This document shows, piece after piece, positions 1 to 64,000 of a DNA stretch of 64,000 nt. Source of the DNA: Atopsyche davidsoni (Eukaryota; Arthropoda; Insecta; Trichoptera; Hydrobiosidae). The stretch covers positions 8,326,501-8,390,500 of the forward strand of contig JAILWY010000005.1 of NCBI GenBank assembly GCA_022113835.1. The letters are read 5' to 3'. Every line of letters starts with the position of its first letter. Positions within the stretch are counted from its first letter, which is position 1. Position numbers and translations under genes: made by a program. The notes under the pieces were generated by a model. The model was not told the origin of the DNA and made no database searches. It was given only the letters and a program-made list of their open reading frames with translations.

Positions 1-3000
1 TTTCACATTTAAAATTGTTTTGAGTTTTTAAAAATCAGAGTCCAATTTTTTAAAAAGGGCGTACGAAAAGTACTACTGAATATTGCGTATCTATTTTTTT
101 AAATTTTGACGAGTCTACTTCAGGGTAAGTTTGCTTATACAATGAGGTGTATTTGTGTATTTATTCGATGAAATGATATTAAATATCAGTTTCTAATAAA
201 TGAAGCTTTTGTTGTTTGAAAATTTTAAACATATGTTTATTTTAGAAAGCATAGCTTAACTGCCAATTGGAAATAGAAGATCTGCATAATAGTAAAATAA
301 GAACAAACAAGTACACATTGAACACATTTTTCAAGTTTATTGCAATAAATAAAAAAATTAAAATTTTCTCAATATATTCAAAAGTTTTTTTTATGAATGA
401 ATTCTATGTTTATTCGCGAATTTCACTCGCACTGATTGTTTATTAAGAAAACAATATAAATTATAAATAAACATGTGAATTTTGATTACATTACCATAAT
501 TACAAAGATATGAGAGTATAAAATAAAGGCTGTAAAGTAAATTGAATATTCATCAGTTAATATTATTACTTTAATAAAGCTCTGAAGCTCAACTGCTTGC
601 CCTTTCGTAACATTTTCAACAGATGAGTGTCAGACCCATTGTAATAAAACAAGACCAAAGTCCGAAGATATAAAGCCTGGTTATTTATATGCACAAGTGT
701 GCATGCTAATGAGGCTCTATCCACTTCCTATTAAATGCAATCCAGACCGCACATCGCTTCCGGGCCCATCCGGTTGTGCTCGACATCTCTCATTATATAA
801 AAGCCTCCATCCCCTAGGTCTCGGTATAAATCACTCCACATACTGGGTGACCCAATACCCAGCCCCTATGTTTATTTGACTTGAGAGTTCGCACAGATTT
901 TGCCAGCGAGTTTTTGTTTTATATATCAAGTGCTTTATTTAATTCTAGGAAAATAGAACTGCAATTCTTTAAAACTTTTGTTAAAGTCCGTGAAAATCTA
1001 ACTACTCAAAAATACGTATCCTTTTCGATGTGTCTAAGTTTGCTAATGTTAAAAATGAAATTTTATTATCATCAGTGGGGCTTGTGGTAAAGTAACTTGC
1101 CAAGTATTGGAAATCTCTGTTTTTTTGTACAAATTTCACGATTTCGATTTTGTACTAATTAGATCGGAATTGTCGTTTTCAAAATAAAACCTTATACTCT
1201 GTAAGAAAAGTCACAAAAGGATTATAAGTAAAATACATTGATTATGTTTATTTATAAGTAAAGAGAATATTTTTGTATTTCGTTTTTATTTGTATTGAAA
1301 AAATTCGTGGTTTGTTTACAATATTAAAATAATCTGTAATAACGTTTTTTTTGTGATAGATTGTAAATTGTACAATACCTTATTTGACTTTGAATTTGAA
1401 CGATTTTTTGTGACTTGAGTTAAAGAATAAAAAAAATATTATAAGAAATTTTAGTACGATTTTCAATCGGCTGTATTTTGAGAGCATCTCAAAGTCTGTA
1501 TTGAAAAATATTTACAAATTCTATCATGGTCGCTCGCATGCACGGTAAATCAGCTCTGCCAGCCCCGTGATTTTATCATTTCATCAGATGGGAATTCTGC
1601 ATATACAAGAGATGTCGTTTCTCTATATTGTACACAAGAAAAATACTTAAGCAAAGCTAAGCTATTGCTATTGCTAAGCATGTAATTCAAAAACTTAACT
1701 GGTGACTTCTCCTCTACGAATACAATCGATGTACAACATTATTTTTGGATGTCGAAGATTATCTTACAAATATTTGAAGTTAGAGCTTATGCCATTCACA
1801 GCAAAATATAATTAATTGTAATTGTAATTTGGTCAAGCAAATTATTTTTTTTCACTCAGATATAATTTTCAATTATATTTAATTTACATCATGTAGTATT
1901 CTAGATTATCAATACAAATCTTTGCTCAAACTGAAACCGGCGTGAGGCCATTTACATCAGTTTGGATTTCACCTGTTAGGATGGGAGTCGAGCTATGAAT
2001 CTTTTGATTAAAATAAGATCAACCTTAAAAGCTGACAAAAGAACACATATGTGAAAGTTGTGTTTCTATATTTTTCCTATAACAAAGCTTTTCACGACAA
2101 ACGGTTTATTTGTATATTATTTATATGGCTTAATGATACTATCATTAATGATAAACGACGTTGTTGCTTTGTTAACGACAGAGACTATTATATAAATGAT
2201 AATTTTGATATAACCTAAGCTAATGATATTCCAATTCAAATGACCGTTAAATACTTGAATAATGTTAACAAGAGCAGTACAAAAAAAACTATATGGCTTG
2301 TTTCAAACGATTGTCTTTTCCATTCACATGAATATAAAGTACCAAATTATAGTATTTCACAAGCATTGCCGAGAAATTCGTTAAAGGGAAATATTCATGT
2401 AAACATTATGTTTGTATTGAGCGTACTTCTCGTATCTCCAAAAGTCTTTCATTATTCAATGGGTATTTTTTTATTTCAAGCTCTCTTCTCCAACTTACGT
2501 ATGAATACAGTAGAGATTTTATTATTCAGAGAAAAAATGTTAGCTTAAAGAATATTTTTACCCACCATCTGACCTCCTTCCATTGTCGGTCGATTATTAA
2601 TACCAGTTTATTATTTGTTGTTCCATATTATAATATAACAATTATTGTAAATCGTAATAAATCTACAACATCTTTTTTGTTGAATATAACGCTAAAGTTA
2701 TGTTAGTCAACAAAAAAATATTACATCTATATTTTAGCTTAAAGCCACACAGTACAAGAAAATACAAGTGATTTATTTAAAAGCATTAATTATTGTGAAC
2801 CGCATATGTATGGTGGGTTTGTGTTTTGGAGGTTTTTGTTATTGGTGAAGTAAGAAACCTTTAAAATCAACAATAATAACCGAATTTATTTTTAATTAAT
2901 ATTATTTGACTTAATTGGTTATTTTTTCAAATTGTCAAAAATAAATTATTTTAATACTTTACCGTTTTTACTATTTCTTCAATTTTATACGATTGCTAGA

Positions 3001-4197
3001 TAGATAAAAAACTGCATTTTTTTAGTCCCTTCTAAAATTTAACAAAGTTTGCCTTCAGTGATAGCAACATTCATGTTTTTTTTATAATAATAAAAATACC
3101 TTATATGCAACCGTAACAGATAAAATCTTTATTGCATAATAATACTTACATGAAATAAACGTTAAATGGAAACATTGCTAATTATAAAAATCACTGTTAA
3201 AGCGATAAAGTTATGTCATTTTGGTAAAAAAAAAAAACTATCCAATGTCTCCCACCTAATATATTTTTTGAATAGGTGAGTAAACAGAAAAAAGCTCACC
3301 ACAAAAGAAGCCACGATTCTCTAGTTTAACACAAAAATTTGCGGTTTGTCTCAATATTTAGTAAGTACTGGAAAATAAATATTACGCTTCTCACAAATAT
3401 TTACAGTTTGATATCAGCTGTCACTTTTTAACGTCAGTCATTTTGTATTTTATGACTGACCCATTTGTAAAATTTTAAAGCATCTAACTGAATTACTACA
3501 GTCATACCTAATTTTATATATTATCTAACTATTTATCTTACGTCATGTTACTTTAATGGTAATAAATTATACTAATATATTAGACATTATTAAGGAAGCA
3601 TGAATCTTCTTTTACAAATTATAGTAACTATTATGATTGATGATTCTAATTTACTGAAAAAATATCCAACATCTGTGAAGCTACATCTCAAAACTTAAAT
3701 CAACCAAAATTTTATTACTGTCACAGAAATAATGGCTTCTTAAATAAATGCAGATTATGGCTTATTCCTTTAATAAAAACAGCATTAATAAAATTGATTA
3801 TTATACATTATATATTTTAACACTCGTTAATATTTTTTTTGAAATTCCAGAAAAATAAATGGGTTTGAATGACTTGGATTGTCTTGAAAAGATTAAATTT
3901 TACCTTATAGGTCTCTTATTTTTATCAAAAGGAGAAATTTGGCAAGTTCAAAAGTATCGCAAAGATGTAGGTTCTAATTTATTCACGTTATAAAGTGTCG
4001 GTTTAGGCATTTTAATTTATAAAGAGAATGTTTATCACCCAAGGCTTAGTGTCCAAGAAAAACCTTAAGTGCTTTTCTTTATAAACTATTTTTTATTATT
4101 TTCCATAACTATTACATAACTTTGAAGTATGGTTTTTAAAGCTTGAGAAAAATAAATTATTTGAAATATAGTATGTTTTAAATTCGATATATATTGT

Positions 4198-4248
<51 letters not shown>

Positions 4249-5446
4249 GTATATATATAATTGATAAATTATTTGACATTCTTCAATGATTTTGATTTTT
4301 TTTTCAAATCAAAGCGACTTGAATGAAATAATGTGGATTTTGATGCCAAACAAAGCCTAGAAGTTTTCATTTAATATTAAAATAAATAGAGACATCAATA
4401 TCAGTTTACCTAATTATATTAATAAAATCATGGGTTTATTTTACATTTTAAGTTTTAATATATTGAATTTGAATCAACTATTTAAAAGATCTGATATGGT
4501 ATTAAATTCATCACAATGCTACAACCCAGCTTTCAGATGTTTAAATACTAAGTCAAATCTTGGCTCTAGTTTATAAAGATACAATGAAGTATTTGCCCTT
4601 AAAAATTAAGCAATCGTAATAATATAAATCCACTGTTGTAATATAAAGTAAACCCAAACGCGGTTCCCTTTCTGAACTCTCCCGAATTTCACTCAGTCCA
4701 ACAGAATAAACCGATTTGGCTCGTTTAACTTCTAACTGCTCTCGTTAATTAACCCCTGAAACTTTCTCAATCCTATTTTATTGATCTAATATCCGAGTTC
4801 CGCGGGGACCCGCCGGGCAAACCACACATGCTACTGTCTCTCATTGTTCATCATAGTTTCCGAGCATCAATCTCCAATACTTTTTATTGTCTTTCGTTAT
4901 TCATTTTGCGCGCTGTATTGCGTATAGAGCAAGAAAATGAGATATAATATTGAGTTTCTGAACTATTTTTGGAATAATGTAAAGAGTTGTTGTGTTGTAT
5001 TCTTATAGAACATGTGTTAGAAATATAAGAAAAAACTATGTCAATTACTTATAATATTACATACACAAAAACATAGAAAAAATCATCGATAGTAATCACT
5101 GATAAAACTACCATGGAACAAAGATTTGCGCAATCGCTTTTTGCCTATAGATTAAAACCTAAAAAAGCGTAAATATCCAATTAAAATACATACAAAATTA
5201 CAACCTATCGAATAGAATAGAGTCGTTTGAATTAAATTTTATGGGATTACATTAAGCTGCTTGCTTTAACCGCCTCTATCGCTTACAACATCATTCTCTT
5301 GTTGAAAAGTGTGGTTTGTAGACCAACAGTGAGGTTGGCAACAGTCGACGCAATTATTATACAATTGAGTGATCATAAAATTACTGAAAAACAACGAAAA
5401 AAATACAGATTATGTCCTTAAAACGAATGGGAAATCGTTAAAAAAG
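1..5446. other. 5' intron or upstream DNA, no gene recognised
   Basis: A+T-rich DNA with no conserved open frame. G+C-richer patches occur around 740-890, which includes two TATA-like strings, and around 4650-4920. An AT microsatellite is listed separately. If the start exon is spliced at 13404, this stretch may still be inside the receptor gene. Confidence 0.6.
4201..4259. repeat. AT dinucleotide microsatellite
   Basis: Long alternating A/T run broken by two or three single-base interruptions. Confidence 0.9.
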
Positions 5447-5458
5447 TATTTGAGATTA
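5447..5458. repeat. Left 12-bp target-site duplication of E1
   Basis: The sequence tatttgagatta matches 6374-6385 exactly; the bases on either side of the two copies differ, so the repeat is exactly 12 bp. Confidence 0.85.
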
Positions 5459-5589
5459 TATTAATTTTAGATTAATGTTAATCAGGATGCGTATTTATTT
5501 ACCCATGCAGGTATTAGTATGTTTATGTGATTAAGCATATTTTTTCACACATTGAAAACAATTAAAGAAAACTCTCAGAAAATATCATC

Positions 5590-5667
5590 GTGACTTGTGA
5601 GGGATTCGAACCCACATCCCCAAGCTTTCATGGCCGGTGCATTTATCCAACTATGCTAACGAGCCAC
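5590..5667 (-). other. tRNA-like module with A and B boxes (left arm of E1)
   Basis: Inverted duplicate of 6228-6305, identical by eye. The two pol III promoter-like modules point toward the outside of the element in opposite directions. Transcription from either would read through a palindrome arm end. Confidence 0.7.
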
Positions 5668-6227
5668 TGCAATTTAGTGAGAATTTTTAATAATCATATT
5701 CTACATATGAACTAATATGCTCGGGCTAATCAATATTTAATGATTTGCAAACACTGGACTTTTTAATTAAAGTAACAAGTGAAGCATTTTTATATCCAAA
5801 GCTGGTTATTATTATTTTTAAAATCTATTGATGTTTAGCCGAGACGCGCACCATTCAATTATATTAATTTTAGATTAATGTTAATCAGGATGCGTATTTA
5901 TTTACCCATGCAGGTATTAGTATGTTTATGTGATTAAGCATATTTTTTCACACATTGAAAACAATTAAAGAAAACTCTCACTGAATATGCATATCGCGTG
6001 GTAATATGTAATAAATATGCAATAATGGTGTGGTGGTTCAATGGTGCGCGTCTCGGCTAAACATCAATAGATTTTAAAAATAATAATAACCAGCTTTGGA
6101 TATAAAAATGCTTCACTTGTTACTTTAATTAAAAAGTCCAGTGTTTGCAAATCATTAAATATTGATTAGCCCGAGCATATTAGTTCATATGTAGAATATG
6201 ATTATTAAAAATTCTCACTAAATTGCA

Positions 6228-6305
6228 GTGGCTCGTTAGCATAGTTGGATAAATGCACCGGCCATGAAAGCTTGGGGATGTGGGTTCGAATCCCTCACAA
6301 GTCAC
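6228..6305 (+). other. tRNA-like module with A and B boxes (right arm of E1)
   Basis: A 78-nt tRNA-like segment. The A box tagcatagttgg (6237-6248) and the B box ggttcgaatcc (6283-6293) both fit the RNA polymerase III internal promoter consensus. The ends gtggctc and aagtcac can form an acceptor-like stem with six of seven positions pairing, counting one G-T wobble. The anticodon stem is poor, so this is a SINE-type tRNA relic rather than a working tRNA gene. It probably drives transcription of the element. An inverted copy lies in the other arm at 5590-5667. Confidence 0.7.
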
Positions 6306-6373
6306 GATGATATTTTCTGAGAGTTTTCTTTAATTGTTTTCAATGTGTGAAAAAATATGCTTAATCACATAAA

Positions 6374-6385
6374 TATTTGAGATTA
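6374..6385. repeat. Right 12-bp target-site duplication of E1
   Basis: Exact copy of 5447-5458. The second palindrome arm ends immediately before it. Confidence 0.85.
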
Positions 6386-7845
6386 CTTAATTTTTCATAT
6401 TGCCAATTGTATTCTAAATAAACATTTAAGTAAAAGTGAATTTGACTATGTCTCATATTTTTTAGATATTGCAAATTAAGATGATACAAGGTATTGTATT
6501 TATAAATTATTAAGATTTTATTTGAAAAAATATATTTAATACAAACACATATATATAAGTCTCAAATATAATTTTTCTGGAAATATTACTCAATGGATAT
6601 AATAAATCTAAGCGTATATATTACCTAAGTTCCGTTTGACGTTTTTCTGTTCTTCTAGTAAAAATATACACATTATAATATTCTTTAGTGAGTAGAATGG
6701 TAGAATATTTCATTCGCGTAATATTATGATATACCAAGTGGACGCTACAGCCTCATAATATGTGCTAACTCGGAGGTTTTATCTTTGATTTCAAGCAATC
6801 CTTTTAGGCGTAAACAAACAGAGGGCATCTCCAATATCTTCCTCAAACACGGAAAAGATTGTCAATAAAATCTGAAGTAGCTCACTGAGCTGAAAACACA
6901 ACTTAAACCGTGCTAACGTATATATAATGTTCTTCTGTAAATAACTTAAGGATGATATAAGATATCGGCATATTACTTCATATCGCTGATATTGAAAACA
7001 GATATGAAGGAAGGAAAAACATGTCAAACTTTACTTCTACTGTAAAGATCACGTTAGAATATTTTTATATTAAAATACATTTGTAAATTTAAAAAATTGT
7101 GGTTTAATTTTAGTAAACGAGGAATTTTAGTAAACTGCAGTATTTTTTTCAGACATAATAGATATTTTTGTCAATCATCTAATTCAAAAACAATTCGTTG
7201 ATATTACGGGATTTTTATAAAAAAAATATGCACTGCTCAGTTTTAACTTTGTTTATAACTAGTGCTGTAAATAAAATGTTAATTTAAGTAATGAAAAATG
7301 GGTGGAAGTTTTTTTTAATATTCCGATGAATAATATATACTTTTCATGACTGTCGTATATTTTTAGTTTAATCCACATATATCGAAAAGAGTAGCATCAT
7401 ATAATAATTTATTTTGAATGTGAAATCACAATTACTGATACTCTTTTTTAAGGTAAACTTTACATAACCCTGTGATAGATGTTGTCATGCGAAAATTCTT
7501 ATTCGGTCTGATTTGCCGATGGTTATAGGTTATTTGATCTTGTAACACAAACTGAGAAAATACGGAAGAGAATAATATTTTTTATCGCCACTTCCGGGAG
7601 CAGGAAAGCCTCCGCGACAATCAGCCCAAGGCCACGCGCCACAGTGTAGTGTGGAGTCCCCATTAATCATCACAGCCCGGCGTGGCAGCGCCATAAAAAG
7701 TAGGCCGCTGAATTCGAGGAACAGGACCCATACAAAAACAGCGCAACCCGAGACGCGGCTGCGAAGTCCGGCTTCCATTAAAGTGATATAGTTTCCTCGG
7801 TTTACGCGGAAACATGAGAGCGTTCTTTGTTTTATATTTTTTGTG

Positions 7846-8005
7846 CTGCAAAAATTAAAAGGCAAAACCGTAAAAATGGATATTTTTTTCAAATGCATGC
7901 TAGTTTTTCTGCGAAAATTAAATGGCGAAATCATGGAAATGTATAACCCTTAAAATTCATGCAAAATTTAAAAATAAAATCACAAAAATGTAAAACCCTG
8001 TGAAT
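7846..8005 (+). repeat. Degenerate A-rich tandem repeat, three units
   Basis: Three related segments begin near 7848, 7911 and 7961. Each has gcaaaaattaaa-like sequence, then an aaaatcac or aaaccg-like stretch and aaatgta. Spacing is about 63 and 50 bases. In A-rich DNA this similarity could partly be chance. Confidence 0.35.
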
Positions 8006-9247
8006 GGGTGTTCTTTTATGCCAAACATTTTTTTTAGAATGCATATAATTAAAACACTGGAAAAAGACTTTTGAAAATTGGTTTTACTTATAAATCAGAA
8101 AATTTATATATTTTTTAGATAAATCATGGTATTAATTACAATGAAAAGCATTATTTTAGTAATTTATATAACAGGTTTATAGAGAATATGGCGCTGCATT
8201 ATTAATCTGGTAAATCATTAGGATTGAGTCGTATGCTATCTCATCTTCATCAATTCTAAATACTCCATCTATTAAGTATAATAACCGAACCTTTAGCAGT
8301 GATGATACCCTCAACCCTTAGCGCCCACCCTTGTAGGCTGTAGGTCCCGAACTAGAGCCTCGAAGACTCTTTAGCGAACTTCGCCATAGGCCGGGGCCCA
8401 GGGGAGGGGCGGATTAATACGTCGGCGGGTGTTACGGGGGATGAATGTGCTAAATGTGCTAGCTGTAAGGGTAATATGGAATGCGAAAGGCTTTTTTGTG
8501 CAAATAAATGTGAGTAAAGAACACATAGTTTCATTTGAAAAATTGCCATTATCGATTACCTCCAACTCGAGATGGTTAAGAAGTTGTACTCACTTAATAA
8601 CAATAAAAAGACATAATTTGTTTGTGTCTAAATAAAATATTTTTAGCCGCTAGTAAATATAAAAATGATAAGTATTCAAAATAAATATTGTTAAAGAAAT
8701 ACTCCATGTTTAAGCATAAATTCGAAAGATCAAAAGAGTTTCTTAAGACTAATTTTGTTGAAATGTGAAATAACTCACAATCAATTGTATTAATATTTTT
8801 TTTGCTACGCGGCTATTCAAAGTTTTTTTTAAATGAATATAATAAAAAAATATTTTTTAAGGTACTAAGCTAAAGCTGAAAATAATTTTTTATAAAAAAA
8901 ATAACACAAACACTTGCAACCTAAAAAATTGTAAATTACGGTAAAATTTATCTCTACTAAATAATTCAGTTTTACCATTTCTATGACATTTATAAGGATC
9001 ATAGCGCATAATAAATCTTAATACACAACGTCACATTTTCCCAATTACGCCACTCTCTCAAGGCAGAACAACACATTTTTCTCAGCCAGACGACAAAACT
9101 GCTGCTGATACAGACTGACAAAAAGTACGGCGAGCTTCCTTGCAAAACAAACGGCAAGAAAGAAGGAGCTCCGCAAAACCTGACAAATAGTCGGGTGCCC
9201 GAGGCTGCAGTCAGCACTCGTGAGGCTCTAGAGCTGCCTACACATGC

Positions 9248-9590
9248 TGCAAAACAACCGACAACCAAACCTTTAGTTATCCGATGGTGTCATCTTAAAA
9301 TAATTATAAAACACCCAGTATAAGTGGACGCTATTGGCTAATTACCGATTGGTTGTTGATTGTTTTGAACCGTGTGTAGGTAGCATTATGAAAGGTAACT
9401 GTGACGCGAAAAACAAAGTACCTGCAATACAACTGATAACCAAATGTGAATTCACCAATAGTACCCTCTTCAAAAACACCCTTAAATAAGAAGACTGTTG
9501 GTAAATTAAAGTAAGATTGTCGGTTGTGTTGCAGGGTGTATAGGAAACATTGTACAGGGTAACCGAGACACGAAACAGACTGATCCGTGT
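9248..9590 (+). repeat. Two diverged tandem units of about 170 bp with internal inverted repeats
   Basis: Two units, starting near 9248 and 9422, share the same order of blocks: ctgcaaaacaaccgacaacca-like start, aaaacaccc, ggttgttgattgttttg-like segment, a gtgtgtagg-like stretch and a ggtaactgtgacgcgaaa-like end. The first and third blocks of each unit are imperfect reverse complements, so each unit can fold back on itself. The copies are clearly diverged. This may be an old palindromic mobile element duplicated in tandem. Confidence 0.5.
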
Positions 9591-12500
9591 GTATTATAGA
9601 TCCGTATATAATTTAATGAAATATTTTGTCAACCAATAACAAGCATATTTCAATTCGTTTGATAAATTGATATTTATTATTTTTGATTTTGTTTTTCTTT
9701 CTATTACCAAAAATTATGTTCAGTTAAATAATATCCGTTGTTTGTAAAAAATAAAATCTTAGTTCATTTTTCATAGAAAGAAAATTAATTACTGAATTTT
9801 CAATGTCATTCTTATTTAAGTTTGAAAATAATTAAGAAAATAATAAAAAAGTATTTGAACTACCTTTTATTATGTGAAAGTAGGTATTTGTCAAAAATAT
9901 TTCATTGTAAATACTAACATGCTTTTATTGTTTTTTCGCTGCTGGAAAATCAAGAAAAAGCGCGAAGAAAAAGGGAATTATTCATGTTTTTTGGTGTAAA
10001 CATAATTTAAAATAACAGTCAGTAAATGACTTACTTCCTTGTAAGAAGGCTTTCAGATGAAGCACGCAGCCCCTAGGAAGTTATATTGTGCTAAGGGTAA
10101 TTAATTATGTGTCTTGGCACCCTTCCGGTTCCTGGGAGAAACTCTTTTGTTTCGCCCAGTGGCTTCTGAACCACGAGGCGCGATAACCGAACACCCACGG
10201 CTTAGGACCCATTTCTAAGTATTTCCACAAAGCTCGTCGCTCACAAATAAATACAAGGATTCATCTTAGAAAGATACACTCCTAAAGTTTAGTTGTGTAA
10301 CTCAGAGTACATAACGTATAATGCTTCGTGTAACTATATGATGATGAATGGTCCCTTATGTTATACATACAAATTCACCACAAACTCTGTGTAAAGTTTA
10401 AAATGCAAGTAGCTTCAGTATATACAACATAAAACTTTAATAAAATATAACGTCTTCAGGAGATAGAATGAAGTTTTTTTTATAAATCATAAATAGTTTC
10501 TTACATTTTGATATAATTTAACAACATTTATGCTAATTTTTGATGATAAGCAAATAATTGTGTTATCATGTTAATCAATAAATTGACCCCGTCTAATATA
10601 AAATAAAATAAAATGAAAAATTGTTAAAAACAAGAGGTTTCCATTGGTAGTATCAAGTCCAGATATTTTTATTCGATTTAAATAGGTAGTTTAAACGCTC
10701 TGCTATAATCGAGTTGTGTTTAATTTTAATAAAACTAAAGCAAAATTAATACGATATTTATTTTTTGAAATCTGTTGTCATTAGTATTTTTAAAAATAAA
10801 AGCAGTGTTGTTTTCCGATAAAGCGATAAGATGAAAATCATATTCAATGCATGGGCTCTACAAAAGACTTTTTGATCAACTTTAAAATCTTCTTCATCCT
10901 CTGTATTCGTAAAACTCAAACTCAATTCTCAATAAAGTATGCTAATTATTTTTATTCGTTTATAAATATTCTCATTTATTAACGCATATTCACCAATTTA
11001 ATATTTTTCATTGATTATTTAGACATATAACTTTATTTTTTGTTTTGGGTGTATACACAAATTATTGCAATGCTATTATACTTTTAATTCGTTAAAAAAT
11101 ATTATTCAATAATTAATAAAAAAAATGATATAATTTTTCATACATTACAAATAAAATGCCTGATTTGAGTTAAGGTGTTAATGGAAAAATGCTTTTAAAA
11201 ACAAATTATTAATTTTTAGTAAATAAATAATGCATTAAATATTTAAAGTGAATGATTACATTCTGATATGTTTTTTAATCAAGTCAACAAAACTGATGAC
11301 ATTAAATCTTATTCAAACGCAAAATATTTTTTTATTTTACTTTTATTTTTTTATTAAAACAAAGCAATTTGATATTCCACCTTGCGATCCGTATTTCTTG
11401 TCACGCCCGCCGAGTTATCTTTATGTTTGTTTTTTTTTTACCGACCTGCCGGGAGAGAACACCCCTGATTAAAGAGACGGAAGGTCGGTTACTGGTTCGA
11501 CTGAACCGGTTCAGGTGCCTCCCAGCCGGTTCTTTGTCTGATAAAACTGCCGGGGCGGAGATAATTGTTGGCATTATCCGCCTTTCTGTGGCTGAAGTAG
11601 ACTTTGAGGCGTTATTATTACAGAGACAATAAGATTTTTCAAATGATATTCGCAAAATATTTTTTTTTGTTACGTGAATTAATTTATTACTGTGTTATTG
11701 ATATTAAAAATACTTTATGATGAATTTTCTTTACAATCTCAAATCAAAATAAAACATGTGCAATATATTTTTATAAATAAAACATTTTGATGGTTATTAC
11801 TGTGCAGTCATAACCGCCATACATTATTTTATTTGTACTACGAATACGAATACGAACGAATAAAACTTTACTGCGTATTCCAGATAAATGGTAATAGTTA
11901 AATCTATTTGGTTAAATTGACATTTCGATTATTGCAGGTAATAATAATGTTCAATCCAATGATTGTCATAATGTTTCCTAAAACCAAATGGCAAGGACCT
12001 AACTACAAAGGTAGATGCCTGAGAACTCTTATTACCACCATTACGGGGATCATTTCACCTGATGGTCTAATGATGATTACATCATTAAAGGCGTATAATT
12101 ATATAATAATGAATCAGACGAACGATGATTTTTTGGAATTAAACATTTTGAATTACAATAAGTCGTAATCTCAAAAACTGAAATTCATAGAATACAAGAT
12201 TATTTTTGGCAAAGCACATTAAAAACTCTACCAAATTTTGTCCTTAATGATCATGAAATAATAAGATCTTTTGTATTTGTCTTCATTTTTCTTTTTATTT
12301 TATATCTTGTTCCTCACATTTGTACGATTTTGATTTCGAATATGCGGATGCAATTCAACCCATTTTATAAATTTGACAAGTAGAATATAAGTGATTTCAT
12401 CCTTTGTTATATAGTTTAACCAGACTTATCTCAAAATGAAAAAAAAGAAAATAATTAGTATAACCAATAATATAATAAAAAACTCTATAATTAAATTTAG

Positions 12501-12925
12501 AGTAACTTGATCCATGGAATATTCATTTTTATAATATACCGAAAAATCAATGTTACATAATTATAAATAATTTTTCCATATGGTGATTGCAATGCGAGTA
12601 CTTTATTTTCATTACCCTCAAATAAATGTGGGGGATTTAAAGCTTCACTGTGACAACAAATACATGCCATGAAGAATGAGAAGACTTACGAATATCTTGA
12701 TACCGTAAAGAGAATCCAATGGCTTAAGAAGCTTTTGTGCTGGGATTTCAGCTAGATTTATGAAAATCCGTTAGGATTTAATATTATACATAGTTGAATT
12801 ACGATTAATATTATTGGATCTTATTGCAATTTAAATATTAAGTCTTAAACAACAAAGATGTGATAGTGCCCTCGAAGTACACATTTTAAATTTAAAGCAA
12901 AGCAAATGAAAAATGTGTTTACCAT

Positions 12926-12937
12926 GATCTTATAATG
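12926..12937. repeat. Left 12-bp target-site duplication of E2
   Basis: The sequence gatcttataatg matches 13315-13326 exactly; flanking bases differ. Confidence 0.8.
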
Positions 12938-13314
12938 TATTTTTGATTTATTGTGAAGACCGTCTCACAGGAAGTACGATTTTGCCTATACAGGTTTTAT
13001 TGATTGATAATGATTAAGTACACTTTTTCAAATATTGAAAATTGATTAAAGAAACTCTTAAAAAAATATCATCGTGATTTGTGTGGGATTTGAACCCACA
13101 TCCCCAAGCTTACATGGCCGGTGCATTACCATTATTCATTATGCCATTGTACATTTTTTCAAATATTGATTCGATGGCATAATGAATAATGGTAATGCAC
13201 GGCCACGTAAGCTTGGGGATGTGGGTTCGAATCCCACACAAATCACGATGATATTTTTTTAAGAGTTTCTTTAATCAATTTTCAATATTTGAAAAAATGT
13301 ACTTAATCATTATC
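12938..13314 (+). mobile_element. Foldback tRNA-like element E2, 377 bp
   Basis: Same family and design as E1. An exact 12-bp duplication, gatcttataatg, lies at 12926-12937 and 13315-13326. The element has a 68-bp leader (12938-13005), a left arm (13006-13147), a 26-bp loop and a right arm (13174-13314) flush with the right duplication. The arms differ at several positions, so this copy is older or less homogenised than E1. The leader shares the cctatacaggt block with E1 (cccatgcaggt there). The right arm keeps an exact B box (13224-13234) and a tRNA-like T arm, but the A box region is altered. The element ends 90 bases before the splice acceptor of the receptor's start exon. Confidence 0.8.
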
Positions 13315-13326
13315 GATCTTATAATG
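13315..13326. repeat. Right 12-bp target-site duplication of E2
   Basis: Exact copy of 12926-12937, directly after the right palindrome arm. Confidence 0.8.
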
Positions 13327-13404
13327 ATTGAGTAAAATATTATACAATGCATATTTTATTGGTTTGATTGACCTCTGATTCACTGAAGGTTATTTTGGTT
13401 TCAG

Positions 13405-13529
13405 GATGCCCGGATACAACAGGCCCGTGCTCATAGCCCGCGGCCCCCCTGCAAGGGAGATGGCCGCGCCGCCCGCCTAGTGTGCCGGGACTGCGGATCG
13501 AGTCCCGCCCGGGCCTTCTGGACCCCGCC
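13405..13529 (+). promoter_or_regulatory. 5' untranslated leader of the kainate receptor start exon
   Basis: G+C-rich, CpG-rich leader that stands out from the A+T-rich DNA around it. It is preceded by a plausible 3' splice site (a T-rich run ending in ttggtttcag at 13395-13404). This suggests that a further non-coding exon and the promoter lie upstream, possibly outside the window. An in-frame stop (TAG, 13434-13436) precedes the start codon, so coding cannot begin further upstream in this exon. If the splice site is not used, this patch could instead be the promoter-proximal start of the transcript. The sequence alone does not decide. Confidence 0.6.
13406..13480 (+). promoter_or_regulatory. 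Upstream ORF, 24 codons, in the leader
   Basis: An ATG lies one base after the inferred exon start and opens a 24-codon frame ending in TAG at 13478-13480, 49 bases before the receptor ATG. It is in a different frame from the receptor and does not overlap it. The peptide begins MPGYNRPV and is rich in Pro, Ala and Arg. Upstream ORFs of this kind usually lower translation of the main frame. Here the first ATG sits in a weaker context than the main ATG. It would be the first start codon in the mRNA unless upstream exons add others. The role is inferred. Confidence 0.5.
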
Positions 13530-13608
13530 ATGGCCGTGTGGATTAGGCCGCTCATGCTCATGGTGTTCTGGGGACAGCTTACTGCACTGCCCGAGACTAT
13601 CAAAATCG
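13530..13608 (+). CDS. Grik2: Kainate-type glutamate receptor, coding exon 1 (start codon, signal peptide)
   Basis: First coding exon of an ionotropic glutamate receptor of the kainate class, a glutamate-gated cation channel subunit of neuronal and muscle membranes. It encodes residues 1-26 plus the first base of codon 27. The ATG has a near-ideal context (cccgccATGG), is the first in-frame ATG after an in-frame stop, and opens a signal peptide: Arg6 followed by a hydrophobic stretch around residues 7-20 and a small residue at Ala19. The exon ends with PETIKI and a strong donor (g|gtaagt at 13609), phase 1, and joins in frame to the exon at 32584. Known family members have the same hydrophobic leader followed by IKIGG-like residues at the start of the amino-terminal domain. 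The symbol reflects the closest named vertebrate class; insects have several kainate paralogues and the exact one is not settled by this fragment. Confidence 0.85.
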
Positions 13609-15799
13609 GTAAGTCAAGAACCTACCCCTAAATGCATGATCGAATACGCACCCTTTGCTCGATATAATACATCGCTATTGTGAACTGAAACAATATATAT
13701 TTAACATAAAAAATGTGGTAGACTTTGAAGTTTTCATTCGCTCAGAGATGAGCTTGGTGGTGGTAGTTTCGGACTTTGTTTGATGTAATTTTTAATGTAA
13801 AACATTTAACGTAAAGCACGATTTCGTACACATAGGGAAAAAAGCAATATCAACCTATTTAAATGTTTGCATTTTAATTTTCAAATCAATCAAGTTTAAT
13901 TCAAAAGAAAGATGATTTGTTATTCTTGCGATATTTTAAAAAGTTTAAATATTATGTGAGTTTTTTTTACCGTTGAATCGCGTATTGTGCTAATAATATG
14001 CTTAATTTGATATTTAAACGCTTAAATTAAAAAAAAAACTCAATTATATTTTTACTTAAAAATAGTAATAAATTACTTAAAGGTCAACGCGGACTTTTAA
14101 TTGTATTTTTTTTTTATCTTTTCTGTTTACGTTTCGCATTATCAATTGAAAAAAGTACACAACGCATAACAAACGACAGGGTGGACAGAATAAATATCCA
14201 CGGTGGAAAAAAGGTCCGCGTGTTTCCGGCGCCGGTGTACGTTACTGAACACAAATATCCACTTTTTTCAAAGGCCCCAACTTCCACGAGCCGCTCTGCT
14301 CATTTGCGACCCCAGGCCTGCAGTAATGAAGGCGGACCCGCACGGGAGCTCGGGGGGAGCGTTACAAATTTGTTCGGGATTAATTGAAGTTACGCGATAC
14401 GAGTACGGGCCTGGAGAGTTTGCGGTCGTGTAACCGTGTCCGTGTATTTTGTTAGTTTACAAGACTTTTTAAATTAATATTTATCACCCAAAGATCAACA
14501 CCGAAACTTACAACCTTGAAATGATATCTGTAACACCATTCCTCTTCAACATCAACGGAAATTATATTTTATTCTAAATTAATATTTTTTATTTATTGTT
14601 CAATGGCTTTGCTGTATTTTGTGCAGAAAAAAACCCAAATTACGACGTTAAAAATATTTATATTGTAATATTTTGTTGGATTTAAGTTACTTGTGAAACA
14701 ATCTCAATCATATTATTGAATTGGATAAGTATCCACTAAGATGAACCATATTTCAGGTGTCTCAGTTGTAAGGCTTAAGCTATTATAGTGTTAATAATCG
14801 TGTTATCTGCCCTCGTATCAAAGATTACGTAAATACGTATTAAATTAGGCGTAAATTACGACAGGTAACATCCAGATTAATCACTTTTCTCCTTCACATA
14901 TTGTTACTATTATTTCAAATTATATCTTCATTTCGCTATTGTGTGTCACCAGAACGATCATAGATCTTATACAATAAGTCTTATAGTATAAGATAACAAC
15001 AAAATATCAATAATGCCCCTGATCTTTGTAATAATGAACATGCTTACAATTATTAACCACTTCAAATATTAAAAAAAAAACTTCTATTTTGGAGTATTTT
15101 GTTACATTGTACAGACTTTTTATATTTGTTATAATCATCATGATCTATAGGAAACTAAAATCACATTCTCAGTAGAGCTCATTTTTATTTTATTTGTATA
15201 CTAACATGTATATGGCAGTAATAGACGATAAACAATTTTACATATATTTTTAAATAAATAAATCATTTACAAGAAAGTAGTAATGAGCATATTAGCGATG
15301 AGGTCCAGCACCTCCAATAAGGCCATACCCAAAAATAATTTCCTTAATTAATCGAATTAAAAATCTTACTTGATGGATATTAAATATCAAGACTGGCGCT
15401 TTGGTAAATTTGTTTAAAGGTCAATTAATTACGGAGCATAATATTTACAGGGGAGCATCGATAAACAACCGCCTTAATACCCCCAGGGCTTTATCAAACT
15501 TGACCTGTGCCGGTGCCAGGACCCCCGCTTCGGCGTTTTCGACTGTGCTAGAAAGTATAGCAAACATCATAATACACATATAACGAATCTTTCATTAGCA
15601 AAATAAACCCATAAAAAAACTATTTATAATTTCGAAAAACCTATAAATACTTCAAAGTAACAGGAAATCCTGTTGAAGGAAGTATATGAGATTTTATAAA
15701 TTACGTGCCTACCAAATCTTCATTTTGTATTAAAAAGGTCCTAAAAACATTTTTTTTTTAATATACTTCAATTCATTCGAAAATATTTTTTTTCCAATA

Positions 15800-15865
15800 G
15801 GCTATTGATTGCTTTTTTTACACATTCGAAAATATCATTCACATTAAAGAAACTCGTGGATTATT
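15800..15865 (+). repeat. Possible relic of the foldback family
   Basis: The order of short blocks gattgc, a T run, acacatt, gaaaa, attaaagaaa and ctc follows the start of the inverted-repeat arm in E1 (5527-5577), with small insertions. It is followed by an A run (15866-15884). No duplication or second arm was found, so this is a weak call. Confidence 0.3.
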
Positions 15866-15884
15866 AAAAAAAAAAAAAAAAAAA
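15866..15884. repeat. A homopolymer, 19 bp
   Basis: Uninterrupted A run directly after the possible foldback-family relic. Confidence 0.9.
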
Positions 15885-18800
15885 CTATTCCAACAGAAAA
15901 GAAAGACTGATAAAAATAAAGTAAGAGCCAATTGTATCAGAACTTTGGTATAATTTTCTTCCGATTAACTTCCCAGCTCACCGATTATCGCTTTATCAAA
16001 CATAAACAAAATCATCCCCTGGCCTACACAACCCTTCTTATCTGATGACCTCGCACTTATCAGTTTTGAACCAACAGTTCGGGCTCTGAGATAGCTTACA
16101 TTCATAAATTACAGTAAACTTAGCGGAGCTGAAGCGCAAATTTTCGTTTTTGCCGGAAATGCGGTAAAACGTTCACAACTACACTGTCCGCCTTTATTTA
16201 CACAAATCGTCAGTTTTAATTGATATGTGATATTGTAAATGTATCAAAAATGAGCTTTAATAAGAAAAAAATATAATTATAAATTACGCAATTGATATTT
16301 TCAGAAACTACTTGAAAATAGGGCCACACCACATCAGGTTATCATTTAAAAGATATTGAACTGGATAAGGAACTTCTCCAATTCATCATTGTTTGTCGTT
16401 TTTACAACCAAGCATTGTCATCTTATGAAGCTCTTATATGTGATTTTGAAAATAAATTATTCTAAAGGCAAAAAAAAAAATTTTCATCAGTGATTTCTAA
16501 ATTATACTAATAATATATTTTTTATATACATTTGCTCAACTTAAAGCATTTTTCAGTTTTTTTTTTAAATGAAAACAAATAGTAATTGAAAAGTGTTGTA
16601 CATGCGAGTGTAATCGTCAGATTTAATACGTACGGATTTTTCAAATCCTAAAAAGGAAAAATCACTATTGTAATAAAATTATCAAAGTGTATTATTGAAT
16701 TCAATGCATTGTTAATATGAACGCATAATTGTATGCATAACACGCATCTCACAAACCCTTAAATGCATAAAGTATGAAATCTCACCCCCTCGGTGCCATT
16801 CGGCCGCACATAAGACAACCCTTCGCCACATGCACTAATGGCGGTCCTTGAATCTGTTATGTGCGAGCCGGGCGGGTAAAAAAGGGACTGGGCGTGGAAG
16901 GGTTGTTTTAAAACACGGGGCTAAATTTGTATTCTTGTTGGTTTTATTGCCTTTGGAATTATTTTCTTCGTATCGGATTAATATGGGGTTATACGGGCTC
17001 GGCTTATATAGTACTTAAAATATTTTCGACAGATAAGTTAAGCCAAGTCATAGCCCATAAAATGCCTACCAAGGGTCGTAAATATATCTACTTTAATACC
17101 AAACGAAAACTGAATTAAAAACATGCGAATTGTTACGTACGTAGATTTTGAAGTGCTTTCTTTGTTTTTGTATTTATTTTTTAATACAACAATCTATCCT
17201 TGATAAGCTATACCAAATCGTTTGCAATGTCAATATTAAAATGTGATTTATTTCGACATGTCTTGGCATTATATTATTTATAATCAAGTATTCAATCATT
17301 AAAAAAATTAAACACTTGAATGTGCAGAAAATCGGTAAAACATACGGATTTTTTTCTATTTGATGTGTACTGTTTAAGAAAAACATAGTAAATATCTGTT
17401 TTTATTTGTTTTATAACCATATCATTATAATATCAATCTTACGTTTTTGACAGATATACTCGAAATTAAATATGTCAACATTATTATTATATGATAAATA
17501 GTTTGTCATTTTCCATGATAGTTTCGATTTACTTAATTATAAGTTTGTCTCCCTCAGGTTTTCTTAATGGTCTCTCAAATTTTCAACTATAGTCACTGAC
17601 TTTGTGTAAGCTAATTTGAATTCCTTTCATCTTGATTTCTTTTGTATATTATTTAAACCATCAAATTTTCGTAGAAATTAAAAATGACCTTATTACAAAT
17701 AAAATCACATACGAAATCGCTTTCCGGGTAAAATTTAATAGTAAAAAAATCTGAATAAAAGAAATAAATTCATATTTTCATGAACGGTTTAGTTAAATGC
17801 TTATTTTGAAATTTCAAATCATTTAATTATAAGTATTATAACATTTAATTAAAATAAGGGTTGCGCCATACTTTATTACTCTTAACAGCGATCAAATTAT
17901 TAATGAAAAAAAAAAAGTACACCATGAGAAAAGAAAATTTTATTTTGAAAAAATAAATATCATAAGAAATAACAAAGAAAAAAATATTAATAAGTTGAAT
18001 GACAACATAATAGTAAAAAAAACATATCATATTAAGAGCATTATTTCAATGTAAACCAGGTCAGAGAAACCAACCAGGTCGCCAATTAACACTTGGAACA
18101 ACAAGTACATAAAACATTTGGACTGCGTAAAGTTAAACATTTTTTTAATATACTCTAACGCTGGAGCTCAGGTCGCCTATTTATTATGTATTTCCCCACC
18201 CCTGTTTCCATCCCTGCGAATAAAATGCCTCGGACCCCAAGAGAGAGAAAATTCTCATCCTCTCTTCCTGAACCCGAATTAAAATACACACACAGGCATA
18301 CTTCGGCTTAAATATCTCGCGGTATGTTTTGTTCACGACCAATTACACTGGAGAAGATATGATTTTATTACGAATGGAATTTTGTATTTTTCAGGTTGCT
18401 GTTTTTGAATAAATCCTACCCTAAGCGCATACGTTTGAATCCTGTTGAATATTTAAACCGAATGTGAATAAGAACAAAAAAGATAAATAAATCAAGGGGT
18501 AGCATTTCAGACTAAAATATGGGGACCGATTTTACTCTATGCGGAATTGTTTTATTATTATTTGTAGGTTCGGAATTTCGGAAGTCGGCACAAAAAGATT
18601 ATTTTGACTATTCTTTTTATTCCAACTTAACCTTGATTCATTGTTAATACTCGACTGTATAAATCTAGTAGGAAAATTTGATTAAATAGAACCACGTAAA
18701 AGAGGATTCTTTTACATGATTTGATCAAATTAAGATATATTTTTTTGACCTGAATTTTTCTTTTAGTATTCATATCGCTGACAGTATAGAAAACATGTAA

Positions 18801-21800
18801 TAAGCTGCTTTAAATAAATTTATTGAGTTAATTGACCTGTGATAAAACCAAAGAAACAAAACAATAAAATGATTATATTTGACATGGAAATTAATGATAT
18901 TTTATTTTTTATTGATTTTGTATTTTAATAACACATTTTTTGTCTTTTTAAGTGAAAAATTATTATAATTAATTTGATAAGTTCACTAATGTCAAAAACT
19001 TCACAAAGTATTAAAACAAAAAAAAAAACAATGTCAACAGCCATCGCTTATAATTAAAAATTCTTTTGAGCTTAAAAAGTTAACAAAACCTGTCAGATCC
19101 TTTGTTCGTCTCGTCTACTCCAACAAATAATGTAAAAAATCGCACAATCAGAAATCGGCAGAACACTGCCGAAGTAATTGTTACCGGCCGAGTCACAAAA
19201 TAATAAGGCTTCGCGGGAAGTTCAGAGACTAATGATGCCTCCCGATTTGTTTCTAGCGTTATTCACATCTGTAAGCTCTCCTTCGCTAGAAACATCGCTA
19301 AAGCGTTTCATAACTTTGAATGATACAAGTAGCGAAGTTTCTAATAACGGCCCAACAGTATTCACAAAAGTTCACTCCCCTCTGGTTGTTTTGATCACAG
19401 GTGTGCGAGCGTGTTCTTGCAGTGGTATTTTATCCTAAAGCAAGTAAATTGATTTATATACTGCATTTATTAAGGATTTATATTATTACACTGTACGCTA
19501 TAAAACTCTTTAGTGTGCAACTATAGTTTATTTTCTAACAATGTAAATCAAAACGATTATTTCAATGTTTGTAAAAGAAATGATAGTCTTATAACATAAA
19601 ATAAAATAAAAAAATTGTAGCTACCATATTTATTTTAATTGCACCACATTTGGTTTTTAGCTTTTTTAAACCATTGTCTTACAGAAGCTGGTTTTAATTA
19701 AAAAAAAATAAATTTTAAAAAGTATAATGTAAATAGTTCTTACATATAATAAAATGACAAGAATCAAACCATTTTTCAATAATCTTGTTAGATAAAAAAA
19801 AATGCAGATCTGCAAAAACCTATTTACAATAAACGTAGGAAAAAATTTCTTACAATTTTTCATTGTAATGAAATTTATTTTAACTTTAAAGTCCGCTTTT
19901 TCATTTTAGAAAAATACTGCACACACGTAACAAAATACATCTAAGAGCTCAAAATCCTCTCCGCAAGGGAGATCTCGTAAGATTTATGTTGCAATAATGC
20001 TGCACCTTACACTTCACCATTTAAACTGAAAATACCGCCTTTACACACAGCGCAAGCAGAACGTACTCTGCATGGAATTCGTTTCTCACCAAGGAAGCTA
20101 TCACAGCTCGGAACACGGAAGCCAAGCTTATATAAATATCTCAGAGGCTAGAGACTTGATTCCAGCACAAAAAAAATAATAGGAAAATATTTAAATATTC
20201 TTAATATTTCAAAAGATATAGTGACAACATAAAAAGTTTTTTTTTTATAAAAAAACGTGATTATTTTTCACAAGCATCAGAATTCAAGCATTTTTCAAAT
20301 AAAAAAATAATACATTTGACTGAAAGATTGGAATAAGTTATTTTATTTCGTTAATATATTAAACAAACAAAAATATTTTATTTTGTTAGGATAACAATAA
20401 TAGAGACTAACAATTTTATCATTACAAACCTTATGAGAGACTGTGATTTTTCAAAGTAAATTCAATGGCGTAATAATCCAAGAAAACAAAACGTCTTTGA
20501 ACACTTCCCAGGTATACTTATTACTAATGCTACATTTATTATATTCTTCAAATCTCTGTGAAACTGTATTATTCTTTGATACTTTATTGAAAAATAGTAA
20601 AGTTTCATTTTCTATCCTAGGTGTTATTTTATTGCGAACATTTTCACCCTGCTGCGTGCACCGTAAAGCAACAAACTTCTGAGGTAGTCTTCTTGTTGGA
20701 AGTAGACCCCCAGCCTCCCAGCATCACGTGCCTTCTATTTTTCCTTACCATGTCTTGCAGTCTCCGAAAATGGCACGTTTCGGTTAGTTTCCCCTCTGAT
20801 ATGCCTCCAAGGAACTCTAAATTATTTTTACATGCATCATGACCCCTCGGGATAGATATTAGGCTCGCAGCGTGCATGCATTGTTATTACCTAGTAAATA
20901 TTAAATAAAAAAGTTACCACCAAAAAAATTCGTACCATAAACGTTTGAATAAACTTAAAATTAGCTTAAAGTATAATAGAATGTTAAGTGTTTTGATTTT
21001 TATGACATGGTGTATATTAAAAAGTTGTCGAAAATTTTCACTTCAATCTTTTTTTATTTTAAAATGATATGAAAAATCATGTTAAAAATAAAAATAAAAA
21101 TCGCTTAATATTTCCTGAAAATTCACGTTATAAATTAAAAACTCTGTGCAAAAAAAAAACTGCATGATGAAGTTTGGAGACAGAACGTCCCGATACTAAA
21201 GCTAACAGCTGACGGGCCCGTCTGCTCTGAGCCGAGCTGCTCTTTGCTCCCGGTAATAGAGTAGCGCTCCAACTATCGAATCATTTCAATTTTCACGACT
21301 TTCTACACCGTTGCCTTTCCAATATCCAAGCTTTATATAAAAAAAATGCCACTCTTCCTAAAATCTGAAATATTCTGAAGATACATATTTTTTTGATCTC
21401 TGCCAAATAGAGTGCAAAATATTTTCGTCAGTCTGAAAATGGAAATATAAAATGAAATGATTTTTGAGGTGTAAATAATAAAAATAAGCTTGTAAGTGAC
21501 GTTTGTCTTTAAAAATATAATATTCGTTTTTAATATAACAGAAAAAAAAATTATTTGATTAAACGAATTATAGATTTTAACAAATTTCAGTGCTTAAAAT
21601 ATTAGAGATATGAATTCATAAAATATGTTGAATATTTGTTACTCACCTACAATACAAAGCATGAGCACTCGGAAAGTTTATCGATTCATTTATACAGTGA
21701 AGGTTTTGTTGAATTATTTTCAGAAACATCTTTCACCAAAGCTTTAAGCTTTATTGGTGCACTCGTGATTTTCGGTTACACACAACATTGGTACATGCAC

Positions 21801-23573
21801 AGGGAGGTAAGCGTGGACACACAAACTTTCAGCTGTAATTCAGTTGAACTCAGTGTGGGAGCCAAGAATGATTTAGCGCGGAGACTGTTTGGTTGTTGGG
21901 TGGCTTTACACTCACCATGAAATATTTGATTTAAGATTAGTCAAATACATTAGGGCCAAGATTTAATATAGGATATTAAGTAATGAAAAAAAATTTACAT
22001 TCAACAATTTTATGTGCGGTTTTTTATTTTTTTTTATATAAAATTTAATAACTCTTCGGCTAGAGATGTTAAAATTCTGGATTTAGAATGTAAAACCGTT
22101 TCCATGAAAGTATAAAAAAATCTTCTACATTTACTCAACGTTTAAATTGTAGACATTTGTAAAAAAAAACAGTTTACTTTATACTGTTGATCTAAATCAA
22201 TTAAACAGAGATTAAACTGACCAAACGTTCAAATGAAACTTCACTTTGTAGTATTCATGAAGGCATTATTGGCTCGCCCTAATTCCTGTTACCTGAATCC
22301 ATACAGTTTGAGTATGCCGATCTACGTTCCCATACCTACATGGATAAGACTTCATTCCGGGATATTCTCATATCAACAGCTTTTGATTACAGTTTCCAAC
22401 TTGTGTGTTATTTATACATTGCTTGAAATTTGCGGTTATACCATGCACATAAAGTAATATGTATATCTCATAAGTAGATATAAATATGTATTATTTGAGT
22501 TTATAAAATAGTATTATATAAAAACTGTTTCTTCTGTAGGTCAACATATTTGGAAGTTTTCTTTATATTATGTGTTTTGACTTTTTGAGACTGGGTTTTT
22601 CGCAGTTTTGAGATAATAATAAATTTAAAAAAAAAAACTTCCACTATGGTTTATGCAAAGTATAAAAACGTTGTATCGTTGATGAAAGCCATTTAAGTGT
22701 TTTTTTTTTTACCTGGAAATGTTTAAAATAAAACAAAAACCTTTGTACGAAAATATTTTTATATCTTTTATAATGCCCTTTTGTTCATGAAAAACATTCC
22801 GGGATTCAATATATATTCCTGTATTATTTTAGTTTAAATAAGTTTTTTCTAAAAGAGGTTTCGCACTTTAAAAGGAGATGAAAGCACGCCATCAATATAT
22901 TGTATTCACGTCGTTTTTTTTTCTTTAAGTAGCATAATTGTAAACGTGAAAACAATTTTTAAATTCCTCGGAAGTGCCCAATCTCAGCTTGCCTACTAAC
23001 GTTGCCAAGACTTGACAATCAACCTCTTGTGAAGACGGCATTGTCAATCTCCTTTTAAAAGTTGGTATCTGTAAGCCTACGCGAAATTAAGTTTGGGAAA
23101 CAACCTCGAGTTGTGTAACGATATTCCCAACTTGGATCTTCTGAATATAAATCAATAATCCTCCTACATTTCCCTTTTTTGAAAACTTCAGACGTATGCC
23201 TAAGCTTGCGGAAGTTTGTTGGTGTTTTTAGTTTACAATAACACTGAAATTGATTTTCAGAAAACTCAACTAGCAAAAGCTAATTTCAATAAACCACGAA
23301 TAACGTAACATATTTTATTTGCAATGTAACTTAGCGCTGAAAATCATGACCTTTATTATTAAAAATAAAAATAATAAAATAAAAACCTGTATTGAAATTT
23401 GAGGACAGTGTCAAGTAAGCCTTAATAAAATGACCATTAATAACCAAATTAGTTCCGGACATACTTTTTTTGTAATTAATAAAGCGTTTGTACATTTTGA
23501 GACTAAGTAAGGATATCACAAAATGTTATATTATGTCTTTGAAGACAATCAACAATGTTTGTTTTTTTTTCTT

Positions 23574-23586
23574 ATATCAATATTCA
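23574..23586. repeat. Candidate 13-bp target-site duplication, left, PLE copy 1
   Basis: The sequence atatcaatattca recurs at 24716-24728. It is A+T-rich, so a chance match is possible. Confidence 0.55.
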
Positions 23587-23630
23587 TATTTTGAATAAAA
23601 ATACTTGAGTGATTTTCCACATTTTTGTTT
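23586..23630. repeat. Left 45-bp inverted repeat of PLE copy 1
   Basis: Reverse complement of 24624-24668 with no mismatch seen. It contains the block tacttgagtgattttccaca, which also marks the 3' end of the second copy at 63684. Confidence 0.8.
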
Positions 23631-23636
23631 TTATTA

Positions 23637-23675
23637 GTGACCGGTTTCGCCAACCTTTCACGTTGGCATTATCAA
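23637..23675 (-). ncRNA. Hammerhead-ribozyme-like motif in PLE 3' region, copy 1
   Basis: On the - strand the order is ttgataat, a 6-bp stem (gccaac with gttggc), gaaa, then ccggtc and ac. This follows the hammerhead layout of CUGANGA core, stem II, GAAA, a minimal stem III and a cleavage triplet ending in GUC. Hammerhead motifs are known from Penelope-like element terminal regions. Compared with the active consensus, core positions 3 and 8 are U and A instead of C and G, one extra base precedes stem II, and stem I is weak. Activity is therefore doubtful. Confidence 0.5.
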
Positions 23676-23956
23676 ACAGAGTGAGATTCTATATAATACT
23701 AAGCAATTAGGTAAACAATTGTTAGAGGGAGAGGTTGTTGTTAGAAAGAGAGAGAATGATTGTCAGGTGGTAAGGGCTAATGTGATTTTAATGTACCTGA
23801 CAAGTGGAGGATTCTATATAATTGCAAATTTTTGTGTTAATGGGGTAATTATCTAAAGTAGTGACTTTGAGGTGTAGCAGCAGTTATTCTGAGTTGGGGT
23901 TTGTCCTGTAGTGTGTTTATCTGTAAATAATAGGTTTATGCACAGTAAATGTTTTT

Positions 23957-24649
23957 TTAAAGATGTGATTTAGCAATAGGGAATAATAATGGAGACTTAT
24001 TGAAAATAACCTGGTCGTTAAGCAGGTGCTCCGGTGCGTTATCTTTTATGCGATTGATCTCTAAAATCTCTTGGCGATCGAGTTTTGTGCCTTTATTGTT
24101 AATATGCAAAATTTTGAGGTTGGAGTTCTGGTTAAAGTCGTGCTTATTATCCGAGAGGTGGAGGCCGAAGGTAGATGTCTCATCTCCCTTTTTCCATCCT
24201 CTTATGTGGTCTTTGGTCCTTGTGTTGAAGGATCTACCTGTTTGGCCAATGTAAGTGGCGTCGCAGGAATCGCAGTTGAGTTTATAAATGCCACTGTTAC
24301 TGAATTTATCATTCTTATCTTTATTATTGATAAGAATTTTTGCTAGGGACATATTATTGTAATATGAGACCCTGCATGATCTAGAAAGGAGTTTACCGTA
24401 TTTTTCGCAAGTCTCGCTGAAGAATGGGATTTTAACCCATTTTTTATTTATATTATTTCTATCGCTTTTGGACAATTTAGAGATCATATCGACAAAAATA
24501 GTTTTTTGTTTTTTCGATAACATTTTAAGAATGGTTGAAGGGTTATATCCGTTGTTAGTGGCTAATTTCAGTATGATTTTAAGTTCCGTATTGAAGTTAT
24601 TTTCATCTAAGGGGGCCATACATAAACAAAAATGTGGAAAATCACTCAA
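23957..24649 (-). pseudogene. PLE protein C-terminal fragment with GIY-YIG endonuclease domain
   Basis: Open frame of 230 codons; the first codon is TTG with a stop just upstream, and the first ATG is codon 11 (24617-24619). In order it holds a post-reverse-transcriptase linker (about residues 12-110), a CDSC cysteine pair (126, 129), and the GIY-YIG nuclease with GIY at 120-122, YIGQTGR at 133-139, further basic residues R144 and H148, and an acidic residue in the EILEI segment (194-198) where the family's catalytic glutamate is expected. In complete elements this nuclease nicks the target DNA for target-primed reverse transcription. Here the reverse transcriptase is missing, so the copy cannot move alone. 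The domain itself has no stop or frameshift, which suggests recent insertion. Confidence 0.85.
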
Positions 24650-24668
24650 GTATTTTTATTCAAAATAT
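24624..24668. repeat. Right 45-bp inverted repeat of PLE copy 1
   Basis: Inverted copy of 23586-23630, overlapping the first codons of the remaining open frame, so those first residues come from terminal-repeat sequence rather than from the ancestral protein. Confidence 0.8.
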
Positions 24669-24715
24669 TAAAATGGAATTCCACCAAGTACTCTCTGTCA
24701 AAAATATTGAATTTC

Positions 24716-24728
24716 ATATCAATATTCA
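24716..24728. repeat. Candidate 13-bp target-site duplication, right, PLE copy 1
   Basis: Exact copy of 23574-23586. The 47 bases between it and the inverted repeat (24669-24715) would then belong to the element. Confidence 0.55.
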
Positions 24729-27700
24729 CAAATATTAAAAAATAATAAAAAAATATCTAAGTATTGTAGTTGGCTCTTAAAAAGTAATGAGAAAGGTGTT
24801 CTTCGCATTTAATACACAACAATATACCAGCTACTTCCTTTATCATTTTATTGTAATGGGAGTTTTTGTTAGATTTAATTAGGGCCCAGTGCTGCACGTA
24901 CTGGAACTAAAAACAAACTTCTCTTTTTGTACTGCGTATTAAACGACACCCTTTCAATTTAAAAACAATTCCAGCACCCCGGGCCGCACACACTGCCGTG
25001 TTTACAGTTAATTTCACCTTTGTTGCCACCAGCCTTAAGTTTGGAGCGTCACCTTTACACCCTCTCACCGACCAAAATCCGAGAACAGAACATAATGCTT
25101 GTATATAGGGGCGGGAACCCTCGGATTAACATGTATTACGGGAATTCACTAAACTGATAAATACTTAAGGGTACAGGGTGTTCGTTTTCCACCTCCCAGT
25201 GACACTGCATAGCTGAGAGTAATATTGGGGATGATAATATTATTCGGAGCTGTTATAATATTGAATCGATAAACTCGAGATTCTTAGGGTAAGGCTTTGT
25301 ATTAGGGTTGAAGAGCTACCTTAGAAAGCGGTGCTTACATTTAACTACACTTGTGATTATCATGTTAACCAATTGCTATAAAACACGATTTGAAAATGAA
25401 TTTCAAATTTCTTTAGTACGATTTAAAACTTGTATTTACAAAGTAAGATTACATATAAATAAAAAAAATATATTTTTAAAAATGCGTAAATATTTTATTC
25501 TACAACATAAATTATTTTTTATCATTAAAATATTATTTCTTTCAATGTTTATTTAACATACAAAAATATTTAATTTTTGAATTTTTATATATGGCATTCA
25601 AATATTAGCTTTTCAAAAAATATTTCTTTTGATTTTAATCTCACATCAAAAATAGTTGCAATATCAAAACTTTTGCGTAACTTAAAGAATACCTCATTAA
25701 CACGTTTACTTTAGAATATGTTATAAAGAAGATAAAGTTAAAGCGATTTCCCATAATTGTTTCGATAAACAAATTAACATAATATTTATAAAGCAATATA
25801 TTTCGATTATTATTTAAATTCACTCAAATCTTGTAGGTTATACATACTAAAGGGAAGATTTCTGTTTTTAATTAATTTAGTCTTTTAATACAATATAATA
25901 TCGTTACACAGACGATCGATTTGATAACAAATATACATGAATCTCGACAAACACCTTTTTAAATTTATATAAATTATTTAACATATTCGTTTTTGTGTTT
26001 TTATTTAATTTCAACATTCAAATTAAAATTTACATTATATATTCGGTAAATAAAGCGTATTGATTTATTAAAAATAAAAAGGACCCTTATTATTTTAAAA
26101 AACAAAAAGCATAGACTGATCCCACAATATCTTGATAGTATACAGATTCATCACTAAGATATCAGCTCAGCATACGAAAACTTAATCAAACATTTTTTAT
26201 AAAAGTACTTGTCATTGCTTGAATAGTGGTGTTTATTTTTCAATCTTTTCATATTAGTCTCAGATGTTTGCGAATGAACTAATATTAATTTCATTGCGAT
26301 TTCCTTGGAGTCGCAAAAAAATTTAGTTCTGATAAATTTCCACTTAGGTATTCCAGTCAAAGATGTTCTCAGTAGTAATATTCTTATACGCAGAGGCCTA
26401 TTTATAATAAATTCATCGTGTGCTTAAGGCAAATATTTGCTTACGAGTAGGTTGATGAAAATGCCCGGGAGAGGCAAATCGAGCAAGTTCTTGCCAAGCA
26501 ATTCCAATCCGTGCATGCGAACATTTTATTTGAGAGCTGTGCAAATATCACCCAGTGATTATTTTTTTATGATTGGCTTTAAATATAACAACGAATTGTG
26601 TATTTTCTCTGTAAATAATTTCTAACAAATTGAGAGTAAAACACTTTAAATAAATAATATACCATATAAACTGAAAGCCTTGAAAGACAATGGGATAGAC
26701 ATGTACTTTTTGCAAAGAAACAAAAAAATAAATTAACAAATCTACTGTATGAAATGAAAGTACTTTAGGTATATCAAGGCTTAATTTAATACATTTTTTT
26801 TAATATTGTTTTTCTTTGTTTTATTTTAGTAAAACGTTGTATTCTAAAAGTTTTTGAGACAGAAAAAAATAAATCTTATACGGAAACAAGGTTAGCCGCT
26901 TCTATTCAAACGGCTAGAGGCGGATGTGTCGTTGTGTCATCCTGAAAGAGTTGTGCTTCCCATGTAATTAATTTTCATTCAGCTACAGTTTATACATGCG
27001 AATTACACAATTAAGCCTTCATTTGTAAGGTTTCACATATAAACCGCGTCGCGGGCTCAGAGCTCTACTTTCTATGAAAACAATAATTAAATTTCACATA
27101 CAGCACTCTCTCTATCTAATTTGTTTCTTGTTAATTTACGTGTTAACGCCAACGGAGACAGTTTTAATTGAAACCACACTGTAGCAATTAAAAATTTGTA
27201 GATTGGATATAAAAATGAAATATTTTTCAACTATATTGTGGTTGAGATTATGCTTATACCTAATGAGATGGATGTCAAAAAAATTGTCTCGAAAAAATAC
27301 GGTGCTGCGTAGTCGAAAACCTACAGTAGTTTTTTATTACATGAGAGGTTTCGTGATAATATTTCACAAAACATTTGTATTGGTTCCAGATTTAATATCC
27401 GACCATACAAAATATAAATTTTGATTACATATTTGCAACAATTGGCAGAGATCATTAAATTAAGATTGATTCTATGAAGACTAAGATGAAAAATTTAAAT
27501 AAACAAATATACATATTGAGTAAATTAATTGGTTACATTGTTGAAACTTATTATTTGATGACATACGAATTCACAGTTTATCACAAAAGCTTCCAAGAGA
27601 AATTAAGCTAAATCTCTTCGTTGAATTGGCACCTGAAACAGTCTTGTAATTTATACGATATCCTGAATGCACTCTGGTCCTAGAGGCATTGCTGAGGCGA

Positions 27701-30700
27701 GCCTGTAACTCAAACACCTTCTGTGGGGATGGTTTGCACTTCAGTACCTATCGCATCTTTGCTTCAATTGAAACTTCTAATGAATGGTAGCACCTAAAGC
27801 TGACGATATCTGCATACATGTGCTGTTATTTTTATTCATAATGTATGTAAAACGTTCAACATTAAAGACAATATTTTCACAATATTTTTTTATTTTCCTT
27901 ACCAGCTATTTTTTGCCAATACTTTTTTTTTTTTAGTTTTCAACGACATCCGTCTTCGGTAAAACATTTTCCCACATTGCCGTTTCCGGGCTCAAATTCA
28001 AGTGTAACAATATATTTATTTTAATTCTGTACAAATAATAACTGTTATCCAGTATTTTTTCTCTGTATTTTAAAATATTTTCAGTTTAGGTTTGTAAAAA
28101 TATAATTGCTATTAAACAGTAGTTGGATACAAAAATATTTCAAATCCTTTTTTTGACTAACTTATATATAATAATAAAGTAATTCGTTAATTAATTACCA
28201 ACAAATTCATTGAAACATAAATTAAATTATGGAAATTTATTTCCATAATCATTAAGAACACAGATTTTTGGAGATTTATAATTAATAATTCAGACTACTT
28301 TCAGTAAAAAATTTTATTTGATCAAGTTTAATGTTAAAAAGCTCCTTAACTTAAACCTTAAAGCTTAGTGGTATACCATATACATATTTTATTCAGTGGT
28401 GTTTTAAGTATTAGCACCCTTAAAAATAAAATATTTACCTATTATGAGATTTGCTTGCAAGAAGTAGACAAATAAAGATAGGGAGTCAAATATTCTCTTA
28501 ACATGCCTTAAAGATTGCATGCTTTTTAATCTAATATGTATAAGACACTAGTCTTAAAATCTTAAATTCTCTTTTACATCACAAGACATAGTAATTTAAG
28601 ACTTTTAGTAATATGTAGGGGTTAACAAAATTCACTGTTATATAATGACTTATTGTGAATTTTTTGCGAATTTTTTTTTAATTGATTGAGTTTTATATAT
28701 TTTTTTCCTGGGGAATTTTGTATTTCATAAATGTACCTTATTGTAGTGTAACGATAATTTAACATTTATATTATGAGTTTTTTTTATTGAAAATATGTTT
28801 GTGTATTTAAGTAGTAATTCTTTGTAGGCGTTCAAAGGTAATTTTAGTTATATTATAAGATTTAAGTAGTAGTGATTACTATATTATAATGTAGACAGAT
28901 TATTAAAGCTCTATCAAATTATTTTTATATATCAACAAGTAAGAATTCAGTTCATACAAAAAATGTAGACGAAAATATTCGTGGTTCAAAATATACCAAA
29001 ACTTAAGTTTCAAAATAAATATACAGTTTTCCTGAAAGAATAGCGATAACAAACAAGTCAGCTGTCAACTTGATAAATTATTTCCTTCTCAACGTCCGGG
29101 CGTCTGACAAGACAAGGACAGTGAAGGGAATGAAGGCCATGTGTAGTTGTGTACAGACGGCGTGTGGCAAGACTACCTAAGGACCTGAGTTAAAACTATT
29201 TATCATTTAATATTCATTCACACCCAAAAAAAAAAAAAATTTTTTACAATAATTAATTTAATTACTCATCATTTTCGATACCAATAGTAACCACATTTTA
29301 CAATTCTGAATTCCACCAAGTATTTTCTGTCAATAATATTATATTATAATTCTGATCACAATATCTATAAATACATTTACATAGATATTCCAAGTCATTT
29401 ATTCAAAACTGTTTATACGATTTCAATTATTTACATAAATGATATATTCTCATTCCGCAGCAATATTATTTATTGTTGTAAGATACACAGCGTTGCATGA
29501 TTGTGGCATTAATATTGGAAGATTCCATGGGAGATACTGCTCTTGCCCGCCTTACGATTCCCTCGGGACGAATTCAATTTTGCCAACAAACATTTACAAA
29601 CACACCGTCAGGAGATAGGTGAGCGCATGAAATTACACTGATACTAATGTTGTAATGCTACGCAGTTATGGATACAAACATATCATTCGTTCATGTTTAA
29701 CCATTACAATTTGATATTATTAATAGAAGAGCTTAAAAACCTTTTATAAATGGTATTGATTTAAAAAAATAAGTGATCAGTGAGAGATTCTATCGAGGCT
29801 ATTTTTTATACTTTAACGAAATAAACATAATCTAAAAAGTAACATCTTTATATACCGCAATCAAGAAATAAAAATTGTTGTCGCTGATTTAATTGTGTTT
29901 ATTATATACATACATATTAGTAATTTGACCATGTAAGTAAATGCAGTTTTCTTATAAATGTACAAGTTTCAAATTTTTGGAAAACACATTTACAATTGTA
30001 AAACTGAAATAAAATACTTCTTGGCATTTGTGTTTTATACTGATATTGAAATTACTATAATTAATTAGTATAGTTTGCAAGGTTGGTCGTTGGATATAGT
30101 ACATTGTAGAAAAATATTTTTGCTTAATATTTAAATCTGAAATAAAATCAATCTGAAAAATCTCGCCAAAGAGAAAGCCTGAAAGATTTTTTTGCTTGCT
30201 TATGAAACTACACGCAATGAATGAAAGAAAAATTACTTTAATATTACTATTTTAATGAATAAATAATAACAGCACTTTTCGCTGTTATCACTGATTTTAT
30301 ATAATATATTCCGATGTTTTTTCTGTTCTCAAATATTGTCGATATTTTACAAAAAAACAACTAAGCAGGTACATTTAAACACTTTATTTTCATCTAAAAA
30401 TTCCTGTTTTATTTGGTTGGGTGAAGCTTTTTTATACAATTTATTATTTATTGTAAATGTTTAACTGAAGTGGTTATAACATGATATATTGATTTTTGTA
30501 TATATAATATTATCTTTATTAAGTTATTGGGTACATGAGATAGAGTACAACAGCTTCTCTGCCAAAATTCTTGTAAGACGTACCGACGTAGTTCTGAGAA
30601 CAAATACTTCATCCTTGGAATGGAGCTGTAAGTTCCTTGGGTGGCTGTAATATGATATCTCCACTAGTGTTGTCTCGGATACTAATTTCGCCTCGCTTTC

Positions 30701-32583
30701 ACTTACGCTTTCTATATTCAGTTCCATAACCAAACCTGACACATCTATATAGGAAGCTCTCACGTAGTTATATAATATGTAATCACTTATATTTACAATT
30801 GCAACATATTGATAAATCAAATATACATTGTGACTTAAATACTTAAATATTTTCAAATCAGACTCCAAAACTTATATTATATATCTCATGTCATATTGAA
30901 TATGCTACGTCTAAAATATAAAAAAAATACTCATAACTCGTTAACTATAAAATTAAAACGACAAGTAGGTATTTTAACAATGATATTATAAAGTTTTATC
31001 TTTTCTACTGATATATTGAGAGGCAGGCATGTTTCAGTCTCTCGGCATCTAAACACAGATCAACTGTAGATAAAAAGTGTCATTACGTGATATCCTTGCG
31101 ACAAAAAACAGACCAAATGACGTAAAATAGGCGGAGTTAAAAAAAAACTTGGACCTTCGTCTTGTAATGGATCGATATCAGTCTAGTATGTTTTATTTTT
31201 CCGTTCAATTTTTGAGTTGGGTTTTTAAAACTACCCATATTTACCATTCATCATTTAAATATCACACTTAGTAACATAACTCAATTTCAAAAGCATATAT
31301 TATATAATATGAGCAGAAAAATCAAAGGTTGATAGTGCTCTTATTTGTTTTAAAAATAACCACTTTTGTTAAAGTGTGTTAAATGAAATCGGTTGAAAAT
31401 AAACATTTTAATCAAAATGCGGCGTAACGCGGAATGGCACTTTACATTTCTAACATATTTGAAAAGGTAAATACCTAGCATAATGTTTAATGGAGACATC
31501 GACCCGTATTTTTTCGGGGTTGGAAAAAGAAAATAATCCCCGTCACGTGCTCGGGTCACCCTCAATGGGGGCGGAAGGGTATTTTTTGTTCCCGGGCCTG
31601 GCGTAATACGCGGGAGGCGCTCGTGGTTCACATATTTTGAATACTAATGAGGGAGATCTATTCACTTTTGACGTTTACATTGTATTTAACAAACAGGATC
31701 CGCAACTAAGAACAATAATTATTCTTCTTCACAGCAATTTTCCGCTGCTACGTTACATAAAAGCGCATAAAATTGAACAATGTGCTACCTTGCAAAAATT
31801 TGAAAGGATTTTTTTTATATGAATTGCGCATTTTTATAAGGATGGAGTTGAAGCAAAGTTTTTTAAAACATGAATGTCCAATGTTTATTTTATTTGAAGG
31901 ATGTGTGTTTTTGATTTTCTACGTTTACGATCCTTGACTTATGTTTTAAATATACTTGTATAAAATGTATTAAATGTCGCAAATCTTATAAGAATACTTT
32001 AATTATAAATAAATATATTTATAATTTAAAAGGTATTATATATATATATCATATTATATATAAACAGAACTCCAGTGTCTAGAATTTTAAACTGATTTTA
32101 TCCTACTGTTTTATATCAACCTTTGAATTGACAACAAAATTGTCTTGTCAAATGACAAGAAAATTATCAATTATGGTCAAGATAGACATGTATTTTTAGT
32201 ATTATAAATTCATTTTATTCTCAAAAATAAGGATAATTACAAAAAACACGGATAAACTCTGTTTTAAACATTCTTCACATTACATTTATTTAATGACGGT
32301 AGATTGGGTTAAATTATATCGTTATTCGTTGCGTGCAATTTCATTATTCGATTAGTGTTGTTTATTTAAGATTTATAGGTAAGGTTAGATTGAATTCAAT
32401 TTAAAATATTGTATGTACTTTGAAAATCTTTATAAATACGTAATATTTGCAAATAAAAAAATATTTATTTTTACCTTTTTTTTATTAAACTTGATATTTT
32501 ATATTTGTATCAGCTGAAATATTTTACACGTGGTTGAATATTTGAAATTTGAATTATTTTATCATGGTGTGGTTTTTTTTCAG
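24729..32583 (+). other. Receptor intron 1, second part
   Basis: No gene found; ends in a T run and cag. G+C-richer patches lie near 24890-25090, 26880-27060, 27640-27800, 29090-29180, 29510-29630 and 31410-31630. The last contains a CACGTG E-box. The 33-bp repeat at 29308 is listed separately. Confidence 0.7.
29308..29340. repeat. 33-bp block shared with the PLE 5' side
   Basis: Matches 24676-24708 at 30 of 33 positions, beginning gaattccaccaagta. It may be a short remnant of the same retroelement's leading edge, or an older repeat into which copy 1 inserted. The surrounding sequence gives no longer match. Confidence 0.4.
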
Positions 32584-32739
32584 GAGGGTTGTTTCACCCC
32601 GCGGACGACAAACAGGAAGTGGCCTTCCGCTATGCCGTTGAGCGCATCAACTCCGACAGGACCATCCTGCCGCGCTCCAAGCTCCTGGCGCAGATCGAGA
32701 AGATTTCCCCGCAGGACAGCTTCCACGCTTCCAAGAGAG
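32584..32739 (+). CDS. Grik2: Kainate-type glutamate receptor, coding exon 2 (start of ATD)
   Basis: Encodes residues 27-78, with split codons at both ends (phase 1 in, phase 1 out). A T-run plus cag (32581-32583) gives the acceptor and gtacgt (32740) the donor. The peptide begins GGLFHPADDK and continues with EVAFRYAVERIN, RTILPRSKL, QIEKISP and QDSFHASKR. These are the hallmark first strand and helix of the bilobed amino-terminal domain of kainate and AMPA receptors (the LIVBP-like fold), which drives subunit assembly outside the cell. The AFR.AV..IN, ILP and DSF.ASK motifs are the most diagnostic. No N-x-S/T glycosylation site is visible in this exon: the N in RINSDRT is not in a sequon, although related receptors often have N-R-T there. 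Base composition is far more G+C-rich than the introns around it, as expected for a conserved coding exon. Confidence 0.95.
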
Positions 32740-35700
32740 GTACGTCATTTATACGCTGTGTTTTATTTAAAACTAGAAATGTCGCCCGTCACAGAATGAC
32801 GTTTTCGGAGGCATTTTGAGTTATTAATGCTGTGATTAATAATTTCTAACGCGATTTCGATAAAAAAAATAAAATTGGTACTAGTGTCAAGCTGACATAA
32901 ACTGAAAATTTCTAAGAAGGATCAAAATTTGTTTTTTTTGTAAATGTTCTAAATTTGAAATTCTCGCGGTTAACAATAAAATCCTATAATTAGTACATAT
33001 TGAAACTCGCTAAAGCATATTTTATAGTTTTATCTATTGTCTTGAAATTCGGCACATAGCTGCGGAAAAATTTACTAAGCTTACATGCATAAAATCAGCG
33101 TTGTATCTTTTAAGATATTCTATAGAAAACCAAAAAATGAAACATACACACACACAATGGATATTATTATAGTAGATTGATAAATATTTATATTTATAAA
33201 TTTAAAAAGTGCGACATCAATATTAACCCAAATAGTGTCAAATTCTTATGTACGGTTATATATCCGATCTAATAGACTTTTTTTTAAAATTTGTTACATA
33301 AACGTTATATATTATTTGAAAATAGGCTTAACCTTGTTTATAAGCTATCGTTATTTTGCTCTTTGTGCGTCCTACATATACGCATCATTTTCATACAAAT
33401 AACGTAGTTAGTGGCATTGCGGTATGTTACATAAGATATTGTATGTAGACTAATTAGATAGAGCGTTGACATACAGTTTGTATTATGAAATGAATTTGAA
33501 TAGAAACATTACTATTGTCTTGTATGGTAAAAGCGTATTCCGATTCGTTTCTCATTATTTAGTTTCAATTGTAAAAGCTCCGCTGGTTCGAGCTTATTCA
33601 CAATACATTACTGTACTAGTAGATAATTTTTGAAACCAGATATTCAAATTCTCCTGTAGCCAATTTGTCATCCATACAAATCTACTGGGCAGAAAAAAGG
33701 CTTTGTATTAACTTCCTGGTACAATGAAAGCCTCCCTTGCATCCCGTACGGCCATAAAGAAAGTATGGAATAATTGGCAAAGCTTCCATTTAAACTTTCC
33801 AAATTCGGATACGGAATTGAGAATTCGGAAAGTAGGAATAATGTTGTGTATACAAAGAGATCAGACAGATTTTATTATACCCAGTGAACGAGCGTCGATC
33901 GATCTGCCTACGGATAGTTTTTATTCGGTACAGTCACAAGGCTAACTTTTTTTACGCTCTTATGGAAGATTACTTTTCTTGCCTTTCGAATTTGTTAATG
34001 CTTAATCGATTCTTAAGATCATTACTTATTTTCATCGCTTAAATTTATTCACGAATCCATTATTATTTGCATGAACCCAAAAGACCTTGGAGACCTACCT
34101 TGCAGCAGACGAAGAACAACTGGATATAGCGTCTTTAAGGTCCATAATATATCTTGATTTCGTATCTTCAAATATGAAAAACTTCCTATCTTAAATAGGC
34201 ATTCACCATAATGTTCAAAATTAATTAACACTTCAAAAAATGCTAAGTTTTCAACAACGTTTATAAAACAATGGTGAACGTGACGCTTTGACGATGCCGT
34301 AATAGGTGGGCCTCTATTACTTGAAAGTTTAAACTCAAAGTAGGGTAGTTTTCATAAAGGTACGTACCGGAAATACGCATTAGCCAGGAACGAGTTGTGA
34401 GCCTGCGCAGTCACGTTCCAGCCCCGGGGACTCGAAATATCCTGCGGCCCCTTTATCGCATGAGGGATGAACGAAATCTTCAGGACCTCCAAATCTCAAG
34501 ACTTTAGAAGGATATACTGAATGTGCGTAAACCAGAAGTACCTTTAAGTTTTACTTAGACGTGCGTGATTATGGCATAGGCAGGTGTTTTGAATTAAATA
34601 GTTTGCCTTGAGCTATAACAAAGGTAAATTTTATCTATAAATTATTACGGATGAAAAGGTTAAAGTAATTATTTTCAAATTATTTTAATAAGTCAAAATA
34701 ATGTTTATATTATTTTAAACTGTTAAATAACTAAAAGCGTAGCACACGTTTGCTTATCAATTAAATAATAAGTTATAATTTAAATTAACAATTGAAAAAG
34801 AAAGTTACCTTGGCTTTTGAAATATATTTTTTATCCACTGTTTGACAACAAAACGTCAACGATGATATTACATGACGTGCTAAATCTCTGGAAGACAGAG
34901 GGCATATTGGGATACTAAATCTTTTTATCGGATCTATCATTGCTTTTGTTTCAAAGAGCTTTCGCCGTATATCTTGTTCCCTTCAGCTCTGCTTTGGTAT
35001 ACGTGCTTGTGCTTGGCAAGCACTGAATTATTGTTGACTCTGTATTTTTTCAGGCAGACAAATAATCAAAAATAAACTCAGACAAAAGCGATAAACGATA
35101 TTTACGGTTGAATTATTTAAAACCTATACATTTGACTAAAGCTTTGGATGGATTTTTTGTAGCAGTAAGCAGCGAGTGTTTTCATTTTAAAAATAATATA
35201 TTTATTTAACAAAAATATAAATACTTCAATTTATATCAAATGTTGTTAAATTATAAAAAAGGTAGCAACATGGAATAATAAATAATACATTTTCCAAAAC
35301 AACGCACCAATTTTTTTTATATTTTATCAGTGATTACTTATTATAAAAATCTTTATTTTTATTTTGAGAAATTCTTAAATATAACCGTGTTATTTAATAT
35401 CAAGAAACAGAAGCAAAGATAAGAAAGAGTAGTCTTAATTTATGGACTAAATTTAAAACGAAAATTCGATTCAATTTACTTATTTTCCGTACACAGTGTA
35501 TTGTATTTACGGAACTCGAATTTCACCGGCTCAATCGAATGGAAGCATCGTCGATTGCAAATCGGTTATTCAAGTGATACCAAAATTACACTCAATTGAA
35601 CTCCAACTTACAGGCTATACATCAGCACCAACGCCCCTCGCAAAGAAACCTTTGTATTTTTAAACAACGTCGCTCTTCACTGGGCACCGCAACATAAAAA

Positions 35701-38700
35701 TATTAAATCTTACTATCTTTAAAACTATTGAGTAATAGATTAGGTATAAAAATAGAATTAGTTCGTATTTGCAATGTAGAGTTATAAGGTAATACAGATT
35801 AATCTTTTTGTGCGATGCTGATAAAACGATGCCTTTGATTGAATATTGAACGCTGAACAGTAAGATAGTCTAATCAAATATAAATATGGTTTTTGAAAGG
35901 AAAACATTTCCACGGGTGAGCACTATTGCAAAATAAAGGCATCTAAAACAATAGGGAATAGTTTCCCGTCAATGCTTAAAGTAATCATCTAACTGATGTT
36001 AGACAGATATTTTATAAGTTTATATGTTTCGTGTTTTCTTATTTTACTAAAACCACCACTTTTTGCAAACCAAAACTTTGCTATGTAATACAAAAAAAAA
36101 AAAAACATTATAGAAGACTTTTTCATATTAAATTTAATCTAAAAATATTTGGGAGCACCCGTTCAGTGTAATAAAATACAGACCTTCCCCAACGTTCCCG
36201 GCCAGAACAGAACGTTCGACCTGAAAAAAAAATGTAATTGCTTGTCTGCAAAATATATAATACGTTACGACCCGCCTCGGAGTATGGAAAAAGACGAGGA
36301 GCCCTCACTTGCAGAGCTCAAACTATATTTTAGAAACCAAAAGACATGACGTCACGTACACTATGAACAATTTTTAGTTATTCCTGAAACACCGCAATAA
36401 TACTCAAAGATGGATTATTTTATAATTTATCATTTGGTTAAAGGACTTCAATTGATAATTAACTTGTTTGATTTGGGTCTAAAGCAATTAAATATATTTT
36501 TATAAAAATAATACGCTATGTGTCACTTGATAAATTTTAAGTGATACCTGCCATTGAAAGAGTTAACTTTTGAACTATTAATGACATTTCAGATTTTCAG
36601 AAATACGCAGCTTTGGAGAGGATCTTAGAGATTCTGTCGGACTAATTTCATCTGCGAAAATTTTCAACACAAAAACACGTATTAGCAACAAAACGAGCTG
36701 AATAAATTCTTTAAAATATATCGCAAAGCATAATTTGCGCGTATGTTATTGACGAATTATTTTACAACTAAGCGTTTTATCATTGAATGAACATTTTAAT
36801 GACGAGATAATTTTTTGACCAAAACAAGTAATTAACCTTTAATAAATTAAAGCGCTTATTCATAACATTTTTTTTTGTTCTGTTTGGATTTGTAGCATGA
36901 CATATTATTTTTTCAAGATTTTGATAATTTGTATTTTTATACTTAATAAGAAAATAAGGAAACTCTTTTGGAAAAAAACATATACGTACCATATGTGTAT
37001 CAAATATGTTTCATGATAACAGGTGATCCTTCAAACTGGACGTCATTCATCTTATGTACATTATCTTAAGACAGAAGCCGGAATAGTATTTTCTTAATAA
37101 TAAGCTTGATACATTATTTAATATATTGATCAAATATATATTATTTTTTTATATTATTACTGGATTTATCTTCGTAAAAAAAATTCATACCTTCTCCAAA
37201 CGGTAGTTTAAGACCTCAAAATTGGGAATATTTAATGAAATTTTAATATTTAAAATATGTTAATGTATAAAAATTTTCTTATAATAATTTTTTATAAAAA
37301 AATAAAAGAATTTTTCAAGCTTAATTTTTTTAACATATTTTTAGGTTTATCGGTATATTAAAGGTAGTTGTAGTGTGAAAGTTATGAAGTTATTCAAATA
37401 GTAAAATATTATTTAAGCATATGAAAAACACTGATGTTGATAAAAGCTGTTAAAATATATATATTAGGTCGATTATATAAATGGTCAATTTTAAAATTTA
37501 CTAAATATTATTTGTTAAAACGAGATCCTTTACTTTAGCACAGCCGAAAAAATATTTCCAAGCAAAGAAAATACTATAAAACAGTTTCATGGACAAGACC
37601 TCTATTTACACTTACGGATTGCCTTTTAATTTAATTAAGTATATCTATCAATAACAATGAATCACAAACTGTACAATAAACAACCATTTATTACCGCCCA
37701 GCATTTACAGCTCGGCCCGTATAGACTCAAACAATTATCTGGTTTATTAAGGGCGTACACTGCGCCGTGTATGTCCCTCCCCTAATGGAGGGATATCTCA
37801 GAGCGTTCCTTATCGCCCCCTTAACGATGATTGATGACTCTTCTGGAAGCTTCTGGATAGCTTGAGTTTCTACGAGCAGAAATTTTGTAGATCCACACGA
37901 GGACGTGCCCTAGCGGATATGAATTCGATTATGGTATCATGCAAATTTAAACGTTTATTGATATGAATCCAGTCGTTTTTGATTGAAACTGATCAAATTC
38001 ATCAAAATTTAGACATTTCATTAAAAATGCCATATAAATTTTATTATTATAATTCGGTTCGTGTATTTTTATTTACATTTGAACTTGATGGCAACAACAA
38101 ACTTATACGTAAGTCTGAAAAAGGATCGTACAAAAAGAATATGGCGTAGGAAAATAAATTTAGGAAACGTAGAAAAATAAATTTCAAGAAAAAAAACCAT
38201 GCGTTTTATAAAACACACACGCTTAGAAACGTCTTTATACTATTATGTATCTCCAATACTGACCTAACTTAGAAATTGTTAAAACACAAAATGCTTAGCA
38301 GTTTACATGTACTGTTTTTATTATAACATTTCTTAAGCATGAAATAGCTTATATAAAATACAAAATAAATTAAGTTAGAATTTACTTTAACATTAATTTA
38401 GCCAAATAAATTTATAAAACCAATCATAAACATTAAAGATTTTATTTATCGATATTTAATAAAAATTGGTATGTGCCAATATTTCCACATCACCTTTGAC
38501 AATTAGAACAATTAAAGCGCGTATGTTGGTATGTTTAGGAGATTATTAAGCACCCAGATTAATTTATAGTTTCTTGGGAATTCTTATAAAAACTAATCGC
38601 ATGAAATACCCTCTCATGTGTAAACCTCATAAGATGTAAGATTACATTGTTCTGAAAATCGGGGAAGAGCGGTGGGCACCGAGTGAGCAAACAATTAATA

Positions 38701-41700
38701 CCAAGAGGGCAAGAAGCTGTGATGCGAACAAACTTGGTTGGTCATGTTTGAACTAACTTTTTATTCAAAGCCTTGTATTAAGTTATCGAAGATTTAGGCA
38801 TATTTATAAACAAAAAATATAATACCAAACATTATTAAATTAAGATTCCCTGTGTTTTTTAAATATTTTAAAAAGTTCATCATTTACTTACAATCTAAAG
38901 GATACTTTAAATGAATTAAAAATACTACATTGCAGACTCATGTTCCTTTGGTCTTGGATAACGAGGTTTTGTATGAAATAATAAGTCACAAAGACTTTCC
39001 CTTGTATTATACATACGGAAAAAGTTGTTTTTTTTAATTTTGAAGGAATAAATATATAGGTTTCATATTCATCCTTTCGCTTATTTTTTTTTACTTTCAA
39101 GACATATTACTTATAAAAACATATTGATTTTTTTCAATGACAAGATAACTTTTTTCAGATGCTAAAGTATAATTCTTTTAACCGATACATTAATCTGGTT
39201 GGCCCGTTTTTCTTAAGTTAAAATCACCGTGAAAGCTATCTTTAACTTTGCAAATCTCCTCAAAGAAACTTTTTTGTATAAAAAAGCCTATAATATTCTG
39301 TGTGTGTAATAGGTTTTGTGAAGTTTGAATTTTCCTTTATTTTTGAGCTAAGAAAACACGAGGCTTTGGGTAGGTCTAGAGCGTTGTGTTGAATTAATTA
39401 TGTAAATCGACAGTATAACTAGCTGAATCAATATTGGATAAGAGGTTTTGTTTTCACTTCATTAGGCACTTGAGTGCTATCTCAAATTAATTTAGAGATT
39501 TAATTAACTTTTGATACCAGTGCTTTTTCAATTAAAGTGAATAAATGTATGATTGCCATAAGTGCTTTTAAAAAATCCATATTTAATGTATAACAAATAA
39601 ATATTTTAATTCAAGTACAATATCTTAGAATAATTAAAATATATTCTTTTACTTGTTTTAATACAATATTGTAGGGTTTTTTTTAACATCACCGCATAAT
39701 TAGGTTATAATACAGGAGTACTTTAAAACTGTTTTAATGCCAATTATTACTTTTATTTTTTATTATGAATAAAGGTGGATTGTTCTTTGGCCTATTGACT
39801 TCTTACTTGATTTATATTAATAGTCATTAGGAAGTATATTTATTATTTGATGAAAACATCAAAAGATAATAGATAAAATTTAGACCAAGTAGTTAAACAA
39901 TGATTTATACTAAGCAGTTTAATTAATTTTTTTTTATTAGCAAAATTATTAATTAAATACGTTCCCATAGCATTGAAAAATATACTACGCTCTTAATTTA
40001 AGCGTCAGTTAATAATCAATAGTAAATAATCAAAGTTGTATTTCTTTTTTAAATAACAAATATGATATCAATTAAACAGAATATATTTATACTAAGCGTA
40101 CCAGTCATGGTAATATTCAACGTGTTTCTCCATTACTTTGGAACTTTGAGTTTAGCTGAAACTGAGAAGAGACAAGAATTTATATTTAATGTAAAGAAGA
40201 AAGCAGACTTGGTTGTATTGTAAGCCTACAATATTAAACTATAGCCAGAGTGTGCCAAAACCAGACCCGTTTGCCGTCTCCTCCCCTAATTTTCATACGT
40301 CTCCCACTCCCTTGATTGATAGTGACTTAATATGAACTAAACAATTTTATCATACTTGTTTATTCATACACCTACTATTTGGATCGTATACACAAAAAGC
40401 ATTAATAACGGAACAAAATTTAATATATGATTAAATTTTAATCAAACGTGGTTAGTTTATTTACTGAGACTATAAGAAATTCAAGATAAATATAACAGAC
40501 ATGAACTAGAACTAAGGTAAATACTTCCTGACAGAAAAAAAAATTTCACTTACTCGTTGTTTCAATGAAAAGAATATTTTTATACTGAAAGTAAGCTAAT
40601 ATAAAAAAAAAACAAAGTATTCTTGGCATGGTAATTTTTTTTCGAGAAATAAGTGGAATTTGTAAACAAAAGTGTCAAAAAACTAGATACTAGATAATTA
40701 GTTAATTTAAATCCTTGCTCAGTTGTAGAGTTCATGCCCCTAAAGTCAAAAAGTGTGATTTTTTTATATTCAACTCAATTTTTTGCTCAAAATTATAGTC
40801 TCTCGTGTTATTTAAAACCATGTGTTTACTGTTAACACTTAAATTTAATAAGCGATTTTTAAAAATTCCCCCATTAATAACAAATAATATCAATTTATAA
40901 TAAAACACAATGAAGCTATTTTCAGTAACAAGAATTTTACTAAACGTGAAGTTCCGCACAATATACGAACTGTACAATTAGAATTGTATAGAAGCTCACA
41001 ATACAATTAAACTAACAATTTCAACTCCCGTATCACTGCACTAAGCACACAAAACTTCTTAGGCACATTTAAATCCGGTCACTAGACCTTATTTTAGACT
41101 ACAAGAACCTTAAACCCTTCTACAGTATTTAAGGGTACATCGTAGCGGGCCAGTTTCATCACGCACTATTTACCTTTACGAACTGAGTCCATTATTTACA
41201 AAAACCTTTCCCCCCTGGTCTCACCAGACCCTGTAAAGTCTACCCTAAGTTCTTTGATGCTGCGTTTTCAATCGTTATTTGGTTATTTAAGTGTAGTGTT
41301 AATGAGCTTAAAGGGGAGTTTTGTACAAAACACAACTTCCGAAGGTTTCTTATTTATAGCCCTTTTGTTCTCTCCCGTAAATGGTCACAATTGTAATTTT
41401 CTTCAAAAAGCAATCTTTTTACAAATAGCCTCATTTAAGACAGTAAAGATCTTATCTAAAAAAGACACTTGAAGTTAAGTTTTCCTTTTCGAGTAAATGT
41501 ATTTAAATTTGTAATACCTCCAAAGCACCTTGTATTCACTTAGTTGCAAAAAATATTTTAAGAGATTCTTTTAAAATATAATTTAGTTTTATTTAAATAA
41601 GGTTCTTCGGAATCTTCACAGAAGCGATTGAAAAGCTATTAAAAAATAACTTTAATCATTCAATGTTTGGCTTTTTTTTTATTTCGTTGTGGATTAAAAA

Positions 41701-42616
41701 AAAGACAATGATAGTTTATCAAGTATTGTGTAAAAAAAACATTTTTCAAAAATGTTTTCAGACATTTTTAATAAAAACTTATCAGTTGATAAACCTTAAT
41801 CACTTTAGGTTTTTGGTTTATAAATTAAAGGTAAAAAAATATACGACAACTTGGTGCATGGGCGTTACGGATATTATTAATTGTTAAACGTTTTGAAAAA
41901 GTTTATCTGCAGCTGAGGCCATATTTAAAGATTATAAACATGATTTAAGTACGGTTTTTTTAAAAAAATAATTATTAAAATACGACATAATATCCAAGAA
42001 TCAAATTTTTACAAATATAACGACCGTAAAAATCTATAATAACACATATAAAATCCAAATTGTTTAAATATTCTTATGTTTAGCAACTTCATAAGTAATT
42101 CAGTCTGATCACACACTTGTTCCCATTCTCTGACAATCTTCTCGTTAAAAATTAATATCTCTTCAAATAGCAGAGTGCACGGGACTAATGGCGTTAGTAA
42201 GAATCTTCATTAACGCCGGCAGTAATCAGCAATGCGCTACAAGAATGGCCGCTCGTTCAGGAAGTGTAATGTAATAAGTAATAAACTATATTAGAAGAGT
42301 TAACAATGAAAGTTCATGCTTTCAATATCATCTTCGATACCTAAAACATAATTATTACATGATATGCAATTATTATTTTTTTTCAAAATATATTTACGAA
42401 ATAGTGATATTTGTTTGAACCATGAATAATTCATATTATAATCACTAATATATTAATGCATTTTAGCGTGCAATGTTTTGATACTATTATGTTAATCACC
42501 ACAAGCATTGTTTTTTTTTCATTTATAATTTCATTCATAATAGTAATGATGGTCATATTTATTATATGTTAAAAGTTGAGTTTTACAATTATTGATTATA
42601 AAAAACTGCAAATATG

Positions 42617-42639
42617 AAAAAAAAAAAAAAAAAAAAAAA
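42617..42639. repeat. A homopolymer, 23 bp
   Basis: Longest homopolymer in the window. No recognisable retroelement body was found next to it. Confidence 0.9.
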
Positions 42640-45600
42640 CTCTTTCAACTAACATACCTTATAAATTGTTTTTCTAGTTGCTTCTATTATGCAATAATTA
42701 ATAGTAAAATACTTAAAATATTTGTACAAATTGTTATATACATACCTTGAAAAATAACGAGCATGCTAGCATGCGTTGTTATTTGCCTTTAATTAGTTTA
42801 ACGTTTATCATAAAAAATAAGCGCTTTAAAAATAAAGTAAATAATAATGTACCTTCCATATTAAATATTCATTTATAAAAATGTAAAATAAATATAATAT
42901 ATATTTTGGCGTCCAGTTTTTAATGAATATGAATAAAATAAATTTTTAATCAACTTAAATAAAACATTCATTAATATGACTGTTTTTGTGTTTTAAATAA
43001 TTATGTCAGAAAAATCTGTGATCGCTTTCCTCATTGATATCATTTATTCTCTCCACTTACGGAAGTGGATTGCTTTATTTTTTTGGTTACAGCAAATGCT
43101 ATCTGAGTTTTTATCGCGGCCTATTATGCCGCCAGAGAATGTTGTAAAAAATCTCCCGAGTTATTTCACTTGAGTTTATTCAGCGCTAAGAAGAATATTG
43201 ATGTAGAAAATTACATATTAAAATATTCAAATCCGCTAAGTGCGATTTGGAAATACGTTTTCATTTTTTAAAATGTCACATGCTATGCTAAGGTTTTTTT
43301 TGACAAATGAGACCCAATTTTAAAAATAGAGGACTATTTTTTAATTTTTTGTTTGTATGGTGTATCAGAAACATACAAATAAATTACGCTTCTCTCGGTT
43401 GGCTTGATAGTTTACTGATTAGAGTAATGATTTTTGATCAAGAGATTTTTATTTCAATACCCGTCCATGTAAATGGACAAAACATTTTCGTGTGTTTTTG
43501 CAATTGAATTGCAGTTAGTATATTGAAATTATGAATGTAGTGATTTTATTTGCTTGTAACTCATTTTAAAAAACCCTCCAGCAGATGTGGCGCCGGCAGC
43601 GCGGGTTGTTTCTCTCCGTATTATTTTACGAGTAACGGCGCTTCATTCTGCAGAATTTAGAATGCAAATAGAGAAAACAGGCTTTGAAAGCAGCTGCCTA
43701 ATCTTGCAACACTGTTGCCCCTCGCCCGGAACACAGGCTGCACTGCCATTATCACAGACTGCTGCGAGAAGCGCAAGGATCTATAGGCTTATGGGGTGCA
43801 GTTGACTATAAGGAATTCTTGAAGGAGTAAAATAAATACAACACTAATTTTCATTAAATTCTCAACACATAAAAAAAAAATTGTTTATTGAACACTGCGT
43901 TGTATGCGAATTTTATTGCAGCAACATTAATTCATATAATACTAGATTGAGTTTGAGTAAATGGACACTCCTGCAAGTTTTTAAAATGGTAATAAACTCA
44001 TAAAATTTGGCACAGAAAACTACGGAGATGCATGGTAAATTTACTAAAACGACCCAAATAGAAACGGAATTTTCAAATCTCATAAGTAGTCATAACTTTA
44101 GTTCTAAGATATCTTTCTGTAAAACTTTCATAAATCTCTGAAATCCATTTTTCAGAGCATTACCTCGGAAACCGTTTCTTTTTCAATATTGAGATTGCAC
44201 GACAAAACTTTTTGAGGGCTTTGGAACGGAAAGGAGATTTCAGATTGGATCTCTCCGCGCGGAGGATCCTAGTGCAGTTGACGGTGACGGCGAGCAAACG
44301 TTGAGCATAATTCCATATTGGCTACTGTAAGACGAAATATTGCAAAGTGTTTTGATGGAAACCTTATCTCTTCTGCAGGATCTCGCGCATGATTGATCAA
44401 ACTTGTTAACTTGGGAAAGGATTCAGGTTTTTATTAACGTTCTTGCGGCTGAGGCTTTGCTGCCTCCGAAGTGCACTTAACCGTGCATAGTTGTGTTACG
44501 TAACAATTTTGTTGGTTTATTTTTTCTACGTCATTTTCTATATTCTGTAACAAAATAGTTACCTCTTTAAAGTAGTTTCTCGGTACGGTATATGTTTTAG
44601 GAATTCTTTAAAGCCTTAAAATATTTACTAAAACAATGAATGTTGCTGTTATATATTTTATACAATACTTTTTAAATAAAGACACATCTTTTTGGATGAT
44701 ACAAGTAAGAAATATCATTGACAAAACAAAGTTTAAATTCAAACACAAGTTTTATCGTCCATGTTTTAATTTTTAACTAGTAAAGTTGTTTTTATAAAAT
44801 CCTCAATTTAACCATTTTAGTGGAAAGTACTAATAATTACATTATAGTTATTAAAATATCTTTACATATTAATCAATGTCTTACTATCTCTTACTTCCTT
44901 TTTTATTATTATTGATGATTAAATAATGTTTATTTTGCTTTGTTTGGTGAAAATATAAATAAGTACGCGTTAAAATGAGTTTTTTATTTATCAGCAATGT
45001 GAATATGAAACATGCTATCCGAGAAAAGGTTTTCGCACGAGAAATATTATACCTACGAGAGAACATTCCCTTTACATTCAAACGTATGACTACATTTCGT
45101 GACAACTCATTCTTAGAGGACAGAATAATACCTCACCCTGGCCTTCCACTACCTGAAGGCTTTGATTCCTGGTTTATTTGTTTTCCTCCAACGAGCGAAA
45201 GCGAAGAGATGTAAGCGTAAAAAAATAATCTTCAGGTTTATCGGAAGACTTTCTGTCTTAGCCCGACTGTAAAACGAGATTTCCCTACAAGGGAGCAGCA
45301 ACACTATAAAAGGGTTGTTTTTCACGTGGACCGCTAAAAATGTTTTATGTATTGGTCTTGGGGTGGTTATCGGTTCTTTGTTCTTGAAAGTATTGTTGGT
45401 CAAACGAAGCATTTTTGGTTTGAGATCAAAAGCCGTTATGTCGATCGGTAAAAATCTACATTATAAATATTTATTTTTATAAGTATTATCACGCATATAT
45501 TAAATAGAAAAAGGTTAAAGATACAAATTATATTACCGCAATAAAAAAATATTTAGAAGTGACTACTGTTTGCTGAGAAATAGAAATTTTGTTGGCCATG

Positions 45601-48600
45601 CAAAGCCTACAAATAAAATTTCAAAAATAACTAATGACAATTCTTTCATAATTTGTACGTATTTATTTTTTTACGAAAGAATGGTTAAGGTTTTAACAGA
45701 AACTTAACATACAAAAACTGTTGAGTATGAAGTTATATTTTTAAAATATATTAGAAAACTTGATACTATTTAAAAATATTAGCAGATGTCGACTTATCAG
45801 TAAAGATATCAAACAAAAATGGCCAAAGAAAAAGAACACCTCAGTTTCTTATAAGTGGTTAAAACAAAGTAGATCTCTTTTAATAATTTTATTTGCTGAA
45901 TATATATTAAAGTTATACTTAAGTCTCATAACTATTCAAGGTTTCAAAGTTAGATTAAACAAAGAACCTACCCGGTATACAAACTCAAAAAGTCTTCTGT
46001 AAGGTGTTCTAATGAAGATGAGCAAAGTATAAGTTTGTTCATTCAAGCAATTAAACATTATCAAAGGAGTACGATCCAAATTAACTTTCAACGTGAACAT
46101 TGTTCACGCCGGATGTGCCTGCCGACAAAGCAATTAATATTTTGATAAACAGAAAATTACCAGTAAGTTTACTGCGAAGTCGACAAATAATCACGTTTCT
46201 AATAATACTCATCTATTAAAACAAGAATTCTGCGTCAAAGAGATCCTTCACAAATAACTATCACTCAATTTTGCTATTAAACTACAACTTATATCAAAAA
46301 TTAGATGCTTAATATACGATATTCTTCTCATTCAACTAAATTCTTTAGTCTTTTATCAGCATTTTTGAATTAAGTGAAAGAATTCAATCGCTTTTGTATT
46401 TAATTCTTAAAAAAAATTTGTTGCCTTTTGGAAGTGTTTTAGCTAATAAAGAGTGTATTGATTAATATTTAATTTTTTCAATTATGTTTGTTTGACGATT
46501 GCCATATTTATCAAATATATACATTATAATTTGTAGGTATACTTTTTTCTGAAGTAGTTACGTTATGCAATGCTAAATAAAATAAATCAGTTTTGCTCTG
46601 TGTTATTTAAATTTAAGTCTGGAAATTTAACAATTATACACTGCAAAATATATTTATATAACAAAGAAATTTGCATTGTAAACGGTCGCTTGTCTCATCG
46701 GAATACACGAGGCACTTAAATAATTCATAAGAATAATTTTAAAAGCTGAAGAACTTGTCGGTTTGGGGACCTTTTCTCTGACCTCAGGCCTACATTTTAT
46801 TACCAGCAGGAAGACCCACATATTTTAGTACTGTAACAGTAAATTCCCTTTTTTACTGTGACTACCTTGACAAAGAGAAGCTCTGGAGAAAGATTGTGTC
46901 TGTATTCACATCCAAACAATATTTATTTCTTCTCGTGTTTACATACGAAAATCCTGTATAAATGAAAAACAAGTGTATGGTTTTTTTTAAAGTTAACAAT
47001 CGAAACATGGGACAGTGAGAGCAAACACAAAAAATCCTAACCAATTTAGCATTCAAAAACATATATCCTGAACTTTCATATATATTTAACCCACCAGATC
47101 AATTTGTATCTGTAACCGGTCTAAATCCACCAACTCATTATATAAATATCATTTTTTATTAAATTTATTGATTTATTATCATTATTGTTATGAAAGCTCT
47201 CTATATATTATGTAAGAAATTACATATCAAACAGACGAAAAGTCAATATGATATTTTTAAACAACACACATTTGTTAATATTCAAAATATAAAATTATTT
47301 AATACAACTAATAATTTAGATGAAATACGTCAATTCGTGATGAATCCAAATAAAATCTAACCAAGAACAACAGAAAAGGTCTGTTATTATTATATAAAAA
47401 ATCATAAATTTAACAAATAGTTTATTTTTTACTTTTACTTTACCTTCTTTAAACTTCCATGTTAAGTTTTAAGATAAGATAACTTGACCACAAGAGCGAA
47501 TCAAATTTATTGATGGAATCAAAAAAATACATACTCATGTTATATCAACCATGATAATATCACATTAGCATATGTTATAAAAATATTATAATTCAAAATT
47601 CACGAAGACGTTGAAATATAGTTGTTTTCACTCAAATTATCGATCAAAACGTTTTGCTTTTTGAAATAGTATGAATGAGAAAAGAATCTTCAAGATTTGT
47701 ATCAATAATACCCTTTACGGTGGTTTAATATTTCACGTTGAAAAATATATTAGAAACTTCGCAGAAAACAAGCACAGCTTTCCTTACAAAAGTTCAACAA
47801 GATTGATTGATTGGACAACTGAGTTGATATAGAAACGTAAACTTCGAAATTTCAAGCTTTAAGTTTACTTCTGGAATTTTTTTTTCTACTGCCACGCTGA
47901 GGTTGGTTTTGTTTATGTTTTGATAAACGAACTTCTGAAAATTTTATTTCTACACATGTTAAAAAAAACTTTAAGCATAAACTTTGTTCTGATAACAAAG
48001 AAGCGAATTTTGTAGTCCAGTTTGAAAGATCATAGTTCAGAAATTCTACATAAAAATCATTTCGTATATTTAAAGCATAAAACATTTCCAATGACCTATC
48101 ACATTTCGAAGCATCAGTTGGGGCCGAAAATTCTCCGGCGTGACATTTCGCGACATTCCCTAAACTTTAATGAAATTCCTCATAAAGTTTTACGTGCGAC
48201 AGAAATCTGGGATCACAGGCAGGGGCACAAATCAGCCCATTCGGAAGCGGGGAATAAAAAGTGATTAATAACGCCTCTCCACAGTAGCGACGTGCCAAGT
48301 CATATTCCTGTAGAAAATGCGAGAAAGATCCGGATCGAGACCTTCCGAGAAACCCGGAGAGCTCACAAAAAGAATTGAGAATATCGAGGTTTACGAGAGG
48401 ATATCACCCGGGACTTCATAGTGCTCCTTAAAATTTAATCTATAATATTTTTTCTGTTCTTTCTTTGCTTGACGAGACACGAATTCTGCAAAACTTTCTT
48501 CAGAGAAAAGAGTGTCATTCTAAGGTATTTTTATGGAACTCTAAAATGCACAAGGGAAGTGGATTTGCTGTTTTTTTCTCAGCTGGAAGATATTGAAATT

Positions 48601-49189
48601 TTCTCTCTTTCTGAGATCTTTGATAAAACCCACTGGGATTCAGAATTTATATAACCCAGGAACTATACTTTTCTATGATAAATATATATTTATTTTAAAA
48701 ATAAATTTAAAAATAGGGTTTTAAAAGTATAAACATGAATTTTTAGTCATTCCACAAATATTTGGCAGACTAATTCTCTAGTTATTCTCATATAAGTTGT
48801 ACTCACACTTAAATGAAAGAATACTATTATACAAGAATCTTAAAAAGTATTAACTTCATTTATGTGTAAAAGATACAATCTTATAAAATTCGACGAAATA
48901 ATTGTGTAAAAAAATGATAATTTTTTTTCATACAACGGCACTCGTAAAATATAACTCGTAAATATATTTTACGCACACATTTCTTTATTGTATGTATTAA
49001 CCGCTCCCTATTGTAAGGTTTATTAGATTCTAATAAAATTTTATTTCTTTGCTGAATATTTTCTAAAAATAAAAATGTATTTCAGTAATTCAAGCAAATA
49101 TATTTTACTTTATCTAATATAAAAATACCTGGTTAGTCAATAAAGCGGTCTTAATAAGCAAAGTATCAATTCCACCTGAGAATATTATA

Positions 49190-49222
49190 AATATATATTT
49201 ATATATATATATATATATATAT
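49190..49222. repeat. AT dinucleotide microsatellite
   Basis: Alternating A/T run with one short interruption near its left end. Confidence 0.9.
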
Positions 49223-52200
49223 CCAGACACGTAGGTATGTTCATGTTATGTACCTTTATTGTCCGAATAATAAAAACAAATATATGATAGCCGTTACCCT
49301 CCCACACAATTGTACAAAATAAACCCAAAAAGCCCAAACTGACGGCTGCCCGTGACACACAATTTAAATAATAGTCGCGTCTCTGATTTTTTTCCCTTCG
49401 CGGGGTCCATTAAATCAAGGAGTCGCTTTCCCATAACAATGGAAGAACAAGAAATTGCCTGGAAGGAAAGAGTTTTACGGAAATAATGAAATAATTGTTT
49501 TAAACAACAATACCAACGTATCCGATGGTAGGCACCAGGTAGGCGGATTCACTGTTTTGTTTGAAATTATTTAATTTAGATTTTTTTTTCCAGTTTTATT
49601 TTTCGAAAAATTAAATAATTATTTTTATTTTATTGAAAAAGAAAATGAATTAAGGTCAGAACCACAAAAGCTTTAAATTAGCAGGCGATTTCAAATGACG
49701 TAACGATTTCTTGAAATTTTTGTTTTTGGGAATATCGTTAGTATAAGATGTAATATTTTTTCAATATTTAAGCCAATCATTAACATTTTATGTGTACAGT
49801 AATAAAACTTTTTAGATCATCTTGAAAATTTCTTCAAAACTTGTATAGTAAAAAATAACAACATATTTTCATTTATTTGGATTGACAATGGATTAAAAAA
49901 TAAATTTATAAAACTCTTAACTGAACTATCACGGTCATTACGGATAGTAAAAATATAACTTATAATTAGTAAATATCATATAAATTTGACATTATCTTCA
50001 CTGAGTTATAATTTTTATCTACAACAAAAATATATATATACTTTCATTCTTAAAATACCAAAAATCAAATTTTATAAATAAAAAAATGCATATTATGAAT
50101 TTTATGACGATAAACTCAAAATATTTTTTTTGATAGTCAAGAGTATTCATTTGTTAATAAATAGGAATCTCAGTTTTTTCTCATCAATAAAATGTCACAT
50201 CAAATGTAACGTTTTGTGGTTTCATATTTCGTGGCAAATTTCTTCTAAAAATTTAATTTACAAGCTTTACTAAATTCAAATCAAAGAGTTTCTGTTATTT
50301 TAAATACAAAAATACGCTTGTATTTCAACAAAACGTTTTTGTTATAAAAATAAAACCAATTTCGGTCTATTATTTTTCCTTAATTTATTTGAAATGTCTT
50401 ATTAAAATATTTTTATTAAGATTAATATATACATTGACTGCAAATTTACAGGGAATTTTTTTAGCAACCGATGATTCAGTATTTAATTTTTATTTTTTGA
50501 AAACCAAAAATAATCATCGTTTAACCACTTAATCCTTGTAACAAAATAGCCACAAGATAGTGAATCTGGGTATTGCTTATTCATACATCTTGATCTACAC
50601 GTGAAATAACACAAAGTCCATCCTCTGGGATTCAGTCTCAGTTGTCTCCGAAGGAAGTCATCAAAAAGTTGGCGGAGCCGTAACTTTACCCCGTAAAACT
50701 TAACGATAGCAGCGAGCCATAACTGCCGAAGAAAACTCACCTAAGAACCGAGCTCATATCCTGCGGCACTAGTCGGCCTCAGTTACACAAGTCAAACTAT
50801 TGTCATTGTGTATTTTGTTAATCAAATAAAATACGAACAGTATGACTAGAAAAAAATTGTCATCTATTAGAGAAATGTTTTGATAAGTTCAGGCAGCAGC
50901 ATCATAAACTGGTAGATCCATAAAAAATCAATCGAAGAAGCTGACGCAAGAGTTATAATTCAAATAGGATACTTGTGCTTCTTGAGTTTTTTAAACAGAT
51001 TTTTACGGAAAATATAATTTTATTTCTAAATACATGTATAATTTTAGGTTGACATTGTTTTTTTACCAAAACAAAACAGGTCATTTATTTTATGTAATAA
51101 ATTAGGGACAGCAGTAACAATATATGTGATCCTGAGTATAATAAACTTTTGTAAAATTTTATTGTATATTGATGACTAAAATGATACATATTTAGTATTA
51201 TTTGTTCATCCTTTGCTATAATACATCTTTTACTGACGATTAACCTGTGTTGTATAATTTGTTATTTTTTTATAATAATTACACGTAAAGATAACTTAGC
51301 GAGGAAATTTTTATTTTTCACATTTAAATAAACAACTTCACATTTAAAAAAAAAATTGACGTTACGTATTTTTTATTTAAAAAAAAACCGAGCACGTTTA
51401 AGCATTAACATAAAGGAAATCATTTATTTTAAAAAAGTTTGTGCAAATAATAATATAACCCAAAAGCAAAAAAAAAATATGAGCATTAAAATTTTCTGTT
51501 TAATATCTACCGACCTTATTATATCAGAGACTATAAACGTGAATATATTTTTTTCATTCATCACAAACAAAAAAAAATAACTTCAAAGGCGTCGAGGAAA
51601 TTTCATTTCTCCCTACATTTAAAAATACACGAGGGTCGGTCGCCGAGATATTTATTGTCATTTCGGATGTTAAAATTACCCCAAATATAATTTGACCGTC
51701 TCTGTTTCATATTTCGTGTTTTTTCCCTAAGGCTTGTGCGCTGTTCCTAACAAAACTTGAAATGGAAGACGTACCTAGTAGCAAATGAAATTAGTTCACC
51801 CGACTTGCACGTGTCTCAGCTACAAGAAGATCTACTAAATGGAAGGATCTTAAAAACAGCCATATTTTCTGGAATTTTTCAAAGGATTTCTTCTGTTTGA
51901 AGTAAAATAGCACTTTAGACAGATACCCTAAAATAAAATCCAAAGCATATTACATATTTTAATACTTTCCTGGTTTACTATTCTTTTAAAAGGATTAATT
52001 AATAAATAAAACAATTTCGAAGTGAATCGTAATTTATGTTATTGAAAATAATAGTTATTATTCAAGAAAACATAGAAAGTTCTAACTTTTTAAGTGAAAA
52101 TTTTTTATTTATATTATAAACAAAAGAAATCCACGAGATCATTCATAAAATAAATATTAAAATTAAATACAAAGCAATTATGGTATTTTTTTGTACAAAA

Positions 52201-53199
52201 AATTTTATGAAAATTTCTAACAATTTTAATATTTATAATGAAATGTCTAACAATGTATCTCAAATTAACCATTTAATTTCAAAAATAGGTATTAAAAGCT
52301 TTCTTATCAAATATATTATTTACATAATTTTAGCCTTTATATGATAGTTACCCGAAAATTCTAAATCTTATCAAAATTATGGTAATAATATTAATAAAAA
52401 TTTATAAGGTACATAAGGTAAACAGGTTTTAAAAAACCTGAGCCAAGCGCCTAGTAATTTATTCAACGAGTTATTCAATCAAAATTCGCCATATCAAAGC
52501 ATACTTTTCTTGTACGTATAGAGTAATACAAGGGGTAATTTAGACACGAAATGGCCCAAGTCTTGTCATAAAACAGTCGTGGAGCCCTCAGCAGTTAGAC
52601 CTATAATAAAGTTATTCTTTTTAAGCTCTACTTATTTTTTTACCAAGCAAAGAGACGTAAACTTTATAATTTCGTTTTTAATAAATCCTCTCTAACCTCC
52701 ACCTTCTGTTGAAATTACACAACCGTTCTAAAAGTAGCTGCTTAGTTTAATTTTAAATAATAAAAATTATGAAATTTTAAAATAAGTACTATTAAAAAAT
52801 AATACTCTTATGATTAAAAATATTGCTAAGTCTTGGGGCTTTATTAAAATGGTGACATATTGATATAATTATACCCTCTCAATAACAGATACAAATTTAT
52901 TATTTTATTCACATCATGCATTCATGGTGCATTACTTTAAATCATTCAAAATAATACAAAAAGGCGAGACTGAAATATATGCCCAGCAGGTTCTCGCTTC
53001 CCCACAAAAATGAAAACAACATTCGATTCCCCGCGCGGAATTACCTTACCGGCCTCGCCTCTATGAGTTTTAATTTAAAAGCCTTATTCTAGAACAAAGC
53101 CTGCTATATATTCCGGCCACAACCTTCCGAGCAAACTGTAAGCTATGAACACCGGCCAGTTTTGTAGACCTCCTTTAGAGTAGAAATCTTCTTTTTTTC

Positions 53200-53240
53200 A
53201 TTCCGACACTCCTTTATTCAGAATATAAGAGTGTCGGAAT
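53200..53240. repeat. Perfect 12-bp inverted repeat, hairpin-forming
   Basis: attccgacactc at 53200-53211 and its exact reverse complement at 53229-53240, separated by 17 bases. No known family was recognised. Confidence 0.7.
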
Positions 53241-56200
53241 ATTTTGAATTAATGATCTTTATCATCTAAAAAATAATTCTTTTCACGGTTCTTTACAATA
53301 TCATGATAATCTTTCAAAGAATAACAATTGTCGACCGTCAGAGATCAAAAATATTTGTTATTCTATAAAACAACTATATATTATATAAACTAATTTTCTA
53401 AAGACCACATAATGTTACTGTTAAACATTTTCCCCGTAGGCTATTAATTTTTGAGTAGGTTTTGAAATATATGCCAACATTTTATAAATATTTTTATGAA
53501 CGCAACCATACTTATTTGTAAAATTAAATATATATAAATTATTAAAGGGTATTAAGAATCTACACAAATAACCATACATTTTTAAGCAATCTTAATAAAA
53601 ATAAATAAATTAATTGCGATTTTCCCGTGAATAGTTATTGATGATAAAAATTCATCAAGATTTAATTTAAGTAACTAGCAATACTGTTTAGTTTACAAGG
53701 GTTTTTAATATTAAACTGAATGGATTATTTTAAATAAATAATTAAATGTACATTTAATTGAAATAAAAGCCTTTCAAGGAAATACCCTTCGAGAGGCAAA
53801 ATTGTAATTTTTCAATAGACCACACATAAGCTATAGACATTTACCCCTAGTGCGTTGCGGTATCGTGATAAAGACTTTTTTTTAATTATCGGTGTTTACA
53901 AAGGGCGTAACGTAATATATTGTTCATTAAGAAAGATCGAACGAATTAACGGTTGTATTTTTTTATTTACAGGATACTTCATTTATAAAATAAATGTTTT
54001 CAGATTTTTGCACATACTAAATACACTGAAGACCAATACCGTTTACCCACCAAATTTTATAGTTAATGCATATTTATTTATCTAGGAAATTAAAACGAAA
54101 ATTTTAACTACTAATGAAATTTCTAAGTTTCCTGAAAATCGATAAATCGCAGAGAAACCATTTAATTCTCTCAATAAAATGCATCTATAAAACACGTTTT
54201 TTTAGCAGAGAAGAAAGGTTTCTTGGTTTTCTACCACCGCAGTTCTATAGTTGCATAGGAATTCTTTACAGCACTTGCCACGCCGAAAGAACAAAATAAA
54301 ATTCAAGCATTCGCTGAAAAAGCTGCTTCAGTGCTAAGCAGATATTATCTTTTACTGGAGTGGGCGAATTGAATCTAAAATAAATGTTTTAACTAAATGT
54401 TGATAGTTTGTGTAAATTAAAATAAAAAATGGATGTTATTCTGTTGTAGAAAAATCTTTATTTAATTACAATACAATTAAACAAATTGAAACGAACAAAA
54501 AAAATTTACAATAACTCTGTAAAATTATATAAACGAAATGTATTTAATATTTTTATGGACACGTGTCACATAAGATTTGTATATAAGATATATAAAAAAA
54601 TATTTTTGCCATTAAATCTTTTTGTTTGCTGAACGTCTTATACGTTATAAATTATTCCTTAACCTTAATATTTTTGATGAAATATTACTTTTCTAGTATG
54701 TATTTAAAACGTTGAAATAATCCAGCACTACAGCCAAATTTAAATTGAATTATTTTTAGCCTGGTGTATTTAAAAATGAATATTATTGAATAATAGAAAG
54801 ATTATATATATTTCAATTGTGATAAAGGGAAAAGCTTGAATAGGTTGGTTTCTGTAAAGGCAATCTACAATAGAGGTGAAATTTAATTGAAAGGAAAACT
54901 TCTTCTAAAAAGCCTGTTATTTGAAAAGATCTCTAATTGAAGCGTTTAATTATCGTTATGCCTTAAAATTACTTTGGAGTAATCGTTGCCGCGGATTACC
55001 GCTTTTCTAAAAACTCGTAACTATTTTAATGGTGGTAACAAAAATAATATCAATTTTAATCATATAATTAAAATAGGCTTTATTCAAAGGTAACTTGTGT
55101 TATCAAGACTTTAAAGTAATTTGATAATTTTTTTTAAACTTTTTTGAAGGTTTTTTTAAACAAAAACGACCAAAATATATTAAGTCCCAATTACATATAA
55201 TATTAAATTTTCCAAGGCAGAAGAGTATTTCATTCATGTGTGATATCAATATGATAGCATGCACAGCTATGATAGTGATCAGATATCTAAAATTAACTTG
55301 AAATACCTACGATATCGCAGGAAAGGCCGAATATGCTTACAATCGACTTCTTCTTTAGCAAACTTAAATTTTGACATACAGATTACTCATTGTATTGATA
55401 TATTAACATTTATATTTTGATGATAAAATTGAAGATGCGTGTATAATTTTGGTTGAAGTTTTTATTTTTTTTATAAAGAGATTAATTATAAAATATTTTA
55501 TATTGTGTGTGTTATCTTAAATAAGTTTAATTTAAAATTTAAAGGTATATTTTCTGGAGTCTTGTAACTGTACTCTGTTCCCTGGCTGTCAGTTTGCTGT
55601 GGGCGGGAGGTCTTGGATAGTCTCCAACGTAGATCCAATAAAAGTCCTCGGTATATCAACGAATAAATTTTATTTCGAAGCGTCGCGAACGAAACTTCAA
55701 GCAGTAAAACACTCAGCTTTAACAATCACTACAATATTTAAATCGTCTGCGTATATATCTGCGACAGTAGATATCCCAAGCAGAGTTTTTCTTGAAAAAA
55801 TCACTGTAATTACTTAGTTAAAAGAAACTTATAAAAACATTGTATATTTTTTAAAAATCTACTGAGCACTTTATTTATTTTTCAATTTTTAGTTTTATTA
55901 ATAAGACAAAGTATATTATTTAATTATTCAATATTGTTAATTTAATATTTGACAATTATGTTTTTTCGTCTATTTGTATTAATTTGTAAATTGTTTTATT
56001 TTAACGTGCATGTCACACTAAAATTACTTATTATTGAAAAAATAAATTAAATTTATATAATTATAATTTTCTAAGTACTAAAAAGAATTGAATTTTTTTA
56101 ATACTTAAAAAGATTTTCTTCTTAAATAAATATGTTGTCTTATTCATTGAGTACTTTCGTATTCATTTTTATGCCGCGTATTTTTTTTTTTTAAAATATA

Positions 56201-59200
56201 ACTTAGAAGCCAGTTATGATCACATGCAATATTTTGGGTTATACTACAATATTTATTGCAGACATGATTTTGGTGTACTTAAAAATAATTCAATCCATGC
56301 TGCTAGATTTTGCCAACCAATCTACAATGACTTCTAAGAAATTATTACTATACGCTTTTGAAACCCTAAGTTACTACACTTGCAAACCAATTTAATCGAA
56401 AATGGCAGAGTTTGCTTAAAGTGGCTTAAACCATTGGTCGGTATAATACAATTTAATTACGCTTGGCTTTGCTTCGATATAATATTAATACATTACATAA
56501 TATGTTGTGTAGAACAAGCACTTAACAATTCTGTATAATGAAATCAAAACTCTATTGTACACTGGATCCATATAACATAGATTAAGTTGACTATTCACAG
56601 TTTAATAGCGTCTGTCAATGTGTTAATGGTGTTCAATTATTAATACGTGTTGAGTTTATACTGTTACGCAAAGAATTAAATCTTCAATTCATAAAATTTT
56701 GAAGCTTGTTTTTAATATTAAATAGTGAAACGAAATAATTTAAATCATAGTGGTACATCTCAAGTGTCCCGTAGAGTGTTTAAGACTTTTAAGATTCTAC
56801 AAAAAAAATTTTTTTTTATAACTGTTTTCTATCGTTTTTACTATATATTAAAATAACCTTTCTTATTTTTTTATATCACCAAACTTCTTAAAACTCCACA
56901 CAAGGAAACAATGTATTAAAATCACTTTGTCTATAGCAATATTTCATATCATACAAGTCGACCAGTTGCAAACCTTTTTTCAGAAAAAATCTAAGTCTTT
57001 AAAAAAAAATTATTTTGCTACAAAGTCAATGAAAAAGTTTCAGTTTTGACTAAACGTGGCTTCCAACAAAAGTAAATAAAATACTTAGTTTTTTAAAAAA
57101 TATCAATTGTAGGTTTTACAAATCGAAGATTCATATATACTATCAAAATCTTATACAAATCCAATTTGAAACATTTTTTAAATTATCATTCATATATTGA
57201 TTTTTTTTTTATGTACATAATATTGAAAGGATTGTTTATTTAACCATGCGTCAAAGTATCGACCGTAACTTACGCAAGGGTAAAGCTACGTGTACACATT
57301 ACACAGTAGAATTGGCTGGTTCACCATAGTATTTCTCTCAATACAAACTATTTCCTCGGAGCCATCGGTGGTAACATTTGAATGAACCCTTTGAATATTT
57401 GCACTTGCAAAGTTTTCCAATTTAGGATGCCGGCAACATTGTATATACGCAGTATATAAGGTATGCAGATAAATAGTCCCGAATGTGATTTTAGCCTTTA
57501 TGGTTGTAATTGTGATATATTATTATAATTTATAGACGCCAATCAATAAAAATACACATGTCTTTAGAACGCATGTATAGTGTAGCTCTATAAATAATTG
57601 ACGTGAAAATCTTAAAATATATTAAAGTTGTATTCAAATTAAATGGAGAAAAGTTCATTGAAAATAAAACGAATATTTTATAGAAAACACTTCATCTATA
57701 TATACAATTTTTTTTTTTAAGTAGTTTAGATTGTTTTATATTATTAAGACAAAATAAGTTTACTGGCAATGTTGTAAAGTTATTTATAATTAATTTTATA
57801 AATAGCGTGTGTCTGTTTCTGCTGTCCTACACATGCAATGTTTATTATGCACTCAACTATCGCTTGCATTATTACATTTCGTATCTCGACCTAATTTGAA
57901 AACAACCGTACGTACAATTTTCATACCGCACAGTGCAGGGCCGTGATTCGTATTTAATTTAATTTGTACATGGCCTCTATGTGTGTGCAACAGATGGTAT
58001 TATTAAATTATATGAAAATTACACGCAATCTTTGCATGTGTCTGTTGCAGAAATATATTCTGTGTAATGCTTGAGATAATTCTGGTATGATCATCGCATT
58101 TTTTATAAAATAATTTCTCAAAAATACATATTTCTTGTAGTCTATGATTCGATTGAAAACTGCTAACAAATAATTCATATCTTAAATAAGTTGAGTATTT
58201 TAATTAATTGAAAATGATTAAAATAAATGATATTAATTAAATCAATTAAATTATTTTCTGCCAAGAAGAGTTTTATTCCATACGCACTCTTTTTCAACAG
58301 CTCATCATTTTACTTTGCAAACCAACAAGTCATCTAACTCATCAAACAAAACCTAAAAACAAATGGTTTATGAAAATAAAAATAATAAAACGGTGTAAAT
58401 TAAAATTGAAGAAAGATGAACTTTAAATTTGAAGTAAATTTCGATATACTTATTCGAGATGGTTGTCTTGTTATTTTTTAAATAATTATGCTGTAAGAAA
58501 TCGGTTTGTTTTTTTTAATATTATTTTGTAATTTTTTGATGTTCCATCTGATATATTATACTTCATGCATTATCATACAAATAAGTTGATACAGGCAGTG
58601 TTCCATATGACTATGGTGCAGGCAGCGTGAAGTTTGCAACAGAAGTAATGCAGTCTCATGCTTGGCAGACCGCAATAAACTCTATTATCAAACTCGTGTG
58701 AATAAATATCAACGAAATCACAGGCCTATGGAGGAATTACAGACCACAACGCATACAGAAATATGCCAATGTGCCTATATTTGTACAACACGCCTAATAT
58801 GCTCACCGCTGTCTATCACATAATTAATAAATTTAGTGTATCTTATTAAATTATCTAGTAAACTTACGCGAAATAATGTTATTCAAAGACATCGTAATAA
58901 AATACCCTTACTTGTCGATTGAGTGGTCCAAACATTAATTGCTTGGTTTTTGTGTTGTATTTTATTTTTAATAAAAATCCTAATTTCTTAAAAATTATTC
59001 AGTTATAAATGGTTCTTATTGTGTTTAAGAACAAATTCGATAAAGCAATTAAGAAAATATGAAAAATAACATTTGAAAAAAAAGGATTTCAAACGCCGTG
59101 GTAATTTTTATAATGAAAGCTTTTTTTCTTGGTTTTTGCAGAGTGGAATGAAATGAAACGTAAAACTAATAACATTTAAAATAAAAAATGGAATAAAATA

Positions 59201-59685
59201 AATATACTTATCTAATTATACTGCAGGAGTAACGTTTTACCTGGCCGGGTTTTCACTTAACTGGCAAATTAATTAGCAAAACGCATTCCCATTCTAGAAT
59301 AGGTTCTACTGAATTTCTCCGGGGACTTCTTGGCTACAGTTTGCACAAAAGTGCAGTTAAAACTAAAGTTTGTTCATTTCCTCTAAGAATGGAGCTTCCG
59401 CAGACAGTTAAGGCTCTGTTGACAAGCGAGTGCCGGCGATAAGATGGCTTCATTTACAACCTGCAATATAAAGTTTTAAGAGAATTATTGTTCTTTGACG
59501 CCAACTTCAATTATTTAGATTGTAAAAAAAAGTTACTTAAAGTCTTTAATTTATATAAACATGCAAAAAAATTGTAAGACGTATTTTTATTGGGAATATG
59601 TAACTTTTCAAAATATAACTTTTGACATATTGAATTTTTAAGTAATTTTTTTTAATAACGCAATCGATTTTTTCTTTTTTTACAG

Positions 59686-59870
59686 TTTGCCACCTCTTGC
59701 GAAGTGGAGTAGCCGCCATTTTTGGCCCTCAAAGTGCCCATGCAGCCAGCCATGTTCAATCTATCTGTGACACCATGGAGATGCCTCATCTGGAGACCAG
59801 GTGGGACTACCGCTTAAGAAGAGAGAGCTGCTTGGTGAACCTGTACCCGCACCCAACTACCCTCAGCAAG
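59686..59870 (+). CDS. Grik2: Kainate-type glutamate receptor, coding exon 3 (ATD continued)
   Basis: Encodes residues 79-140. The acceptor is a long pyrimidine tract plus acag (to 59685) and the donor is gtaagg at 59871. The exon enters at phase 1 and leaves at phase 0, ending in the residues TTLSK. Visible motifs are VCHLLRSGVAAIFGPQS, SHVQSICDT, MPHLETRWDYR and LVNLYPHP. GVAAIFGP, VQSIC and the PH.ETRW segment are classic for the upper lobe of kainate receptor amino-terminal domains. Cys80, just after the junction, is in the place of the first cysteine of the conserved ATD disulfide; its partner would be encoded by a later exon outside the window. No further exon was seen between 59871 and 64000, so the gene continues to the right. 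A complete subunit is about 850-950 residues, so roughly 15% of it is encoded here. Confidence 0.95.
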
Positions 59871-60264
59871 GTAAGGGATTTTTTTCATAGGTTTTGGCAA
59901 CCATTGATTTAAGCTGCTTTAAATTTTTGATACTACGACGTTTAGATAGTCTTGCTAGGATTATTTTCAGTGTTTTCAGTAGCTCAACACCCAAGAAACA
60001 AAATCAATTCGTAATATAACCCAACAATCATATTTTTCCATGAATATAAGAAGCGATCGGAAAGATTTGTTTAATAATATAAATATTAACGAACAAGGCA
60101 AATTGACAACACAGGAAATTGGCTTTTGTTATACTTTTAAAATATTTTTATCCTTAAGACTAAGAACGATTTTAATTTTAACGGCGGTTTTTTTTAATAC
60201 ATTCACGGTTGTTACATCAGTGTCTATAAAAAGTTATTATTGTCAGTGTCTATAAAAGATAAAT
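59871..60264 (+). other. Receptor intron 3, start
   Basis: Begins with gtaagg. Nothing recognised before the small foldback element E3. Confidence 0.7.
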
Positions 60265-60276
60265 GATATTAAGATT
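60265..60276. repeat. Left 12-bp target-site duplication of E3
   Basis: The sequence gatattaagatt matches 60411-60422; the flanking bases differ on both sides. Confidence 0.75.
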
Positions 60277-60410
60277 ATTACTAATATGATTAGGCACATT
60301 AGTTCATATATAGAAGATGATTTAAAGAAACTCTCATATTAGTAATAATATAATGAACCCGTAATGGGTAATAAATACGCATCTGATTGACCAATCCATA
60401 AATAGATATA
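60277..60410 (-). mobile_element. Miniature foldback element E3, 134 bp
   Basis: Third family member, in reverse orientation, flanked by an exact 12-bp duplication gatattaagatt at 60265-60276 and 60411-60422. Read on the - strand it has a 60-bp leader (60410 down to 60351) containing atcagatgcgtatttatta, close to E1's atcaggatgcgtatttattt. A 16-bp inverted-repeat arm (60335-60350) follows, then a 45-base loop and the matching arm (60274-60289), which ends in the duplication. The loop keeps the gaactaat and gagtttctttaa blocks found in E1. The tRNA-like module is missing, so this is an internally deleted derivative. Confidence 0.75.
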
Positions 60411-60422
60411 GATATTAAGATT
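60411..60422. repeat. Right 12-bp target-site duplication of E3
   Basis: Exact copy of 60265-60276. Confidence 0.75.
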
Positions 60423-63400
60423 CAAAACTTACAAGAACCTTATAGACTTGTTTTAAGAAAAAAGATTTAAATATAAACACTTTTAAATTAAAGTAATACA
60501 TTTTTGTCTTTATAATTTATATAAATCAAGTCGAAAATCAATTTTGTAAAATTCAATAAATTTAACAATAATGTAACTTTTCAGATAATATTTTACAGCA
60601 ATTGGTTAATATCATAAACATAATTTGTTATCTATTTAATGAAATTTAATTTTGAAATCAAAATGTTATTTGTCTAAGCTTTAACTGTTTTTATGCAACG
60701 ATTATTAAATTTCTCAATAACAACTTGACTGTTAAGGATCTTTAATGAAATGAAGACACTCTGAGCTTGTAAAGCTTACACTGTTTCAGTATTTTAGTTA
60801 CGTCATAAGACTAGAAGTGGCAAGGAAATACTTGCGTTCCAAGAAAGCGTAAAAGGATCCCGTCAACAAACTGGGAAACGTCAACACTGCCAAGAACAGC
60901 TTTTCCTAATACTAAAGACTAACCGACATAATAACATAAAAAATATTGAACCAATTAAAGCGTCTTACTTAAAAAGTTTTAAATTAATTTGCCAGCAATT
61001 TATTACATAAATCTACTCGTACATTGAAAAATTAAAGTATTTCTTTGATTTTTGAAGATTTAAAAATATTTTTAGAATGGCTATTTAGCTAATACTTTTA
61101 AACAGTACGTAGTTATTGTTAACCGCATAATCCTTTCACGGGTAAGTCATAATTATATAAATAGCTATTATCTGGCATAATAGGTATTTAATCAAAGGTA
61201 TGATTTAGGCAGTACAGAGATATAAACATGTTTTAAGTATACTGTTATTTTTTCATAAATTAATGAATTAATTCATTTTGCTGTTGAATATTCAAAATAG
61301 TTGAATTTTAATAATAGCGATACTTTTAAACTTGTACCCGTTGTATTATTTAAGAATAAGCGTTTTTTCATAATGTATTCATGTTAATGACAAATCTACA
61401 GGATCCAAATAAAAGTTGTGAATAGCACTAGCCGCTACCAGGTGTCTTTAATAACACACGAATCATGCTAAAATATAAGTATTAATAATATCTCGTACGA
61501 AAATCTTCTTTTATTTTATTCGTGCAATTTTATATAGTGAATTTAAATTTTTTTGAACGTAAAATTTGATTCAATAAATTATCTTCACACAGAAATCAAA
61601 AAAATAAAAAATAACCAGGGCTCACACTTATAAAGAGATTTTTTTAAGTCATTTTATTTTCAGTGGTTTTAAAGTAATAAACTTATTAATAATTTTGATC
61701 AGAGATTCGCGTCCAATCTTTTAGATACGTCATTCAGTTAACCACAAAGTCTGTGCTGAAAATTGTCAGGTTTAGTCCAGCGTGACATGTCCGCACACCC
61801 ATCGGCTCGGGTCGGGCCGAGTGCCATCCGTGACAGGCCGTCGGTCTCCTTGGATCGCTTAGGAGGGAGCTCCCCCGGGAATCGCGATGACAGGAAGTGA
61901 TGTATCGCCGCATGGCACGGCCAGGGTCAGTCCCGGCCTGGAGTGGACAGGAATAGCTGCCATTTTCTTTAAGTAATGCCTAACTACTGTGGTTGACTTC
62001 TCAAAAAGAAAATATAATGTTTGTGACTGTGCGGATTAATTTACAACTTTTTAAAAAAATATTTTTGGATGCAAGTTTAGTACTGCGATTAAAATATTTT
62101 TAAAGGGTCTACGTCCCATAATCGAGTTTTTTTTTATCATTTTCTAGTCCGTTTTGCGAAAAATCGACTGCACCTTCTTCCGAACAGAATCTTTTTTTAT
62201 TTTTTATAAATTTACTATTAATATGATAAATAGGTGTTTTTACGATTGAAGTGTAGGAATTTAGAGATTCGTCATGTCCCTTTTCCAAGGGTCCTAAACA
62301 TTTAAAAAGCTTTTTTTCAATTGGAATTTAATGATAAATTTATACCATGTGCGATATATTATTAAAAAAAAAATTAAAAAAGTCTTTAACAAACTTCGGT
62401 TTTGAAAAGTCGTCATTTTATCTAATTTTTCAACATCTTCAAGGTTTTATTCTACCATGAAAATGGACGTTAATTAAATAATAAAAAATAAATAAATATA
62501 ACTTATAGTTTTTCTAATACTCTGTAAGAAAATCAACTTTGAACATAAAAAAATAAAGTGACAATTAAATTAATTAAATGACACGATTTCGCCAGGTAAT
62601 GGACTGCCTCTTAAAAGTCTGGAAGAAACTGCCTTAATAGGGATTAAATAAAATTATTTTAATTATAAATATCATATAAGTCATGTTGAAACTTTAATCA
62701 AGCGAGCTGCTTTCTAACATTAAAACGTTCAATTTGTTAATAACAATGCATATATATTCGTGTTTTTAAATGCAATAAAACCGAAATAAATGTTAATTTT
62801 TCACTTCAATACATACATTTCACATTTACATTTCAACTCATAACTTAAAAAGGAGAATACTTTTATATCAACCATCAGAATCACGATAATATTTTAAAAA
62901 CCTACGAAAATATAACATCAACTTTAATTGAAAGAAATTCATTAAGGCTTAGTCGGCGGGGGAGGTCTTACATCTGCGTAATCTATATTCATGATCTGAA
63001 GCGAAAGATTCCTCATAAAAATGTGATAAAGCTCTCGGGCAGAGAAGGTCAGGCGCCGCCGATTGTCCCGACAAGCGGTCAGGACCTCTCCATAATGTAT
63101 CTCTACTTACTTTATGATCTCCTGATACTTCGGACGGCACTCTGTGGGTAAAGTATCTTCCCAGAGGACAAATATTCCAGCAAGCTCGGGAAACCCGGGA
63201 AAATAGGAGCACTTTATTTATTTATGGGAATAAATATTGAAGAAAGAATAAATAAGAGCGACGTTTGACGACAGATATATTTTTCTTCTAGTTTTGTATT
63301 ATTCTCTAAAGGTTAAGTGTGCGTTATTTTGTGCTATTTTGCATTGTAACTTTACTCTTTGGTACGGTATGAACCTTTCAGAGGAATATTTAGAATTGTT

Positions 63401-63680
63401 TGAAGTATTTACATATAAAAAAAAGTATAAATTTCGATAAAATTCTACAGATACGACATTTTTAACTCAAATAAGTGCTGTTATATATATTTAAATATGT
63501 TTTATATAACATTAATTAAAATATAATTTGAAAAGATGTACATTTAAAACAATGAAAGTTATAATTATTTCAACGTAAATGTTTCAATGTTTGAAATCCT
63601 TTTGTTAAGTTTTTCAACTAAATTCAAATTATTTTTTTCGTGAGTTATCATTTACCATTAAATAACAATATTTTTGCGTA
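60423..63680 (+). other. Receptor intron 3, continued
   Basis: No exon recognised. Two distinct G+C-rich patches stand out, 61780-61960 (rich in cggg and ggcc strings) and 62945-63210. The gene's fourth coding exon was not found before the window edge. Confidence 0.65.
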
Positions 63681-64000
63681 AAATACTTGAGTGATTTTCC
63701 ACATGTTCGTTTTTATTTGTGACCGGTTTCGCCAACCTTTTACGTTTGCATTATCAATCGATTTTATATAATAATAAGCAATTAGGTAAACAATCGTTAG
63801 AGGGAGAGGATGTTGGGAAGAGAGAGAGTGATTGTCAGGTGGTAAGGGCTGTGATTTTAATGTACCTGACAAGTGGAGGATTCTATATAATTGCAAATTT
63901 TGTGAACAAATGTTTTTATATTAATGGGGTAATTATCTAAAGTAGTGGTTTTGGGGTGAAGGAGCAGTTATCCTGTGTTGGGATTTGTCCTGTGGTGTGC
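63681..64000 (-). mobile_element. Penelope-like element copy 2, 3' end, cut by window edge
   Basis: Starts with the same terminal block as copy 1 (tacttgagtgattttccaca) and follows 23602-23920 closely over the whole visible length, with scattered substitutions and a few short indels. One of these is about 19 extra bases near 63900-63920. It has the same orientation as copy 1 (coding end to the right, - strand). The visible part is the 3' untranslated region; any endonuclease frame would start beyond 64000. Small frames inside it are not meaningful. Confidence 0.85.
63719..63757 (-). ncRNA. Hammerhead-ribozyme-like motif in PLE copy 2
   Basis: Same arrangement as in copy 1: ttgataat, a stem with gttggc (one pair lost), gaaa, ccggtc. 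The same U3 and A8 bases are present, so this pair was already in the shared ancestor. Confidence 0.45.

Follow-up and report, generated by a model that had tools for sequence, protein, structure and literature searches.

Opposed tandem arrays of a tRNA-bearing unit in Atopsyche davidsoni: a family of probable non-autonomous retroelements with Penelope-like features

Three one-tailed insertions in the window

The window analyzed, i.e., the whole 64,000-nt stretch of DNA under study, corresponds to positions 8,326,501-8,390,500 (forward strand) of contig JAILWY010000005.1 in the Atopsyche davidsoni assembly GCA_022113835.1. It contains three insertions, E1 (5459-6373), E2 (12938-13314), and E3 (60277-60410, minus strand), which an earlier note had described as flanked by exact 12-bp duplications and built of opposed arms with a leader outside one arm only. 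Inspection of the sequence confirmed each of these features. The duplications are located at 5447-5458 and 6374-6385 in E1 (tatttgagatta), at 12926-12937 and 13315-13326 in E2 (gatcttataatg), and at 60265-60276 and 60411-60422 in E3 (gatattaagatt). Random paired 40-nt flanks, drawn from this AT-rich window, gave an exact repeat of at least 12 bp in 27 of 20,000 trials; three exact 12-bp duplications out of three are therefore not attributable to chance. The proposed kinship of the leaders, hereafter called tails, held in part: none of 2,000 shuffles was as good as the match between E1 and E3, and 8 of 2,000 were as good as that between E1 and E2, but E2 and E3 compared alone were not significantly related (509 of 2,000).

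The tail of E1 (5459-5521, minus strand; unit positions 1 to 63) is present only at this outer end. The arms, 5519-5858 and 6037-6376, are 99% complementary. The apparent loop between them is not unique sequence, as it holds a second copy of the leader and arm start (5858-5988, 98%), and this repeated leader gave the first hint that the unit is tandem. The complete unit spans 5459-5861 (403 nt, GC 31.5%), its sense being the minus strand. With the start of a second unit at 5862-5988 (minus strand), the tail arm amounts to 1.32 units. A 48-nt filler (5989-6036) separates it from the no-tail arm (6037-6373, plus strand), which comprises 0.84 unit and stops at about unit position 64, abutting the duplication. 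A tRNA-like domain is found in the tail arm at 5591-5665 on the minus strand (Rfam RF00005, 41.6 bits), called by ARAGORN as tRNA-Ser TGA at 5590-5665, and another in the no-tail arm at 6230-6304 on the plus strand (41.6 bits). Runs of four T lie directly downstream of the tRNA-like domain and could terminate Pol III early.

E2 is composed of a tail (12938-13001), an arm (13002-13120), a loop, and a no-tail arm (13200-13314). Its arms are 97% complementary over 13002-13120 and 13200-13318, and its center forms a near-perfect hairpin. ARAGORN made no tRNA call in E2 itself. A microRNA identity was considered and discarded, the Rfam matches being below gathering scores and looking like hairpin artifacts. 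E3 is a very short two-ended insertion with its tail on the 60410 side and 16-bp arms; a longer E3-related copy is present at another locus, L064, with an exact 12-bp duplication. No stop-to-stop frame of at least 75 amino acids is contained in E1, E2, or E3.

Architecture of the family across the genome

The complete E1 unit (5459-5861) served as the query for an examination of 34 E1-type insertions in the host genome, which hold 141 full 403-nt units. All 34 consist of two head-to-head arrays of the unit with its tRNA-like fold, and in all 34 one outer end lies at unit position 1 (tail) and the other at positions 54 to 67 (no tail). The arms range from 84 to 6,757 nt and from 80 to 7,167 nt, i.e., from 0.2 to 17.8 units, and the lengths of the two arms are uncorrelated (correlation of logs, 0.02; 34 loci), the no-tail arm being the longer one in 18 of the 34. 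A second, single-orientation stretch at L019 was excluded. The earlier note had proposed a non-autonomous family in which one arm is inset and the duplication is constant at 12 bp; with the duplication length taken as near-constant, this also applies to the genomic copies examined outside the window. Its term "foldback element," on the other hand, is not the best reading, since the insertions are better described as retro-copies of a 403-nt tRNA-bearing unit, set out as two tandem arrays that face each other and whose lengths are unrelated.

Exact flank repeats of 11 to 16 bp were found in 32 of the 34 insertions, the commonest length being 12 bp (14 of 32). The variable-length duplications that the earlier note had named as evidence against its reading did not emerge, as 12 bp fits 29 of these 32 sites. 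The 32 do not include L018, which lies in an (AT)n run, or L027, where a 17-bp repeat was spurious and another check gave 6 bp; they do include L042, although its aligned end was overlapped by 14 nt by the right repeat copy. The flank of L027 is another E-like tail. Around the cuts (33 sites, L027 included), A occurred at positions -2 and -1 in 21 of 33 sites each and T at +14 in 21 and at +15 in 18, a weak A/T preference (one-sided binomial, 0.007 and 0.08 versus 0.41, uncorrected for positions) reminiscent of the ATT preference reported in PMC11167929.

Each E1-type insertion carries a single template variant, and its unit joints are clean. Among alignments of at least 93% identity, to which the joint, end, full-unit, shared-variant, and mixed-cell counts were confined, 162 of 164 joints were exact and the remaining 2 lay within 2 nt. 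Only 1 of 508 variant cells was mixed, versus 180.4 expected with independent units. Shared variants were present in all units of the locus for 43 of 44 cells, with both arms sampled in 38. The departures from uniformity were a shared variant that is mixed in L029 and a private variant found in two of the five units of L012. Insertions were not included in either variant count; L014 has a partial 4-nt insertion. In both counts, letters lying 15 nt or less from an alignment end were also disregarded, a filter applied because the unfiltered count gave 14 mixed cells, of which 10 fell at unit positions 62 and 63, i.e., the no-tail edge. Of the other four, three were beside junction ends (two in L036 and one in the window) and one was a lone unit in L034.

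The E2-like set comprises 27 loci, a count that omits L047, which is without a long tail-bearing copy; L044 and L050 repeat L043 and L045. The no-tail end was located in 16 of the 27 and was not found in the other 11, and a good flank repeat was present in 14. A tRNA-Thr(TGT)-like domain was called by ARAGORN in 6 of 16 E2-like loci, and five of the six scanned with Rfam reached the tRNA gathering score (50.4 bits in L054; L051 just at the score), L052 giving none. Clear arrays did not emerge for E2, a second tail copy being hinted at only in L066 and perhaps L070. A 317-nt period in L052 was initially considered a second rolling array; this was dropped because the repeats include the target flank, and L052 is interpreted as having undergone tandem duplication locally.

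A resident Penelope-like element and comparison with known systems

A fragment of a Penelope-like element (PLE) is also present in the window (23587-24715, minus strand), flanked by exact 13-bp duplications (23574-23586 and 24716-24728). Like the E1-type loci, it has inverted terminal parts and a tail at one end only, with a no-tail arm at 23587-23630, a tail-side arm at 24624-24669, and the tail at 24670-24715. Its open frame (23960-24655, minus strand) encodes the C-terminal part of a PLE protein, and the best homologue of this frame has reverse transcriptase (RT; PF00078) and GIY-YIG (PF01541) domains. Another PLE insertion, about 34 nt long and consisting of the tail alone, occurs at 29310-29343 (minus strand), with a 12-bp duplication containing one mismatch at 29298 and 29344. 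Among other PLE copies, L060 has a 13-bp duplication with one mismatch and L024 one of 12 bp with two mismatches; a duplication is absent from L051 and L014 and not clearly discernible in L013, L023, and L061.

Because of the one-tail design and the 13-bp duplication of the window PLE, it is likely, by analogy, that the E elements are mobilized by PLE-type machinery. The tail comparison did not support the window copy as their partner, the E tails failing to match its own: 1,992, 689, and 1,545 of 2,000 shuffles were as good for E1, E2, and E3, respectively, and a CAG..GTA block that looks alike by eye was not significant against shuffles, so that a common tail was rejected.

PLEs described elsewhere resemble the E elements in their inverted terminal parts, optional one-end tail, and direct and inverted partial repeats, as well as in having target duplications, of 8 to 10 bp in Adineta where present (PMC11167929, PMC3846280) and of 12 to 13 bp in those PLE copies of A. 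davidsoni for which a length was resolved. They differ in encoding a telomerase-like RT, usually with a GIY-YIG endonuclease, whereas no protein was found in the E elements, and in that the E1 unit measures 403 nt and is repeated up to about 18 times in an arm, its tail being unlike that of the resident PLE. The metazoan non-LTR retrozymes (Cervera and de la Pena 2020, PMC7229834; review, PMC7761336) are likewise gene-less tandem units (150 to 450 bp, compared to 403 in E1) of low GC content (<50%, compared to 31.5%) with duplications of >4 bp, for which a circular RNA template has been proposed and PLEs have been suggested as helpers. Retrozymes, in contrast, are defined by a hammerhead ribozyme (type I, one per unit), in place of which the E elements have a tRNA-like domain. 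Rfam detected no known ribozyme at gathering scores in the window and none, hammerhead included, in a 909-nt stretch of more than two units at E values up to 3; a hammerhead in either the PLE or the E elements, looked for with Rfam, was not found and was discarded. Head-to-head arrays are not mentioned for retrozymes in the passages of PMC7229834 consulted, where the word "inverted" occurs 0 times.

With tRNA-derived SINEs, the E elements share a tRNA-like domain, dispersed copies, and the lack of any coding capacity found; these SINEs, however, are single-orientation elements with a LINE-type 3′ tail, whereas each E1-type insertion comprises a pair of arrays facing each other, with start zones that are fixed. 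Among the titles and opening lines of abstracts listed in literature searches, none named a matching SINE, MITE, or Helitron family already described, which leaves the family possibly undescribed, as the earlier note suggested. Exact pattern scans of viral and prokaryotic collections gave no match.

Candidate mechanism and alternatives

We consider that E1, E2, and E3 are probably non-autonomous retroelements generated by two-ended priming on one monomeric, most likely circular RNA following Penelope-type cutting. The template would be a monomeric RNA (403 nt in E1) carrying the tRNA-like domain, the homogeneity of the DNA units pointing to a closed circle. A Penelope-type protein would cut both target strands 12 bp apart, and the free 3′ ends would prime reverse transcription, one at unit position 1, the outer tail edge, and the other near unit position 64, some 60 nt inward. 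Each cDNA would then continue around the RNA, stopping after anything from 0.2 to about 18 laps, the two cDNA ends would be joined through short overlaps or filler, and fill-in of the 12-nt overhangs would produce the target-site duplication. The nature of the enzyme and the geometry of the overhangs are deduced, as is the extension of the E1 mechanism to E2 and E3. A precedent is provided by a purified PLE protein, which cuts and extends both strands, with two internal start sites bounding the "tail" (PMC11167929). More speculatively, the tRNA-like domain might stand in for the hammerhead ribozyme of retrozymes in cutting or closing the RNA.

The same two-ended priming could have acted on linear multimeric transcripts of arrays, or with jumps between linear monomers. 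Existing arrays could supply multimeric RNA, an mRNA with multiple copies has been described for the tandemly arranged PLE loci (PMC11167929), and the few variants that are non-uniform within a locus (L029, L012, and L014) would agree. We nevertheless regard this as unlikely. The near absence of mixed cells speaks against different templates, although a multimeric transcript of a parent array with fully identical units would also fit. Template jumps usually give variable joints, in contrast to the almost invariably exact joints seen here. Hairpin self-priming, in which one cDNA array snaps back and copies itself into a foldback, has been proposed for PLE inverted repeats (PMC3846280) and would accommodate the head-to-head repeats and the near-perfect hairpin of E2. 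The uncorrelated arm lengths run counter to it, and the 18 loci with a longer no-tail arm contradict its simple form because a copied arm cannot exceed its template, nor can copying a no-tail arm yield a tail. Self-priming may still operate in some short copies, but as a general explanation it is very improbable.

We deem it equally improbable that the family is a tRNA SINE mobilized by a LINE with twin priming, a reading in keeping with the tRNA-like domain and duplications of >10 bp and at odds with the opposed multi-unit arrays, the two fixed start zones, the near-constant 12 bp, and the lack of an A-rich, poly-A, or simple-repeat tail at the element ends inspected. Least credible of all, to the point of being negligible, are two further readings, a foldback transposon moved by cut-and-paste and a satellite array that recombination has spread. 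Long inverted repeats and tandem arrays would be expected of these; the differing outer ends at every E1-type locus, the unrelated arm lengths, and the locus-specific variants present in both arms would not. Matching inverted repeats at both edges, as in a MITE or foldback element, are likewise incompatible with ends at unit position 1 and positions 54 to 67, and a Helitron, which makes no target-site duplication, with the exact flank repeats at 32 of 34 sites. End asymmetry, opposed arrays, and duplications together led us to reject the foldback, LINE-driven SINE, Helitron, and satellite classes.

The insertion mode of PLEs is an open problem, and the later steps toward a finished PLE copy are still to be validated (PMC11167929). 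Here, dozens of simple-repeat insertions preserve a record of where copying started, how many laps it made, how the arms were joined, and which template was used; the E1-type insertions favor a scheme in which each end is primed independently and one monomeric template is copied, and the mechanism becomes directly testable. More tentatively, and short of an even chance in our estimation, the E elements might represent a class of mobile elements whose replication relies on a tRNA-bearing RNA circle, devoid of a recognizable ribozyme, that is reverse transcribed in rolling-circle fashion, with priming at two fixed sites from both ends of a single staggered cut; PLE "pseudo-LTRs," direct and inverted alike, would then be footprints of the same process. 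A further suggestion from these data is that a recognizable self-cleaving ribozyme may not be required for small RNA circles to spread in animal genomes. If true, circle-copying from both cut ends would explain a puzzling architecture in one retrotransposon class, the PLEs.

Architecture of the E elements in the window and across the genome

E1 (5459 to 6373), E2 (12938 to 13314), and E3 (60277 to 60410, reverse), three gene-less inserts in the window (29% GC), proved to be built as the earlier note had described, with opposed arms and exact 12-bp repeats at their flanks; random paired flanks of the window gave a repeat of at least 12 bp in 27 of 20,000 trials. The claim that the three leaders, here called tails, share sequence blocks held for E1 versus E3 (0 of 2,000 shuffles as good) and E1 versus E2 (8 of 2,000) but not for E2 versus E3 (509 of 2,000). 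A second copy of the tail and arm start lies inside the E1 loop (5858 to 5988), and each E1 arm contains a tRNA-like fold (ARAGORN; Rfam, 41.6 bits). The window also contains two ANF_receptor-matching frames (32553 to 32816 and 59646 to 59909; Pfam, one of the two below the curated cut-off), which presumably resemble exons of animal kainate-type glutamate receptors; both may belong to a single ionotropic glutamate receptor gene interrupted by a very long intron.

E1 defines a 403-nt repeat unit, positions 1 to 63 of which correspond to the tail; arms are arrays of units. An E1 search of the assembly (370.7 Mb, 80 contigs) gave at least 411 matches, with scores for the best candidates only. Our E1-type sample covered every distinct place among the matches listed. 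These were 34 stretches, of which two are pieces of a single locus; with the window added, the sample holds 34 insertions. Because it was drawn from the best matches listed, short or old copies are under-represented. All 34 consisted of two opposed arrays of the unit, head to head, one outer end falling at unit position 1, where the tail is thus present, and the other at position 54 to 67 (60 to 67 in 32), where it is absent. None of the 34 was double-tailed or tail-less. At some tail ends, position 1 was preceded by a few letters belonging to the unit before it. Arms measured 84 to 6,757 nt on the tail side and 80 to 7,167 nt on the no-tail side, the two lengths being uncorrelated (0.02 on logs). 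They overlapped by 2 to 12 nt at 12 junctions, abutted at 2, and were separated by filler of up to 49 nt at 20; the filler in one stretch, L024 (1162 to 1188), is a run of 27 T's. Unit alignments were mostly 99 to 100% identical (~94 to 98% in L014 to L016). Stretch L019 has a second array at 6562 to 7597, in one orientation and 2.6 units long, whose layout matches that of the neighboring insertion's minus arm; it is perhaps a local duplication.

Exact flank repeats were present at 32 of 34 E1-type sites, the duplication count leaving out L018, which lies in an (AT)n run, and L027, an E1-type insertion whose flank resembles the tail of another E-like element, into which it appears to be inserted. 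Repeat lengths were 11 bp (one site), 12 (14), 13 (five), 14 (nine), 15 (two), and 16 (one), with much of the excess beyond 12 bp being letters common to the element ends and the flank. The near-constant 12-bp duplication was borne out beyond the window, being compatible with 29 of the 32 sites; the exceptions were L009 (11) and L012 and L019 (13 to 14). Among 27 E2-like loci examined, a no-tail end was found in 16, 14 of these with a good flank repeat (10 to 15 bp, at most one mismatch); a tRNA-Thr(TGT)-like domain was found in 6 of 16 E2-family loci (ARAGORN; Rfam score up to 50.4 bits). An E3-like copy in L064 had an exact 12-bp flank repeat. In L052 (587 to 1661, reverse strand), E2-type tail copies stand in tandem at ~317-nt spacing; as they include the target flank, a unit array was set aside in favor of local duplication.

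The template of an insertion

Position 403 was joined exactly to position 1 in 162 of 164 internal unit joints of the E1-type loci, the other two being off by 2 nt. These loci contain 141 full units, and at 16 unit positions alleles were common to at least two loci. In 43 of the 44 locus cells carrying a shared variant, every unit had it (both arms sampled in 38 of the 43), and overall 1 of 508 cells was mixed, against 180.4 expected under independent draws of units. This near-absence of mixed cells indicates that both arms of one insertion were copied from a single sequence. Of 26 private variants, 15 were in all units, 10 in a single unit, like later mutations, and one in two of five units (L012); a 4-nt insertion was partial among the units of L014.

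These sequence patterns point to a unit-length template that was used repeatedly and, since one unit-length molecule reused implies a circle, to a probably circular template molecule. Linear multimers made from arrays like these should often have yielded mixed offspring; less probably, a multimer of a perfectly uniform parent array served as the template. Copying of one arm from the other by hairpin snap-back would agree with the self-priming proposed for PLE (Penelope-like element) inverted repeats (PMC3846280), but the E1-family data argue against it: an arm copied from the other could not exceed it, yet the no-tail arm is the longer in 18 of 34 loci, and copying of the no-tail arm could not add a tail.

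Likeness to retrozymes

Metazoan retrozymes are reported as small units in tandem that contain hammerhead ribozymes and are expressed as circles, with PLEs as suggested helpers (PMC7761336, PMC7229834). The E1 unit resembles them in its size, its layout, and its GC content (31.5%), but no ribozyme was detected in it. Its tRNA-like domain ends ~67 nt before the tail boundary; folded as a circle, the unit is predicted to form a long rod, the domain lying at one of its ends (raw, -84.8 kcal/mol). Counted from the start of the tRNA, runs of four T's occur at positions 84, 95, and 108, which argues against simple transcription of the entire unit by Pol III. Neither tRNA-bearing, ribozyme-free circle elements nor opposed PLE-type arrays appeared among the titles and abstract openings listed by searches of an open-licence library.

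Penelope-like elements and the two kinds of end

The window carries a PLE fragment (23587 to 24715, with a 232-aa frame) which matched no Pfam family itself but whose best homologue has RT and GIY-YIG domains. It has 54-nt opposed arms, a ~46-nt tail beyond one arm only, and an exact 13-bp duplication, the E elements being like it in their opposed arms, tail at one end only, and target duplication. A second copy, truncated by the window end (63667 to 64000), shows 84.7% identity across 333 alignment columns. At 29310 to 29343, a PLE insertion of ~34 nt consists of the tail alone; it has a 12-bp duplication containing one mismatch and apparently reflects reverse transcription halted almost immediately. 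Among other PLE copies, duplications were found in L060 (13 bp, one mismatch) and L024 (12 bp, two mismatches), none in L051 and L014, and no clear one in L013, L023, and L061. The tail of the window PLE did not match the E tails in shuffle comparison, which argues against this PLE being directly linked to them.

PMC11167929 reports that, on an AT-rich target, a purified PLE protein cleaves the two strands and extends each of them, starting internally at two adjacent sites bounding the tail. Two start sites used on two primed strands would leave one end with a tail and one without. Because this would explain the tail and no-tail ends, PLE-type machinery is the favored candidate for the mobilization of the E elements.
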